From: Diplonema papillatum
Taxonomy: Eukaryota > Euglenozoa > Diplonemea > Diplonemida > Diplonemidae
Direction: 5' to 3'
Assembly (NCBI GenBank): GCA_030068145.1
Contig: JAPJBO010000511.1
Span: 62,001-126,000 of the forward strand
DNA: 64,000 nucleotides
Part shown: positions 1 to 64,000 of the stretch, one piece after another
Position numbering within the stretch: position 1 is the first letter of the stretch
Layout: every line of letters starts with the position of its first letter
Notes under the pieces: generated by a model
Database searches by the model: none
Seen by the model: only the letters and a program-made list of their open reading frames with translations
What the model was told of the DNA's origin: nothing
Made by a program: the position numbers and the translations under genes

Positions 1-1713
1 CGTGATAAAGTCTTTGTACTCCTGGAAGAAAGGGGCAAACTCGGGTTCCCTCTTCTCGGCGTACATGCGGAGCACTGGATCCCAACTCCTCCTCACCAAC
101 GCGTCAACTTCTGCCAAGTTCGCAGTGAGCCGCCCATCGGCCCCAGTTACAAACGATAACCCCGATGGCGCGTCTTTCTTCACCCAAGCGAACGATTCCT
201 TCCCCAGGGGGTCGCGAAGCTCCCGCTGACTCCTCGCGCTCTTCAGGTATCTCGAAGTTAGCGTGCTATGCGCCAGGTCACGACACAGTCCTGAGACGGT
301 AAACGCGAGGCCTCTTCCGATTTTCGCTGACGGCGGCTCGGGTGGCAGAGCACACTTCCCATCCGTGCGCAGCAACACGAAACTTCGAAAGGAGCGTATT
401 TTCGTCCACTGTCCCTCAAGCTGGAAGGGCAAAGGGCCAGGGGAGACGATTGTGCTTTCCCATTTGGCTCTGGCGGCTGCGTACTCCCGTATGCGCCCAA
501 GGAGACACCTGGCTCTCTTCAAAGAAGCTGTATCGGCTCCCGCACCTTCAGGGGACGGCCTCGCCGATACTCGCTGAGAGTTCAATTCCCGACGTACGCC
601 ACGGCCACAGTACCCGGTTAGGTTGCCTTCGATTCCGGATTTGAGGATGAGGTACTCTTCCGCAGCTCGCGAAGTCCGTTGCCAGAGGAAGTTCACCCGG
701 GGGCTACCTTCGAGCCCGGGGGGGCAAGGGTCCCCGAGGCGGTACTTCTCAGAGACGTTCCGGAGGGCATTCGGGTCGTCCAGGCCGCTCAGCCCGGTGC
801 TTGGAATTGCCCGGGGGTACCGGAGTACCGGGTTCAGTTGTTGGAATACTGCAAGATTAAAGGTGGCTCGGACCGCCTTGTGCGTAGGGAGGCCGGCTTC
901 GAAAGTCTCCACGCGACCGAGAGCGGCAGAAGCGACTTCGTTGGTGAGAAGAAGGTCGATGCGTGACGGCTGACCGTGGTAACATGTAAACTCTGCAGGA
1001 CTTCCCAGGGCTTCAGCTTGCAGCTCGGCAGAGTCCGACCAGCCGTTGCGCAAGGCGAATCGGAGCGCCGGGGAACCGAGGGGGGTCGTGTTGAAATCGC
1101 CGGCGGCGACAAGGGGCACAGCACCCAAGCGCTGGCGCAATCCCCACAGGGATCCCTCGATCAACCTTTCCCGCTCGGGTTTTTCGGAAATGCCACAGTG
1201 ACCGTACAATGACACCACGTGTACGGCTCCTTTACCTACACCTGTCGCGACACGTACATGCAAGAAGCGGGCCGATTCGTAGGCACGTTGCTCGGCTGCG
1301 TCAAAAGGCTCGACGATACATGCAGGCAAGCCTTTCTTGACGAAAATCGCGACTCCTGCACTACCTCCTGTAACCTGGGATGGGACGCTGTTGCCGCACT
1401 TCCGCCCAACACAGCAGCTGCCGAAGAAGGGTTGCCATACATCAAGGGCGCCGGCTTGTTTCAGGGCCATCCGGATACTTCTCTGCCCGGCACTCGTCAA
1501 CTTCGTTTCTTGAACACAGATGATGTCCGCCGCTATGCAGATGAGGAGGTACAGGTTCTTCATCAAGGACGTGACATTTATAGTCACAATTCGAATTGGT
1601 GGAGGGCCAGGGTTGGGTTCGATACCTTGAGTCACGAGAAGCGCGTACGCTACGAGGGCCAGATAGAACTCTCTCGTCGGCTGGGGGGACAAATCGTTGG
1701 CGTGGATCACCAT
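1..1713 (-). CDS. LINE ORF2, N-terminal endonuclease part (partial, runs off window)
   Basis: The frame is open from the ATG at 1713 to the window edge (571 codons, no stop). Residues about 40-282 are an exonuclease-endonuclease-phosphatase (APE) domain, which nicks target DNA to prime reverse transcription. Visible motifs are INVTS with N46, IICVQET with E69, LYGH with Y170, GDFN with D206/N208, SRID with S250 to D253, and the terminal LPTHKAV with H278. These are the expected APE catalytic positions in order. A 2A-like motif occupies residues 30-37, directly before the domain. The ATG overlaps the ORF1 stop (ATGGTGA), in a different frame. After the endonuclease comes an uncharacterised linker of nearly 290 residues; RT motifs are not reached. 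Family identification is secure; clade assignment needs the RT. Confidence 0.93.
   Translation of the reverse strand, partial: MVIHANDLSPQPTREFYLALVAYALLVTQGIEPNPGPPPIRIVTINVTSLMKNLYLLICIAADIICVQETKLTSAGQRSIRMALKQAGALDVWQPFFGSCCVGRKCGNSVPSQVTGGSAGVAIFVKKGLPACIVEPFDAAEQRAYESARFLHVRVATGVGKGAVHVVSLYGHCGISEKPERERLIEGSLWGLRQRLGAVPLVAAGDFNTTPLGSPALRFALRNGWSDSAELQAEALGSPAEFTCYHGQPSRIDLLLTNEVASAALGRVETFEAGLPTHKAVRATFNLAVFQQLNPVLRYPRAIPSTGLSGLDDPNALRNVSEKYRLGDPCPPGLEGSPRVNFLWQRTSRAAEEYLILKSGIEGNLTGYCGRGVRRELNSQRVSARPSPEGAGADTASLKRARCLLGRIREYAAARAKWESTIVSPGPLPFQLEGQWTKIRSFRSFVLLRTDGKCALPPEPPSAKIGRGLAFTVSGLCRDLAHSTLTSRYLKSARSQRELRDPLGKESFAWVKKDAPSGLSFVTGADGRLTANLAEVDALVRRSWDPVLRMYAEKREPEFAPFFQEYKDFIT
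1603..1626 (-). other. 2A-like (StopGo) motif at the N terminus of ORF2
   Basis: The eight residues GIEPNPGP (30-37) match the 2A core D(V/I)ExNPGP except that G replaces D. They follow a hydrophobic stretch (residues about 16-29) and precede the endonuclease fold. Known 2A peptides make the ribosome skip the bond between the last G and P. In several LINEs of protists and invertebrates they sit at this same place in front of the endonuclease. Whether this G-for-D version works is not known from sequence. Confidence 0.75.
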
Positions 1714-3509
1714 TGTGACTCCGGGGGGGGGACGTCGGCGGTCGCCTGCGCGGGCGAGGGAGATGAAGTTGGCGGCGTGGCCCGCGACTTAGTCCAGCAT
1801 GCGTGACAGATTGCAGCCTGGCAGGGGCCGTGCGCGCAAAGCCGCTTGGCTTGTCCGACCTGCATGCCTTTGGCGCAGACCACGCAGAGGAAAGCTTCGG
1901 CGTTCGAGTGTGCTTCCTGCCAGCTGGTGTGCCGGCAGTCGGTGACCATGTTGTCCTTGCCGTCCACCCGTGCTAGCTTTTCCTGGGACTCAGTTGTCTC
2001 ATCCTCTGTGCGTCCCCTCTTTTGGCCCGGAGACGGCTCGGGCCGTTCGTTGAGGCTAGCGAAGAACTCGGGTGGGAGTTTGACCTTCTCCCGCTGACAC
2101 TGCGTGGAGAATCCCTTCCGTTGCCTCGCGTCAGTGGAGCGGTCGTATTTCCTTATCGAAATAGACGCGCGATCGAGCCGGAAGAACACGGGTGCAGGTG
2201 GGCCCGTGTCGGCGATGACGATGCACACGGTCTTACCTTGTCGCTTGAAGGCCCCGGCTTGTTCGACCTTCCAGCCGGCAGCAGCGCAGGCGGCAAGGAG
2301 GTCGGTCGCGTGTTCCGAAGCGCACGCGGTGGTGACCACGTATTTGTCGCCACGCAGTTGGCGCTTCGACAGCTTTTTTCCGACCGCGGATTCGGTGGCG
2401 GCAACGTGTTCCGGGGTCGTCCGAATGCCGAAGACACCCGTCTTTGTGCCCGCGATTACCCCGAACGTATTCGGAGTCAGTGCCGCCAGCCGTCGCGCCT
2501 CTTCAAGGGTGCAGTCACTCACCCACACCGCCGGCATGGTGTCCGTCCCGTTGACGAAGGACAAGGCCTTCCAGAATGTTCCGGCTTTGCCGGAGCTCCG
2601 CAGCAGCTTCTGCACGTCAACGATCGGGACGCGCACGCTCACCTCACACACCCCCTGCCGGCGGTGCACCTTTGTGAACACTGCGCTCCAATCCATGCGC
2701 AGTCCTTCCGCTTCTGCGGCCTTCTTCGCCATAATCCGCACAGATTGTGCGGCCTTCATCGCGGTATCCCAGGTGGCCGCGTGGACGTAGGCGGCGCGCA
2801 CCTGGAACAGGCAAACCTGTGTCGTCGGCTGGAGGGTGTCGACTGCTTTGCAATGCACCGTGGGCAGGGCCAGGTTTTGGAACCGCGACCATACGTCCTG
2901 ATGACCGCCGTCAGACAAGGTGACGAGGTGCCTCACCGAACCGTCCCACGGAACGCTGCAGACGACGGCAACCTTCGCTTCGGGGTAAACCGCGACGGTG
3001 TCGAGGGCCGCACCCCATGCGGATTCCGCATCTTCGACACTTGCAGCCACGAGTAGGCCGCCCTTTCCGCTCCTCAACTCGTCGGTAGACCCGACCTTCG
3101 CCACTTGCCAGTCATGGAAGACCATACTGGCCTTCGGACGGGTGCGGCGCGTCCTCTCCGACCACGTGCTAGGCACCTGCGGTTGCTTCGTCGATGTAGA
3201 GCGGCGCATCCTTTCCGCCCATGAATCTTCGGTGGAGGGGTCCGGTCGCTTCTCGGATACCGGTCGCTTATCGGACACCGAACGCTTCTCGGATACCGGA
3301 GGTCGAGCCTCTTGTGCCCCGGAGCCATGCGTCGAAGGGGGCGCGGGTTTCTGGGCGCCAAGCGGTGCGGGCGACGATCCGGCCATCCCTGTCTCGACCA
3401 AGGACAGGATGACGTCTAAGATAGACAGCAGTTGCTGCCTCGTCTTTTTGTCATGGCACTTCCCAGCCAAGGCGGATGCCCTGGCGATCAGTGCGTCGAC
3501 GTCATCCAT
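1707..3509 (-). CDS. LINE ORF1 protein (600 aa)
   Basis: The product is 600 residues, starting MDDVDALIARAS at the ATG at 3509. The first 40 residues look helical. They are followed by a Ser/Pro/Arg-rich region that includes a run of SEKR/SDKR-type repeats at about 70-90. The middle (about 130-470) is mixed alpha/beta without a domain I recognise. The C-terminal 85 residues hold a Cys/His cluster (CRHTSW, CVVCAKGM, CAHGPC, CHACW), likely a zinc-binding nucleic-acid interaction module. LINE ORF1 proteins bind the element RNA as part of the RNP. The stop overlaps the ORF2 start by seven bases, which suggests termination-reinitiation. Assignment rests mainly on position before an endonuclease ORF2 and on the C-terminal Cys cluster. 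Confidence 0.8.
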   Translation of the reverse strand: MDDVDALIARASALAGKCHDKKTRQQLLSILDVILSLVETGMAGSSPAPLGAQKPAPPSTHGSGAQEARPPVSEKRSVSDKRPVSEKRPDPSTEDSWAERMRRSTSTKQPQVPSTWSERTRRTRPKASMVFHDWQVAKVGSTDELRSGKGGLLVAASVEDAESAWGAALDTVAVYPEAKVAVVCSVPWDGSVRHLVTLSDGGHQDVWSRFQNLALPTVHCKAVDTLQPTTQVCLFQVRAAYVHAATWDTAMKAAQSVRIMAKKAAEAEGLRMDWSAVFTKVHRRQGVCEVSVRVPIVDVQKLLRSSGKAGTFWKALSFVNGTDTMPAVWVSDCTLEEARRLAALTPNTFGVIAGTKTGVFGIRTTPEHVAATESAVGKKLSKRQLRGDKYVVTTACASEHATDLLAACAAAGWKVEQAGAFKRQGKTVCIVIADTGPPAPVFFRLDRASISIRKYDRSTDARQRKGFSTQCQREKVKLPPEFFASLNERPEPSPGQKRGRTEDETTESQEKLARVDGKDNMVTDCRHTSWQEAHSNAEAFLCVVCAKGMQVGQAKRLCAHGPCQAAICHACWTKSRATPPTSSPSPAQATADVPPPESQW

Positions 3510-3742
3510 ACTCGAATGAGAGCGGGGATGGACCCCCCTTCACGCTTCTCTTAGCTGATACTTATACTCGTTCTCTCTTTTTCTGATCTGATATCCCACC
3601 ACTTCTTTTTTCTTCACCCGAGGTGTTTCCGGGCAGAACCCGGAGCCGCTTTCCTTCAAGGGTAGCCACGGCAAGCCACCAATAAAGTACAGTACAGTAC
3701 AGAAACATTTTCCCCTGAACACGAAACTAAGATTTACCCCCC

Positions 3743-3845
3743 GGGGTCTTCCAACGTGTGCTGGTGGTCTCCCAAGGTACGCCGGAGGTCTTCCAAGGTG
3801 TGCTGTGGTCTTCCAAGGTATGCTGGGGGCCTGCCAGGTGTTCGG
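3743..3845. repeat. Short tandem repeat, about 29 bp x 3-4
   Basis: Imperfect copies of a unit around GGTCTTCCAAGGTGTGCTG. The surrounding 3510-4069 between the LINE and the first H3 gene holds no gene I can support. Confidence 0.7.
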
Positions 3846-4069
3846 CGTTTCCTCCGAGTGGTACGAAACAGATTGTTTGCCATTTGCGGGAATAGACTGG
3901 CCTAGATCGGTCCGTGTTTATAAGAACGTGGCAGCTTGATGGTATGAACTCAGCACTTGTACGCTTACACGCGGACAGCAGGGCGGGGAACGGAACAAGG
4001 GAGAGCACTTTTTTGTTTTTCCTCAGGCCCAATTTTGGCAGCAAGTACTGCCTCAGCATCGCCGCACCG

Positions 4070-4083
4070 CCCGGATACCCGGG
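4070..4083 (-). promoter_or_regulatory. GC-rich hairpin 3' of H3 copy 1 (in place of the conserved stem-loop)
   Basis: CCCGG-GTAT-CCGGG in the mRNA sense is a perfect 5-bp stem with a 4-nt loop, 64 nt after the stop. The GGTGG/CCACC hairpin found after the other histone genes is absent here. Position and shape suggest a substitute, but it could be chance. Confidence 0.4.
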
Positions 4084-4147
4084 TCAGCACATCGTGTCTG
4101 GATTGTTGGGCTCACATGCAAAGAGAGGAGGCAAGAACGGGGTGCGT

Positions 4148-4579
4148 CTACAAAAGGTCGCCACGGATGCGGCGGCAGTAGCTGAGATCCTTCCAAGTGA
4201 GGGTCTTCTTGTTGCGGTGGAGCTGAAGGATGACAGCGCCCTCGAACACGCTGACCAAGTAGCTCTCCGTAGCTTCCTGGAGGGCCTCGAGTGCGGTCGG
4301 CTTGAACCAAATCGACACTTTGTTGGCCTCCATGGTCTTCCTCACCAGTCTCTGGAACGGCGCCTTCTGCAGGAGAAGCTTCGTAGACTTCTGGAACTTC
4401 TTGATCTGGCGCGTCGCGACAGTTCCCGGCTTCCACTTCCTCGGCGTTCCGTCCTTCTTCAACGATTTGGTCTTCGGCTTCGTCGTCGACTTCGACTTCG
4501 ACTTCTTCGACTTCTTCGTCACAGCTCCGCTCTTCGGAGCTTTGCTGCCAGAGGCCTTCAGCGCAGACGAACGCGGCAT
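4148..4579 (-). CDS. H3: Divergent histone H3, copy 1 (143 aa)
   Basis: Core nucleosomal histone. Residues 52-143 align without gaps to the canonical H3 fold: GTVATRQIKKFQKST (alphaN), QKAPFQRLVRK (alpha1), ALEALQEATESYLV (alpha2), and KDLSYCRRIRGDLL at the C terminus. Loop 1 has the canonical length, which argues against a centromeric H3. The first 51 residues are Lys/Ser-rich (SKKSKSKS) and about eight residues longer than usual. They contain none of the ARTKQTARKS or ARKSAPATG motifs. The H3 K79 position is kept (K87), but the R83 position, which normally enters the DNA minor groove, is Trp (W91). H113, D123 and the final RRIRG are conserved. The start is the only in-frame ATG. Proteins of copies 1-3 are identical. 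Confidence 0.95.
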   Translation of the reverse strand: MPRSSALKASGSKAPKSGAVTKKSKKSKSKSTTKPKTKSLKKDGTPRKWKPGTVATRQIKKFQKSTKLLLQKAPFQRLVRKTMEANKVSIWFKPTALEALQEATESYLVSVFEGAVILQLHRNKKTLTWKDLSYCRRIRGDLL

Positions 4580-4799
4580 TTTGAGTTTCCTTTGGATTTG
4601 CAGGCTGGCGTTGGGTTCATATTACCATCTCTCTGATGGTCTATCCGGTGGAGTCGTCTCATTACTCATTACTGCCCCGTACGACTACGGTTTTCGGGGT
4701 TTGCTGGTTTTTGGTTGGTTTTCGGGGTCAGATGTGCCCGAAATTTGTGGCGGCGAGACCACCTGGCGGGGGTGCGCGGACTTGATGTGTCGATGGCTC

Positions 4800-5290
4800 T
4801 CCCAGGCTATCACAGGCGATTCTCGCTACAGATTCTTTGCATTCTAACCCAAAACTGTCGTAGGCTATCACAGGCGATTACCGCCACAGATTCTTTGCAT
4901 TCTAACCCAAAACTGTCGCAGGCTATCACAGGCGATTCTCGTGTAGTCGCATGGTGACCAATGCAGGCTATCTCTACAGATAGTCTGCATTGCTCACCTC
5001 AACGATTAGAGCTAGATTGCGGGCTGGTTGCGGGCAACTGCACCTTCGTACCACTGACACCCTCTGGGTGGCTTCCAGGTAACGTCGATCGGGGGGTTTG
5101 AAACATGATGATCAATATCAAAAGCCCGCAAACCCGGCGTTGACTGTGGGTAGTCTTTGTAAGGGCTGCCTTGATGTTTCTTTGATCGTACTCACACTAA
5201 CCTGAAACGATTAGAGCACATCACAGTCTGCTGATACACTAACCTGAAACGATTAGAGCACATCACAGTCTATCAGCAGTCTACCAGCAG
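4800..5290. repeat. Cluster of short direct repeats upstream of H3 copy 1
   Basis: Two and a half copies of an approximately 58-bp unit containing CTTTGCATTCTAACCC lie at 4800-4945. An approximately 45-bp unit containing CTGAAACGATTAGAG is repeated twice at 5191-5270. Fragments recur elsewhere: the first unit at 33820-33857, the hairpin-forming CTATCTNNAGATAG-type segment at 4965-5000 again at 53895-54030, and a segment around 5038-5160 in inverted orientation at 19870-19995. No gene here. Confidence 0.75.
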
Positions 5291-5468
5291 TCTAACAGCG
5301 GGGGGTGAGAGCGTTGACATCAGGTCGCGACGTTGGGAGCCGAGACGTTGCCTTGCCAAAAACGACCGACAACTACCCAACGATGCCGCGGGTCCCGGTT
5401 CGGGAGGCTCTGCTGGGCTTAGACCGTCAAGGCCGAACGGAAGGAAACAGAATAGAGAACAAGCTGTC

Positions 5469-5484
5469 GGTGGGTATGTCCACC
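5469..5484 (-). promoter_or_regulatory. Histone 3' stem-loop of H3 copy 2
   Basis: mRNA sense GGTGG-ACATAC-CCACC, preceded by GG, 109 nt after the stop codon. Between stop and stem-loop lies a second possible hairpin (GGTGA...TCACC). Confidence 0.7.
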
Positions 5485-5593
5485 CCAGAATCAAGGCAAA
5501 TAGGTGATGCTGCGCTCACCATCTCGGGTTCTGGTCAGCCGTGGTGTCAATGGGGGAAAGAAGGCGATTCGGTGGAAAAATCGATCAACCTTA

Positions 5594-6025
5594 CTACAAA
5601 AGGTCGCCACGGATGCGGCGGCAGTAGCTGAGATCCTTCCAAGTGAGGGTCTTCTTGTTGCGGTGGAGCTGAAGGATGACAGCGCCCTCGAACACGCTGA
5701 CCAAGTAGCTCTCCGTAGCTTCCTGGAGGGCCTCGAGTGCGGTCGGCTTGAACCAAATCGACACTTTGTTGGCCTCCATGGTCTTCCTCACCAGTCTCTG
5801 GAACGGCGCCTTCTGCAGGAGAAGCTTCGTAGACTTCTGGAACTTCTTGATCTGGCGCGTCGCGACAGTTCCCGGCTTCCACTTCCTCGGCGTTCCGTCC
5901 TTCTTCAAGGATTTGGTCTTCGGCTTAGTCGTCGACTTCGACTTCGATTTCTTCGACTTCTTCGTCACAGCCCCGCTCTTCGGAGCTTTGCTGCCAGAGG
6001 CCTTCAGTGCAGACGAACGCGGCAT
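5594..6025 (-). CDS. H3: Divergent histone H3, copy 2 (143 aa)
   Basis: Protein identical to copy 1, with the tail signature KSTTKPKTKSLKK. The DNA is nearly identical through the coding region and for a few bases past the TAG stop, then the flanks diverge completely. The upstream region carries a 250-bp class tandem repeat (6215-6715). The conserved stem-loop follows at 5469-5484. Confidence 0.95.
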   Translation of the reverse strand: MPRSSALKASGSKAPKSGAVTKKSKKSKSKSTTKPKTKSLKKDGTPRKWKPGTVATRQIKKFQKSTKLLLQKAPFQRLVRKTMEANKVSIWFKPTALEALQEATESYLVSVFEGAVILQLHRNKKTLTWKDLSYCRRIRGDLL

Positions 6026-6214
6026 TTTGTTCTCTTAACTCTCTTTTTCGTGGAAGCTGTTGTTTTGAGTGAGCATGAGCACAAGTAAAAAAAGAAGTGA
6101 ACGGGGTGGTGCGAGTAGCAGTTTGAACTTGATATGCTGCAACGATCTTTGACGATAGACTGTCCAGGTCGCTACCGACTACCCTTCTGCACGCGTCGTG
6201 TCGTGCTTCGGTCG

Positions 6215-6715
6215 CTGATTGCCGCGCGTACCGTTTGCCTCCGCGCGCTTCACGTCTGCTGTGGAGAGTCTCACGAGCCCGAGGATTCACCAGATGATTC
6301 GGCGCACTCCTTTTCTCCCTCGCGGCAGTCCCCGCGGCCGGGGTCTCGATTCCTCTTCGAGACCTCTTGCCTTCGCGAGCTTCACGTCTGCTCTGGAGAG
6401 TCTCACGAGACCGAGGAATCACCTGATGATTCGGCGCACTCCTTTTCTGCAGTCCTCGATTCCTCTTCGAGACCTCTTGCCTCCGCGCGCTTCACGTCTG
6501 CTGTGGAGAGTCTCACGAGCCGGAGGATTCACCAGATGATTCGGCGCACTCATTTTCTCCCTCGCGGGCAGTCCCCGCGGCCGGGGTCTCGATTCCTCTT
6601 CGAGACCTCTTGCCTTCGCGCGCTGCACGTCTGCTCTGGAGAGTCTCACGAGACCGAGGAATCACCTGATGATTCGGCGCACTCCATTTCTGCAGTCCTC
6701 GATTCCTCTTCGATC
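6215..6715. repeat. Tandem duplication, about 250 bp x 2, each of two half-units
   Basis: The pattern TTCACGTCTGCTNTGGAGAG followed by a CTGATGATTCGGCGCAC-like segment occurs four times, alternating between two half-unit types. It lies in the upstream region of H3 copy 2. Frames through it are by-products of the repeat. Confidence 0.85.
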
Positions 6716-6854
6716 CCACTTGCCTTCGCCTGCCCATCTTCGCGGCTCCGCTTCGGTTGGAAGACGAAATGCTCGCTGCTCCCTATTTTCTACGAATTTC
6801 CCCTTACGCAGCAGTCAGAAAAAAGGAAGAACGTGAAGTGAGACGAGTGCTGTT

Positions 6855-6870
6855 GGTGGGTACCTCCACC
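6855..6870 (-). promoter_or_regulatory. Histone 3' stem-loop of H3 copy 3
   Basis: mRNA sense GGTGG-AGGTAC-CCACC, 102 nt after the stop. The segment between stop and stem-loop resembles that of copy 2. Confidence 0.7.
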
Positions 6871-6972
6871 CCAGGGTCACGAGAAGGTGAAGCTGCGCTT
6901 ACCATCACGAATCCTGGTTAGCCGTGGGGGGGGTGAGGGAATGGAGAAGAGGAGATAGCGCGGACAAATCTT

Positions 6973-7404
6973 CTACAAAAGGTCGCCACGGATGCGGCGG
7001 CAGTAGCTGAGATCCTTCCAAGTGAGGGTCTTCTTGTTGCGGTGGAGCTGAAGGATGACAGCGCCCTCGAACACGCTGACCAAGTAGCTCTCCGTAGCTT
7101 CCTGGAGGGCCTCGAGTGCGGTCGGCTTGAACCAAATCGACACTTTGTTGGCCTCCATGGTCTTCCTCACCAGTCTCTGGAACGGCGCCTTCTGCAGGAG
7201 AAGCTTCGTAGACTTCTGGAACTTCTTGATCTGGCGCGTCGCGACAGTTCCCGGCTTCCACTTCCTCGGCGTTCCGTCCTTCTTCAAGGATTTGGTCTTC
7301 GGCTTAGTCGTCGACTTCGACTTCGATTTCTTCGACTTCTTCGTCACAGCTCCGCTCTTCGGAGCTTTGCTGCCAGAGGCCTTCAGTGCAGACGAACGCG
7401 GCAT
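6973..7404 (-). CDS. H3: Divergent histone H3, copy 3 (143 aa)
   Basis: Protein identical to copies 1 and 2. The frame is open 44 codons further upstream (to 7536), but the start at 7404 (MPRSSA) is the one shared by all eight copies, so it is preferred. A purine-rich leader (AACCAAAGGGAAAC) precedes the ATG, similar in character to the other histone leaders. Confidence 0.95.
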   Translation of the reverse strand: MPRSSALKASGSKAPKSGAVTKKSKKSKSKSTTKPKTKSLKKDGTPRKWKPGTVATRQIKKFQKSTKLLLQKAPFQRLVRKTMEANKVSIWFKPTALEALQEATESYLVSVFEGAVILQLHRNKKTLTWKDLSYCRRIRGDLL

Positions 7405-7829
7405 GTTTCCCTTTGGTTTTTCGTGCAAGAGACTGTGTTGTTCACAGAGATAAAATGTCCAGAATTTGTTGATCAACGCCTGATTGGCCTTGGCTGTTCT
7501 CATCATCACTCGGATGATTGAATAGACGTCCCCCACCTGACTGGTGTCTCCAAACGAGGATTCGCGAGCCGAAGCCCGTTCGTCGCTGGAAACGGATAAG
7601 CTACGGATCCGAAGACCCTAACCCCACAAGGGAGCAGATGCCGTCTTCCCCCCCCCCCATCATCATTGGATAAGTAAAGCGACAACACGAGTAGTGGTAT
7701 TTCATTGTTGCGGCCTCCCACCTATTCTGCACCTCTCGTGTCACTGCACTAAGTCAGACCAGAGTCAAACTCAACAGGGTCTTCCTTCCCCGCTGGCATT
7801 CTCAATCAAGACCGTTGAAGTAAGGTGAA
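7405..7829. other. Intergenic, between H3 copy 3 and the YR retrotransposon
   Basis: This would hold the H3 copy 3 promoter on the minus strand. I see no gene, and only a short C-run near 7650. Confidence 0.5.
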
Positions 7830-7899
7830 CGTTTAATTCAGCTAATTTCGTGCAAGCGCCGGCAGGAGCGAGATCTACCAAGCAGCTTCCTTCGATTTT
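7830..7899 (+). repeat. Left terminal repeat A1 of the YR retrotransposon
   Basis: 70 bp identical to 12825-12894. It starts CGTTTAATTCAGC and ends CTTCGATTTT. Confidence 0.92.
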
Positions 7900-8018
7900 G
7901 TTTGGTATCTCGTGACTGTCGCTTCCCGAAACTGACTTGAACCGAAAAGCAAGTACGGGTGCGGCAAGTCTCTAGGGACCATGCCGCTCTGCATCGGAGC
8001 ATGCGAGCGTCCTCAGCG

Positions 8019-8958
8019 ACTTCTCCGGAAGAGGGCCGTGCGCCCTTCCCAGAGGCTGTCTCCGTGACTCCTCCGGAAGAGGGCCATGTGCCCTGTCCCA
8101 GAGACTGTCCTTGTGACTTCTCCGGAAGAGGGCCGTGCGCCCTTCCCAGAGACTGCCCATGTGGCTTCTCCGGAAGAGGGCCGTGCGCCCTTCCCAGAGG
8201 CTGTCTCCGTGACTCCTCCGGAAGAGGGCCGTGTGCCCTGTCCCAGAGACTGTCCCTGTGACTTCTCCGGAAGAGGGCCGTGCGCCCTTCCCAGAGGCTG
8301 TCTCCGTGACTCCTCCGGAAGAGGGCCATGTGCCCTGTCCCAGAGACTGTCCTTGTGACTTCTCCGGAAGAGGGCCGTGCGCCCTTCCCAGAGACTGCCC
8401 ATGTGGCTTCTCCGGAAGAGGGCCGTGCGCCCTTCCCAGAGGCTGTCTCCGTGACTCCTCCGGAAGAGGGCCGTGTGCCCTGTCCCAGAGACTGTCCTTG
8501 TGACTTCTCCGGAAGAGGGCCGTGCGCCCTTCCCAGAGGCTGTCTCCGTGACTCCTCCGGAAGAGGGCCGTGCGCCCTGTCCCAGAGACTGTCCTTGTGA
8601 CTTCTCCGGAAGAGGGCCGTGCGCCCTTCCCAGAGACTGCCCATGTGGCTTCTCCGGAAGAGGGCCGTGCGCCCTTCCCAGAGGCTGTCTCCGTGACTCC
8701 TCCGGAAGAGGGCCGTGTGCCCTGTCCCAGAGACTGTCCTTGTGACTTCTCCGGAAGAGGGCCGTGCGCCCTTCCCAGAGGCTGTCTCCGTGACTCCTCC
8801 GGAAGAGGGCCGTGCGCCCTGTCCCAGAGACTGTCCTTGTGACTTCTCCGGAAGAGGGCCGTGCGCCCTTCCCAGAGGCTGTCTCCGTGACTCCTCCGGA
8901 AGAGGGCCGTGTGTCCTGTCCCAGAGACTGTCCTTGTGACTTCTCCGGAAGAGGGCCG
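8019..8958. repeat. Minisatellite, 48-49 bp unit, in the leader of the YR retrotransposon
   Basis: About 19 units centred on CTCCGGAAGAGGGCCGTG. Two unit types differ at GAGGCTGTCTCCGTGA versus GAGACTGTCCTTGTGA. Identical blocks recur at alternating 97 and 145 bp spacings, giving a higher-order period of about 242 bp (five units). All frames are open on both strands because of composition, including a 520-codon antisense frame. I do not call these genes. Confidence 0.95.
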
Positions 8959-9048
8959 TGAGCCCTTCTCAGTCAAGGTATTGCCTGCATGATCTCTCAA
9001 GGGAGGGGCCCCTACTGTTCCACAGGTGTCGTGAGAAAGAAGGTAAGC

Positions 9049-10164
9049 ATGTCTGGAGTCGCACGGTTTTGGGAGGGCAGAGCCGAGGTGTTGCTGTCCG
9101 ACAGCGGGGAGACCCCCAGGCTGGACCTCCTTGAGGACTGGGATCAGGCGTCGGCAGACAAGGTGTGGGCGGACATCAAAGAGGTGGCAGCGGCGAAGTG
9201 GAAGGAAGAGGCGTCTGCGCCGCGTTTGTACAAGATCCTCCGCGTAGTGACGTTTGAAGCGTGGGCGGCCGGCCTGCGGGGGGAGGCAGCGGAGACCTTC
9301 GTGAAAGTGACGTCCCACCTGGGTGGCTTGGCCTACGGGTCCCTCCTGGAGTGTGCCGTCAACGACGGCGTGCACAACGTGGACGCGAAGCTGCCGCCGA
9401 TCTTTCGGTCTGCCGCGAAGAAGTGGTACAGGTGCCACGAGCAAAGGGAGAAGGAGGAGGCCGTGAGGCGGGAGGACGCGAGGGCAGCCAGGCCGAAGGA
9501 CCAGCCGCTCCGGGTGCTTGAGGTGGCACAACAACTCAGAAGGTATGGCCTGGAAGACCTGCCGGCTGCCCTCAAGCCGTCACACGTGGACCTCAACGCC
9601 TTCCAGCATCGCCTCGAGAGGCAGGATGTCGCCCTGCCGTTTGTCGACGTCGCGAAGCCGCCGTTTACCCCTGCTGAGCCCGGTTGGGTGTCGTCGGAAA
9701 GAAAGGTCCTAACATCGATCCAGCTTGTTTGTGCTCTTCAGCGGCTGTTCGTGATAGCGGGGATGGCGGGGGCGTTTGGGGAGGAACCGTTGCCCGTGAT
9801 TTTCGGCTACCCTGCGCTTGTCGCGGACATCGCGGCTCAGTTCGGGTCGAGCCTGGCGAGACAGTATGACGAGGCTGTCCGTCGCGCTTTTGCCAGCGTG
9901 ACGAAGGCGGTACCCGGCGCGAGGGTCTTGGAGGAAGCCCGCGGCCGCCTCCTGCGCCTCGATGACCAGACAGTCATGCATCTGCAGATGAAGCTGATGG
10001 CGCAGTCCGCGAAGAAGCCCGAAGCCAGGCAGCCGGCAGCGAAGAAGGAGTCCAACCCGCCAGCTTGGAGGGACAGACAGCAGCACAGGGGCAAAGGTGT
10101 TGTCAGGCCGAGCGCGGGAGCTGAAGGCGCTCCTCCCGCGAAGAGGCAAAACACTACGAGGTGA
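9049..10164 (+). CDS. Gag-like ORF1 of the YR retrotransposon (371 aa)
   Basis: First ORF of the element. The product is largely helical and rich in Ala, Arg and Glu. A Lys/Arg/Gln-rich C terminus (AKKPEARQPAAKKE to AKRQNTTR) is suited to nucleic-acid binding. No CCHC knuckle is visible. DIRS-type elements encode a Gag-like protein at this position. I chose the ATG at 9049 (MSGVARFWEGR). An in-frame ATG at 8989 would add 20 residues that lie just outside the minisatellite. The stop at 10164 is 78 bp before the first ATG of the next frame. Confidence 0.75.
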   Translation: MSGVARFWEGRAEVLLSDSGETPRLDLLEDWDQASADKVWADIKEVAAAKWKEEASAPRLYKILRVVTFEAWAAGLRGEAAETFVKVTSHLGGLAYGSLLECAVNDGVHNVDAKLPPIFRSAAKKWYRCHEQREKEEAVRREDARAARPKDQPLRVLEVAQQLRRYGLEDLPAALKPSHVDLNAFQHRLERQDVALPFVDVAKPPFTPAEPGWVSSERKVLTSIQLVCALQRLFVIAGMAGAFGEEPLPVIFGYPALVADIAAQFGSSLARQYDEAVRRAFASVTKAVPGARVLEEARGRLLRLDDQTVMHLQMKLMAQSAKKPEARQPAAKKESNPPAWRDRQQHRGKGVVRPSAGAEGAPPAKRQNTTR

Positions 10165-10242
10165 CTAGTCAGTCCCCTGCCCGAATCGCCTCGCCCTGCC
10201 GTGGCGAGGGCGTCCCCAAGCAGTCTGGACCCCGAGCCGGTC

Positions 10243-12408
10243 ATGCTAGGTCCCTCCCGCACCCCTCCCCATCAAGACCATCAACATCATCAGCATCATG
10301 AATATCATCAACATCATCAACATCATCAACATCATCATCATCATCGTCGACAAGGTCAGCAACAAGCGAAGGAAGGGCGCTGCTCTGCAGTGTCGGGATC
10401 TTGTCTTCCCCCCCTCAAACCCGCAGAGGTTCACGACGTGGTGGAAAGGTACAAGTTTGCTGAAGAGTGTGCTTCGGAAGCGATGCCTTCGGCGAAGGAA
10501 GTGGAGCGGATGGATGACGCGCTGTATTCTGCGATCCTTTATTGTGCAAGGACCCCAGTGAAGGAGGCCCAGCAGATGCGATCAGACTTCCTTGTGCGTT
10601 GGCGAAGAAGGTCCCTCGAGCTCGGGAAGAGAGAGGGGGACTCGTGCCATGTCGAACTGCTCGCCGAGCTAGTCGCAGACCTGGGCGTGGTCGGTGCCGA
10701 CGACCTGTTGGAGAACCTGAGGACAGCGTGTCCGATGGTCGGGTGTGTAGGATACGAGTCTCTGTATCCGTCTGCTGGCCCAGGCGTGCCCGAACTCACG
10801 ACCGAGCAGCTCCTGCGCCGCCAAAGCGATGTACTTGCGCGCTCGGCGAAGGCCATCCGGTCAGACAACCCGGCGAACAAGGGTGCTGTCTGGGACTCCA
10901 TCCAGAGGGAGCTGGAGGCGGGCTACATGGTAGAGGTGCAGGTGCCTCCCCCGAATGCTGTGTTTCTGCGGCGTTTTGTTATTCGCCAGGTGAAAGCCGA
11001 CCAGGAGGGTTGTCCGGTGAAACTGCGTCCGTGCGACGATGGTCGCATGGCCCTTGTGAACAAAGCCGTCTTCACTACCACGAAGGTGCGCCTCGATACA
11101 GCGGACATGTTCGCGGAGGTGGCGAGGCTGCTGGCGGCCAGTTCGCCCGACGGCTCCTCATTCTACTCAGTAGGGCTGGACCATAAAGAGGCTTACCGCC
11201 AGCTCCGGGCCAGGAATGATGAAGTGTGCAGGTGCGTGGTGGCTGAGGATCCGAATGGGGCGATGCGTTTCTTCCGCATGGAAAGGTTGTCCTTCGGCGA
11301 GGCGGCGGCCGTCACGCACTACAACGCCTTCGCCAAGGTGCTGGCGAGCGTTGTTCGCCTTGGTCTAAAGGTGCCTCTATGTCAGTATTTTGACGATTTC
11401 GCGGCGCCCTGTAGGTCGGAGGATGACAAGGTGCTGGCGGACGTCTTAGAGCTCCTTCAGGATATTCTGCGTACTACGTTCAACCCGGAGAAAACGACAC
11501 AGGGCAGGGCATTTCGCCACCTGGGCCTAGTGTTCGCGGTAACTGCGGAGGCAGTGAGCATCTCTCTCTCCGGGGCAAGAAAAAACGGCTTGGTATCTCG
11601 GCTGAAAGACGTTCTGGCGCGTGACTCCCTTGCACCGGGTGAGGCAGCGGCGCTTGCAGGCAAGCTCGGCTTCGCTTCGACGGCGCTGTATGGCAAGGTT
11701 GGCCGGGTGCCTCTCCAGCCTATATTTAGGCGCGCCAATTCTTCGTCGACCTTTGTCGGCTTCAAGCTCGGCGAGCCCCTTGAGGTTGCCTTGAGCTGGT
11801 GGGTTAAAGTGTTGGAGGGGGACCCGAGCACGTTCCAGAGATCGGTGCCGGTGAGGGCGGTCCAGCGTGGCTGTGCCATCAGGTACGTCCTCCTCACCGA
11901 TGCTTGCTTGTATGGTTTAGGCGCCGTCTGTATAGTACTGGAAGACGATCGTCCGGTGGCTGTCGAGTACTTCTCCTATGCGGTTCCGCAGGGGTCCGGT
12001 CTGCCGATCCATGCTCTGGAGTTCGCGGCGGTCTCTGTGGCCTTTCGACTATGGTTCACGGGGCGGAAGGACTACACTGTCTCGGTCTGGGTAGACAATC
12101 AGACAGTGCTTGGGAACCTGGTTCAAGGGAAGTCCAGGACGAAACAGCTCCTGGCTCCTGTTCATGCGCTCTGGGAGTTCCTGGCGCAAGCGAGAGCCAG
12201 GGTTTGGTTCCAATGGGTTCCCGGGGATCGGAACATTGCGGATCTCCCGAGCAGGCTGGAACACAGATGGTCTGAAGTTGGCTTCTGTGGCCTCAGGCCG
12301 AGAGAGCGCGTCCTCGAGCAAGGTGTAGTTGAGAGGGAAATTGCTAACCTATTAAGGGAGGAACGGCGCTTCGTCAGGTGCGCTTCCGCGCGTCTGGCCT
12401 CTGCTTAA
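10243..12408 (+). CDS. Reverse transcriptase / RNase H of the YR retrotransposon (721 aa)
   Basis: Copies the element RNA into DNA. The RT active site is YFDD at residues 382-385, preceded by palm and finger segments (PCDDGRMALVNKAVF, FYSVGLDHKEAYRQL). The RNase H domain follows with the catalytic set D553 (LLTDACLYGLG), E593 (ALEFAAVSVAF), D618 (VWVDNQTVL) and D667 (DRNIADLPSRL). This is the usual DIRS arrangement. The first ATG is at 10243; the frame itself is open from further upstream without an ATG. Residues soon after the start form a His-rich run encoded by a CATCAA-type microsatellite. No maturase or methyltransferase is fused. Confidence 0.93.
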   Translation: MLGPSRTPPHQDHQHHQHHEYHQHHQHHQHHHHHRRQGQQQAKEGRCSAVSGSCLPPLKPAEVHDVVERYKFAEECASEAMPSAKEVERMDDALYSAILYCARTPVKEAQQMRSDFLVRWRRRSLELGKREGDSCHVELLAELVADLGVVGADDLLENLRTACPMVGCVGYESLYPSAGPGVPELTTEQLLRRQSDVLARSAKAIRSDNPANKGAVWDSIQRELEAGYMVEVQVPPPNAVFLRRFVIRQVKADQEGCPVKLRPCDDGRMALVNKAVFTTTKVRLDTADMFAEVARLLAASSPDGSSFYSVGLDHKEAYRQLRARNDEVCRCVVAEDPNGAMRFFRMERLSFGEAAAVTHYNAFAKVLASVVRLGLKVPLCQYFDDFAAPCRSEDDKVLADVLELLQDILRTTFNPEKTTQGRAFRHLGLVFAVTAEAVSISLSGARKNGLVSRLKDVLARDSLAPGEAAALAGKLGFASTALYGKVGRVPLQPIFRRANSSSTFVGFKLGEPLEVALSWWVKVLEGDPSTFQRSVPVRAVQRGCAIRYVLLTDACLYGLGAVCIVLEDDRPVAVEYFSYAVPQGSGLPIHALEFAAVSVAFRLWFTGRKDYTVSVWVDNQTVLGNLVQGKSRTKQLLAPVHALWEFLAQARARVWFQWVPGDRNIADLPSRLEHRWSEVGFCGLRPRERVLEQGVVEREIANLLREERRFVRCASARLASA
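10267..10348 (+). repeat. (CATCAA)-type microsatellite encoding a His/Gln run
   Basis: Imperfect CATCAACATCATCAT repeats inside the RT frame, translating to HQHHQHHEYHQHH and similar. Confidence 0.85.
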
Positions 12409-12486
12409 GAAGGGAGGGAATATTCGTTCCAGTCTGCTTTCTCCCGACTTGAGCTGCTGGCTAGGACCATTGGGATAGAAGCCATT

Positions 12487-12820
12487 GGGACAATCCCATG
12501 GTAGCGTGAAGAGCGCGATCGGGCCCACGGCAGCGCAAGCCCGTGCCCACACGCCGGTCGAGCTGGCAACGGTGGTTGCGCACGCAGCCGTCTGCTTGCG
12601 GTCGCGCCGGCTACGCCCGCAACTGCAGCCGCCATGGCGGCCACATTTCGCCGGGCAGCTCATCCCATCGCGCCAGCAATCCAGTTAAGGAACACAACCG
12701 AGGCACATTGTGAAATGTATTCGAGGTTTGCTTGGTAGAAGCTATTAAACAGAAGTTAAATTCGGACGCCGGTTTCGGCGACGACGGCTCAGAAGGCAAC
12801 CGTACCGAGGAAGAATTTAA
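12487..12820 (+). repeat. Internal repeat B1 of the YR retrotransposon
   Basis: 334 bp identical to 14368-14701. Begins GGGACAATCCCATGG, itself a short palindrome, and ends GAAGAATTTAA. Confidence 0.92.
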
Positions 12821-12824
12821 TGAG

Positions 12825-12894
12825 CGTTTAATTCAGCTAATTTCGTGCAAGCGCCGGCAGGAGCGAGATCTACCAAGCAGCTTCCTTCGATTTT
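12825..12894 (+). repeat. Internal repeat A2 of the YR retrotransposon
   Basis: Lies 4 bp after B1 (TGAG between them) and is identical to A1. The B1-A2 unit reconstructs the right-to-left junction of a circular form. Confidence 0.92.
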
Positions 12895-12931
12895 CCCACC
12901 CACCCACCCAGGAAGCGGAAGGAAGGAAGGG

Positions 12932-14269
12932 ATGTATTGGGATATTGGGCAGCTCGCCTTTGTGGAAGGTGAGTTCTCTGATGAAGAATGGAGAGAGCTG
13001 ACAGTGTCGCTGCAGGGGCTCCCGGTGGACTTTCCCCTCCTGTCGCTAAGAAATCTTCCCTACAACTATCTCCCTGGCCCCTGCCGTCCCAAGGTTTCCG
13101 TGTACCTTCGCCTCCAGGGCCTGCTCAGAGGGGCAGGAGGTCTCGAGGAGGCCTCGCGGGAGACCCGGAAGATCGAGGGCACGCCCCGGGGGAGACCAGC
13201 GAAGGCGAAGCTGACGGCACAGCGCCGGGCGCTGAGGAGTGCGCTTAGAACTCACGTTCCGGAGCGCGCACGGGACCACATAAGGTCCCTGTATACAGCG
13301 GCGAAGACGAAGGCCGTCTACAGCTCCAATACAGCGGAGTATGTGGCGTGGTGCAGCGAGGACGGAGTCGAGCCATATCCAACCTCGGTTCGCCGCCTGG
13401 AGGTTTTTGGCGGCTGCCTGTCCCTGATGGAGTCGTCGATGTACAAGACACCACACGCTCTTATAAAGGCGATTGTCGCGGAGAATTTGGCACGGGGCTT
13501 TGTCCTCCACGACCCAGTGGGCGACATCCCACGCCTTCTGAGGGCGCTTGAGAAGGAGGCTCCCGATACGGTGCAGAAGGAGCCGCTGGGTCTGGAGCAG
13601 TTCCGTCACGTTTTCCGCGCAGTGCGTAGCGTGGACGAGTACTCCGCCGCGCTGCAGTTGCTCGGGGAGCATTTCACTTTGCTCAGATCCTGCAGCATGC
13701 AGTCGATCAGGACGGAGGATATCCGCCTGAGCAAGGATAGAGTGAGAGTCGTCTGGCACTGCTCCAAGGGGAAAGGGAACTGTACGAGGGAGCTCTGCTT
13801 CGACAGAATAGACCTGGTTCCCCCCCTTTTGCTGCCGGATGCACCAAATGGAGCTCCGGCCCGGATCAGGTACTGTCCGGTTGAGGTCTTTTCGCTGCTG
13901 AAGAAAATGGCGCTGGCAAGGGGCGCCGAGTTGCTGTGCCCTTTCCCCACGTACGCCAAGTACTACGGTGTTCTCTGCGGGACGGAGGCCAGACGAGGGG
14001 TGCTGGATAGCCTGCGCAACTTGAGCTCGGCTGGACGGTGCGGCAACCCGTATGGGACCCACAGCGCGAGAGTGGGCGGGTGCTGTACCCTCTTGAAGGC
14101 GGGGATGGATCCCGACCAGGTCGTCACAATGGGCGACTGGGCGGATGCGGCGATGATTCGAAGGTACGGCGAGAAGGTTCTCCGTGACCCGCACTGTGTC
14201 CAAGCGGTCAGGTTTTATTGTCCGGTGACTTTGGCACACGTGTACACGTCAAGAGGTGCAGCACTCTAG
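12932..14269 (+). CDS. Tyrosine recombinase of the YR retrotransposon (445 aa)
   Basis: Site-specific recombinase expected to integrate the circular DNA intermediate. Catalytic residues are recognisable: R252 (LLRSCSMQSIR), H377-x-x-R380 (THSARVGG), W403 (GDWADAAM) and the nucleophile Y412 (IRRYG). A Lys in the KGKGN hairpin may be the beta2-3 lysine. Residues about 100-215 form the helical core-binding domain, with AKTKAVYSSNTAEYVAWC typical of its start. The frame is open from 12845 within A2, but the first ATG is at 12932. The gene sits between A2 and B2, separated from the RT frame by the B1-A2 unit. Confidence 0.92.
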   Translation: MYWDIGQLAFVEGEFSDEEWRELTVSLQGLPVDFPLLSLRNLPYNYLPGPCRPKVSVYLRLQGLLRGAGGLEEASRETRKIEGTPRGRPAKAKLTAQRRALRSALRTHVPERARDHIRSLYTAAKTKAVYSSNTAEYVAWCSEDGVEPYPTSVRRLEVFGGCLSLMESSMYKTPHALIKAIVAENLARGFVLHDPVGDIPRLLRALEKEAPDTVQKEPLGLEQFRHVFRAVRSVDEYSAALQLLGEHFTLLRSCSMQSIRTEDIRLSKDRVRVVWHCSKGKGNCTRELCFDRIDLVPPLLLPDAPNGAPARIRYCPVEVFSLLKKMALARGAELLCPFPTYAKYYGVLCGTEARRGVLDSLRNLSSAGRCGNPYGTHSARVGGCCTLLKAGMDPDQVVTMGDWADAAMIRRYGEKVLRDPHCVQAVRFYCPVTLAHVYTSRGAAL

Positions 14270-14367
14270 CTGTGTTCATAGGCGTCTTGGCTGCTTGCGG
14301 TGGTGCCTCAGATGTACTATTGGTGTGCAGGTTTGTGTTCCCTGGTTTGCTAGAGCTGCCCGGCGAA

Positions 14368-14701
14368 GGGACAATCCCATGGTAGCGTGAAGAGCGCGAT
14401 CGGGCCCACGGCAGCGCAAGCCCGTGCCCACACGCCGGTCGAGCTGGCAACGGTGGTTGCGCACGCAGCCGTCTGCTTGCGGTCGCGCCGGCTACGCCCG
14501 CAACTGCAGCCGCCATGGCGGCCACATTTCGCCGGGCAGCTCATCCCATCGCGCCAGCAATCCAGTTAAGGAACACAACCGAGGCACATTGTGAAATGTA
14601 TTCGAGGTTTGCTTGGTAGAAGCTATTAAACAGAAGTTAAATTCGGACGCCGGTTTCGGCGACGACGGCTCAGAAGGCAACCGTACCGAGGAAGAATTTA
14701 A
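14368..14701 (+). repeat. Right terminal repeat B2 of the YR retrotransposon
   Basis: Identical to B1. It ends GAAGAATTTAA and defines the right end of the element. Confidence 0.92.
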
Positions 14702-14714
14702 CTAAAGATAAAGT

Positions 14715-14851
14715 GGTGTCACCTGAGGGGGTAATCTCAGGGCCGCCCACGTGATAAGCCGTTAAGCATTGAGTTCTTTTAAGTACATGAACCACATGGA
14801 TTAGCATGCACCGTTAAGCAGCGGCTGCCGGCTTATCCCGTGACACCTTTT
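14715..14851 (+). ncRNA. Candidate structured RNA with Pol III-like T-run
   Basis: An 8-bp outer stem GGTGTCAC (14715-14722) / GTGACACC (14840-14847) is followed at once by TTTT. Inside are a hairpin CCTGAG...CTCAGG (14722-14741), an 8-bp stem GATAAGCC (14753-14760) / GGCTTATC (14830-14837), and a small hairpin GCAG-CGG-CTGC. The inner core GCATTGAG...CACATGGATTAGCATG recurs at 34839-34885, and in looser form at 22473-22511 and 22712-22753. It could be a small Pol III RNA or a TIR element fragment. I cannot assign it to a known RNA family. Confidence 0.4.
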
Positions 14852-14859
14852 ACATGTAC

Positions 14860-15595
14860 GTTATTGAAAGAGTAGCGTTGGCACTCTTACAGGTTCGTTC
14901 CCTCGTAGCTCACCGGGAACGGGCACTCCAGTGAAACAGGGTATGTTACCGTTTCAGGTTTGGATTTTGGGAGCATTGCCTCATGTGAATTCTGAGACCA
15001 ATTTCTCCCACGAATGGTGAACCAGCTTTGGTGACCGCTGTTCCGCAGTGGATACATCGATATGTTTCCCGACTTGCGGATCGTGCTCGGTCATTGGAAG
15101 GGGCGCGGACAGTCGACGAATGGTCTGGTTGAGATGAGGAAGCTCCTCGTTCGGCTGTGGATGTGGTATGACTGGACGTGGTTGTGGTTGCGGATGCGGT
15201 TGAAGACGAGTCGGTGAGGTCGCTGCGCTGGCGCTGAGGTTCCGGTGAGGCTCGTACCTCCAGGTGGTCACCTTCGTCTCGCGCGCGGACAGAGTGAGAT
15301 GAAGAAGCTCTTCGTTCGGCTGTGGATGTGGTATACCGAAGTTCTCAGCGGTTCTCTTCTGAGTTTCGTCTGAGGCCGACTGCCGGACATCGTAGGAAAA
15401 CTAACTTCTGCGAAAGCATTCGCAGTTTTAAGGCTTCCACTACACTTCCACGGCTCACCCGCTGAACGAGTGTGGGGCATCACAAATACAACGCCTCGTT
15501 GAGCAACACGAACGTTAAAAACTTGCAGCTTCTACTCGCAACACGAAATTAAAAATGAAAGGGGAGGATGCTTCGTCTTTTTTACTTCATTTCTT
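14860..15595. other. Intergenic with short duplications
   Basis: A 40-bp segment containing GCTCNTCGTTCGGCTGTGG is repeated at about 15132-15172 and 15296-15336. A short hairpin CGTTCCC...GGGAACG lies near 14900. No gene supported. Confidence 0.5.
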
Positions 15596-15611
15596 GGTGG
15601 GTAAGTCCACC
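15596..15611 (-). promoter_or_regulatory. Histone 3' stem-loop of H3 copy 4
   Basis: mRNA sense GGTGG-ACTTAC-CCACC, 89 nt after the stop. A second hairpin (AGTGC-CCT-GCACT) lies just before it, and the sequence after it is purine-rich (AAGAAATGAAG), as in a histone downstream element. Confidence 0.75.
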
Positions 15612-15700
15612 CCAGCTAAAAGTGCAGGGCACTCTCGCGTGGATAAAAAGAGAGGAAACTTGCGGCACAAGAAAAAGGTGGCGCTCGGGACAGCAGATGA

Positions 15701-16135
15701 TCAGAGAAGATCACCACGGATGCGGCGGCAGTAGCTGAGATCCTTCCAAGTGAGGGTCTTCTTGTTGCGGTGGAGCTGAAGGATGACAGCGCCCTCGAAC
15801 ACGCTGACCAAGTAGCTCTCCGTAGCTTCCTGGAGGGCCTCGAGTGCGGTCGGCTTGAACCAAATCGCCACTTTGTTGGCCTCCATGGTCTTCCTCACCA
15901 GTCTCTGGAACGGCGCCTTCTGCAGGAGAAGCTTCGTAGACTTCTGGAACTTCTTGATCTGGCGCGTGGCGACAGTTCCCGGCTTCCACTTCCTCGGCGT
16001 TCCGTCCTTCTTCAACGCTTTGGTCGTCTTCGGCTTGGCCTTCGACTTGGACTTCGACTTCTTCGACTTCTTCGTCACAGCTCCGCTCTTCGGAGCTTTG
16101 CTGCCAGAGGCCTTCAGTGCAGACGAACGCGGCAT
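15701..16135 (-). CDS. H3: Divergent histone H3, copy 4 (144 aa)
   Basis: Same fold as copy 1 but of the second tail type: KSKAKPKTTKALKK, one residue longer. The loop-1 segment reads NKVAIWF instead of NKVSIWF. The 3' end around the stop (CTTCTCTGA) differs from copies 1-3, matching instead copies 5 and 6. The leader resembles that of copy 6 (AACACAAAGGAAGG before the ATG). Confidence 0.95.
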   Translation of the reverse strand: MPRSSALKASGSKAPKSGAVTKKSKKSKSKSKAKPKTTKALKKDGTPRKWKPGTVATRQIKKFQKSTKLLLQKAPFQRLVRKTMEANKVAIWFKPTALEALQEATESYLVSVFEGAVILQLHRNKKTLTWKDLSYCRRIRGDLL

Positions 16136-16868
16136 GTTTCCTTCCTTTGTGTTAGCGTAGAATGGCTGTAGTAAAAGACAATTGTTAGAGTTAAAGTTCG
16201 CTTGAAATTCCGTTTTCATAGGAACGAATTGCGAGAGTGCTCTGAAAACAACTTAAAGCATAGAATACAGGTCAAACACTTTAGCGGACAAGCTTTCATC
16301 CTGAGATAACTGGCAATATTTTTGGTCGACGAAATATAATTAGCAAGTATCAGGATATCGTTGCATTGGTCAGGTACTGCTGTGTGTGGTGCTGCCTAAG
16401 GCACTGCGAGTCAATCACAAAAAGTAACGGGAGAGCACTAACGAATTTGGATGCCTCGCGGTGCTTCTGGAGTGTCGTGGAGCTGCCATCGTAGGTCCTG
16501 TCATGGTCACATTTTGCTGTTGGATTGCCAGTACAGGCAGTGTGCGCGCGATCAGCCGGCTTGCCGGCTGATTAAATCTCGAGCCCTTTTTTTGGCAGAC
16601 TCACACAAAATCGGCCGATTTTCAACAGTGTAAGCTTTGGCTATGCCGCTCAATCAGCTTGATGCACCGGCAAGATGTTGTCGCAAACCCCTTCTGATCG
16701 GCAGACCTCCCAAAAGTCAGCCGGCTGATTATCAGCCGGTCAGTTTTTTAAGAATCTTTTTTTTCCGGCTGCAATCAGCCGCTTTTTTCCTATCCAGCCT
16801 ACGTATAGCGAGCCGACGATATTTCAACGAGACAAAAAGGATTCTAAAGGGACTGCGTCAGATTTCTT
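16136..16868. other. Intergenic, AT-richer stretch
   Basis: Contains a dispersed motif GAGTTAAAGTTCGCTTGAAA at about 16190-16210, which recurs around 45500, 47222, 49645 and 53720. Short palindromic CAGCCGGCTG-like segments occur near 16550-16735. No gene supported. Confidence 0.5.
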
Positions 16869-16884
16869 GGTGGGAATGTCCACC
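16869..16884 (-). promoter_or_regulatory. Histone 3' stem-loop of H3 copy 5
   Basis: mRNA sense GGTGG-ACATTC-CCACC, 60 nt after the stop. A longer hairpin with arms 16886-16900 and 16902-16918 (about 15 bp, two bulges) sits directly in front of it in the transcript. Confidence 0.75.
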
Positions 16885-16944
16885 CCATTCGAAAAGTGCG
16901 ACGCACTTTTTCGAAATGGATGAAAAGAGGGAACGAGCGGACGA

Positions 16945-17388
16945 TCAGAGAAGGTCGCCACGGATGCGGCGGCAGTAGCTGAGATCCTTCCAAGTGAGGG
17001 TCTTCTTGTTGCGGTGGAGCTGAAGGATGACAGCGCCCTCGAACACGCTGACCAAGTAGCTCTCCGTAGCTTCCTGGAGGGCCTCGAGTGCGGTCGGCTT
17101 GAACCAAATCGACACTTTGTTGGCCTCCATGGTCTTCCTCACCAGTCTCTGGAACGGCGCCTTCTGCAGGAGAAGCTTCGTAGACTTCTGGAACTTCTTG
17201 ATCTGGCGCGTCGCGACAGTTCCCGGCTTCCACTTCCTCGGCGTTCCGTCCTTCTTCAACGCTTTGGTCGTCTTCGGCTTGGCCTTCGCCTTGGCTCTCT
17301 TGGACTTCGACGTCTTCGACTTCTTCGTCACAGCTCCGCTCTTCGGAGCTTTGCCGCCAGAGGCCTTCAGTGCAGACGAACGCGGCAT
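16945..17388 (-). CDS. H3: Divergent histone H3, copy 5, extended tail (147 aa)
   Basis: The most distinct H3 copy. The tail reads ASGGKAPKSG and SKTSKSKRAKAKAKPK, three residues longer than copy 4, while the fold is unchanged (NKVSIWF form). The frame is open upstream to 17625, but MPRSSA at 17388 is the shared start. A TATA-like GCTATATTTT lies about 30 nt upstream of the ATG on the minus strand. Confidence 0.94.
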   Translation of the reverse strand: MPRSSALKASGGKAPKSGAVTKKSKTSKSKRAKAKAKPKTTKALKKDGTPRKWKPGTVATRQIKKFQKSTKLLLQKAPFQRLVRKTMEANKVSIWFKPTALEALQEATESYLVSVFEGAVILQLHRNKKTLTWKDLSYCRRIRGDLL

Positions 17389-17773
17389 TTTCTCCTTGGG
17401 TTTATCGGGTGCGAAAATATAGCTGCGAGAAAAAGTTTGCAAGGGGTCCAGTGGTGCTGGACACCCGTGGCCAACGGAGTCGAGGTGGTTACAAATGACC
17501 GAGAGACGAACCAACGCTAACAGTGGCGGTGTGTGGATGAAACAGGTCAATCGAAGCCTAGTCGGTGCAAGCCGGTGCAAGCCGGCAAGAATTTCTGTCA
17601 TCGATCGGTGTTTAACCCGGGGCAATGTGGATGTCTTGGCTTTGGGAACCGATGAAGACCGCGGCCAGACGCGATAGCCAATGGGAATTGCAGAAGCATG
17701 AGACTCATCAGGTCGTCGAACGCATTAGCGGGCTGGGTTCGTCCACGCCCGTCAGCAGTTGAGTGTCGCTTGA

Positions 17774-17967
17774 AAATACTTGAGGGGCTGCCTTGTGCTT
17801 ACTTCGAAGGAGGCTAGAGGGGGAGAAACAATACAACTACAAAGTGGGTCTTTTTTGTTGAACGCTTACGCCCGCCACTAAACCCAGATTCACCTGTGTT
17901 TCGTGTGGGCTACAGCACATTTACCTCCTCTTTGATCTTTTGCAGCTGGCAGCCTCCTCAAGTATTT
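17774..17967. mobile_element. TIR element (MITE-like), family M1
   Basis: Ends AAATACTTGAGGGGCTGCC and GGCAGCCTCCTCAAGTATTT are inverted repeats. Related copies lie at 46323-46520 and 55164-55342 in opposite orientation, and a solo end at about 18441-18478. Homology between copies runs slightly past the TIRs (CCTGCATTGTGG), so the true boundary may be a little wider. No coding capacity. A clear target duplication was not found. Confidence 0.75.
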
Positions 17968-18224
17968 CCCACAATGCAGGGGCTTATACAAAGACGGGTC
18001 GCCACAATGCAGGGGCTTATACAAAGGCGGGTCGGGCCTGGCATGTATAGTGCGTCTTCGTCACGACCACGCAGCTTGTTTGAGGCGGGGCGGCCTCCAA
18101 GCGAACACTTTTGAAGCGGGACAACCTGCATACGTCTGTTTTTCAGTGGGGACAACCTCCAAACCTTGGCCTTGAACGTGCGGTATCACCGTCCGAACCT
18201 TGCTCAACGTGGGAAAAACAAGAA

Positions 18225-18436
18225 TTTAGAGGTTGTCCCTCCTCGAAAACAAACCTTTAGAGGTTGTCCCACCTCGAAAACAAACCTTTAGAGGTTGTCC
18301 CACCTCGAAAACAAACCTTTAGAGGTTGTCCCACCTCGAAAACAAACCTTTAGAGGTTGTCCCACCTCGAAAACAAACCTTTAGAGGTTGTCCCACCTCG
18401 AAAACAAACCTTTAGAGGTTGTCCCACCTCGAAAAA
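18225..18436. repeat. 31-bp tandem repeat x 7
   Basis: Near-perfect units TTTAGAGGTTGTCCCACCTC + GAAAACAAACC. The array lies between the M1 element and a solo M1 end. A 32-bp direct duplication (ATGCAGGGGCTTATACAAAG) precedes it at 17974-18035. Confidence 0.93.
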
Positions 18437-18745
18437 GCCTCCTTCGAAATGAGCACAAGGCAGTCCCTCGAGTATTTTAGCGTTTATTGTGGTTTAGAGG
18501 TTCGGTGTTTTAGGGTCTCCGGTTGACCATTGAGGCTGTGAGGCGGGTGGTATGTGGGTAGTAGGTATGCTTAAATACGGCTAGCCATTTTGAGTCAACT
18601 CTCTCGCTCCGGATTTGTCTCGACCCGTGAATCGGCACCGGGTATTTTCATACTGCAGGCCTGGAGGCCCTGGGGACACTTTCACGGTAGAGGACGAATT
18701 TCGGGGTTAGGCTTTTGGGGCCTTCCGAGCAAGCAGCTCGTTGAC

Positions 18746-18852
18746 ACCAGGACGGCACCTGCCCCGCTACTGGAGAACTATACCAGGACGGCATCTGCCC
18801 CGCTACTGGAGAACTATACCAGGACGGCACCTGCCCCGCTACTGGAGAACTA
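18746..18852. repeat. 36-bp tandem repeat x 3
   Basis: Units CCAGGACGGCACCTGCCCCG + CTACTGGAGAACTATA, downstream of the H3 copy 6 stem-loop. Confidence 0.9.
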
Positions 18853-18897
18853 TCTAGAGAAACGCAAAAGAAAACGCAGAATAATTCATCAATTCTT

Positions 18898-18913
18898 GGT
18901 GGGTAAGTCCACC
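18898..18913 (-). promoter_or_regulatory. Histone 3' stem-loop of H3 copy 6
   Basis: mRNA sense GGTGG-ACTTAC-CCACC, 81 nt after the stop. The preceding AGTGC-CCT-GCACT hairpin is shared with copy 4. Confidence 0.75.
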
Positions 18914-18994
18914 CCAGCTAAAAGTGCAGGGCACTTCTTGCGTGGATAAAAAGAGAGGAACGTCCAAGAGAAAGTTAGCGCTCGGAGCAGACGA

Positions 18995-19429
18995 TCAGAG
19001 AAGGTCGCCACGGATGCGGCGGCAGTAGCTGAGATCCTTCCAAGTGAGGGTCTTCTTGTTGCGGTGGAGCTGAAGGATGACAGCGCCCTCGAACACGCTG
19101 ACCAAGTAGCTCTCCGTAGCTTCCTGGAGGGCCTCGAGTGCGGTCGGCTTGAACCAAATCGCCACTTTGTTGGCCTCCATGGTCTTCCTCACCAGTCTCT
19201 GGAACGGCGCCTTCTGCAGGAGAAGCTTCGTAGACTTCTGGAACTTCTTGATCTGGCGCGTCGCGACAGTTCCCGGCTTCCACTTCCTCGGCGTTCCGTC
19301 CTTCTTCAACGCTTTGGTCGTCTTCGGCTTGGCCTTCGACTTGGATTTCGACTTCTTCGACTTCTTCGTCACAGCTCCGCTCTTCGGTGCTTTGCTGCCA
19401 GAGGCCTTCAGTGCAGACGAACGCGGCAT
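18995..19429 (-). CDS. H3: Divergent histone H3, copy 6 (144 aa)
   Basis: Protein identical to copy 4 (KSKAKPKTTKALKK, NKVAIWF). Leader and 3' UTR are also recognisably related to copy 4, so these two derive from a duplication larger than the coding region. The ATG at 19429 is chosen over an open frame extending to 19690. Confidence 0.95.
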   Translation of the reverse strand: MPRSSALKASGSKAPKSGAVTKKSKKSKSKSKAKPKTTKALKKDGTPRKWKPGTVATRQIKKFQKSTKLLLQKAPFQRLVRKTMEANKVAIWFKPTALEALQEATESYLVSVFEGAVILQLHRNKKTLTWKDLSYCRRIRGDLL

Positions 19430-20405
19430 ATTTCTTTTCTTTGTGTTAGTGTGCAGAATGGCTGTATCAAAATATGAGTACGTACAAGCGAACGGGTTTT
19501 GAGAAGAAGAAGAAGCTCGTCGCGAGAAATGGCTACCGATTAAAGCGAGCTTGGATGTGGCGTATTTCGAGCTTGCGCGGCCTGTTGACGGTTGGCTAGA
19601 CTGGGGTCGGGTCACGGAGCTGTCCGACGCAAGTCTAGCATTGAGTTCTGTAAAGTGCAAGTGCCATGAAGGCAAGCGAGCACTGTTCACGGGCTAGTGC
19701 TACTTTATGACTTCGTCCCTTGGGAGAGTCAACGATGAGGCCAAACTGGCCTCATCGTCATTTCCAGGTCAAAGTCTGTTCCCGCTCACCTCTGCCCGAT
19801 CAAACGTTGTCGAGCTTTGTAGTTTGATCTGAGGCGATAATCTGCACAGATTAGTGTGAGTTTGGTAAGTAACATCAAAGGCAGTCGACGCCGCACGGGT
19901 GCGGGCTGTTGCGATTAGCCATCATGTTTCAAACCCCCCGATTGCGCGTAACCTGGACCTGGAAGCACCCAGACGGTGAGCTCAGGTACTGGTACCCGTT
20001 ATTATTGTACCTAAGCGCGGGTTCACGTGTTCGGCGGCGCACCAGTGCTGCGGGCCTACGGGTCGACGCAAAAAGCGTAACAACAACACACTGCTAAACT
20101 TGGATGGAATGTCTGACATCTTTCCCGCCACCGACCCGGAAACAGCCAGAACGGAAAGTCCGCACCGCGAAATCGAGAAGTACCGTGTTTTCATGTCTCC
20201 GGTCGGCAGTAAAGGCGGGTTGTATTTTCGCTTTGAATCTAGTCTTGGGCCCCCCACGCGCATGATGGTCGTCAACTTCTCGCGGCACGCCCGCAGCTAC
20301 CAAGATCGAAGGAAATGAAAGGGGGAAAATTCGTTTTTCTAGTTACTTTTCTGTCGTCGAGGCGGGGCTCGCAGCTCTTTGCTGCTCACCTTCCGCCGCG
20401 AACTT
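19430..20405. other. Intergenic with dispersed repeat copy
   Basis: A segment at about 19870-19995 (around CATGTTTCAAACCCCCCGAT) is an inverted copy of 5038-5160. A segment at 20020-20057 (TTCACGTGTTCGGCGG) recurs at 38164-38205. A 73-codon plus-strand frame (20100-20318) has no recognisable features and is not called. Confidence 0.5.
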
Positions 20406-20421
20406 GGTGGGAATGTCCACC
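20406..20421 (-). promoter_or_regulatory. Histone 3' stem-loop of H3 copy 7
   Basis: mRNA sense GGTGG-ACATTC-CCACC, 80 nt after the stop. A perfect 10-bp hairpin (CTGGAGTTGC at 20426-20435 with GCAACTCCAG at 20448-20457) lies between stop and stem-loop. Confidence 0.75.
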
Positions 20422-20501
20422 CCAGCTGGAGTTGCAGCGAAAGGGGCGCAACTCCAGTTGGAAAGGGAGGGAGAGAGGTGACAGACTTGCCGCTGCACTT
20501 T

Positions 20502-20936
20502 CTACAAAAGGTCGCCACGGATGCGGCGGCAGTAGCTGAGATCCTTCCAAGTGAGGGTCTTCTTGTTGCGGTGGAGCTGAAGGATGACAGCGCCCTCGAA
20601 CACGCTGACCAAGTAGCTCTCCGTAGCTTCCTGAAGGGCCTCGAGTGCGGTCGGCTTGAACCAAATCGCCACTTTGTTGGCCTCCATGGTCTTCCTCACC
20701 AGTCTCTGGAACGGCGCCTTCTGCAGGAGAAGCTTCGTAGACTTCTGGAACTTCTTGATCTGGCGCGTCGCGACAGTTCCCGGCTTCCACTTCCTCGGCG
20801 TTCCGTCCTTCTTCAACGCTTTGGTCGTCTTCGGCTTGGCCTTCGACTTGGACTTCGACTTCTTCGACTTCTTCGTCACAGCTCCGCTCTTCGGAGCTTT
20901 GCTGCCAGAGGCCTTCAGTGCAGACGAACGCGGCAT
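20502..20936 (-). CDS. H3: Divergent histone H3, copy 7 (144 aa)
   Basis: Protein identical to copies 4 and 6. It differs from them by silent changes and has the CTTTTGTAG end type of copies 1-3. This mixing of end type and tail type across copies points to exchange (gene conversion) among the genes. Confidence 0.95.
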   Translation of the reverse strand: MPRSSALKASGSKAPKSGAVTKKSKKSKSKSKAKPKTTKALKKDGTPRKWKPGTVATRQIKKFQKSTKLLLQKAPFQRLVRKTMEANKVAIWFKPTALEALQEATESYLVSVFEGAVILQLHRNKKTLTWKDLSYCRRIRGDLL

Positions 20937-21184
20937 TTTGTCTGGTCTCTTTTCGGGTAAATCTGTAGAATTTTTAGCTTCCTTCAGAATAACAAGCCGG
21001 GCTCCAAAGTTGCCTCTGCCTTCACCGAGAGCCACATCCCCACGGGTAAACACACGTCCTTCCCTACTACGCTCTTCCAGGTAAATGCACAACCTCCTTC
21101 CCGCGGGCAGTAACCACAGGACTCTTCCGCAGGTAACCACTACCGGGTAACCACAATTCTCTACCGTAACTACACGACTTTGCC

Positions 21185-21445
21185 GGCGGTTGTAGCTACA
21201 CGTCCTTTCGGGTAACTACATGTTCTTCAACTACACGCCCTTTCGGGAAACTACATGCACGTCCTTTCGGGTAATTACATGTCCTTCAACGACACGTCCT
21301 TTCGGATAACTACACGTTCTTCCCCTAGCATGTCGTATCCTGCGGGTACCTACACGTCCAACTACACGTCCTTTTGGGTACCTGCATGTCCTTCTCTGCG
21401 GGTAACTTCAGGCCTTCCCCTGCGGGTGACTACACGCCTTCCCCG
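21185..21445. repeat. Degenerate tandem repeat upstream of H3 copy 7
   Basis: Irregular units of about 25-30 bp around ACACGTCCTTTCGGGTAACT. No gene; lies between H3 copies 7 and 8. Confidence 0.8.
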
Positions 21446-21509
21446 CGAGTCGCGTTGAGGGAACAGAAGAAGGGCGGGAACGAGGGCACAACCGAACAGG
21501 TCAGCTACT

Positions 21510-21525
21510 GGTGGGCAGATCCACC
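21510..21525 (-). promoter_or_regulatory. Histone 3' stem-loop of H3 copy 8
   Basis: mRNA sense GGTGG-ATCTGC-CCACC, 72 nt after the stop. Confidence 0.72.
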
Positions 21526-21597
21526 CCAGGAGAATCATGGATCTCGCTGGCTGGCGTCAGGAAAGGAAACCATTCTAGAGAACCAAAGCTGGGGAGC

Positions 21598-22032
21598 CTA
21601 CAAAAGGTCGCCACGGATGCGGCGGCAGTAGCTGAGATCCTTCCAAGTGAGGGTCTTCTTGTTGCGGTGGAGCTGAAGGATGACAGCGCCCTCGAACACG
21701 CTGACCAAGTAGCTCTCCGTAGCTTCCTGGAGGGCCTCGAGTGCGGTCGGCTTGAACCAAATCGACACTTTGTTGGCCTCCATGGTCTTCCTCACCAGTC
21801 TCTGGAACGGCGCCTTCTGCAGGAGAAGCTTCGTAGACTTCTGGAACTTCTTGATCTGGCGCGTCGCGACAGTTCCCGGCTTCCACTTCCTCGGCGTTCC
21901 GTCCTTCTTCAACGCTTTGGTCGTCTTCGGCTTGGCCTTCGACTTGGACTTCGACTTCTTCGACTTCTTCGTCACAGCTCCGCTCTTCGGAGCTTTGCTG
22001 CCAGAGGCCTTCAGTGCAGACGAACGCGGCAT
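21598..22032 (-). CDS. H3: Divergent histone H3, copy 8 (144 aa)
   Basis: Hybrid of the two main types: tail of copies 4/6/7 (KSKAKPKTTKALKK) with the NKVSIWF loop of copies 1-3 and 5. Start at 22032 by comparison with the other copies. This is the last H3 before the H4 genes. Confidence 0.95.
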   Translation of the reverse strand: MPRSSALKASGSKAPKSGAVTKKSKKSKSKSKAKPKTTKALKKDGTPRKWKPGTVATRQIKKFQKSTKLLLQKAPFQRLVRKTMEANKVSIWFKPTALEALQEATESYLVSVFEGAVILQLHRNKKTLTWKDLSYCRRIRGDLL

Positions 22033-23111
22033 TTTTCCTTTGAAGCGCAAAAACTGGATTGAGGGAATTCGCTCGACTTGGCTGGTTGCTGCCAGCAGTT
22101 GACAGCTTCAAACAAGCTGACAACGCAGCAACATGGTGGCAACGGCTTTCGCTTTCCTGCAAAAAAGGCCGGCACTGGCAGCGCGACTCAAACCACCTCT
22201 CATGGTATAAAGTTGGCAGGTGGACTACACCCTGGGTCAGGCTTCAAAATGCCACAACGAAAAAACTAAACCCTCAAACTTGGTTCGAGCAGAAAAAAGT
22301 CGAACCTCCGACTTTCCCTGCGGATGCTTGCCGGTAAGCCTTGCACACGTAATAGACCCGCAGGTCCGTGTTCCAAGACGGACCAAAAAAAAAGGAGTCT
22401 AATACGTGTGCATGATCGCTGCGCTTGATATGAGCCTGCCGACCGCAGAACCACGCCAAGCCAATGGGAGCATTGAGTTGTTTTGAGTACGTGAACACAT
22501 GGAATAGCATGATTTCTCGTAGATGACGTCGTCACCTTCCATTGCGTCGTCAAGAGGGAGGACTTCTGTGCGGGGTTGGGTCTTCTTGTGATTCCGATCG
22601 TGTCGGCGAGCTTATCGCCGACACGATGCTCGGTTCACTTTCGAGGGCATCGGTGCGCTGGAGGAGGTCGGTCTCTTCTGTGAGCTACTAGTCTACGGGC
22701 AATGGGGACATTGAGCTCGTTTGGCGCAAACGAGCCGCACGGAATAGCATGCACTATAATAGGTACAACGCACCTCTTCAACGCATTCCTATCCTGAACG
22801 ATCCGAGCAAAACTGAGGCAGCCGGCAAGCTGCCTCACGTGTGGTATACATACACCTACTGTAGCCACGTGACATGCTACTAGTACCGTATGCTGCTACG
22901 TGTCCTCGTGGTTGTGAGTATTGCTCACCCGCCTCAGCAGGTGTGCAGAGTCGCCCGCCATCCAGGCAACTTCCGCAAACACCGGTACGACGCAGAAGAG
23001 CTCTGAGAATCGGGAGAAAGCGAAGGGTGAGGGGCAAAAAGAACTGAATTCGCCTCTCTTTTCCGCGGCATCTTCTACTCACACGCCCGGCAAAGAGAAG
23101 CCAAGCGTCAT
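22033..23111. other. Intergenic between H3 and H4 groups
   Basis: Holds two loose copies of the GCATTGAG...GGAATAGCATG motif (22473-22511 and 22712-22753) and a strong hairpin, ATCGTGTCGGCGA / TCGCCGACACGAT (13 bp, 22596-22628). In the second motif copy the central part forms its own hairpin CTCGTTTG-GCG-CAAACGAG. No protein-coding gene seen. Confidence 0.5.
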
Positions 23112-23127
23112 GGTGGGCAGCTCCACC
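23112..23127 (-). promoter_or_regulatory. Histone 3' stem-loop of H4 copy 1
   Basis: mRNA sense GGTGG-AGCTGC-CCACC, 51 nt after the stop. Preceded by a hairpin GGGAC-CAAC-GTCCC. Confidence 0.75.
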
Positions 23128-23178
23128 CCGGACCCGGGACGTTGGTCCCGCCGGTGAAGAAAGAAGGAAGACAAGAGC

Positions 23179-23502
23179 TTACGCGACGGCGTAGAGGGTG
23201 CGGCCCTGCTTCTTGAGGGAGAAGAGGATGTCGGCGGGGCGGACGGTCTTCCTGCCGGTCATCTCGAGCAGCGCGGCGGTGTCGGCCATGACGTTCTCGA
23301 CGAACGAGGTGAGGATCGTGGTCGCCTCCTTGTACACGGTCGCCGCCAGCCTGCGGCAGCCGCCCCTCCTCGCGATCCTGCGGATGCTGCCCTTCGTGAT
23401 GCCCCTGGTGCTCGCCTTCGACTTACCGCTCGAGCTCTTCGCGACGGATCCCTGCTTCGTTCTGCCGGTGTTCTTCGACGCGGACGACTTGGCGGCAGGC
23501 AT
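23179..23502 (-). CDS. H4: Divergent histone H4, copy 1 (107 aa)
   Basis: Core histone partner of H3. Residues 34-107 align without gaps to canonical H4: GITKGSIRRIARRGG, then the alpha2 segment ILTSFVENVMADTAALLE, KTVRPADILFSL and KKQGRTLYAVA. The R45 position, which contacts DNA, is kept (R51). The tail (1-33) is Ser/Lys-rich, about six residues longer than usual, and lacks both SGRGKGGKGLG and the KRHRK basic patch that contacts the H2A/H2B acidic patch and chromatin enzymes. C-terminal YAVA replaces YGFGG. The start at 23502 (MPAAKSSASKN) is shared by all four copies; the open frame upstream to 23610 is leader. All four H4 proteins are identical. Confidence 0.95.
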   Translation of the reverse strand: MPAAKSSASKNTGRTKQGSVAKSSSGKSKASTRGITKGSIRRIARRGGCRRLAATVYKEATTILTSFVENVMADTAALLEMTGRKTVRPADILFSLKKQGRTLYAVA

Positions 23503-24216
23503 TGTAGGTGTCTTCGGTTTTCTTTTTGTGTTGGTAGAACTACGGTCGGGATAGATAAATGAGGACGGAATGCCCCATTTTCCCCTCTGAAAGCGAAATT
23601 GTGCTGTCACGCCCCGTTTAACTAGGCAAACTGCCCACGCCAGAAGCGAGCAAGCTCATGCACTCAGACGAACTTGAGAGCAATACAGGTACCTCTTGAA
23701 GTAGGACACAATTCGTTCACGGTACGTGCTTTGACATCCTGCGAGGCAAACCTTTTTTTCGCAGAGCCCTCTGATTACCGATCTCGTGGGATAAAGGTTT
23801 AGAATGTGCGTCATGATGAAGATCGCCTAGCAGTGATCAGTGCGCACGAAATGAGTGCCTGCCTGTCGTGGTCACAGCACCCAGATGTTTGCATTCGTAT
23901 GACTTCATAGGTTCCGTGTGCAACCAGATGGCACTTCCTTTCCACCTCACGGCGCATCAAAGTTCTTATCCAGTCGAGGTGGCATTGGCAAAACAGAGGC
24001 GAATGGGGTGAGAAAGCTCGGACGACGAAAACTCGCGGCGGGCAGAGAGGCCAGCTTCATGGAAATGAACTGGCGCAAAAAGCAACGAGGCAAGGGAGTA
24101 ACGTGGGTCGCTCGAGATGGGGCGAACCTATCATACGCCAGTTCGACGCCCGCATCTGTCCGCTGGTGTACCCGTCGTTCACCTGCTGTCAAGAGGTGGA
24201 CGCAGGACGTGGCGGC
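23503..24216. other. Intergenic upstream of H4 copy 1
   Basis: Short purine-rich leader (CACAAAAAGAAAACC) next to the ATG on the minus strand. No gene or repeat that I can support further upstream. Confidence 0.4.
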
Positions 24217-24910
24217 CGCGGCAGGAAGCCAATTACGTGTGTCGGAACCTGCTGTGTCAGCCTACTGGATACTGTACCGCACTGCTTCAGCCAAGGTACT
24301 GTGCCTGCAGTTCAAACCGACGACGGAACTGGACGCGAGTGGACCAGCTGGGCCCGAGCCGCGCTACAGCCCAGCACCCGGCGAGAGACGGGCGGCGGCG
24401 GGAAGCCAATTAAGTGTGGCCTGCGTCAGCCGAGGTAGTGTACTGCCACCTGCTGTTGCAGCCAACTGGGCACCGAATCTGCTTCAGCCAAGGTAGCGTA
24501 CCTACTACTGTTTAAACAGACTACCGAACTGCCTCTGAAGAATAGCGGGCAGCGTCGGCGACGACGAGCCGAGGATAAGACTGCGCCTGGCGCGCACCGG
24601 CGCGAACACGACTTTGCGCGACGACCGCGGGTGGACGAGCTGCGTCCGAGCCGCCAGATGCTGCCGCGCGCGCGCATCAGCGGAAACCGCCGCGAAGGCG
24701 GCCCAGAACGGGTTCTCGCCGGACGGGGCGGCGGCAGCGGCGGAGCTCGGGTGGGCCTCCGGTCGGCGGCGGGAAGCCAAGTACGTGTGTGCCATGTACT
24801 GCTGTGTCACAAGGTAGTGTACTGCCACCCCTGCTGTTGCAGCCAACTAACTACGCATACTGTACTGTAAGCTGCATCAGTCAAGGTACTGTACTTACTG
24901 TCTACACAGA

Positions 24911-27064
<2,154 letters not shown>

Positions 27065-28482
27065 CGCCGCCGCCCGCCGCCGCCCTCCCGCGCCTTCGGC
27101 GCTTAAATCTGGTTATTAAGAGAGAGATCGAACAGGTTGTTCCCAGTCGGTTTCAGCGCGTGGGGGTCCCAACTTCTGCGTGTTTGCGATTCGTTCGCAA
27201 CACTAAACAGTCGTCTGGCCTTGGGAGCACTTGAAGGGCGTATTTTCCCGACTTTTTCCCACGTTTTTCGCCGACTGGCTTTCCGACTTTTCCCCCACAC
27301 GGGTTTTGTGCTGACTCTCGCGCTGCACACAACCGAGAGAGCACTCCACGTCCCCGACCTTCTTTATGTGTTTTCCGACGATCCCGAATGGGCGTGCAGG
27401 TTGGCGGTGTCTTTCGACCTTTTTTTTTGGATTCCAACTGCAGCACTCCTTCCTGTCAGGGGCAGGGGGGTTTTTGTCGAGTCTTACACGCGCGCCACAC
27501 CCAACCGAGAGCACAGGCCCCCCCTGACCTTTTTTGGATGCACCGGGGAAGGTGCAGGATTCTGCGGGTCAAGCGCGCACGCGTTCTACCATTCGCCGGG
27601 ATTTGAGGTCAACTGCAGCACTGCCCCTTCCTTCCAGGATAGGACGAAGCCGAGGCGTTGCGGTGTTGACGTGCAAATGGTTCGTGCGAGAGGTTCGGCA
27701 CGGCAGCGATACTGGAGGCAAGCGACCAGCGTCAATTGGATCCGACTACCTGCGAGAGGTTCAGCACGGCAGCGATACTGGAGTCCCAGCGTTCACTGGA
27801 CACTTGGATCCGACCACCGCAATATTGGCCGCTGCTCACGGAAAGTACACGCGGTGGTGTGCCTTCTTGCACGTGGCAGAAGTGTGCAAGCTGTCGGTCC
27901 GACCGTGCAGGCCTGCCGTGCGTGCCGACGCGCGTGTTGGCCAGCAGTTACTGCACAGCAACAGACGCCCGCGACGCGAGCGCGGTAAGTTGGGGGGAGT
28001 GCCGTCCTTCTTCTGTCTTTTGTGTTACCGTCGATCCCGAAGGACGATCAGTTTTTTTTTTTTTTTTTGCACCGCACCAGGGGTTTTCCTGGCCCCCGAG
28101 AATATGGATTCTTGCCGGGAAAAAGTAAAATGATGCTGCAAATTTTTTTTTAGTGGTACATCTGTACGAAACTTTTGCCTTATCATTTTCATCACCTTTG
28201 GTCAGTTGATGCTGATCGTCCGTTGCTTCGTTTATCAGTGCAAGCCCCAACTCCGGAAATGTTCTTTCGGTTTTTGGTTGCTGTGGCGACGCTGCACCCG
28301 CCTTACCCGCCTCCACTTTCCGCCCTTTAGCAGCACAAGTACAGCAGCAGCATCCGAAACGGGAGAAAACTGCTAAGCAACACGGTTTAGCGCACCGACG
28401 GGCAAGAACATCGAAGAGCATACGCACCAGTTTGTTCAGCCAGAAGTAAGTGGGTTGCCGTCATGCCTGATGAAGGGTCAGG
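27065..28482. other. Intergenic with duplications and one retroposon-tail copy
   Basis: A segment around GCGAGAGGTTCNGCACGGCA is duplicated at 27690-27716 and 27752-27781. A copy of the R1 tail motif (TTCCGACGATCCCGAATGGG) lies at 27369-27420. T-runs at 27420 and 28050-28070. No gene supported. Confidence 0.5.
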
Positions 28483-28785
28483 TCAATCTTGCGCTTGTTC
28501 AGATACCGTGTCGACCATTAAATTCCCTGCAGGCGGGACGACCTCGGCTGCTTCGCGCGCCTTGTGTTCGTCTTGTTTCTGTTTCTGGACACGGTCATGA
28601 GTCTTGATCAGATCCAGCAGCGCACCTTTCTTCAGCCGGTTGACACCGGCGCCTTGAGTGATACCTCTCAAGGCCGCTTGCTTTTCAGCTGTGGGCCCCT
28701 GCCAGTTCGCATAGTCGAACTGGAGCTGGTCATCGCGAGGGGTATTGCGCGGCGTCGCAGAGAAACCAAATTTGGCAAGAGACAT
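28483..28785 (-). CDS. Small hypothetical protein (100 aa)
   Basis: Frame starting MSLAKFGFSATPRNTPRDDQ at 28785. The centre (KQAALRGITQGAGVNRLKKGALLDLIKTH) loosely resembles a SAP-type helix-extended-helix, which would suggest DNA binding, but the match is weak. The C terminus is charged. The frame is open upstream to 29049 through low-complexity sequence; the ATG at 28785 is preferred because the sequence character changes there. It may be a single gene or a transposase N-terminal fragment. Confidence 0.4.
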   Translation of the reverse strand: MSLAKFGFSATPRNTPRDDQLQFDYANWQGPTAEKQAALRGITQGAGVNRLKKGALLDLIKTHDRVQKQKQDEHKAREAAEVVPPAGNLMVDTVSEQAQD

Positions 28786-29758
28786 CGTCGTTTTGTGTAG
28801 AAAATTTGAGCCGACCACCCTTCCCCGGCCGTTTGTCCCTGTGTCGTTCGTGCAGTGGACTAGCCAACCCACAGGGAAAAAGCGACTTTTGCCGGGGAAA
28901 TTTTTTTTTCCCCCGGGCCACTGTTTGTTGTTGTTTTTTTTTTTTTGGTAACTGAGGGGGGAAATGCATGACGCACGACCACAAGCCGGACCAAACTTGT
29001 GAGTGTGGGACTGTCCGTTTTTCCGTCGGGACTTACCCACTAAAACCACCTAACTCAGAGATTCGAGAGATGCAGAGGGTGCTACCCACGGTTCTCACCG
29101 TGTACGCGGCGCGATGGAGGGGCCACCCTCCACGCGGGACTTGGCCAGTCCTTGCGCTGTCTGCCGCAGGGGTGCCCGGTGTGTGAAATTTTTTTTTGGG
29201 GAAAAAAAAAATTTTCCCCTGTGTAGGAAAATCCCTGCACCACAACTCACCCTGGTTTTGTTTGGAGGGTAGAAACTCGATTGAAACGGTTTAAAAAGTA
29301 CCGGGCGGCTCGGCGGACTCCCTTTACGCCGTGTTGCGCGAGGTCGGGAGCTCTTGCGGCTTGCGACTTGAAACTGCGTGCTGCTCTCACAGGATGCACC
29401 CGGTAGGTACGCAGCGACACACCGGGGTACAAGGGCCTATCAACCGTGGTGGGCTGACTTGTTCACAAGCACTAAACTGGTCCAACGCCGTCAAAAATTC
29501 ATGGGGCAGATGCCCTTGCGGACTTGAAGCTGTGTACAGGATGGACCCGGTAGAGACGCAGCGGCACCCTCCCTGGCGAGATCACGGATCCTTTCGGGTG
29601 TTGCATGATCTTCTGATGCGCCTTCAGGGAACATCGAATCCAAGACGAAAGCTAACTACGCCTGCGGGACCCGCTATGACCATGGCTTTGGAACGAATGG
29701 ATGCGAAAAGAGGCGAAAGGGAAGCATTTTCTGTTCAGACTTTTTACGCGTTTGTTAT
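28786..29758. other. Intergenic
   Basis: Contains a perfect A/T palindrome GGGGAAAA...TTTTCCCC near 29198-29219 and a duplication of CTTGCGNACTTGAARCTG (29352-29376 and 29515-29533). No gene supported. Confidence 0.45.
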
Positions 29759-29774
29759 GGTGGGCAGTACCACC
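29759..29774 (-). promoter_or_regulatory. Histone 3' stem-loop of H4 copy 2
   Basis: mRNA sense GGTGG-TACTGC-CCACC, 59 nt after the stop. Preceded by CGAGGCTCG, which is shared with H4 copies 3 and 4. Confidence 0.75.
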
Positions 29775-29833
29775 CCGGACTGAGAGCGAGAACGAGCCTC
29801 GGTTTCAGCCGGTGCGAGAAGGAAGGAAAGGGC

Positions 29834-30157
29834 TTACGCGACGGCGTAGAGGGTGCGGCCCTGCTTCTTGAGGGAGAAGAGGATGTCGGCGGGGCGGACG
29901 GTCTTCCTGCCGGTCATCTCGAGCAGCGCGGCGGTGTCGGCCATGACGTTCTCGACGAACGAGGTGAGGATCGTGGTCGCCTCCTTGTACACGGTCGCCG
30001 CCAGTCTGCGGCAGCCGCCCCTCCTCGCGATCCTGCGGATGCTGCCCTTCGTGATGCCCCTGGTGCTCGCCTTCGACTTACCGCTCGAGCTCTTCGCGAC
30101 GGATCCCTGCTTCGTTCTGCCGGTGTTCTTCGACGCGGACGACTTGGCAGCAGGCAT
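29834..30157 (-). CDS. H4: Divergent histone H4, copy 2 (107 aa)
   Basis: Protein identical to H4 copy 1; the DNA differs by a few silent bases. The leader directly upstream of the ATG (AACCCACAAACTTCTTTCAC) is shared with copy 3 but not with copies 1 and 4. Confidence 0.95.
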   Translation of the reverse strand: MPAAKSSASKNTGRTKQGSVAKSSSGKSKASTRGITKGSIRRIARRGGCRRLAATVYKEATTILTSFVENVMADTAALLEMTGRKTVRPADILFSLKKQGRTLYAVA

Positions 30158-31043
30158 TGTGAAAGAAGTTTGTGGGTTTGTTTTTTGTCTTGATGAACTG
30201 CGTAGTTTTGGTTCATTCTTCTAACGTAGCAGTATTGTCGACAACTTGTTTTTGTCTTGAGAACTGCGGTTGTGGTACCAAGAAAGGGCAGCGCAGCAAA
30301 CAGTCCATTACCTGCTCCGTGCACGAGCAATGAAAGGTAACCACTCCTGCTCAACAGCAACAGCCAAAGTCCGCACCGCGAAAGCGAGCGGAGGCAAAAG
30401 TTGGCCTGGAAATGACCATTTTGACCTCATCCGCATCGCTGACTCTTCCTACGGACGACGTCATAAAGGTACACACCGTCGTTGTGAAGGAGAAACCACG
30501 GCGCATACTCTTTTTCAGTGGGAAAGTTCGCCTCAAGCCCAGGGGGGGTTTGAAGTCTCCGGTGTCCTTCGGCAATTCCAGATTGTGACAAGATTTCCAG
30601 AGAGCTGCGAAGCCGTTGGGCACTTTCGATGTTCTGGGCCAGACCTTGTACTTGCAATTGCCAGTACCTTGAATACAGTCCAGAGGAGTTGCCCAAGATT
30701 TCCAGAGAGTTCCTTGCCTTGTGCACTTTCGATGTTCTGGGCCAGACCTTGTACTTGCAATTGCCAGTACCTTGAATACAGTACCATCGTCGGCTGGGTC
30801 AGACCTTGGAGATACCATTCTCCAGGTACCTCGAATGCAGTAGTTACCATTCTCCAGGTACCTCGAATGCAGTGTTGTCGTTGTCTGGACGGTACGTGTT
30901 GCGCCGCTACTCGACGGGCCTCCGTTGTTGCAGCACCACGCTTTTCATCTGACTCGGTCTGGCCAACACATACCCGAATCCCGGTCCGCGCAATGAACAA
31001 GAGGTGGAAGGGGTAAGCGGATGCAAACTTTTTTTTCAACTTC
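30158..31043. other. Intergenic with direct duplications
   Basis: An approximately 120-bp block (TTTCGATGTTCTGGGCCAGA through TTGAATACAGT) occurs twice at 30580-30785. A 30-bp block (CCATTCTCCAGGTACCTCGA) occurs twice at 30815-30873. No gene seen. Confidence 0.6.
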
Positions 31044-31059
31044 GGTGGACAGAACCACC
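31044..31059 (-). promoter_or_regulatory. Histone 3' stem-loop of H4 copy 3
   Basis: mRNA sense GGTGG-TTCTGT-CCACC, 94 nt after the stop. Same loop as H4 copy 4. Confidence 0.75.
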
Positions 31060-31153
31060 CCCGGCGCGCAGAAAAAGCGAGAACGAGCCTCGATTCGACC
31101 GGTGCGAGAGAAAACAAATAAATAAAGGGGAGGGAGCAATGCTCAAAGGGTTT

Positions 31154-31477
31154 TTACGCGACGGCGTAGAGGGTGCGGCCCTGCTTCTTGAGGGAGAAGA
31201 GGATGTCGGCGGGGCGGACGGTCTTCCTGCCGGTCATCTCGAGCAGCGCGGCGGTGTCGGCCATGACGTTCTCGACGAACGAGGTGAGGATCGTGGTCGC
31301 CTCCTTGTACACGGTCGCCGCCAGCCTGCGGCAGCCGCCCCTCCTCGCGATCCTGCGGATGCTGCCCTTCGTGATGCCCCTGGTGCTCGCCTTCGACTTA
31401 CCGCTCGAGCTCTTCGCGACGGATCCCTGCTTCGTTCTGCCGGTGTTCTTCGACGCGGACGACTTGGCGGCAGGCAT
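31154..31477 (-). CDS. H4: Divergent histone H4, copy 3 (107 aa)
   Basis: Protein identical to the other H4 copies. Shares leader sequence with copy 2 and 3' UTR elements with copies 2 and 4. The flanks further out are unrelated. Confidence 0.95.
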   Translation of the reverse strand: MPAAKSSASKNTGRTKQGSVAKSSSGKSKASTRGITKGSIRRIARRGGCRRLAATVYKEATTILTSFVENVMADTAALLEMTGRKTVRPADILFSLKKQGRTLYAVA

Positions 31478-31742
31478 TGTGAAAGAAGTTTGTGGGTTTG
31501 TTTTTTATGGATTGACCTTTTGGGTTCGGTTGTGTTCAGAGAAGGCTGGCTGGATGGATCCCCTTGCCACGCCGCTCGACAAAAAAATGCGCATTTGACG
31601 ATTTCAACTTGCAGCGATGCCGAGCACGCGTCGCAAACGTTGCTCCGACGTGTGTCGGCGAAAGGGACAGATTCGAGGAGAACCCTGCCTCAGCGCAAAG
31701 AGCGTTACTTTGTCGGGTGATTTGCAAGAACGCTCAACATCG

Positions 31743-31825
31743 CACTGGTCCCGTCTGCGCCGTGTTTCGGTCATTTAAGCCACGGACACAACAGGCGGGC
31801 CATCATCAGCGCGGAACCTGAGCCT
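31743..31825 (-). repeat. Dispersed repeat family R3 (CPVC/CPWL coding trace), copy 1
   Basis: Related to 57497-57610, 61318-61440 and 63655-63760. On the minus strand the better copies read RCPVCR...RCPWL, a Cys-rich pattern. The family may be a decayed coding segment of a mobile element. Confidence 0.55.
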
Positions 31826-31865
31826 CACCGTTGCGCCGTGTGGTTCCAACTCTGACTTGGTTCAT

Positions 31866-32033
31866 GCACACACCGCTGGTAACCGCTCAGTTGACCTGGG
31901 TCGCACACACCGCTGGTAACCGCTCGGTTGACCTAGTTCGCACACACCGCTGTTAACCGCTCAGTTGACCTAGTTCGCACACACCGCTGGTAACCGCTCG
32001 GTTGACCTGGTTCGCACACACCGCTGTTAACTA
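31866..32033. repeat. 38-bp tandem repeat x 4-5
   Basis: Units CACACACCGCTGGTAACCGC + TCAGTTGACCTGGTTCG with small changes. Confidence 0.9.
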
Positions 32034-32167
32034 GTTGGGTTCTTAGGTCACCTGTATCCGCAGTTTTAAGGCCACGGGAAGTGAATTGAGTCAAGCACTT
32101 CGGGCGTGCATTCGCAACGGCGGTTGTCATCTGACTCGGCTCGACAGGCACCTAGTCCGACAACTTC

Positions 32168-32381
32168 GACTGTGAACCGCTTGAGCTTTTTATTCCCGAC
32201 TGTGAACCGCTTGAGCGTTTTGTTCCCGACACTGTGGACCGCTTGAGCTTTTATTCCCGACTGTTGACCGCTTGAGCTTTTTATTCCCGACTGTGAACCG
32301 CTTGAGCGTTTTATTCCCGACACTGTGGACCGCTTGAGCTTTTATTCCCGACACTGTGGACCGCTTGAGCTTTTTATTCCC
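32168..32381. repeat. About 30-bp tandem repeat x 7
   Basis: Units GACTGTGAACCGCTTGAGCT + TTTTATTCCC, alternating with CACTGTGGACC variants. Downstream of the H4 copy 4 stem-loop. Confidence 0.9.
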
Positions 32382-32458
32382 ATTCTAGTGCAGTCGTGAA
32401 CGCAAGATGGAACGGGGCGAAAACAAAATGCGTGTTGTGTTTTTAGGTCTTCTTTTAC

Positions 32459-32474
32459 GGTGGACAGAACCACC
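32459..32474 (-). promoter_or_regulatory. Histone 3' stem-loop of H4 copy 4
   Basis: mRNA sense GGTGG-TTCTGT-CCACC, 76 nt after the stop. Confidence 0.75.
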
Positions 32475-32550
32475 CCCGAAACTCAACGCAAGGGCGAGCC
32501 TCGGTCAGCCGGTGCAACGAGTGGGAGAATGCAATGCAGAAGGCGAGGAT

Positions 32551-32874
32551 TTACGCGACGGCGTAGAGGGTGCGGCCCTGCTTCTTGAGGGAGAAGAGGA
32601 TGTCGGCGGGGCGGACGGTCTTCCTGCCGGTCATCTCGAGCAGCGCGGCGGTGTCGGCCATGACGTTCTCGACGAACGAGGTGAGGATCGTGGTCGCCTC
32701 CTTGTACACGGTCGCCGCCAGCCTGCGGCAGCCGCCCCTCCTCGCGATCCTGCGGATGCTGCCCTTCGTGATGCCCCTGGTGCTCGCCTTCGACTTACCG
32801 CTCGAGCTCTTCGCGACGGATCCCTGCTTCGTTCTGCCGGTGTTCTTCGACGCGGACGACTTGGCAGCAGGCAT
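32551..32874 (-). CDS. H4: Divergent histone H4, copy 4 (107 aa)
   Basis: Protein identical to the other H4 copies, with its own leader. It is the last histone gene recognised on this side; beyond it the window becomes gene-poor. Confidence 0.95.
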   Translation of the reverse strand: MPAAKSSASKNTGRTKQGSVAKSSSGKSKASTRGITKGSIRRIARRGGCRRLAATVYKEATTILTSFVENVMADTAALLEMTGRKTVRPADILFSLKKQGRTLYAVA

Positions 32875-34600
32875 TGTTGGTAGATGTGGAGTTTTGCAAA
32901 CGGGTTGGCCTGGATGGATGAACTTGAGAACAAAGGGTACTTTTGCTAATATAACTAATATAAGGCAATAAATAAATTATATGGCGCGTTGACCGGGAGG
33001 GTCGATCTCATGGTCAGGTGGGTTTGAAGCACATCCTTATATCCCGCTGCCGGGCTACACTTTTTTTCCATGAACACAGGGCACCTCGGAAAATGGATCA
33101 CTCGTTTCGTTTGAGTGCGTAGTAGGTAGCACGGCCGCTCCTATGTTGGCTTGTGCTGTGCACTGCTCAGTTGGTTGGTTGCTCCTGGCGGCGTGCCTCC
33201 TCACTGCCGAGGTTCGCCATGGCTGACTTTGTGGGCTTTTCTTCCTGCGAGGGAACAAGGGGGATGTGTCGAAAAGAAATAGCGGTACACGACGTCGAAT
33301 ACAAGATCCTAATCGATGGACCTCGCAGTGTAGCAGCCGGAGACAAGAGGCGCGCGGCACACGACTGAAGGCTGCGAAGTCTTATTCACGAAGACCTTCG
33401 CGATGAGCTGTCGGCGCTCAGGGAGTAGATCCGTCGAGCACGCGCCTTCAAACCGCCGGGCACAACCTCCCCGCGCAACGTTGAATCCACACTTTTCGGC
33501 AGGACTTTCTGACAGGGGACCAGACTGCTTTTCGGAGCCCACACGTCTACTGCCGCGACGCGCGCCTCCTTTGTCAGCTTGCAGAATAACGGCGGGAAAA
33601 CAAGAAACAAAGACGGAGAAGTAACGGGGTAAGAAAATCTGATCACGTTTTTTTGTTTCATTCCGCGTTCGTTCGTGCGGCTTCTTTTCTCTTGGGGGGT
33701 TGTCGTTGTAGTTGCTGTTGTGTTGGTGTTGTTGTTGGCGTTGGTTTTGTTGTTGTTGTTGTGTTGGGGTTGTCTTATGAGCCAATTCACCTCCCTGAGC
33801 TCGCTGAGTACGCGGATGCAGATTATCGCCACCCACAGATTCTTTGCATTCTAACCCAAAAAACAATAGACAACTTCCGATCGGGCAGGGGGTGAATTGG
33901 CGTCAAACCGTACTTTTTTGGGAGCCTCACTTTCCTTCCCTCGCTCCGCCCTGAGCCGAAGCACCGCTAAGGGGCAGTGATTCTACCCACGGCGGTCACG
34001 GGAAGGAGGGTCGGGTCACCGGGCACTACGACTTTTGGAGTAGTGCCGCGGTAACAGCTAGGGCTACTTCCTCACACCGCGACGTGGCCAGTCGAAAACA
34101 TAAAAGAAGAAATGCGTAGTTTTGTTTGTTGAAAAAATCCACTCTCTTCGTGTCCTCGAACGCATCTGCATCGAGGACACGTTCTTTGAGGGTGCTTTGC
34201 AAACGGCAAAAGCGTTCGACGACCTGCCCCTTGTTTTCCTAGTTTCGGTCCTGCGTATCCTGGTCTGTGTGCGCGCTGACACATGCTATCCGTGGCTTGG
34301 AATTTCAAGCGGACTGTCACGCCACACCCCTAGTCAAGTAAAGGCTGGTCTCTGGAATTGCAAGCGGATTGTCACGCTGTACCCAAGTCAAGTATTGGCA
34401 ATCTCTAGACAGGTGACGAGACCGCCACCAGGAAATGAACCCGACGGTCCAGTCGTAACAAGCAGTCACAACAACACCATCGTCGCGGGTGCACGTTTTC
34501 ACTGTTCATAGATGTTTGAGCTTGCGATGACGGGCGGCAAAACAACACGACAACTCCCTACAAAAAAGAACTTGGACTTTTTTCCGTGGGATACAATGGT
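32875..34600. other. Gene-poor region
   Basis: Contains TTG-rich low complexity (33710-33770), a fragment of the 4.8-kb repeat (33820-33857) and a 62-bp direct duplication around TGGAATTNCAAGCGGANTGTC (34289-34403). No protein frame I can support. Confidence 0.5.
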
Positions 34601-34835
34601 GGGAAAATCTTAGTTTCGTGTTCAGGCGCTACTTGCCTCTCTAGCTAGCATCAAGTCTTCTTCGCGGAATGCAGAGTCTTATATTCTGTTCTTTCTTTTT
34701 CCTCTTTTTCTTCTTCTTTCTTTCTTTCGTTGTCGACAACTTCTTTTCTTTTACTTTCTTCACCATGGTATTTTTGGACTTTCTGGTGCCGTAGAGTAGT
34801 TCTTCTTTCTCTACGCCGCCCACGTCGATGTTAAT
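34601..34835. repeat. Dispersed repeat R4, copy 1
   Basis: Shares AATCTTAGTTTCGTGTTCAG, GCATCAAGTCTTCTTCGCGG, ACCATGGTATTTTTGGACTT and CCGCCCACGTCGATGTT with 50386-50657. Followed by a copy of the GCATTGAG...GATTAGCATGCAC motif (34839-34885). Confidence 0.85.
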
Positions 34836-34919
34836 TTGGCATTGAGTTATTTTGTAAGCACATGAACCACATGGATTAGCATGCACTTCGTTCAGCAGCG
34901 GCTGCCGAATCATGCCGTG

Positions 34920-37680
34920 TGCGTTTCCGTGGGATACAATGGTGGGGGGGTTGGCAACTCATACCACAGAGCGAGTGTATCGCCGTCGTTGACGGTTGGC
35001 ATCACTGGACGACGGTGCAAAGGCTAGCGGGGCGAGTTCGAAATCGTAGCACGGGTCTTCTCTGCACACGCCACCCACAGCTCAAAATATTTCACGGGAG
35101 AAGTCTCTGGACGAAGTCCGTGGGAAGGTTTAACGGCGGGTGGATTTTTGCTGGAACCCTGCCTCAATGCTATCACGAACCCCGGAAAAAGGAGACGTCC
35201 TTGCGTGGAAGTACGTGGAAATAGTTGAGTCGCAGCTCTTGACAGAACAAAAAGGGTGGGTTCATGTTTCGCTATTTCCCACGAATGGGGTGTCGGTCCT
35301 GTTTTGGGGTACGCTAGATTTCCCGACTCCCGCAATCGTGAGCAGCATAAACTCAAGAGGTCTAGTCAACTATCCCCTGCAGCACTTGCGCACTTCTGGA
35401 AAAATAAACAAGTACCGCACCGAGAAAAAATGTCAACTGTCCCACCAACATCACCGGAGTTACCGCGCCGTCTGTCTTTTCGACTGTTTTACTTCGTGCG
35501 ATCGCCTTTGCTTGATCTTGAAACTTAAAAGGCAGGAAATAAACGGAAATGGCATCTTCCCCCCCCCCCTTTTTTTGCCTCCCATCGCTTTCTCTTTTTC
35601 AGCGTTAATTTTGTTCCGGATTTGGTTGGTTGTATTCTCTGGGTTTCCCTTAGAATCTTGCAATTGTCATTTTTTTCTTTGTTGCCTTTTTTCGACTGGT
35701 TCGTCGTGGTGTATCAGTTTTGTTCTTTTTATTTTTATTTTCATATTTTTTCCCCAGGCTGACGACCTCGATTGTCCAGCACCGGATCCAATTTGAAATG
35801 TTCTTCTTTTTAGAGTAAAAGTTTGCTTGACACCTTTTTTTGTAATCAGGGCATTTTTAGCGTTTCTTCGATTTAAAAGATTTCCACGAGACTGATTTCC
35901 CTCTGTTGAGACCTTTTCCCCTTGGTTTTTAGAGTTAAAGTTTTTAGTGGACGAGCCGGTGTCTCGAAAGGCCCGCAGAGTTCGGTCAGCAGGGCGCACC
36001 GTAGTACCGCCAGCAACAGGAAGGCGGATGATTTTGGACGCCTCTTATTGATTGACCTCGCGCAAGTTAGTAGCATGTGGACGCCTCCCGGCCCTCCGCC
36101 CCTGCCGAGTGCAGGAGATCGTTCTTGCACGTGTTGCCCTTTGTGCGGGGACCACTCAAAACTCGACGGTATCGCACCCTCGAGAGGCAGTACAAGAAAA
36201 ATGGAGTGACTCGCACAGAGACAGAGAGCCGCGGCGAAGCTACGCGGGATGAAGAAGCAGTCCGACGAAGATCCAACGAGCCCGCACGGAGCGCGGCGAT
36301 CCGGGCTGAAAGTCTGACACCGTTGCGATGAGCCTTCCTCCGGTCGCGCGAATCACGCTCTCGTCAAAAGCTACAAACGAGCCCGCGGGGGGGCAGCGCC
36401 TCTCCCCAGGATCCCCCCGTGATCCACCGCTCTGCTGCTGTGTATGGATGCTGGTGCGAGTACCAGCCAGCCATCTACCCACACAGCATGTAGTACCATA
36501 CGCGCGCACGTACCCAAGATAGAAACAAGACAGACGCTATCAAGGAACGCGAGGAAATCGGCGCAAAACGCTTTTCCAATCTCAAAAGCCGACGACCCGC
36601 ACCGACTCACGAGAAACGTGACAACGGCGATCGCGGGTCCCTTACGGGTGGGTGAGGCGGCATCCTTCAGGACGGATAGAGCGTGGGAGGCTGTCAGCTT
36701 CTCCATCCGGCACTCGGCTCAAGACTTCTGTTTTCATCTTGCGGTGTTAGCTTCATGGGGTTTTTTGCCCCGTGCAACAGCCAGAGCCTTTTATACAGGT
36801 GGCACCTCTCACCTGACTAGCTGCTCCAAACTCCTGGTGCAAGCGCCCTTCCTGGTCGGCAGTTGCCACCTGGGTCACAGTTTTGAGTCCTGTTCCGAAT
36901 CTCGCTCGCTCTGGGAAGTGGCGCGAATCACTTGTCGCCAAACATTCTGCAATGCTGACGACTCGTGTGTGATCGATGGGGGAGTACAAAAAGGGGCAAA
37001 CGATGGCTGTGTTTGTCGGTTTTTTGCTTTACCCCCCCAGCCTCGCTTTAGGCGAGTGGACATGATGGACATGAGGAGTTCGCTCAGAAACATAGGGATT
37101 CCAACACGCCGCGCCGAAGGCGCTCAAGCAAGCTTGCAAGGTGGGTGCGCGTGTGTGTGGTGCGTGTGTAGAATCATCTGTTTCAAGCACATTTCCCCAG
37201 CACGCTGCGTCCATAAAAAGAAAGGGAGGGCAGCACAGGCGGCCGGGCGATAAAGAAAGACACAGCTTGGTTCAAAAATGAGGCGAGGGTGAGCGGCTCC
37301 TGTGGTCTGACGTCAGTGTTCCGCGGCCCAAAACCGTGGCAAATGTACCGTTCCAAGATGGCTAGTCAACATCTTAGTTTCCATCCAGTTTTCCGTCGTT
37401 AACCAAAAGACTTGTGAGAACTTGGGACGCGGGGACACTGCTGTGCGCCCTCAGACACTGAAAACCGAACGCAAACGCGAGCCTGTCGCATTCTTGAGGC
37501 AGCCCTGGCAGTATCTCAGCCAGAACCCCTTTTGTACGGAGAAAGTACATGTATGAGCGACGCTAGCTTTGACACAGACGGCGGAGGCAGCCTGAGAAGC
37601 TGGATTTGGAGTGGAAAAGGCGGGTGTCGCAACCGCGTTTTCGAGCGTACTTTTACACGCGTTTCTGGGTGCAGCACATT
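34920..37680. other. Gene-poor region
   Basis: Scattered short open frames of no recognisable family. TTTTAGAGTTAAAGTTT-like motif copies at about 35811 and 35926. No gene supported. A segment at 37683-37720 looks like the right end of a T1-family TIR element. Confidence 0.4.
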
Positions 37681-38080
37681 CTCTTTAACTCCGGCTCTGA
37701 GGCTGGACTCCCCCGTACACCACCACCAGGACCCGCGTGCTGTTCGACAATGGCGCCCTCGGCGGGTTACACACTCGTGTGCTTCCGACGATCCCACAGA
37801 ACAGAATCGGCGTCTTTCGACCTTTGCTTTTGCTTGAGATGTTCAGCTAAGTGCAAGCTTTTTTGGTGGACAATGGGTTTTGCATGGCGGGTTCTTTTTT
37901 CGGGGGGGGGAAATGCTAGCTTTAATGTTGAAGGCCGGCAGTGCTTTTTTTTTCATCGTGTCTCCGAGCTAGAGTTTTTATGTCTAAAATCTTTTTTTCG
38001 TGTTTGAAGATGCCGGTGACAATAGCCGTCGTAAGGCTCCGGTGACAGTTTGAGGCGGGGCTGGGTCCTTTTTTTTTTCC

Positions 38081-38123
38081 GCCGACGACACGCGACGCCT
38101 TAGACCACTCGGCCATCTCGCCT
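38081..38123 (-). other. tRNA-Leu/Ser-like 5' half (relic or SINE head)
   Basis: On the minus strand GGCGAGATGGCCGAGTGGTC + TAAGGCG matches the acceptor 5' strand and D-arm of class II tRNAs, including a perfect A box TGGCCGAGTGG. The anticodon and T arms are missing; an A-run and the CCGCCTCAACTGTCANCCGG-type body follow. That body recurs near 44205-44240. So it is a fragment or a SINE-like head rather than a functional tRNA. Confidence 0.6.
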
Positions 38124-38129
38124 GTTATG

Positions 38130-39810
38130 GTTCCAGGGAAAGCCTGCTACACGGGAGCCAAGCTTCACGTGTTCGGCGGTACTGCAGAGCCACGGGCCTA
38201 CGGGTCAAGTGGCTACCGATTTCCCAAACTAAAGCATCAAGGCGTGGCGCACCTTGGGGCTTGGCGCTCGCACTGAACACAAGCTAGTCGAGACGGTCAG
38301 CCGCAGGGCAGAGCGGACGGGGTTGTGACACTGTGCTGCCTCCGACTCAAAGTTTGCAAGCTGTGGTTGAGCGTCACGTTCCTGGACCAGGAGCGGCCTT
38401 TTTCTTTTTCTTCTTCTTTCTTTTTCCCGACGACAACTAGTGTCAGACTAGCCTACCCGAAGGCAGTTGATTTCTTTAGGCAAGGTTTCTCTACCGGCGG
38501 AAGTTGTTTGGGTTAGCGTTTTTTTTTTCGTCGGCCACCCAATGTCCACTCTCCTTACTTTTTTTTTAGACTGTTTTTTTTAGCGTTATGTGTGGCTTGG
38601 CAGAGCCGTTTTGTGTTTTGTTTTGTTTTTTTTGTGCGGTCGACTTTTTTTTTATTAGTTGCGTCTGATTCTGGGGACATGGGGGTAGAACAAGGTTTGC
38701 GGTGATGCCCAGCGGTTGTGGTTTGATGTTCTGCTGTTCAGTGTTTCCGGCGAATTTCGCTTTCTTTTTTGTCTTGCTTTGGCGATTGGGGGAGCGAAAC
38801 AAATCGGAGCCTTCTTCGCAAGGCAAAGCCTCCCTTAGCCAGTGCTGTTTCGAGACGCGATACGGATGACGGATTACGATTCTCCAGTGGTGCTTGAGAT
38901 GCGTAAAGGACTACTGGCAATACGGTGCCGTCGTGATTCCTGGTGACCCATGGCCCCTGCGGACGGAGGGAGGCTAATCGGGACAAATCCTGGGTTCTAA
39001 ACTGTATGGTTCCAAAATTTAGTGCGGCGCTTTTGTTTGTGCGCATTAGCAGAACTCACCTGTTTTGGTAAGTAAACCAACTAATCATTCGTACCAGATG
39101 CGTTGTTAACACAACGGGGAACTTGAGGCACCACTGGAAAGGTTTCGTAACGCGCATCCATTCTACAGCAGCACGTTGATTAATTTGGTTGACGCGGCTT
39201 CGCCCTGGAGAGTGCAGTGTCCGAACACCAGCTAGGTTCTGACGTTTTCGACATGAGAAGAGGCTTGGGCGCGCATCTCCTTGGCGGGTCTACCCTGCAG
39301 GCAAAAAGAAAAAAAGACAATTGCCTGACTGACGAAGAAACGAAGGCATTCGTTCCGTTGGGAGAAACGGCCAACTGCAGTACAAAAAAGCAAACAGAGG
39401 GAATCGCCTCCAGTGGTTGGATGGACCGTGCACAGTGGACACGCTAGGTAGCAGGTTGATTCTCTCCTCGTCGTTCTCGCTGCTGGGATGAAAATCAATG
39501 ATGCGCAACAAACGTACACTAGTAAAGCAAATGATTCCCGTGTCTGTCACGAACGCCAAGCGAGGGAGAGGAGTGAAGATACGATGTCTTTCGGGTTAGC
39601 AACAGGGGAAAAACCTTATAGAGAGGAGAGGGAAAAAAAAAACAATGAAAAAAAGGGGAGGGTTAAGAAAGAAAGAAAAAGTGTCGGACGAGGAAAAAAA
39701 AACTGAGGGAGAGAACGAAAATAAATTCAAAGGTCGCTGCTGCTCTTGCGTGTTTGTGTTTCTGTGTCTCAGGGGAAGCCCCTTTGCACACACCAAAAAA
39801 ATCTTCGCTT
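38130..39810. other. Gene-poor region
   Basis: T-runs, and a dispersed segment around GGTTTCTCTACCGGCGG (38485-38505) that recurs at 43330, 49815 and 55395. No gene supported. Confidence 0.4.
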
Positions 39811-39811
39811 T

Positions 39812-40006
39812 CACCACCGTGTGTTGTTTTCTCACTAGGATTTTTTGACCTGTTGTGTTTGTGTGTTTTGTCGTGTACGGGTAGACCCGCATGACCTCAC
39901 GTCCGGTCAACACGTGGTTCGGTAGTAACAGCACTTTGGGATCCCTTCTGTACTTTGTCGGGCAGCATCGTCGAGCATTTCCTTTCAAGCTGGCGCTTAT
40001 GTAAAA
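39812..40006. repeat. Dispersed repeat R2, copy 1
   Basis: About 195 bp containing GTGTGTTGTTTTCTCACT, GACCTCACGTCCGGTCAACA, GGGATCCCTTCTG and GTCGAGCATTTCCTTTCAAG. Other copies at 46711-46914 and 63381-63568, same orientation. Confidence 0.9.
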
Positions 40007-40429
40007 GAAAGAAAATACAGCGGCTCTGTTAAATGCAAGTCCGCGTTGATTCTCTTGATACACGATTCACCTGGCTGAATCGCGGGTACAGTCATGCAAT
40101 GACGGGCATCTCTGGCCACAGCATGGAGAGAGAGAGGGACTCTAAAAGGACCCTGAATGCCGGGGCTGTTGAAGGAGTGTCACGCAAACCACCACCGAGG
40201 CGAAGAATCGATGGGCACGCACTACGTTGGGGTGGAAATCTGAGTTTGATGTTCCAGCAGGACTCGAATTGTGTAGTTGCTTGTGCGTGGATGGAGGGAA
40301 GTACCAAACCGGAGAGCCAGTGTTCATGTCAATTTTTTGCCTGACGCCTCCAACACCTTCGCTTGGCGTATGGTGCGTGTGTGTGTGTGTGTTGGAATTC
40401 AATGGTAACCCCTGAAGCGGAGTATAGCC

Positions 40430-40432
<3 letters not shown>

Positions 40433-40523
<91 letters not shown>
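40433..40523. repeat. (GT)n microsatellite
   Basis: About 45 uninterrupted GT repeats. Confidence 0.99.
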
Positions 40524-40524
<1 letters not shown>

Positions 40525-40917
40525 AATCCTACATCCTGTCCTGAGGTTACGTTGTCTTTGGTTGTTGCTGTCGTTGCTCAGGTTGCTGCGGCTCAGGCTT
40601 CAGTCGCAGAACAGCAAAAGAAGGGAAAGACAAACAAAGGAACCCATCGAAACATTTCTTCTTGCGCAAGGAAACAAACAGACGAGCATCTGGCCAGTGC
40701 GTGATGGAGGGTGAATAGACCGCGAAAACGGCGCATCACAACAGAAGGGGAAGGGGGAGATACAAACAAGTAGGGGGCGTTCGAGCGGTGAGCCTGCTTG
40801 TGTTCGTGTGACTACCCCTTTTCCAACCTCGATTCGAGTGGTGTTAAGAAGGAGGCATCGCTTTCTCTGGACAGAATAGGATTCCACTAGACGCGCCTTC
40901 GGCGCTCAAGCAAAGCT

Positions 40918-41045
<128 letters not shown>

Positions 41046-41304
41046 GTAGACCTGTTTTTACGTGGTGCCTTCCTGTGCGAGAGGCGTCCACGTGCGTGTA
41101 TGAGTGTGTGTGCGTGTGTGTGTGTTGTAGACCTGTTTTCACGTGGTGCCTTCCTGGCCCTTCCCGGTGTGGACGTCAATTCTGTGTACGTGACACAGAA
41201 CATCGGTGCAAGTCCTGCGCAAACCTCTGCACCCTCCGAATGATCGTTTTCAGTAGCTGGCGGGTGTCAGGACCGCTTCGGGCAGGCTAAGCACTTGCCG
41301 CACT

Positions 41305-41306
<2 letters not shown>

Positions 41307-41392
<86 letters not shown>
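41307..41392. repeat. (CA)n microsatellite
   Basis: About 43 CA repeats, complementary to the two GT tracts just upstream, so the segment can fold back. Confidence 0.99.
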
Positions 41393-41394
<2 letters not shown>

Positions 41395-41773
41395 TCTAAG
41401 AATGAGAAACATCACGCAAACACGCAGAAACGAGCAGAAACGTGCGAGAGAGACTCGCTAAAGTCTCATCCTCGGGGGGCGCGGGGGCAGGGGGTGTGTG
41501 GAGGGCGTGGAACAGGGGGGAGGGAACGTAGTTTAGTGCTTGGGGCAGGATCCTGCCTCTCGTGCATGCTTGATGCAAGTATCGAGTTCTCAAAAGAAGA
41601 AATGTGAAAACCGGGGGAAAAATGCGAGAAAGCGAGAGAGAAAGGTACAAGACAGATGAACCCACAAGAGGGACTGGGCCCCTCGGGGGTTCTTTTCTCG
41701 TTTGTTCACCCACGCGGTGGTATGCGCACCCCGTTTCTAGAGTTAAAGTTCTGGGGAAGATATCCTAGTTTAA

Positions 41774-42036
41774 TTGGTACCCCCGAAACCCCCGTATTGC
41801 GTAGTTCCAGCGTAGTTCGTGCGTATAAGTCGAACTTTGAGTGCGTGAGCCCCTCCGAAGAAAGGTCCATCACACTAGCGTAGTTCGTGCGGGGTTTGTG
41901 AAACGGCGAGGGCAACATTTTATAAGCCCTGTCAGGACCGTTTAGACACTCAGATACATGTAGCCCTACCCCGTATTGCATTGTAGTTTGTGCGGAGTTC
42001 TTGCGTACTTCGCTACTTCAGTTTTCGGGGGTACCA
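41774..42036. mobile_element. TIR element with TTAA flanks, family P1
   Basis: Ends TTGGTACCCCCGAAAC and GTTTTCGGGGGTACCA are inverted repeats, and both are bounded by TTAA (41770-41773 and 42037-42040). TTAA target duplication is the hallmark of piggyBac-type transposons. 263 bp, no ORF, so non-autonomous. Contains CGTAGTTCGTGCGTATAAGT units also present in 43379-43798. Confidence 0.8.
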
Positions 42037-42291
42037 TTAATGCTAGCCGAACGATTGGCAAGATTGAGAGAAGAAGCAGAGACTTGTTGTATCGGTGACG
42101 AGCTCTGAGGGGATATCAGAATAACTGACGATCCGGGGCCGGCGGGCGGTCGCGCTGACGCAAAAGACCTCGGAGCACAGAATAGCTGACGATCTCGAGC
42201 CCTGGCGCACAAGACCTCGAAGCAACTGACTGCGAACACAGAACAGCCTACTGACGCAAATAAGAGGGTAGCTGGTGTACAGTTTCTCACA

Positions 42292-42523
42292 TACCTAGCC
42301 CCCCCCGTGCATAAGATGGATAGCCAAACCCCCTTGATTAAGATGGATAACGGGCGAGAATGCCAATCCATCTTAAACACGGGGGTAAGGTACCCCTGTG
42401 CAAAGTGACTACACGTAGTCGGCAGTGCCCCTGTGTTTAAGATGGATACCCCCCTTGATTAAGATGGATACCGCCACAACCCGAGTTTTTTATCCATCTT
42501 ATGCACGGGGGGGGGGCTAGGTA
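42292..42523. mobile_element. TIR element, family T2, about 30-bp inverted ends
   Basis: TACCTAGCCCCCCCCGTGCA + TAAGATGGATA at the left, and its complement at 42491-42523. The central part carries further inverted copies of AAGATGGAT, so the whole element folds into nested stems. TA at both ends would fit a TA target duplication. Confidence 0.85.
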
Positions 42524-42696
42524 CACGGTGAAGTCCACCCTCAGAAGCTGGAGTTAAAAACGCTTTTCGGCCCTCTAACTCCAGCCTCAGAAGCTCGAGT
42601 TAAAAACGCTTTTCGGCCCTCTAGCTCCAGCCTCTGAGGCTGGACCCTCACCGTGGGGCGGGGCGGACCCAGCTTCTAAGGCTGGACTTCACCGTG
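42524..42696. mobile_element. TIR element, family T1, copy 1
   Basis: Left end CACGGTGAAGTCCA...CAGAAGCTGG and right end CCAGCTTCT...TGGACTTCACCGTG pair. Inside, a 58-bp unit with AACGCTTTTCGGCCCTCTA is repeated twice. Abuts family T2 directly. Relatives at 61817-62002 and 63239-63340. Confidence 0.85.
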
Positions 42697-43378
42697 CACC
42701 CCTGTTTGGCAATCATTCTGGACGCCCTTCTAGGTCAATGCTGTGTGTTGATGAGCAGACCCTTGAACTTAGCTCGAAAACGAGAGCTACCAGTAATCCC
42801 GTCAACTATTCCCTGCAGCGTTCGCATTATTTGGAACAGAGAGAGATCTCCAAGAACAGGTCTCGCATTGGCAGAGCCGAATCCGAGTGCTGTGACCCTT
42901 CCACGCACTCAAACGAAACGTGGAACTCTGTTCATTGGTCTGTCTACCAACGATCCAAGATACAATACACTTGCGTATAGGGCATTAAGATACCCACGGA
43001 AATGAGCTTGTGCCTGGACAGGTCACATCCGACAGGTTTGGGGTTCTTCCCGCAACGAGCCAATCACGAGACTTTGTTCTTCAAAAGTGCTCTCTCTCTC
43101 CAGGTAAGAGTATTAGAGGGGGGGAATGACAACTTAGACAAGAGAGCCACTGAAGGCCCACCCTGGTTTTTTCATCGGGCTGAGGGGTGGTGATGCGGGC
43201 ACGGGGGGGTCAACAAAGTGTTGGGAGGGGGGCCGTACAGAGGGGATGGGCACACAATTCCGTAAAGTTCCCGCATTAAAGCTAATGTTCTTTTTTTTTT
43301 TCCCAACGATGGCAAGGTTGGTCTAGGCAGGTTTTCTCCACCAGCGAACACCGGGCCCGCTTCTTTTTTAAGCTTGAG

Positions 43379-43798
43379 TGGTACCCCCGAAAACCCCGTA
43401 TTGCGTAGTTCCTACGTAGTTCGTGCGTATAAGTCGATCGTTGAGTGCGTGAGCCCCTCCGAATAGAAAGGTCCATCACACTTACGTAGTTCGTGTGTAT
43501 AAGTCGAACTTTGAGTGCGTGAGCCCCTCCGAATAGAAAGGTCCATCACACTTACGTAGTTCGTGTGTATAAGTCGAACTTTGAGTGCGTGAGCCCCTCC
43601 GAAGAAAGGTAGCCCGGGTCACCCCCTCCTTCTCTTGGTCGCCTGGTCTTGCGTCTTGTTGATCCGTCCGGGCTGGGGGCTTCGCGCTTCCCCTTCGTCT
43701 TGCATCACCTCGTCTCCACTCCCTGCCGCACGGGCTTCTACGCGCGTAGTTAGTGCGGCGTTCTTGCGTACTTCGTTACTTCGGTTTTCGGGGTACCA
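43379..43798. mobile_element. P1-family TIR element with internal amplification
   Basis: Same ends as the 41774 element (TGGTACCCCCGAAAAC and GGTTTTCGGGGTACCA). Internally a unit of about 65 bp (AACTTTGAGTGCGTGAGCCC) is repeated three times, and unrelated sequence follows. No TTAA on the right flank, where a (GT)n tract starts. Confidence 0.75.
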
Positions 43799-44872
43799 TT
43801 GTGTGTGTGTGTGTGTGTGTCAGCTTGTGGGTGTCTAGCGCTCAAGCAGTGGAATGCTCAGTAGATCGCGGAGTCTTTTTTGTTGACGCTTACGCCCGCC
43901 AATAAACCCAGATTCACGTGCGCTTCGCGTGGGCTACAGCATATTTAACTCCTTTGAGACTTTAGACGTTCCCGCCGAGATGCCGCGTGTTTGCTAAGAC
44001 CAGGGGTGACAACTCGGCGTAATTCTTCATCTGCACCGACTTTAAGGAGGTAAACTCCGCTTTGAAATTCCGGGGACGGAATTTTGAAGTATTTTGTGTT
44101 TCCGGCGCATTTTTTTGTGCTTCCGACGATCCCGAATGGGCGTACAGTATTTTTATTTATTTATTTATTTTGCGATGAAGAGCTTCTCGGTTTCCCTTGG
44201 AGTGCACCGGTTGACAGTTGAGGCGGGGGTCGGGTCTTCTTAGTCTGTGCGAACACATGAAGGGTTAGCGGTGTTCGCCGTGCCTACAGCAATGAGCCGG
44301 TCCATCCCCTCTTGATAGACCGTGATCGACCGGAGAATACAGCACCGGGCAGTTCGATGCAGCTCTAGGGACCAGATTTTCTCTGCCAGCGGGAGTCGCT
44401 TGGGCTCGCTGTTTTGTGCTGCTGACAACTTTTTTGGAGGGGTGGAACGTGGCTTGCAAATTGCGGAGTTTTGACGGAGGGTCACACTTTCAGTGCTTTG
44501 TTCTCGTGCACAGCCGCTTGTGCCGTCTTATGCTGTAGAAGCATGGAGTATCTGCCGTTTGTACCTCGGTTCTCGTTTCTGAGTGGGTTCGGTCACTATC
44601 CACGGACGCTGCGTACGGGGGGTCTTGCATTTTTTTTTTTTTGTGCCTTTTTAAGACTCTGTTTGCTTCATTTATGGGATTTGTTGGTTGGGCGTTTGCT
44701 TCTCTTCTTCGCTGTTCATAGTTGTGTCGCTCCTCGATCCAAGAATTCCGGAACCAGTCTCCGCGATGCTTGTTGTGCTGAGCAACGCGGACTTGATTGG
44801 TGACACTGCACAACTGGTGCATATAGCTAGAGGGTAGCAGCGGTCTGACTCACGTGCGCGCGTAGAGTTGCC

Positions 44873-45318
44873 CCGTTTTTATAGTTTTTGTGTTTCCGAC
44901 GATCCGAATGGACGTACAGGTTGGTGTCTTTCGACCTTTTGGATGCTTGTGAAGTTCAGCTTAGTGCGTGCTTGTGGTGATCGGTGGGGTTCCCAAAAGA
45001 AAATGTTCCGTGTTATCGTATCTTCGAGCTAGACTTGATCTCGTGCATTAGCCAAGTGGCCCATTCTGTTGCTTTTCCGCTGGGCTCCTGATAGCGGACT
45101 CGCGCGCAAACAGACAGTATGACTGCTGTGTTGCGGGCTGCAAATTCATCCAATACTTGTCTGTACGTTACCTCACTCTGTCCAAAGATGCGCGTGAGGT
45201 TGGCTTCGGGTCCGTAGCATAGAATATGTCGTTCATCGCCAGCCGTCAGGACATGATCTGCACTTCCTCGGTGGTAGCAGCCTTCTACGGCGCACTCGTT
45301 GCGGGTTTTGAGCGGCAT
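44873..45318 (-). repeat. Retroposon-like 3' end, family R1, long copy 1 (with ORF fragment)
   Basis: On the minus strand a 101-codon frame (45318-45013; contains RHILCYGPEANLTRIFGQSE and ends ...MHEIKSSSKIR) is followed by about 120 bp of untranslated sequence. This ends GGTCGAAAGACACC...ATCGTCGGAAACAC and an A-rich tail. The arrangement of frame, UTR, conserved end and A-run fits the 3' end of a retroposed transcript or LINE-like element. The frame matches no family I know. The long relative is 54246-54590; tail-only copies lie at 27369, 37778, 45373, 49586, 56527 and 57733. Confidence 0.65.
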
Positions 45319-45372
45319 GATGGCTCTACGGGTGAGTGCTTGGAGGAGATCCGTAGTTTTTTTTTTTTTTTT

Positions 45373-45440
45373 TTTGTGTTTCCGAATCCCGCATGGGCGT
45401 ACAGATTGGTGCCTTTCGACCTGTGTTTGCTTGTGATGTT
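45373..45440 (-). repeat. R1 retroposon tail, short copy with 18-A run
   Basis: GGTCGAAAGGCACCAATCTG...TTCGGAAACAC followed by an uninterrupted run of about 18 A (T on the plus strand at 45358-45375). The clearest poly(A) end of the family. Confidence 0.75.
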
Positions 45441-46322
45441 CAGCTTGATGCGTCTTAGTGGATGGTGGGCTTGCCGGGGGGTTGGCGGGTGCTTTTTTTA
45501 AGAGTTTTTAGAGTGAAAGTTCGCTTCAAACTCCAGGTTGCGATACTGATTCGTGTTTTCTTCTTTCTTGATGGATTCCATTCAGATTGGCAACAACAGG
45601 TTCTTTTGATCCTTTCCTTCCCCGGAGTGCAGGCATGTTCTGACTGCTGAACGATCGAACGATCAAAGAAGGTCTGTTTCATTTATGGACTGTTTCTTGT
45701 GGTAAAGTTTTTATTATGTTCTTCTGCAGCCGCGTTCCAGGCTCTTATTTTTAGTTCAGACCCTCGCAGGCTTGATCGCGTGCTGCTGTGCTCAAGAAGA
45801 AGGCCGTTTTGTATTGGAACCCCTTCGGGGCGGAGGAAAGGCGGGGGTTTTGGGACGATTTGGTTTGGGACTAATTCGTTGGTCAAATCCGACAACAAAA
45901 CAAAAATCGGCGGACTCCTCTCCTGTGCCTATCTCGCAGTTGCCTTTGTGGGAAACTACGGACCGGCGCTTCGATCGGGAACCTGAGATGTTTCTCCTGA
46001 ACCTATCTCAGGATACATTGAAAATACCGTAGTAGGCATGAGTCCGGGGGCTCGGACAGCAAACTGAAATTAGTCCCAGGCAGCCGCTCAAAAGAGGGGT
46101 TTGCCATGAAAAAAGGCCTGCTCGACAGTGCTATTTCTCTGTCGGCGTGCCGGGTTCGTTGCACTGCCTTGACCTTTTTTTTATCGCGAGAAACAGCCTG
46201 TGCCTTCTCCTTTGGGCACAAACATGGCACCGGTTGCTCAACTCGAAGCTTTTCTTTGAAGGGTGCGTTTTCGAGTGCATCTTTTTTTAGAGTTATTTTT
46301 TTGTATAAGCACCTGCTTTGCA

Positions 46323-46520
46323 GGAAATACTTGAGGAGGCTGCCAGCTGCAAAAGATCAAAGAGGAGGTAAATGTGCTGTAGCCCACACGAAACACAGGT
46401 GAATCTGGGCTCAGTGGCGGGCGTAAGCGTTCAACAAAAAAGACCCATTTTGTAGTTGTATTGTTTCTCCCTATCTAGCCTCCTTCGAAGTAAGCACAAG
46501 GCAGCCCCTCGAGTATTTCC
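46323..46520. mobile_element. TIR element, family M1, copy 2
   Basis: Ends GGAAATACTTGAGGAGGCTG + CC and GGCAGCCCCTCGAGTATTTC + C. Interior matches 17774-17967 in inverse orientation (ACGAAACACAGGTGAATCTG). Confidence 0.8.
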
Positions 46521-46710
46521 GCCTGCCGTAGGCCCCCGAATTTTGGGCCACAGGTAGCAGCCAGTTGATGCCGAGGCCTGGGAGCCCAGCCTCTGTGAAG
46601 CCGGGAGCTAAATTTAGAGCAAAAATACTCGACGTGGCTGCTTCAACTCCGAATGGAAGGGAGGAAATATAGAGGTAGAGGGGCAAATACAATACAAACA
46701 CAATCTGATT

Positions 46711-46914
46711 TGTTCTTCGCTTACACCACCGTGTGTTGTTTTCTCACTCAGGGCGTTGACCTGTTGTGTTTGTGTGATTTGTCGTGTAGGGAAAGACCCG
46801 CATGACTTCACGTCCGTTCAACACGTGGTTCGGTAGATACAGCACTTGGGATCCCTTCTTCTTTGTCGGGCAGCATCGTCGAGCATTTCCTTTCAAGCTG
46901 GCGCTTATGTAAAA
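46711..46914. repeat. Dispersed repeat R2, copy 2
   Basis: See the copy at 39812. Upstream similarity with copy 3 extends to ATACTCGACGTNGCTGCTTC (46624-46645). Confidence 0.9.
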
Positions 46915-47874
46915 CAGAAAAAAAGCGTCGCACGTTTACACGCGTTTTGGGAGCAACGCGCCCGCTTCTCGCTCTTAGCCCTTCAGCGTCGGAGGCTAGG
47001 ACTCCGCCAGTAACTGACTCCACCCCTGTAGAAGCAACAACGGCCCTGAGCCACAGAGACTTGAGTGAACAGGTCGGAAGCCACCGCGCAGGATTAAGAA
47101 AAGGGTCACCCACAAAAGAAAGCTGAAGACACGAAAACGCTCTTTTGAAAAGCCGTCATAGACACTTTCGCTGCGAGGCATTGTCCTGAGAGGGTCCAAA
47201 GAAAAAGACTGCGAAGGGGTGCGGTGAAAGTTCGCTTGAGACTCCGGGAGGATAAAGGGGGGTCGAATAATAACTGATATTTGACACACGTCTCGTTGTC
47301 TAAAAACACTACCAATATTCGATCCTGCTACTGTTCGGCTACCCGGAACTTTTTTTAGTATTCGACAAATCGAATAATAACACAGGTGTTATTATTCGAC
47401 CCCCCCCTTTAAAGTCTCCCCGGTGACTTTTTTTGTCCGTTTTATTGCCTTTGCTCCATTTTCGGTACGGGGTCAGTTAATAAACCCTTCGGGTTCTTCT
47501 TCTTTTACTTCCAGCTTTTTTCTTCCGTTCCCGTCTGTGCGTGCATGTTGCGCAGCAGCCAGGAAGGATTTTTTACCCTGGAATTGAGAAGGAAAACTTC
47601 GACCAGTTCGGGCGTCGTCGAAGAACACGGACTGCCTGACTGCCTGCGACAGGACGAATGGTTGCATGACATCCAGGAAGTGTTCGTAGACTCTTGAATC
47701 GAGACGAGGCAAACTTCGTCAGACCGGGGGGTGCAGGCACCCCCCGCGGTCTGCGACGGGAACGAAGGCGAGCATGTCGGCAAGATGCATCGGAATCACC
47801 GCAACAGCGCTTTGGAAGCAAGTGTTGAGGTGATTCGTGACCCCGCCGAAGCCCACCGCCGATGCGTCGTCGCC

Positions 47875-48228
47875 AGAAGGGCGCTGCTAAGATTCCAGGG
47901 TTGTGCGAAACGCCAGAAGGGCACTGCTAAGATTCCAGGGTTGTGCGAAACGCCAGAAGGGCACTGCTAAGGTTCCAGGGCTGTGCGAAACGCCCAGAAG
48001 GGCACTGCTAAGATTCCAGGGCTGTGCGAAACGCCAGAAGGGCACTGCTGAGATTCCAGGGTTGTGCGAAACGCCAGAAGGGCACTGCTAAGATTCCAGG
48101 GCTGTGCGAAACGCCCAGAAGGGCACTGCTAAGATTCCAGGGCTGTGCGAAACGCCAGAAGGGCACTGCTGAGATTCCAGGGTTGTGCGAAACGCCAGAA
48201 GGGCACTGCTAAGATTCCAGGGTTGTGC
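47875..48228. repeat. 40-bp tandem repeat x 9 with 121-bp super-period
   Basis: Units GAAGGGCACTGCTAAGATTC + CAGGGTTGTGCGAAACGCCA. Every third unit has an extra C (CGCCCAGAA), giving a 40+40+41 rhythm that shifts the reading frame. Short frames through it are repeat by-products. Confidence 0.93.
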
Positions 48229-48483
48229 GTTGTACTGTTGCCATCGGAGTACCCGCACGCAGTTCTGATAAGCCACGTTTTCACGAGCCCTTGCCTTCGT
48301 CGGTACCCACTTGAACTGGACGAGAATCATTATAAAAGCTGGTGGTTGGCGGACAGCAAAGTTCTCCTCCCGTTTTTTCGCAAGACTGGCGCCTGCAGAA
48401 TGCATAGTTGGCGCCTCTCAAGGTCAGAGACCGTGTTTCTCAAGTTTACTGGTTTGAAATGCGCATGCTACACACTCTCATTC

Positions 48484-48508
48484 ACACACACACACACACA
48501 CACACACG
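48484..48508. repeat. (CA)n microsatellite
   Basis: About 12 CA repeats. Confidence 0.95.
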
Positions 48509-48509
48509 C

Positions 48510-50385
48510 GCACGAGGAATTGGTACGATTCCCACTACACTCTCGCCGACCGAACCACCCCACCACTGCTCTCCCAAAACACAGCAGCTTGTGTATTCCA
48601 GATTTGCTTGAATTGCATTGCGTTTGTATTGCGTGAAAGTGTGGAAAAAAACAGACTGCAGCTGAGTGGCCAAAACGGACTCAGGCACCGCGCCGTTCTA
48701 ATCAGGTCAAGCGCGGGCAAACGGCGAGGGTAACTGTGACTAGCCTCTCCTCAGGTAGCCGAATACCTCGTCTTCTAATTGAAGACGCGCGTGAGGACCG
48801 ACGAGATTCCCTTCTGACATTGCCTGCTGTCTGGCGGATAAGGCAGCGGGAAACGAACCTTGATAGCGAAGAAAAGACCCTGCTGAGTGTGGACTCGTTT
48901 TGTGCAGTGACGCGAGATGCTAGCGAGTCGCGTTGTATGCGCAAAAGGTTGACTTCGAGTCGCTGGCGACCTTGCGATAGCAGCTCCTTCGTTGCCTAGG
49001 ATCTGGTACTGCTACCAGAGCAACCAGCTACGGTCATGTGGGGCTGAGTCACAAGCCCAGCAGCGCCAACGCAAGTCCGAAAGATCCGCAAAGACGAGCA
49101 ATTCGGTGTGGAATGCGGCTACGACCTCGGGGACTGAAAAATTCTTCCGAGAACTCTATTTTTTTTTTTTGCGTATAGACTATTACTTGGTAATGTTTAA
49201 AGAGCTATAAGCGCGAGACAGAGAGAGAGAGAGATAGTGAGGGAGAGAGAGAGAGAGAGAAGGACGTCGCTTGAAAGTGCGGGGGTTTCAGAGTCTTCAG
49301 GCGCGGCGTTTGAGTGATAAAGGTGAGAGACGAGCAGAGCATTGCAGGACCCATCTCGGAGGAGTTTCCCGACGCCAGGGCAGTGATGCGCCTGCATGAG
49401 CGTACCGCTGGTAGCGCGGTAGTGCTGACGTACCGTGTGCAGTTCTTCGGGCGCACGGTGGTACAGAAGTGTGCCCCACAGCAACCCGGTCTGGTTGCGG
49501 GAATTCGGACTTGAATACTGCCTCCCCTAGCTATACACCGGTTTTATGCTGCAAGTAGACGGGTTTGTTTGTTGAGTGTTGTGTGCGGTGCTTCCGATGA
49601 TCCCGTGGGGGGCGTACAGATCGGTGTCCTTCGACCTTTTTTAGAGTAAAAGTTCGCTTGAAACTTTGTTGTTTGACCGTTTTTCTCTCCTGCCACCAGA
49701 CGATCAAACGGGGCCGACATGCTGTCTGGTGCCTTTCGACGTCCCCCGCCCCCCCAACGACAGCAAGGTGTCAGACGACCCCCCTCGGAGGTGTTTGCTT
49801 CCTTTTGGCAGGTTTTCTCTACCGGCGGGGAAGTTGCTTGTAACAGCTGTTTTTTTTTCTTTGTTTCCTGTTTTTCCCCCCTTCGACGCTTCTTGGCTGG
49901 TTTTTCCTAGATTGTTGCTGGCAGCCGATTCTTATGTTTGAGAGTACCCTTTTTCGTAAGGTGTTGCTGGGGTCCGTTTCTGCGCGGTGAAATGTGCGAA
50001 CCCTCCTTCTGATCCGATGGTGGTGCCTGGGTGCACGGACGACTTACCAGCATGCAAAGGACATGACTGTCTGACCGTTGCACAAACACCTTCAAACCCG
50101 CACCGTGTGCACGTGGGATCGATCTAGGCCTTGGTCTCTCTTTCGTGCACCTTCGTTCCTTTCTTGTTTCTGAAATTGATAACAGGCTGCTTTGTCGTAG
50201 TCTCTTTCAACGTGGGGGCGGGCTTAGTTTCATGTTGAGTCCTCCCCTTCCCAAAAACAAAAAAAAAAAAATGCCGGAACGGGTGGTCACAACCTGGAGC
50301 ACACAGGCCCAAACATTAATCGTCTGCTCACTTGTATTTCCCTTTGGAGGGGGGAAATCTTAGTTTAACCACATACGGACGGAGG
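48510..50385. other. Gene-poor region
   Basis: (GA)n-rich stretch at 49216-49262, an R1 tail copy (49586-49641) immediately followed by the TTAGAGTAAAAGTTCGCTTG motif, and the CTCTACCGGCGG segment (49818). No gene supported. Confidence 0.4.
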
Positions 50386-50657
50386 GGGGAAAATCTTAGT
50401 TTCGTGTTCAGGCGCTACTTGCCTCTAAGTGTTTGATGCTAGCATCAAGTCTTCTTCGCGGAATGCAGAGTCTTTTTTTCTTCTTTTTTTCTTTTTTTCC
50501 CGTTTTCTGTTTTTCTGTTCTTTCTTTCGTTGTCGACAATTTCTTTTTTCTCCTTTTACTTCTAATTTTAACTTTAATTTTCTTTACCATGGTATTTTTG
50601 GACTTTCTGGTGCCGTAGAGTAGTTCTTCTTTCTCTATGCCGCCCACGTCGATGTTG
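50386..50657. repeat. Dispersed repeat R4, copy 2
   Basis: Matches 34601-34835 apart from differences in the T/C-rich middle. Confidence 0.85.
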
Positions 50658-50919
50658 GGGGGGGGTGGGCTAATTTGGTAAAAAGGGACTTTTTTTGGGT
50701 AAGCCTCAGGTCATACTCAGAGGGGGGGAGATGGGTCAGAAATAGGAACCGAGGGGCGCATAATTCTGCCCGACGAAGGTCGCATTTGAAAGACCTGTGC
50801 CATAACGTTCCAATAGAACAAACGACGGCCACTTTCGATGAGTATTTGGCTTGTACATGCTCACAGGAATAACCTTGTGTTAAACGACGCATATATGCGT
50901 CGTTCGTCCGTATGTGGTT

Positions 50920-53040
50920 AATGTTTAGGCAGAGCACTGCCTCTCATGCATAGGAAGATGTCGTCTAGGAAAGGGATGCAAAATAGAAAATAGAAAGTTG
51001 TAAAGAGGGGAGTGTACGGCTCCCAAAGTGGGGAATGAAACCTTGAGGGACTAGCCCCCTGTGTTTTTCCGGGTGGTGACGACGTGCAAAGAAATGTGCT
51101 TGGAATGGATATGTTCAACACCGCACTGGTCCAGTCTGCGCCACTCAAGTCAAGTTGTTTCTCTGGACAGATTGGAGCGGCAAACCTGTCGTTCGGATTA
51201 TTATTAGTCTTCAAGGAAACAAGTTTATTTTCCTACAAAAAAAAAACTAGTAACTGTCGGCCCGCAAACTAATCTTGCCTTTTGAAATAGGATTCCTATA
51301 AAGCACCTTCGATGCCCACTCCTTGCTTCATGAACGAGAAGCCATTCGTAAAAGGCGTCACTGCAAGAGCGGGCTTCAAATGGCTATGTACGACTGATCC
51401 AAAACTCCCCCGCACACGGACTATTAACAAGTGCACTTTCGGGTGAAAGCAGACATGTGTGGCGCGTTGAACGTTGTCTTCTGCCTGCCCTTGCAGGAAC
51501 TAGGTGGCTGCCAAAAAAGGTGCGAACACGAGAAAACGTGCTGGAACCCCACACCAAACACAGGTAAATCGGGGTATAGTGTGGGGCGGCATTCAACAAC
51601 AGCTCGTGCCCCCACGCGCCTCCGAATGATCGGCAGCTTGTTTCGTCGTGTATGTGCCAGTCACCAACAAGCAATGTGCCGATTTTGTGCTGGTTTCCTG
51701 GGGTGGATCCTTGCAGCGGCCCACGTAGAAAAAACGTGTAGTGTTTGGATCGACGGCTAACTGCTCGTCCTGTGCCTGGTCGGTAAGATTAATCGTGTGG
51801 TGACCTCTCAGGGATACAGACCGGCTTCGAGATAAGACGTCGTGTTCTACTTCAGGGAAAGCGTCCCTCGCATCACAATTTAGTATGTTCGAGAAAGACG
51901 CGGTTTTGTTTTCTTGCTGTACTTGGGTTCGTTTGTCGACAACATGATTTACTTTGCAGCGTGTTTGCGGGCGCCGTTCAGCGACGGCGGTTTGGAGTTT
52001 CTTTCTTTACCATGGTATTTCTGGGATTTCGACAAAAAAAAAAAGCGAACGAAATCGTGCGTGAGGCACAATAACCCGTGCTCTGGGAGGGGGGGGTTGC
52101 CCGCCCTATTTCAAGGCTGACGGTTGCGTTGAGTTTTCTACTTGATAAGAATGATGGGGTGTTTCGTTCTCTTGTACCTTGGCTCGTTACCGAAGTCGCC
52201 GTTCAACTACCAAAAAAAAAAAAAAAACTTGTATGGCTCTGGTGTTTCCCAACAGGACACCCTCCCAGACGTCCTAAAAAGGGAACACCCCCACGTGGAG
52301 TCCTGCAGAAATCCTATATTTCTGACTTGGGTAACACCGACGGCGCTTTCTTTTGGGTTATGCCCGCTGGCGGGTTTCTCAGCTGTTTGTTTGGTCAGTT
52401 GTATATGCGGACAACGTGTGATGCTGCTGTGACACCCCACTGTGCGTAACATCTGAACACACAGGGCGGTGCACTGTACGGCAGGTATGGCGAGGGTACG
52501 TCGGTACCTTGACCTACACACCACCGTTGTAGGCACTCAGTGGGTGCGAATGGTCTGTGCCAAGCGCTAGCAACCGTAGTTCCATTGATGCGACTCTCCG
52601 CTTCCCCACCTGCAAAAGTAAGACTCGCGTCAAGCTCATTGCACAGGGGATTTCTCCTCTTCGCTGTCCGGTTCCCTTTGACTGCTGTTTCGCCAGATGG
52701 TAGGGATGGATAGAAGAGGAGCCGCGAACCGGACGACACTGATCTGCCATCGATACACCGTCTCGTACAAAACTGCCGCGACTGTTGTCACGGGTGTCCA
52801 TCTTTCGTTGCTTCGTGGTAATGATAATTCTTAGTTCGCATCATCAGCTCAGAAGCAACCGCTCGTACTTTCGGGAAGGATTCTTTCTCAAATTAGAAGA
52901 GACGCGGAAAAGGAACGGAAAAAAAATGATGTGGGAAGGGGTGGCCCCAAAACAAACAACCCAAACCCCCCCCGACCCCCAAAGTCTGGGACAACCTGGC
53001 GAAACTGATAGAGTCAGTTTGACCATAGGGAAGGGAGGGG
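50920..53040. other. Gene-poor region
   Basis: A short dispersed segment CACTGCCTCTCATGCAT (50934-50950) recurs at 53780 and 58437. No protein frame with recognisable features. Confidence 0.4.
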
Positions 53041-53044
53041 GGGG

Positions 53045-53395
53045 GTTGCCAGCGCTCTTGTTAAGGATCAGCCACTTTGGCCGGATGGCCGGATAAACCA
53101 GACCCCCCCCCCCCCCTCTACAGTGCAGTTGCCTTGGAGGCTGGGTGGTCAAATTCTCGAAGGTGAAATGGTCAAAATTCCCTGCCAAAAGTGGGCCCAC
53201 AAAAATTTTCCAAAGTGTGGTATTTAGGGTATTTGGGGCAAAAAAAAATTTTTTTTTCTGACCGCCCACCGTGGTGACCGCCTTAGAGTGTGACAGGTAG
53301 CGTCTCCCCCCTCCACAGTGAAAGTAGCCTGAGGGGGGGGGGGGTCAGCCGGCTGATGGATGGATGGATGGTTCTTAACAAGATGCCTGGGGGTT
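53045..53395. repeat. Dispersed TIR-like element F1, copy 1
   Basis: Starts CAGCGCTCTTGTTAAGGATC and ends GGTTCTTAACAAGATGCCTG, imperfect inverted ends. Inside are ACAGTGCAGTTGCCTTGGAG, AAAGTGGGCCCACAAAAATT and C/G runs. Copies at 59395-59713 (inverted) and 60070-60345. Confidence 0.8.
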
Positions 53396-53894
53396 GCTGT
53401 TCCTTGTAGTGCGAGGATCGGCAAACACGCCCTGCTTTGGAATAGCACGGATTGGTTGGTTTCGTTTAACATTCTCGTGTGTAGCCGTTGTTCCGGAAAT
53501 GAACCCTACAAATGTTGCACTTTCTGACTGAGCTAACGAACTGCGAAAGCAGGGCTTCTCTCACACCATGCTTTCTTGCTCGCACCCGTCTCCGTGGAAT
53601 TCTGGCGAACAAACGGAAAGTCTGCCTGGTTGAATGGTTCTGTGAGCCAAGCCGACACTGACCAATATATTGCTGACGATCAAACCCGGTGTTGGCGTGC
53701 CTGCGCATGTCTCTCCCGTGAAAGTTGGCTTGAAAGTCCGGTAGGGAACCCTTAGTTTAATGTTTGAGAACACTCCCTCTCATTCATGTATGATGCTAGC
53801 AGCGGGTGGTGGTTTCGGCAGTTGCATGCGGCGCGCTTTTGAAGGGTGCTCAAAAGTACGAGGTTGGCTGCGATGCTCTGCAATAATAGTTGAG

Positions 53895-54030
53895 GTTGGG
53901 ACGCAGACTATCTGTAGCCATAGCCTGCATTAGTCACTAGATTGATTACCGCTGCGATCGTACCGTGTGGTGATATCTGTAGCGATAGCCTGCATTAGTC
54001 ACTAGATTGATTACCTCTGCGATCGTGCCG
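53895..54030. repeat. 66-bp direct duplication
   Basis: Two copies of a unit with GATAGCCTGCATTAGTCACT and TGCGATCGTNCCGTGTGGTGA. Part of it recurs at 4950-5000. Confidence 0.9.
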
Positions 54031-54245
54031 TGTGGTGAGAGGCGGCGTTGCGGTTGCGGTGGTTGATCAGGGGTCGGAAAGGATTCAGAAGTCGTGCGGT
54101 TGCAGGGGGGATACAATGCTGATGGACGGGTTGGCGCGGAATGGCTGCGGACGGAGATTTAGACGGGAGAGAGTCGTGGCTTGCTGATGTTTGGTTGGGC
54201 TGGGGTACTGTGTTTGGGTGGGGGGGGTTTGAACATTCTTCTGTT

Positions 54246-54590
54246 TTTTTGTGTTTCCGACGATCCCGAATGGACGTGCAGATTGGTGTCTTTCGACATT
54301 TTGTGTGCTTGTGAAGTGCAGCTTAGTGCGTGCTTGTGGTGATCGGTGGGGTTCCCGAAAGAAATGTTTTGTGCTATCGCATCTTCTAGCTAGACTTGAT
54401 CTCGTGCATTAGCTAAGTGCCCATTCTGTTGCTTTCCCGCTGGGCTCCTGATAGCGGACTCGCGCGCAATGACTGCTGTGTTGCGGGCTGCAAATTCATC
54501 CAATATTTGTCTGTAGGTTACCTCACTCTGTCCAAAGATGCGCGTGAGGTTGGCTTCGGGTCCGTAGCATATAATATGTCGTTTTTTTTT
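54246..54590 (-). repeat. Retroposon-like 3' end, family R1, long copy 2
   Basis: Matches 44888-45235 over about 340 bp. The frame (ICYGPEANLTRIFGQSEVTY) is kept in its first part but shifted after AARNTAVI by a 9-11 bp deletion, so it is a decayed copy. Similarity stops at ATATGTCG, where a T-run begins. Confidence 0.8.
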
Positions 54591-55163
54591 TAGCCACATG
54601 CAATGTGTGAGGAAACTGAACCGCTCAAGTAGGACCTTCTGATCATGATCATTTGCCAAATTTGCCACCTGAAACCACGTCCAGGATTTGGGCTCAGGGT
54701 AGTGCGGTCAACGAAAACTCTAGTTTCCCTTTCTACTTTCTCCTACTCTCGCGGTGTACGGTTTTGTGTTTGCGGCTTTGTCGGTCAGGGATCATTCTAA
54801 TCCCCGAAATTCGGGAAAATCGTGGTTAAAAAGTCTGTAGCATGGCCGGAAAGATTTGTTTTCCACGTTGAGCGAGGTTTTTGCAATGGCCTGTAATCCT
54901 TGGGTGTGTTGCTGCTTCGCCACCTTGCTGTAGACCCCACCTGTGGGTCCTGCGGGTCTGCAGCCTCCGTGTCTCTGGCCTTGCGAGCACAACAAGAACT
55001 CACCAGAAACTCCTGTGGATAGACCCTTTTTAACCGGCCTGTTTTGAGAATATTTTTTTTAGCCACAGGTGGGGTTGGCATTGTTGTTGGTGGCGGTAGG
55101 TGTTTGTTGCTGCTGTCGCTGTGTCAATATTTTCATGTTTCTTCTTTTGGCACCTGCTTTGTA

Positions 55164-55342
55164 GGAAATACTTGAGGAGGCTGCCAGCTGCAAACGATCA
55201 AAGGAAGTAAATGTGCTGCAGCCCACACGAAACACAGGTGAATCTGGGTTCAGTGGCGGGCGGAAGCGTCAACAAAAAAGACCCACTTTGGAGTTGTAGT
55301 GTTTCTCCCCCTAGCCTCCTTCGAAGTAAGCACAAGGCAGCC
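55164..55342. mobile_element. TIR element, family M1, copy 3 (right end lost)
   Basis: Left end GGAAATACTTGAGGAGGCTG is intact. The right end stops at AAGGCAGCC and lacks CTCGAGTATTTCC. Confidence 0.8.
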
Positions 55343-55344
55343 GT

Positions 55345-57490
55345 TTCCCCCCCCGGCGACAGATTATCCGACGAGCTGGTAGCTTGCTCCTTTTGGCGGG
55401 TTTTTTATGCCGTTCTGGAAGTTGCTTGGGTTCGTTTGAGTTTTATTGGACTGGCCGGGCTCTATTTCAACTGCCACCCCGAACGCTCCTGAAGGCCTCT
55501 TTTCATTTTCTTTCGCGTTTCCTGAGAGAGAGAGAGAGAGAGAGAGGGGGGTTGCGAAAGTTTTTTTTTTTTTTTTTCCTCTTTTCCTTAGTTTTTTTCC
55601 CCCTCCAAAAATGAATACAAGAGGAACAAAGAAACCCGGGTAACAGACTCGCGGACGGGTTTTAGAGTGAGGACTCGGATGCAAATCGACGCGCGCGCCG
55701 TGTATCATTGTCGCATTCAGAATCCGCCACCCAAGAAGCAATATCGCGGACGATTCCCTCGGCCACAAAGTTGCCGACCACAAATTGGTGCAAAACACGA
55801 CGTGATATGGTAACGCACGCAAACAAAAGGCCATTCGTACAGAACTCAAGGAGGTGGAAGGTTGGGTGGGCCCCGGTCTCACGCGTCCAGACGCAGCGTA
55901 GCACGCCATGACAGCAAGCTGGCGCAGAACTGGGAAGAGATGAGCTTAGTCCCGACGTCAAGGATAGTGCCGATGTACGTTCATAATCAACGGGATGAGC
56001 AACGCTCGAGTGCACTGCTCCAGAGCCGAGGGAGGCCAACGAGTGACCCCCCGAATGCCCGCGGAGAAGATATTAGTAATGCTGAGGCAGAGGCGCCTCC
56101 TCATCAATGGGAATCACTGACAGCCAGTCATCACGCACCACGAACGAGGGGGTGGCAAAACAGGTAGAGAAAGAGAGAAAAGAAATGGTGAACCGGAAAA
56201 GGGTAGGGACAGCACCCCCTACCCCCTGAAAAAGTTTGAGGTTGGCTTGCAGGAGTATTTTTTTTTTTTTTTTTTGAAAAAAATGGCAGGGCAACGCGCC
56301 TGGCACCCGGTTTCAGGGCCACCCGCAGCAGCTCGGCGGCAGCAATACGCTGCTTTCGGGCGGCACAAAGGCAGGGGGTAAGTGACACGAGCCGATCAAC
56401 ATCGAAGACAGGGGAGAAAGCCGCGGAAAAAGAAAACGCAAAATGTGTATGGGTTTTTTGTTGAAAACGAAGACTGCACTTCGCGATGTAGACCACTGAG
56501 GGGAGGGATGGGGGAGCGGGGGCTTTTTTTTTGTGTTTCCGACGATCCCGTGGGACGTACAGATTGGTGTCTTTCGACCTTTGTTTGTTTGTGAGGTTCA
56601 GCTTGGTGCGTGTGGTCGTTTTTTTTTTAGTTTAATGATTAGTCAGGGCAATAGCTTGGTCTCCAGCCCATTTTCCAAATTTGGACCGCTAACGGCTTTT
56701 TGCATTTTCACTGTTTTCAGCAGTTTCTGCACTTAGGGGGCTCACCTGCCAGGCACGGGTCTCTGCCACCTCTCCGGCCTCAACCTTTAGTGTAAGCAAC
56801 AGCCAGGGTTTGTCGACTGGAACCCTCGGTACGGCATCTTGTCTCTGAGTACAGTCGAAGAATGGAGCTACACTACGTACTCTAATTAATGGTCGTAACA
56901 TGTGCGGCCCCCTAATGTAGTGTAGTGGTCATCTCCACCCAGTGTTCTTCAAATACTAATCAATTTTTCGGCTCGCGTAGCGAGCCGGAAAAAAAAACGG
57001 TATGGTACACCAAATTTCCAGGCCCGAAGAAATGGGTTTGTCCATCATGCGCAGACATCCAAGCTAGCTTGCTCCCTCCTCCACCACCCTGTCGCCAAGG
57101 GCAGTGCTAACAGAAGTTGCCTCACACCCGCCGACCCATTCGATACATTGTATTCGCCGAACTCTTCGAAAGACCTGCAGCCCAGGAAATAGGCTCAATA
57201 CAGCGCGACACGACGTATCTTCACGACAAGGCTGGACCCTGAGAGGCCCTCGAATTGCACTTGGCTACCTCTGCCGGGCCTGGTGGTGGTGTGGCCATTT
57301 TTTTTTTCTTTTTTTCTCGGCGGCCTTTCCAAATTTGGACTGACAGTCCAAATGTGGATATAGAAGCTAATCCCGTGGATTAGTAGACAGAACACTGTCT
57401 CTCGTGCATGGTTTGATGCTGGCATCAATATCTCCTTCAAGGAATCAGGACAGAAATGAAAACGAGGGATAAAAGGGGATGGGAACGTGC
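55345..57490. other. Gene-poor region
   Basis: (GA)n at 55524-55546, T-runs at 55559 and 56255, and an R1 tail copy at 56521-56582. No gene supported. Confidence 0.4.
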
Positions 57491-57496
57491 TGCTCA

Positions 57497-57610
57497 ACAC
57501 TGTCCTGTCTGCGCCGTGGCCATCAGTCCTTTAAGCCACGGACACATTAGGCGGACCATCAGCTCGGAACCTGACTGTCAGCAGACAGGGCAGCGAATGA
57601 GTCTGGCTCG
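57497..57610 (-). repeat. Dispersed repeat family R3, copy 2
   Basis: Contains TTTAAGCCACGGACACATTA and CAGACAGGGCAGCGAATGAG. Minus-strand reading RCPVC is interrupted by a stop. Confidence 0.7.
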
Positions 57611-58577
57611 TGGCAGGCTGCTGTTCGTAGCTCGTCATGGCCAGGACCACACATGCTACGACTGAGTGGGGGGATGAGGGGTGGGGTGGACGGGTGTTTT
57701 TGTTTTTTTTTTGTTGCCGATGACGTCATCTTTTGTGTTTGGTCCCACGCGGACGTAGATTGGTGTGCTTCTCGACTTTTTTGATGTTGGGTGTGAGAAC
57801 AGGAACTGTAACCGCCATAAGGACATCTGAACTTGCAATCGGTCAATTCTCGGTGTTTTGTGCCTACTATAGTATCCCCCCCGTGAAGCCGCCGCAAAAG
57901 CAAGCGGTGGGCCCTGCAGTCTAGTCTGTGAATTTGTTGCAGGGCCTTTGAAGCGTGGATGATGCCTCTCGCGCTGCTCCCCTTGAGGTTCCTGGCTCAT
58001 GCCAAAGCGCCGCCGCCCGGGTTAAGGGGTTGCGGCATCAGGCGTGGGCCAGGGCCAGGGAGGCTGTTCGGAGGGGTCACCACCCACCGTTCGCGGGCTT
58101 CGTTACTTCACTGCCCCCGGCTCTCCCCGGCCTTCGTCATCCCGGGTGAATTTGTTGCAATAGTGTGATTCAGGCCTTCGACTACCCTGAGCAACGCACT
58201 AGTCATTTGAAAAACAGCGTAAGTACGAACGGCAAGACGCCTCCCTTCTGCACGTATACCGCGCCGGCCGAGCCATCGCCAAGAGGCACTGGTTCGGACT
58301 GCGGCGGCCTACGGAAGCCTGGGTGGGTCAATGCAAGCGCTTGGCTTCGTTTGCAAGGTGGGTGTGCTCGTTCACTTCAAGGGCAGAGAGACGATGCAAA
58401 GTCTCCGGGGGGGAAAAACTTAGCTTAATGTTTAGGCACTGCCTCTCATGCATGTTTGATGCTAGCATCAAGTCTTCTTCGAAGAGAGTGTAAAATAGAA
58501 AAGGGAAAAGGAAAAGGGGTCACGGGGAGTGTAAGACTCCGCAGGTAGGGTATGAAGCCTTGAGGGACTAGTCCTCT

Positions 58578-59200
58578 TTATTCTTCTCTCACCGCGGTGT
58601 TGTGTGCACCTCGTTCTTCGTCTCGTGTTTCGCTCTTGAACGCAGACGCGTCTTGAGTGCTGAAGTTCAGTGTGGCACCGCTGCCTACTGTAATGTTGTA
58701 CACGACCGTGGGGTACAGCTTGTGGCACAGGACTCGTGGGTACGGCTTGTGGCACAACACCTGCAAGATCTTGCCGATCATCGAGTAGGCTGACCACAGC
58801 GTCTTCGGTGCGAAGCTTCTCTCCTTCCGCAAATGGTCCAGGTACAAGCACACATCGTCCTCTGATGGCTTTGGGTCCTTTGCCCGAATCCGGCGCAAGG
58901 TTCTCATGTACGAGATCAGGCCAGTGTAGCATGCAGGGTCAGAACCTTGTGTCTTTTTAGAAATGGCCAAAATTTTATTGAATTTTAAAATTTTGGAACA
59001 AACTCTGCGGTAATTTTTGCGGAAGTTGAGCAAATTTTTTTTTGGGGTCCATCGGCCCCGCGGGAGCGTTCACAGTCCACACAAGGTTTTGACCCTGCAT
59101 GGTAGCGCTGTTCGTACTTTGCCTGGCTCGCCATGCCCAGCAACTCGTTTTCCCGAGCTTCGGTGGCGAGTTTCGCAACATCTTTCTTTGTCTTTGGCAT
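58578..59200 (-). pseudogene. Tyrosine-recombinase fragment of Crypton type, split by a TIR element
   Basis: The frame starts MPKTKKDVAKLATEAREN at the ATG at 59200 and runs to QRY. It is then broken by a 172-bp insertion and resumes TGLISYMRTLRRIRAK in the frame expected if the insertion and one 4-bp duplication are taken out. The second part (CLYLDHLRKERSFAPKTLWS) has the helical core-binding pattern of tyrosine recombinases, closest in style to Crypton-derived proteins. After YSMIGKILQ there is a small internal duplication (VLCHKPYPR and VLCHKLYPT) and then unrelated sequence to a stop at 58578. The catalytic domain is missing, so it is a dead 5' fragment. Confidence 0.7.
58930..59101. mobile_element. 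172-bp TIR element inserted in the recombinase fragment
   Basis: Left end CATGCAGGGTCAGAACCTTG and right end CAAGGTTTTGACCCTGCATG are inverted repeats of about 23 bp with one mismatch. GTAG flanks both sides (58926-58929 and 59102-59105), a 4-bp target duplication. The interior is AT-rich and non-coding. Confidence 0.9.
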
Positions 59201-59394
59201 CCTCCCCCCTGAGATCGTGTTGGAAGTGCCTGAATTGGGACGGAAAACCAAAAGTGTCCACAGTGAAGAAAAGTCCGCCCACAGTGAAGAAAAGTAGCCT
59301 ACAAGCAGTGTAGAAAAGTCGGCGGGCAGGTGGAAAATAATATTTTTGGATATTTCTCGAATATTTCTGCATCAGTATAATTCGTTGTCATTTA

Positions 59395-59713
59395 CCCCCC
59401 CAGGCATCTTGTTAAGAACCATCCATCCATCCATCAGCCGGCTGATGGATGGATGTTCCCCCCCCCCTCCCCCCCCCCCCCCCCCCCTCATAGGCTATTT
59501 TCACTGTGTGAGGGGGGAGACGCCCAAATACCCCAAATACCACACTTTGGAAAATTTTTGTGGGCCCACCTTTGGCAGGGAGTTTTGACCATTTCACCTT
59601 AGAGAATTTGACCACCCTGCCTCCAAGGCAACTGCACTGTAGAGGGGGGAGGGGGGGGTCTGGTTTATCCGGCCATCCGGCCAAAGTGGCTGATCCTTAA
59701 CAAGAGCGCTGTA
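59395..59713. repeat. Dispersed TIR-like element F1, copy 2 (inverted relative to copy 1)
   Basis: Starts CAGGCATCTTGTTAAGAACC and ends TTAACAAGAGCGCTGTACC. Includes a near-palindromic CATCAGCCGGCTGATG and a long C-run at 59460-59487. Confidence 0.8.
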
Positions 59714-60069
59714 CCCCCCCCCTGAGGCCTAAATTTTGGCCGAGGGGGGTAATTTCCAGGGGGGGTAAAGGACACTGTCCTGGGGCTCCTGCAGGATCGC
59801 CACCTCTAACCAGGGAGACTACCTGGGGGGCCGGACAGTGTGAAGCTAGGGGCATAAAAGTGGATGCTGGGCCATGGCAAGACCCTGAATCCTGCTGCTA
59901 CTTCTGCCTGCTCTCAGCACTCTAGCTTTTCCTTTTGCATCAGAACAGCGGCGGTGGAACTCCACAGCGGCTGTGGAACTCCTGTGAAAGAGCCCCGGAC
60001 CCCTTGTGAACACTGCAGACCCCTGCAGTTCCGTGACCGTTCCAGGGGGGGGGGAGGGCCCCCAACGAC

Positions 60070-60345
60070 TTTGCAAGGGACCCCCCCCCCCTCCCCCCCC
60101 TTCTACAGTGCAGTTGCCTTGGAGGCTGGGTGGTCGAATTCTCTAAGGTGAAATGGTCAAAATTCCCTGGCAAAAGTGGGCCCACAAAAAATTTTCAAAG
60201 TGTGGTTTTTGGGGTATTCGGGCCAAAAAAAAAATTTTTTTTTTTGACCAGCCACCGTGGTGACCACCTTAGAGAGTGACAGGTAGCGTCCCCCCTCCAC
60301 AGTGAAAATAGCCTGTATATAGGGGGGGTGGGGGGGGGGGTCAGG
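60070..60345. repeat. Dispersed TIR-like element F1, copy 3 (ends lost)
   Basis: Shares ACAGTGCAGTTGCCTTGGAG to TCCACAGTGAAAATAGCCTG with copy 1. Followed by an uninterrupted G-run of about 31 (60393-60423) and then TATTTTATTGTATTTTATT repeats (60476-60540). Confidence 0.8.
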
Positions 60346-60393
60346 TCAGATTCTGCCAACGACTCCGCAATCTGGCCGCTTAGGGCCACCCCT

Positions 60394-60424
<31 letters not shown>

Positions 60425-61129
60425 CAGTGCTGACACTACCCCAACGACTTTGCAAGGGACCCCCCCAAGGAAGAGTATTTTATTATATTGTATTTTATTG
60501 TATTTTATTTACTGTATTTTATTGTATTTTATGTATTTTTCAGGCCCGAAAATTTGAAAAATAAAATACACGTGGTATGGTTCAATTTTGATGGGCTGTT
60601 CGGCACTGTCTCCCCACAGTTTAAGCAACTTCAACGGGGAAACTTGGAACCGGTAAATTAGCCAGTCTGTACATTCCAGCAGAACATCCAGCAGAACACA
60701 TAGGAATCATGTTACATTCACGCAAAGTACTTTTGCACTTGCGAGCACTGTCCTGTAGGTAAAGCAAAGCGCAAAAAGTCATAACAAGATGCCAAGGAAA
60801 AACTTGCTGGGCCCAGGTACATCAGAAATGCTGAATGCGCGCAGAGGGGTAGCGACAGGATCCGCGGCAAGGGGAGCAGGAACCGTTCCGTGCGGGTACA
60901 GAGACAATGCTCGTGCTCGAGTCGCAGCTGGGACGAACAGGCACGCCTTCAATGATGAGGTCTGGGGGATCCACGTATGGGCGGACGTGCTGGTGGGACG
61001 CCTTCGAAGACGGCTGATTGTGACTGCGACTTGCTAGGCAGCACTGACTTGTCTTCTTTTTACGGTGGCAATCTGCGAAGTAAACTCCGCAGAGCACAGT
61101 GGGCATGGGGTTGCCGTGTGCAGCACCAA

Positions 61130-61250
61130 TGGTTGAAGTACCAAAAGGAAAAAGAGTGCGAGAAGTAATCCTGCATGCTGAGGGCAGCTGATTGAAGTAC
61201 CAAAAGGAAAAAGAGTGCGAGGAAGTAATCCTGCGTGCTGAGGGCAGCAA
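61130..61250. repeat. 58-bp direct duplication
   Basis: Two copies of TTGAAGTACCAAAAGGAAAA...CTGAGGGCAGC. Confidence 0.9.
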
Positions 61251-61317
61251 GTCGTTACGCGAAGTACCCTACTGGAATGGGGGGATTGCAAGAACGTGCT
61301 TGGAATGGGTATGTGCT

Positions 61318-61440
61318 CAACACCGCACTGGTCCCGTCTGCGCCGTGTTTCTTTAAGCCACGGACACCTAAGGCGGACCATCATCAGCGCGGAACCTGAG
61401 TGTCTGCAGACAGGACAGCGGTGTGAGTCTGGTTTGGTTT
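61318..61440 (-). repeat. Dispersed repeat family R3, copy 3 (best coding trace)
   Basis: On the minus strand reads DSHRCPVCRHSGSALMMVRL then RCPWL, a C-x2-C...C arrangement within a frame of 185 codons that lacks other known features. Could be the remains of a zinc-binding segment of a transposable-element protein. Confidence 0.6.
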
Positions 61441-61816
61441 GGTGGTTTGGGGGGGGGGGGGGGCAAAAATGAAGTACTTCCTTCCGAACGTACATGTTTC
61501 GGGCTTGATTTTGTTGCGTTGGGTGGGTTGTGGATGCAGGTTTCAACGTTCGTCCTCCACCAACAGGGTGCAGATCAGATTGTATCAACAACTACGCCCC
61601 CTTCCTCCCCCATGCGTGCCGAATGACTGGTTGAGTTATCTCCTGTGTTTTGGTCAAAGCGTTAAAACCCGGGTTGCCGTGCGCAACACTTACTTTTCCT
61701 GTCTACCGATGACGCAGACGTCGCTTCACGATTACAGTGTCGACGACTCCGAGCACAGCGTGGGAAAAAGGTCGGGCCCTTCGTTCGGGTTGCCAGAAAA
61801 TTGACGAGAGAATACA

Positions 61817-62002
61817 CACGGTGTGAGGTCCAGCCTCAGAAGCTGGAGTTAAAGTGGGTGTGTCCGAGTCACACCCGAAAAAAGTGGGCGTGCTGCAAAC
61901 CAAAAAAACGTGCGTAAATCCACACCCGAACAGCGGGTGTGACACCCGCTTTTTTTTAACACCAGCTTTAACTCCAGCATCCGAGGCTGGACCTCCGCCG
62001 TG
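61817..62002. mobile_element. TIR element, family T1, copy 2
   Basis: The left end CACGGTGTGAGGTCCAGCCT and the complement of the right end CACGGCGGAGGTCCAGCCTC match over about 38 bp with few differences. Interior carries further inverted segments (GGGTGTG...CACACCC). Confidence 0.88.
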
Positions 62003-62009
62003 CAAGGTC

Positions 62010-63230
62010 ATCCTTTGATGGCGGGGAGTGAAGGGCATCGACCGCAGGCGCTTGCTGCCGGTACGTGCCGTTTGTGCGGGACGGTTTGGTTGATGTGTTC
62101 CACCGGCTGGTGGTTGCAGACCGCTTACAGGGTCTTGTTTCGGTGCATTTAGCCCTACAGAGCTATTTTTTTGGGGAGGGGGAGGGTCCTCATGCCAACA
62201 CCTGCGCCGCAAGCGCGGGATCTTCGGGCCTGCTGCCGAACTGCTGCACACGCCAACCGCACTCCACGGTCCCACTGGAATGCTACGAGAAGAACACTGC
62301 TAAGGGTGACCTAGCAGACAGCTAAGGGTGAACCGAAGTTGCCTGACATCAGACATCACGCTGTCAAGATGAACCGACACCCTTTGTGGGATCTGACGAG
62401 CGATCACTCGGACACCTTAAGTCAGCTCTCGGTTCATCCCGCGTCGCCAGTCCTGCTTACCAGAAGTGGCCCACTTAGAACCAGGATTCTACGTCAGGGC
62501 AATGAAAAAACCCCGAGCTCACGCCCATTTAAAGTTTGAGAACCGGCAGCAATCACATGGAGGAAACACTACGAGTTAGTTATGAACTTAGGTCGACAGG
62601 CAGAACACTGGGGATGTAAGTGTTCTATCGCATTTCGTACTTCGAGACCACTGGCACCGTTTCGTCGACTTCGCTTAAACGTCCGTGTGCATCCGTTGCT
62701 TCCGTCACCACGTCGACTGAGTAGAATTAACCAATTGTCGGTGATGATACGTGTTCACAGAAAACGAGGCGCGGACGCCCGATTGTAGAGTAAATTTTTT
62801 GAAGGGCAAACCCCCCGTCGTCGAGGACTCATTTTGTCGGTCATTTCCTTTCTTTTTGCACCGGTTGAGGTCGTGGCCATTTATGCCCCCCCCCCCTCCG
62901 AAGGCGAGCTGTGGGTCTGGGCGGCGGGGGGTGTGTCACCAAGGGGGGAAATCGTTTAACCATATAAGGACAGAGGGTGGGTGCTGTTTTTGGGGAAATG
63001 GACCTTTCAAGGCAAATCTTGGGCCATACTCAAAAGGGTTTCGTAGGTCAAAAAATGGGAATCGAGGGGCTCATTTGAAAGAGTTCGTGGCAGATCTTTC
63101 AAATGCGCACCCCGACGCTGAATGAATACACATGGAAGTGACCCAGGACGGGCACCCGTGGCGTCTTGCAGATACCCGCGAATTAATGAATTAACTACGC
63201 AATATGGCGTAGTTCGTCCGTATGTGGCTA
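62010..63230. other. Gene-poor region
   Basis: Short unremarkable frames only; C-run near 62886. No gene supported. Confidence 0.4.
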
Positions 63231-63238
63231 ATATTTAG

Positions 63239-63340
63239 ACGGTCCGGCCTCAGAAGCTGGTGTTGAAACCCGAAAGGCGGGTGTGACACCCGCCGTCTAA
63301 CTCCAGTGTTTGCACCAGCCTCTGAGACTCGGGGCTAGGG
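63239..63340. mobile_element. TIR element, family T1, copy 3 (short)
   Basis: GGCCTCAGAAGCTGGTGTTG on the left against CACCAGCCTCTGAGACTCGG on the right, with a GGCGGGTGTGACACCCGCC hairpin inside. A deleted copy. Confidence 0.75.
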
Positions 63341-63380
63341 CAGGGGAAAATACTCGACGTAGCTGCTTCGACTCCCGATT

Positions 63381-63568
63381 TGTTCTTCGCTTACACCACA
63401 GTGTGTTGTTTTCTCACTCAGGACTTTGACCTGTTGTGTTTGTGTGATTTGTCGTGTAGGGGTAGACCGGCATGACCTCACGTCCGCTCAACAGCACTTG
63501 GGATCCCTTCTGTTCATTGTCGGGCAGCATCGTCGAGCATTTCCTTTCAAGCTGGCGCTTATGTAAAA
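63381..63568. repeat. Dispersed repeat R2, copy 3
   Basis: See the copy at 39812. It lacks part of the GGTCAACACGTGGTTCGGTAG segment. Confidence 0.88.
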
Positions 63569-63654
63569 ATCTTGGTGGTATAGTGCTTGAGGAGAATCCT
63601 GCCCTGCTGGGGGTTACGGTTGGGTGCTCAGCACCGCATTGCTTCCCCTCTGAA

Positions 63655-63760
63655 GCGTGATTCGGTCTTCGAAGCCACGGATACAGTGGGCGGACCATCG
63701 TCAGCGCGGAGCCCGCACACAGGACAGCGGAGTGAGTCTGGTTTGCCAAGGCGGCTGTTT
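63655..63760 (-). repeat. Dispersed repeat family R3, copy 4
   Basis: Contains AAGCCACGGATACAGTGGGC and ACAGGACAGCGGAGTGAGTC. The remaining 240 bases to the window end show a duplicated GCGTCTGAGCAATCA segment and no gene. Confidence 0.7.
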
Positions 63761-64000
63761 GTAGCTCCTGCACGCGTCTGAGCAATCACGCGTCTGAGCA
63801 ATCAGCCTGAGGGGGGGGGGGGGCGTTGTATAATGGTTTAGCTTGAAGGGAATTGGGGGCGTCTGAGCAATCAGCCTAGGGGAAAATGTTTCTTGGGTTT
63901 GAAGAGCGCGTGGTGAAAGGGGGGGGATCTTTCTTGGGGAGGGGATGGCATAAACGGCCACTATTCTGACTGATAAGAACCTGCGTTGTAGGAAGACAGT

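Follow-up and report, generated by a model that had tools for sequence, protein, structure and literature searches.

Histone genes of the window

Analysis of the window, a 64,000-nt stretch of DNA from Diplonema (Paradiplonema) papillatum, a unicellular marine organism related to trypanosomes, revealed twelve histone genes, all on the minus strand and arranged head to tail. H3 and H4 were the only histone types found. H3 copy 2 (5594–6025) matched histone H3 in the PDB (E 1.3e-28) and the Pfam family PF00125 (E 1.7e-27); comparison with its coding sequence placed copies 3 (6973–7404), 4 (15701–16135), 5 (16945–17388), 6 (18995–19429), 7 (20502–20936) and 8 (21598–22032). H4 copy 3 (31154–31477) matched histone H4 in the PDB (E 2.7e-20) and did not reach PF00125 at E 0.001; copies 1 (23179–23502), 2 (29834–30157) and 4 (32551–32874) were likewise assigned by coding-sequence comparison. 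The remaining gene, H3 copy 1 (4148–4579), has five differences in 432 nt when compared with copy 2, and its flanks, by eye, are unlike on both sides. Coding identity was 96.3–99.8% among H3 copies 2–8 and 99.4–100% among the H4 copies. H3 copy 1 was left out of this range and of the common-word test and UTR comparison reported below.

A hairpin downstream of H3 and H4 genes

Search of the window for GGTGG-N6-CCACC revealed 11 sites, against 0.12 expected by chance, and none of 100 shuffles reached this number. All 11 lie in mRNA sense, 51–109 nt 3' of a histone stop codon. The eleven positions given in a first-pass annotation of this DNA were all exact, and its count of 11 of 12 histone genes with the hairpin at this distance was reproduced (seven of eight H3 genes and four of four H4 genes).

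The element is described here as 22 nt on the minus strand, with its loop, the distance from stop codon to stem and the score under the model described below. Among H3 genes it occurs at 5467–5488 in copy 2 (ACATAC, 109 nt, 33.4 bits), 6853–6874 in copy 3 (AGGTAC, 102 nt, 32.5 bits), 15594–15615 in copy 4 (ACTTAC, 89 nt, 34.5 bits), 16867–16888 in copy 5 (ACATTC, 60 nt, 30.7 bits), 18896–18917 in copy 6 (ACTTAC, 81 nt, 34.5 bits), 20404–20425 in copy 7 (ACATTC, 80 nt, 34.1 bits) and 21508–21529 in copy 8 (ATCTGC, 72 nt, 33.3 bits). For the H4 genes the positions are 23110–23131 in copy 1 (AGCTGC, 51 nt, 32.1 bits), 29757–29778 in copy 2 (TACTGC, 59 nt, 30.8 bits), 31042–31063 in copy 3 (TTCTGT, 94 nt, 29.3 bits) and 32457–32478 in copy 4 (TTCTGT, 76 nt, 28.3 bits).

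H3 copy 1 is the sole histone gene of the window lacking the hairpin. No GGTGG-N6-CCACC occurs within 400 nt of its stop codon. The window extends for 4,147 nt past this gene, and a relaxed GGNGG/CCNCC pair occurs there just once, at a distance of 3,270 nt. A hairpin for this gene was rejected, as none is nearby even with the relaxed pattern.

Sequence and fold of the element

Comparison of the 11 sites revealed a fixed core, GGGGUGG-NNNUNN-CCACC, in which 13 of 18 positions are invariant, one of them inside the loop; this core is larger than the first-pass annotation gave. The GG reported before the stem was found at every site. The same annotation had described an invariant stem with a varying loop: the stem is indeed fixed in all 11, but the loop is constrained, since its fourth base is T throughout, across eight distinct loops, its first base is A or T and its last is C or T. 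This fourth position is the third of the central four bases, the first of which can be C, G, T or A.

The minimum-energy fold includes the 5-bp stem in all 11 RNAs, and the folding energy of the 43-nt pieces is unremarkable against shuffles (z from −1.77 to +0.65). At the sixth position (A-C, U-C or U-U) none of the 10 distinct rows has a standard pair, in agreement with the earlier statement that it is never Watson-Crick. No compensatory change was found in the stem, and because its five pairs never vary across the 11 sites the pairing is without covariation support. An alternative pairing of the flanks, TGGG with CCCA, was rejected as it is not kept in H4 (alignment judged by eye).

Selection and copying

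Words of at least five bases common to the 11 hairpin-bearing genes in the 200 nt after the stop codon are only GGGGTGG, CCACC and their parts, and a common 6-mer arises in none of 2000 mononucleotide shuffles of these stretches. The same genes have no common word of at least five bases in the 200 nt upstream of ATG, nor between 150 and 450 nt after the stop codon. From stop codon to hairpin, identity above shuffled was found in 0 of 28 H3-H4 pairs, 6 of 21 H3 pairs and 6 of 6 H4 pairs, these identities being gapped alignments of short stretches in which shuffled pairs score about 0.56–0.61. The claim that H3 and H4 UTRs are otherwise unrelated thus holds between the families, whereas within a family some copies are still alike in this stretch. 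In the 100 nt past the hairpin, the highest shuffled identity is surpassed by 5 of 21 H3 pairs, 0 of 6 H4 pairs and 2 of 28 H3-H4 pairs, by a small amount (at most 0.71 against 0.65–0.67).

High coding and UTR likeness within families points to ongoing copying within families, and since some copies within a family are still alike from stop codon to hairpin, the 11 sites, being paralogues, are not 11 independent cases. Such likeness is what would be expected if the element were under no selection and had simply been carried with the coding sequences when genes were recently duplicated or converted. We give this explanation almost no credence, as H3 and H4 are different genes that share the element at the same place and in the same orientation with no other likeness between stop codon and hairpin in any H3-H4 pair, and few pairs are alike past the hairpin. 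It is already very unlikely and would require homologous H3 and H4 UTRs. The argument for selection therefore rests on the comparison of H3 with H4 and not on likeness within families, and it establishes a selected element, capable of folding as a hairpin, in the 3' UTR of 11 of the 12 H3 and H4 genes.

Specificity of the pattern

The first-pass annotation had raised the question of whether the motif is as common away from histone genes, and the answer depends on scale. Within the window all 11 sites are at histone genes, whereas genome-wide (271 Mb) the bare GGTGG-N6-CCACC has 962 sites, compared with 356 for its reversed control, and is not specific for histone genes. A 22-nt model of the full element, searched in 76 kb that included four background genomic loci bearing the bare pattern, gave 28.3–34.5 bits for the 11 histone sites, from which it had itself been built, and 12.5 bits for the best other site.

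These scores bear on the idea that the element is a 3'-end or termination signal of co-oriented genes, determining for example processing or the poly(A) site, and plays no part in cell-cycle control. The head-to-tail order of the histone genes on one strand fits such a signal, as does the pyrimidine-rich sequence 30–50 nt past the hairpin (25–35% purines, 11 sequences pooled). A signal of this kind is nevertheless highly improbable, given that no part of the window outside the histone genes carries the full element (12.5 bits for the best other site, at least 28.3 for histone sites), in a comparison of histone 3' ends alone.

Comparison with the animal histone stem-loop

The 3' stem-loop of replication-dependent histone mRNAs of animals (Rfam family RF00032) works with SLBP and the U7 snRNP. 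Its classical consensus is a 6-bp stem of purine GG followed by pyrimidines, with a tetraloop, and U at the third loop position is a defining feature. The diplonemid hairpin resembles it in having 16 nt, a GG start and a CC end, in keeping the second stem G and the third loop base U, and in lying within about 110 nt of the stop codon in multicopy H3 and H4 genes. The first-pass annotation had counted the loop among the differences; it missed the invariant U, which is a likeness. True differences are the inner arms, UGG/CCA in place of pyrimidine/purine, and a stem of 5 bp with a never-paired sixth position in place of 6 bp. The minimal animal element has two adenines 5' of the stem, according to the portion of PMC10388802 consulted, whereas the diplonemid has GG in 11 of 11. 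Where an adenine follows the animal stem, the diplonemid base is A in eight sites and G in three. The central four bases CUUA of H3 copies 4 and 6 are the same as the loop given for four C. elegans H2B genes in the part of PMC1924863 consulted.

From this divergence a changed SLBP-RNA code had been proposed. The selected, histone-linked hairpin on which the proposal was based stands, but a changed code is not required, because the only base with which human SLBP makes base-specific hydrogen bonds, according to the same portion of PMC10388802, is G7, the second stem base, and it is G in all 11 sites. Some scope for changed recognition does exist in the GG-for-AA flank and in the central four bases, the first of which varies. 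SLBP specificity for the first loop nucleotide is reportedly the subject of one paper cited in PMC1924863, judging by its title.

Search against the Rfam histone hairpin family, run without a positive control, gave no match at E up to 10 for the whole window or for a 36-nt piece around one hairpin. For a U7-type downstream element, no 6-mer in the 60 nt past the hairpin recurred in over three of the 11 genes, while the most widely shared 5-mers there, in 5 of 11, were within the shuffle range (up to 6 of 11); such a word search could miss a degenerate element. A loose motif scan of the window gave no SLBP-like reading frame. Overall, there is good support for a 3' UTR hairpin that is linked to histone genes, under selection and similar to the classical histone stem-loop.

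Euglenozoan context

Trypanosoma brucei has two SLBP homologues, SLBP1 and SLBP2, and SLBP2 binds eIF4E2, according to partial texts of PMC6907760, PMC7139794 and PMC8021392. In these, TbSLBP-2 is tabulated as a binder of the stem-loop motif in the histone mRNA 3' UTR (PMC7139794) and is said to associate specifically with histone mRNAs (PMC8021392). The SLBP2-eIF4E2 system is from the same phylum, and a protein of the SLBP2 type could plausibly read a hairpin like this one in histone mRNAs that are trans-spliced and polycistronically transcribed. A contrast is that histone mRNAs of trypanosomatids carry poly(A) (PMC2691400). In protozoa more widely, Davila Lopez and Samuelsson (2008, RNA 14:1-10) reportedly described histone stem-loops or SLBP in Dictyostelium, alveolates, Trypanosoma and Trichomonas. 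These would be histone 3' hairpins outside animals, including the sister lineage of diplonemids. No diplonemid histone stem-loop was found in the literature searched, part of it in excerpt, and the word 'histone' occurs 0 times in the main text of the Diplonema genome paper.

The trypanosomatid case also suggests another reading, in which a histone-specific 3' UTR element not descended from the histone stem-loop is bound by a different RNA-binding protein (PUF, CCCH or RRM type). That protein would control how polyadenylated histone mRNAs are translated in S phase, much as the 3' UTR confers cell-cycle control in trypanosomatids. Leishmania offers a parallel, its histone mRNAs being polyadenylated and regulated through their UTRs (PMC2691400, in excerpt). 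An invariant stem without covariation is equally compatible with a structure and with an element read as primary sequence, and the invariant GG carries the fixed sequence past the hairpin. We consider this reading unlikely, since the hairpin matches the classical stem-loop in size, position, loop U and GG/CC ends, and the sister group is known to have SLBP homologues.

Proposed function

The element is likely a divergent form of the histone mRNA 3' stem-loop in a diplonemid, and by analogy with trypanosomes it is probably read by an SLBP homologue. In this proposal a 5-bp GGUGG/CCACC stem, with GG directly 5', carries a six-base loop that may consist of a tetraloop NNUN closed by two bases that do not pair (A-C, U-C or U-U). 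The SLBP homologue would bind the hairpin as RNA, which would tie translation and stability of histone mRNAs, and perhaps their 3'-end formation, to S phase. Such control would suit Diplonema, because long arrays of its genes are transcribed together, with spliced leaders, and regulation is expected to act after transcription, according to the part of PMC10161547 consulted.

The stem-loop reading is supported by an exact inverted repeat in 11 of 11 sites, 51–109 nt past histone stop codons. Counting against it are the missing covariation, the ordinary folding energy and the lack of an Rfam match or a U7-type element; the arms, sixth position, GG flank and varied first base of the central four; the one H3 gene of eight without a hairpin; the polyadenylated histone mRNAs of trypanosomatids; and the paralogy of the 11 sites.

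A more far-reaching version, which we put forward as a speculation with rather less than even prospects and on balance doubtful, is that diplonemid histone mRNAs are non-polyadenylated and end at a rewritten stem-loop, being cut without U7 from polycistronic, trans-spliced transcripts. An SLBP that changed in step with the GG flank, the new stem and its unpaired sixth position would then read them, representing a second, diverged SLBP-RNA code and bridging the animal system and the trypanosome SLBPs.

Significance

The use of a terminal hairpin to control histone mRNAs is regarded as ancient. Trypanosomes retain SLBP proteins even though histone mRNAs of trypanosomatids have poly(A) tails, and the strictly conserved diplonemid hairpin is a sequence-level candidate target for euglenozoan SLBPs. 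It tests how much the RNA partner can change as long as its second stem G and loop U remain, and the multicopy H3 and H4 genes, with eight different loops, form a natural mutational series. The hairpin also offers a way to approach S-phase control in cells where transcription initiation seems to be hardly regulated.

Histone genes and their flanking sequences

Twelve histone genes (eight H3 and four H4) were identified in the window between 4148 and 32874, all on the minus strand. The H3 proteins are 143-147 amino acids long (n=8 genes), and the H4 proteins have 107 amino acids and are identical across all four copies. H3 copy 2 matched both solved H3 chains (E 1.3e-28) and Pfam PF00125 (E 1.7e-27). 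H4 copy 3 matched solved H4 chains (E 2.7e-20); its comparison with PF00125 gave no match at E 0.001.

Coding identity was found to be 96.3-99.8% for H3 copies 2-8 and 99.4-100% for the H4 copies. In the 100 nt 5' of the ATG, mean identity was 0.62 within H3 and 0.59 within H4, with shuffled pairs at 0.58-0.59. The flanks are thus far less alike than the coding parts, with short likenesses persisting in some pairs. The histone coding sequences seem to have been homogenised separately from their flanks, and the combination of near-identical coding sequences and far less similar flanks suggests gene conversion largely limited to the histone coding sequence (4148-32874).

Conserved hairpin element after the histone stop codons

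Analysis of the window revealed 11 occurrences of GGTGG-N6-CCACC (mRNA sense) against 0.12 expected. As proposed in the first-pass annotation, they lie just after histone stops, at a distance of 51-109 nt at 11/11 sites. The full element reads (C/A)(T/C/G)GGGGTGG-(A/T)NNTN(C/T)-CCACC-(A/G); written as a search pattern, the extended element is GGGGTGGNNNTNYCCACC. From GG to CC, 13 of 18 positions are fixed in all 11 sites. The loop, described earlier as variable, indeed occurs in eight distinct forms; its freedom is limited, with T always at position 4, a pyrimidine at position 6 and A or T at position 1. Loop positions 1 and 6 form no standard pair in any of the 10 distinct rows, in agreement with the earlier statement that the sixth pair is never Watson-Crick. 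The first 10 nt 3' of the hairpin are A-rich (A 43%, purines 67%), and the stretch 30-50 nt 3' of it is pyrimidine-rich.

Within the first 200 nt of the 11 UTRs, the only words of at least five bases common to all were the element's own, and none of 2000 shuffles yielded even one 6-mer common to all 11 UTRs. No word of at least five bases was common to all 11 genes in either control region, the 200 nt before the ATG or the stretch 150-450 nt past the stop. Between stop and hairpin, none of the 28 H3-H4 pairs exceeded the best shuffled pair (mean 0.59 vs 0.61); 6/21 H3 pairs and 6/6 H4 pairs did. The proposal that these 3' UTRs are otherwise unrelated therefore holds between the families, with residual likeness within them. 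Over the 100 nt that follow the hairpin, 5/21 H3, 0/6 H4 and 2/28 H3-H4 pairs exceeded the best shuffled pair, by little. The 11 sites are paralogues and so weigh less than 11 independent cases; the presence of one exact element at the same place in two unrelated gene families points to selection on the hairpin element.

The exception is H3 copy 1 (4148-4579, minus strand), which differs from copy 2 at 5 of 432 nt; no GGTGG-N6-CCACC hairpin was found within 400 nt of its stop. By eye, its flanks are unlike those of copy 2 on both sides. This gene could be replication-independent, or it may be a copy whose flanks stayed behind.

Predicted RNA structure

The GGUGG/CCACC stem with its six-base loop appeared in the minimum-energy structure in 11/11 folds. 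Compared with shuffles, folding energy of the 43-nt pieces was unremarkable (z from -1.77 to +0.65), as would be anticipated in so short an element. Since the stem never varies, covariation neither supports nor opposes pairing. Support for an RNA structure comes from the perfect inverted repeat and from likeness to a known element; compensatory change provides none.

Specificity of the element

A genome-wide census of the bare pattern, GGTGG-N6-CCACC alone, covered an assembly of 271,365,524 bases in 2910 contigs. The totals given for the published Diplonema papillatum assembly in passages of PMC10161547 are 280,293,864 bp and 6181 contigs of at least 200 bp, and we infer that the assembly searched here is without the short contigs. 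The bare pattern occurs at 962 sites in the 271 Mb vs 356 for a reversed control, a density of about 3.5 per Mb vs 172 per Mb in the window; it is not specific in the genome. With a 22-nt model, the 11 histone sites, which are also its training set, score 28.3-34.5 bits, and the best score elsewhere (rest of the window and four background loci) is 12.5 bits. When as many as two of the 13 fixed positions may differ, the window holds a single non-histone place, at 56922 (two mismatches).

Among the scored bare-pattern sites listed for contigs C1-C20, at least two have loops fitting the NNNTNY rule: C4:165427-165442 (minus strand), identical over its 16 nt to the hairpin of H4 copy 1, and C9:374964-374979 (minus strand). 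Both may mark further histone genes.

Other features of the window

A retroelement lies between H3 copies 3 and 4 (8989-14269, plus strand). It comprises a frame at 8989-10164 (plus strand) with no Pfam match, a reverse transcriptase frame at 10201-12408 (plus strand; RVT_1, E 1.5e-4) and, after it, a tyrosine recombinase frame at 12845-14269 (plus strand; Phage_integrase, E 7.6e-6), both of the latter below the Pfam score cut-off. From this gene order we take the element to be DIRS-like. Near H3 copy 3, a tandem array (8018-8972) can be read in units of 97, 145 or 242 bases, the 242-base unit with 97% matches, and several frames are open on both strands. Between H4 copies 1 and 2, a 717-amino-acid reading frame (24911-27064, minus strand) contains 200 glutamines, the longest run being 130. 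Isolated rRNA pieces occur at 17614-17768 (plus), 48661-48794 (plus) and 62430-62475 (minus): one is 5.8S-like and two are 28S (E 9.8e-8 and 7.2e-7, just under the Rfam cut-off). About 3600 scattered 28S rRNA pieces are described for this genome in passages of PMC10161547.

Comparison with the classical histone stem-loop

The classical histone stem-loop is 16 nt long, starts with GG, ends with CC and lies near the stop. Like it, the Diplonema hairpins retain the second stem G (11/11), and among their four central loop bases the third is U (11/11); the base 3' of the stem is A in 8/11. CUUA, the central four of two Diplonema H3 genes, is also the loop of four Caenorhabditis elegans H2B genes, according to a passage of PMC1924863. 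Unlike the classical form, with its AA, the Diplonema hairpin has GG as 5' flank, and it differs further in the inner arms of the stem, in a sixth position that stays unpaired and in the variety at the first central base. The 5' flank and the first central base would allow a changed SLBP-RNA code, as suggested by the first-pass annotation. The hairpin nonetheless resembles the classical form more closely than was thought there, and such a code is less needed to account for it.

Neither the window nor a 36-nt piece around one hairpin matched the Rfam histone hairpin family at E up to 10; hence, by the comparisons made here, the Diplonema hairpin is a variant and not a standard member of the class. 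No histone stem-loop of a diplonemid came up among the papers listed in our literature search. In 2008, Davila Lopez and Samuelsson reportedly found stem-loops along with SLBP in protozoa, Trypanosoma among them.

Proposed function

Passages of PMC10161547 describe Diplonema papillatum genes as lying in long co-oriented arrays, with a spliced leader on essentially all mRNAs and a median 3' UTR of about 800 bp. The hairpin is far nearer the stop than this usual 3' end, the one point in favour of histone mRNA also ending at the hairpin, which it may do; against this, no U7-type element was found in the 60 nt after the hairpin (11 genes), and a passage of PMC2691400 describes trypanosomatid histone mRNAs as polyadenylated. 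For Trypanosoma brucei, passages of PMC6907760, PMC7139794 and PMC8021392 describe two SLBP proteins that are phosphorylated in S phase; one binds eIF4E2 and is said to associate with histone mRNA. In Diplonema, the most probable reading is that a putative SLBP homologue binds the hairpin and thereby regulates how histone mRNA is translated and degraded in S phase.
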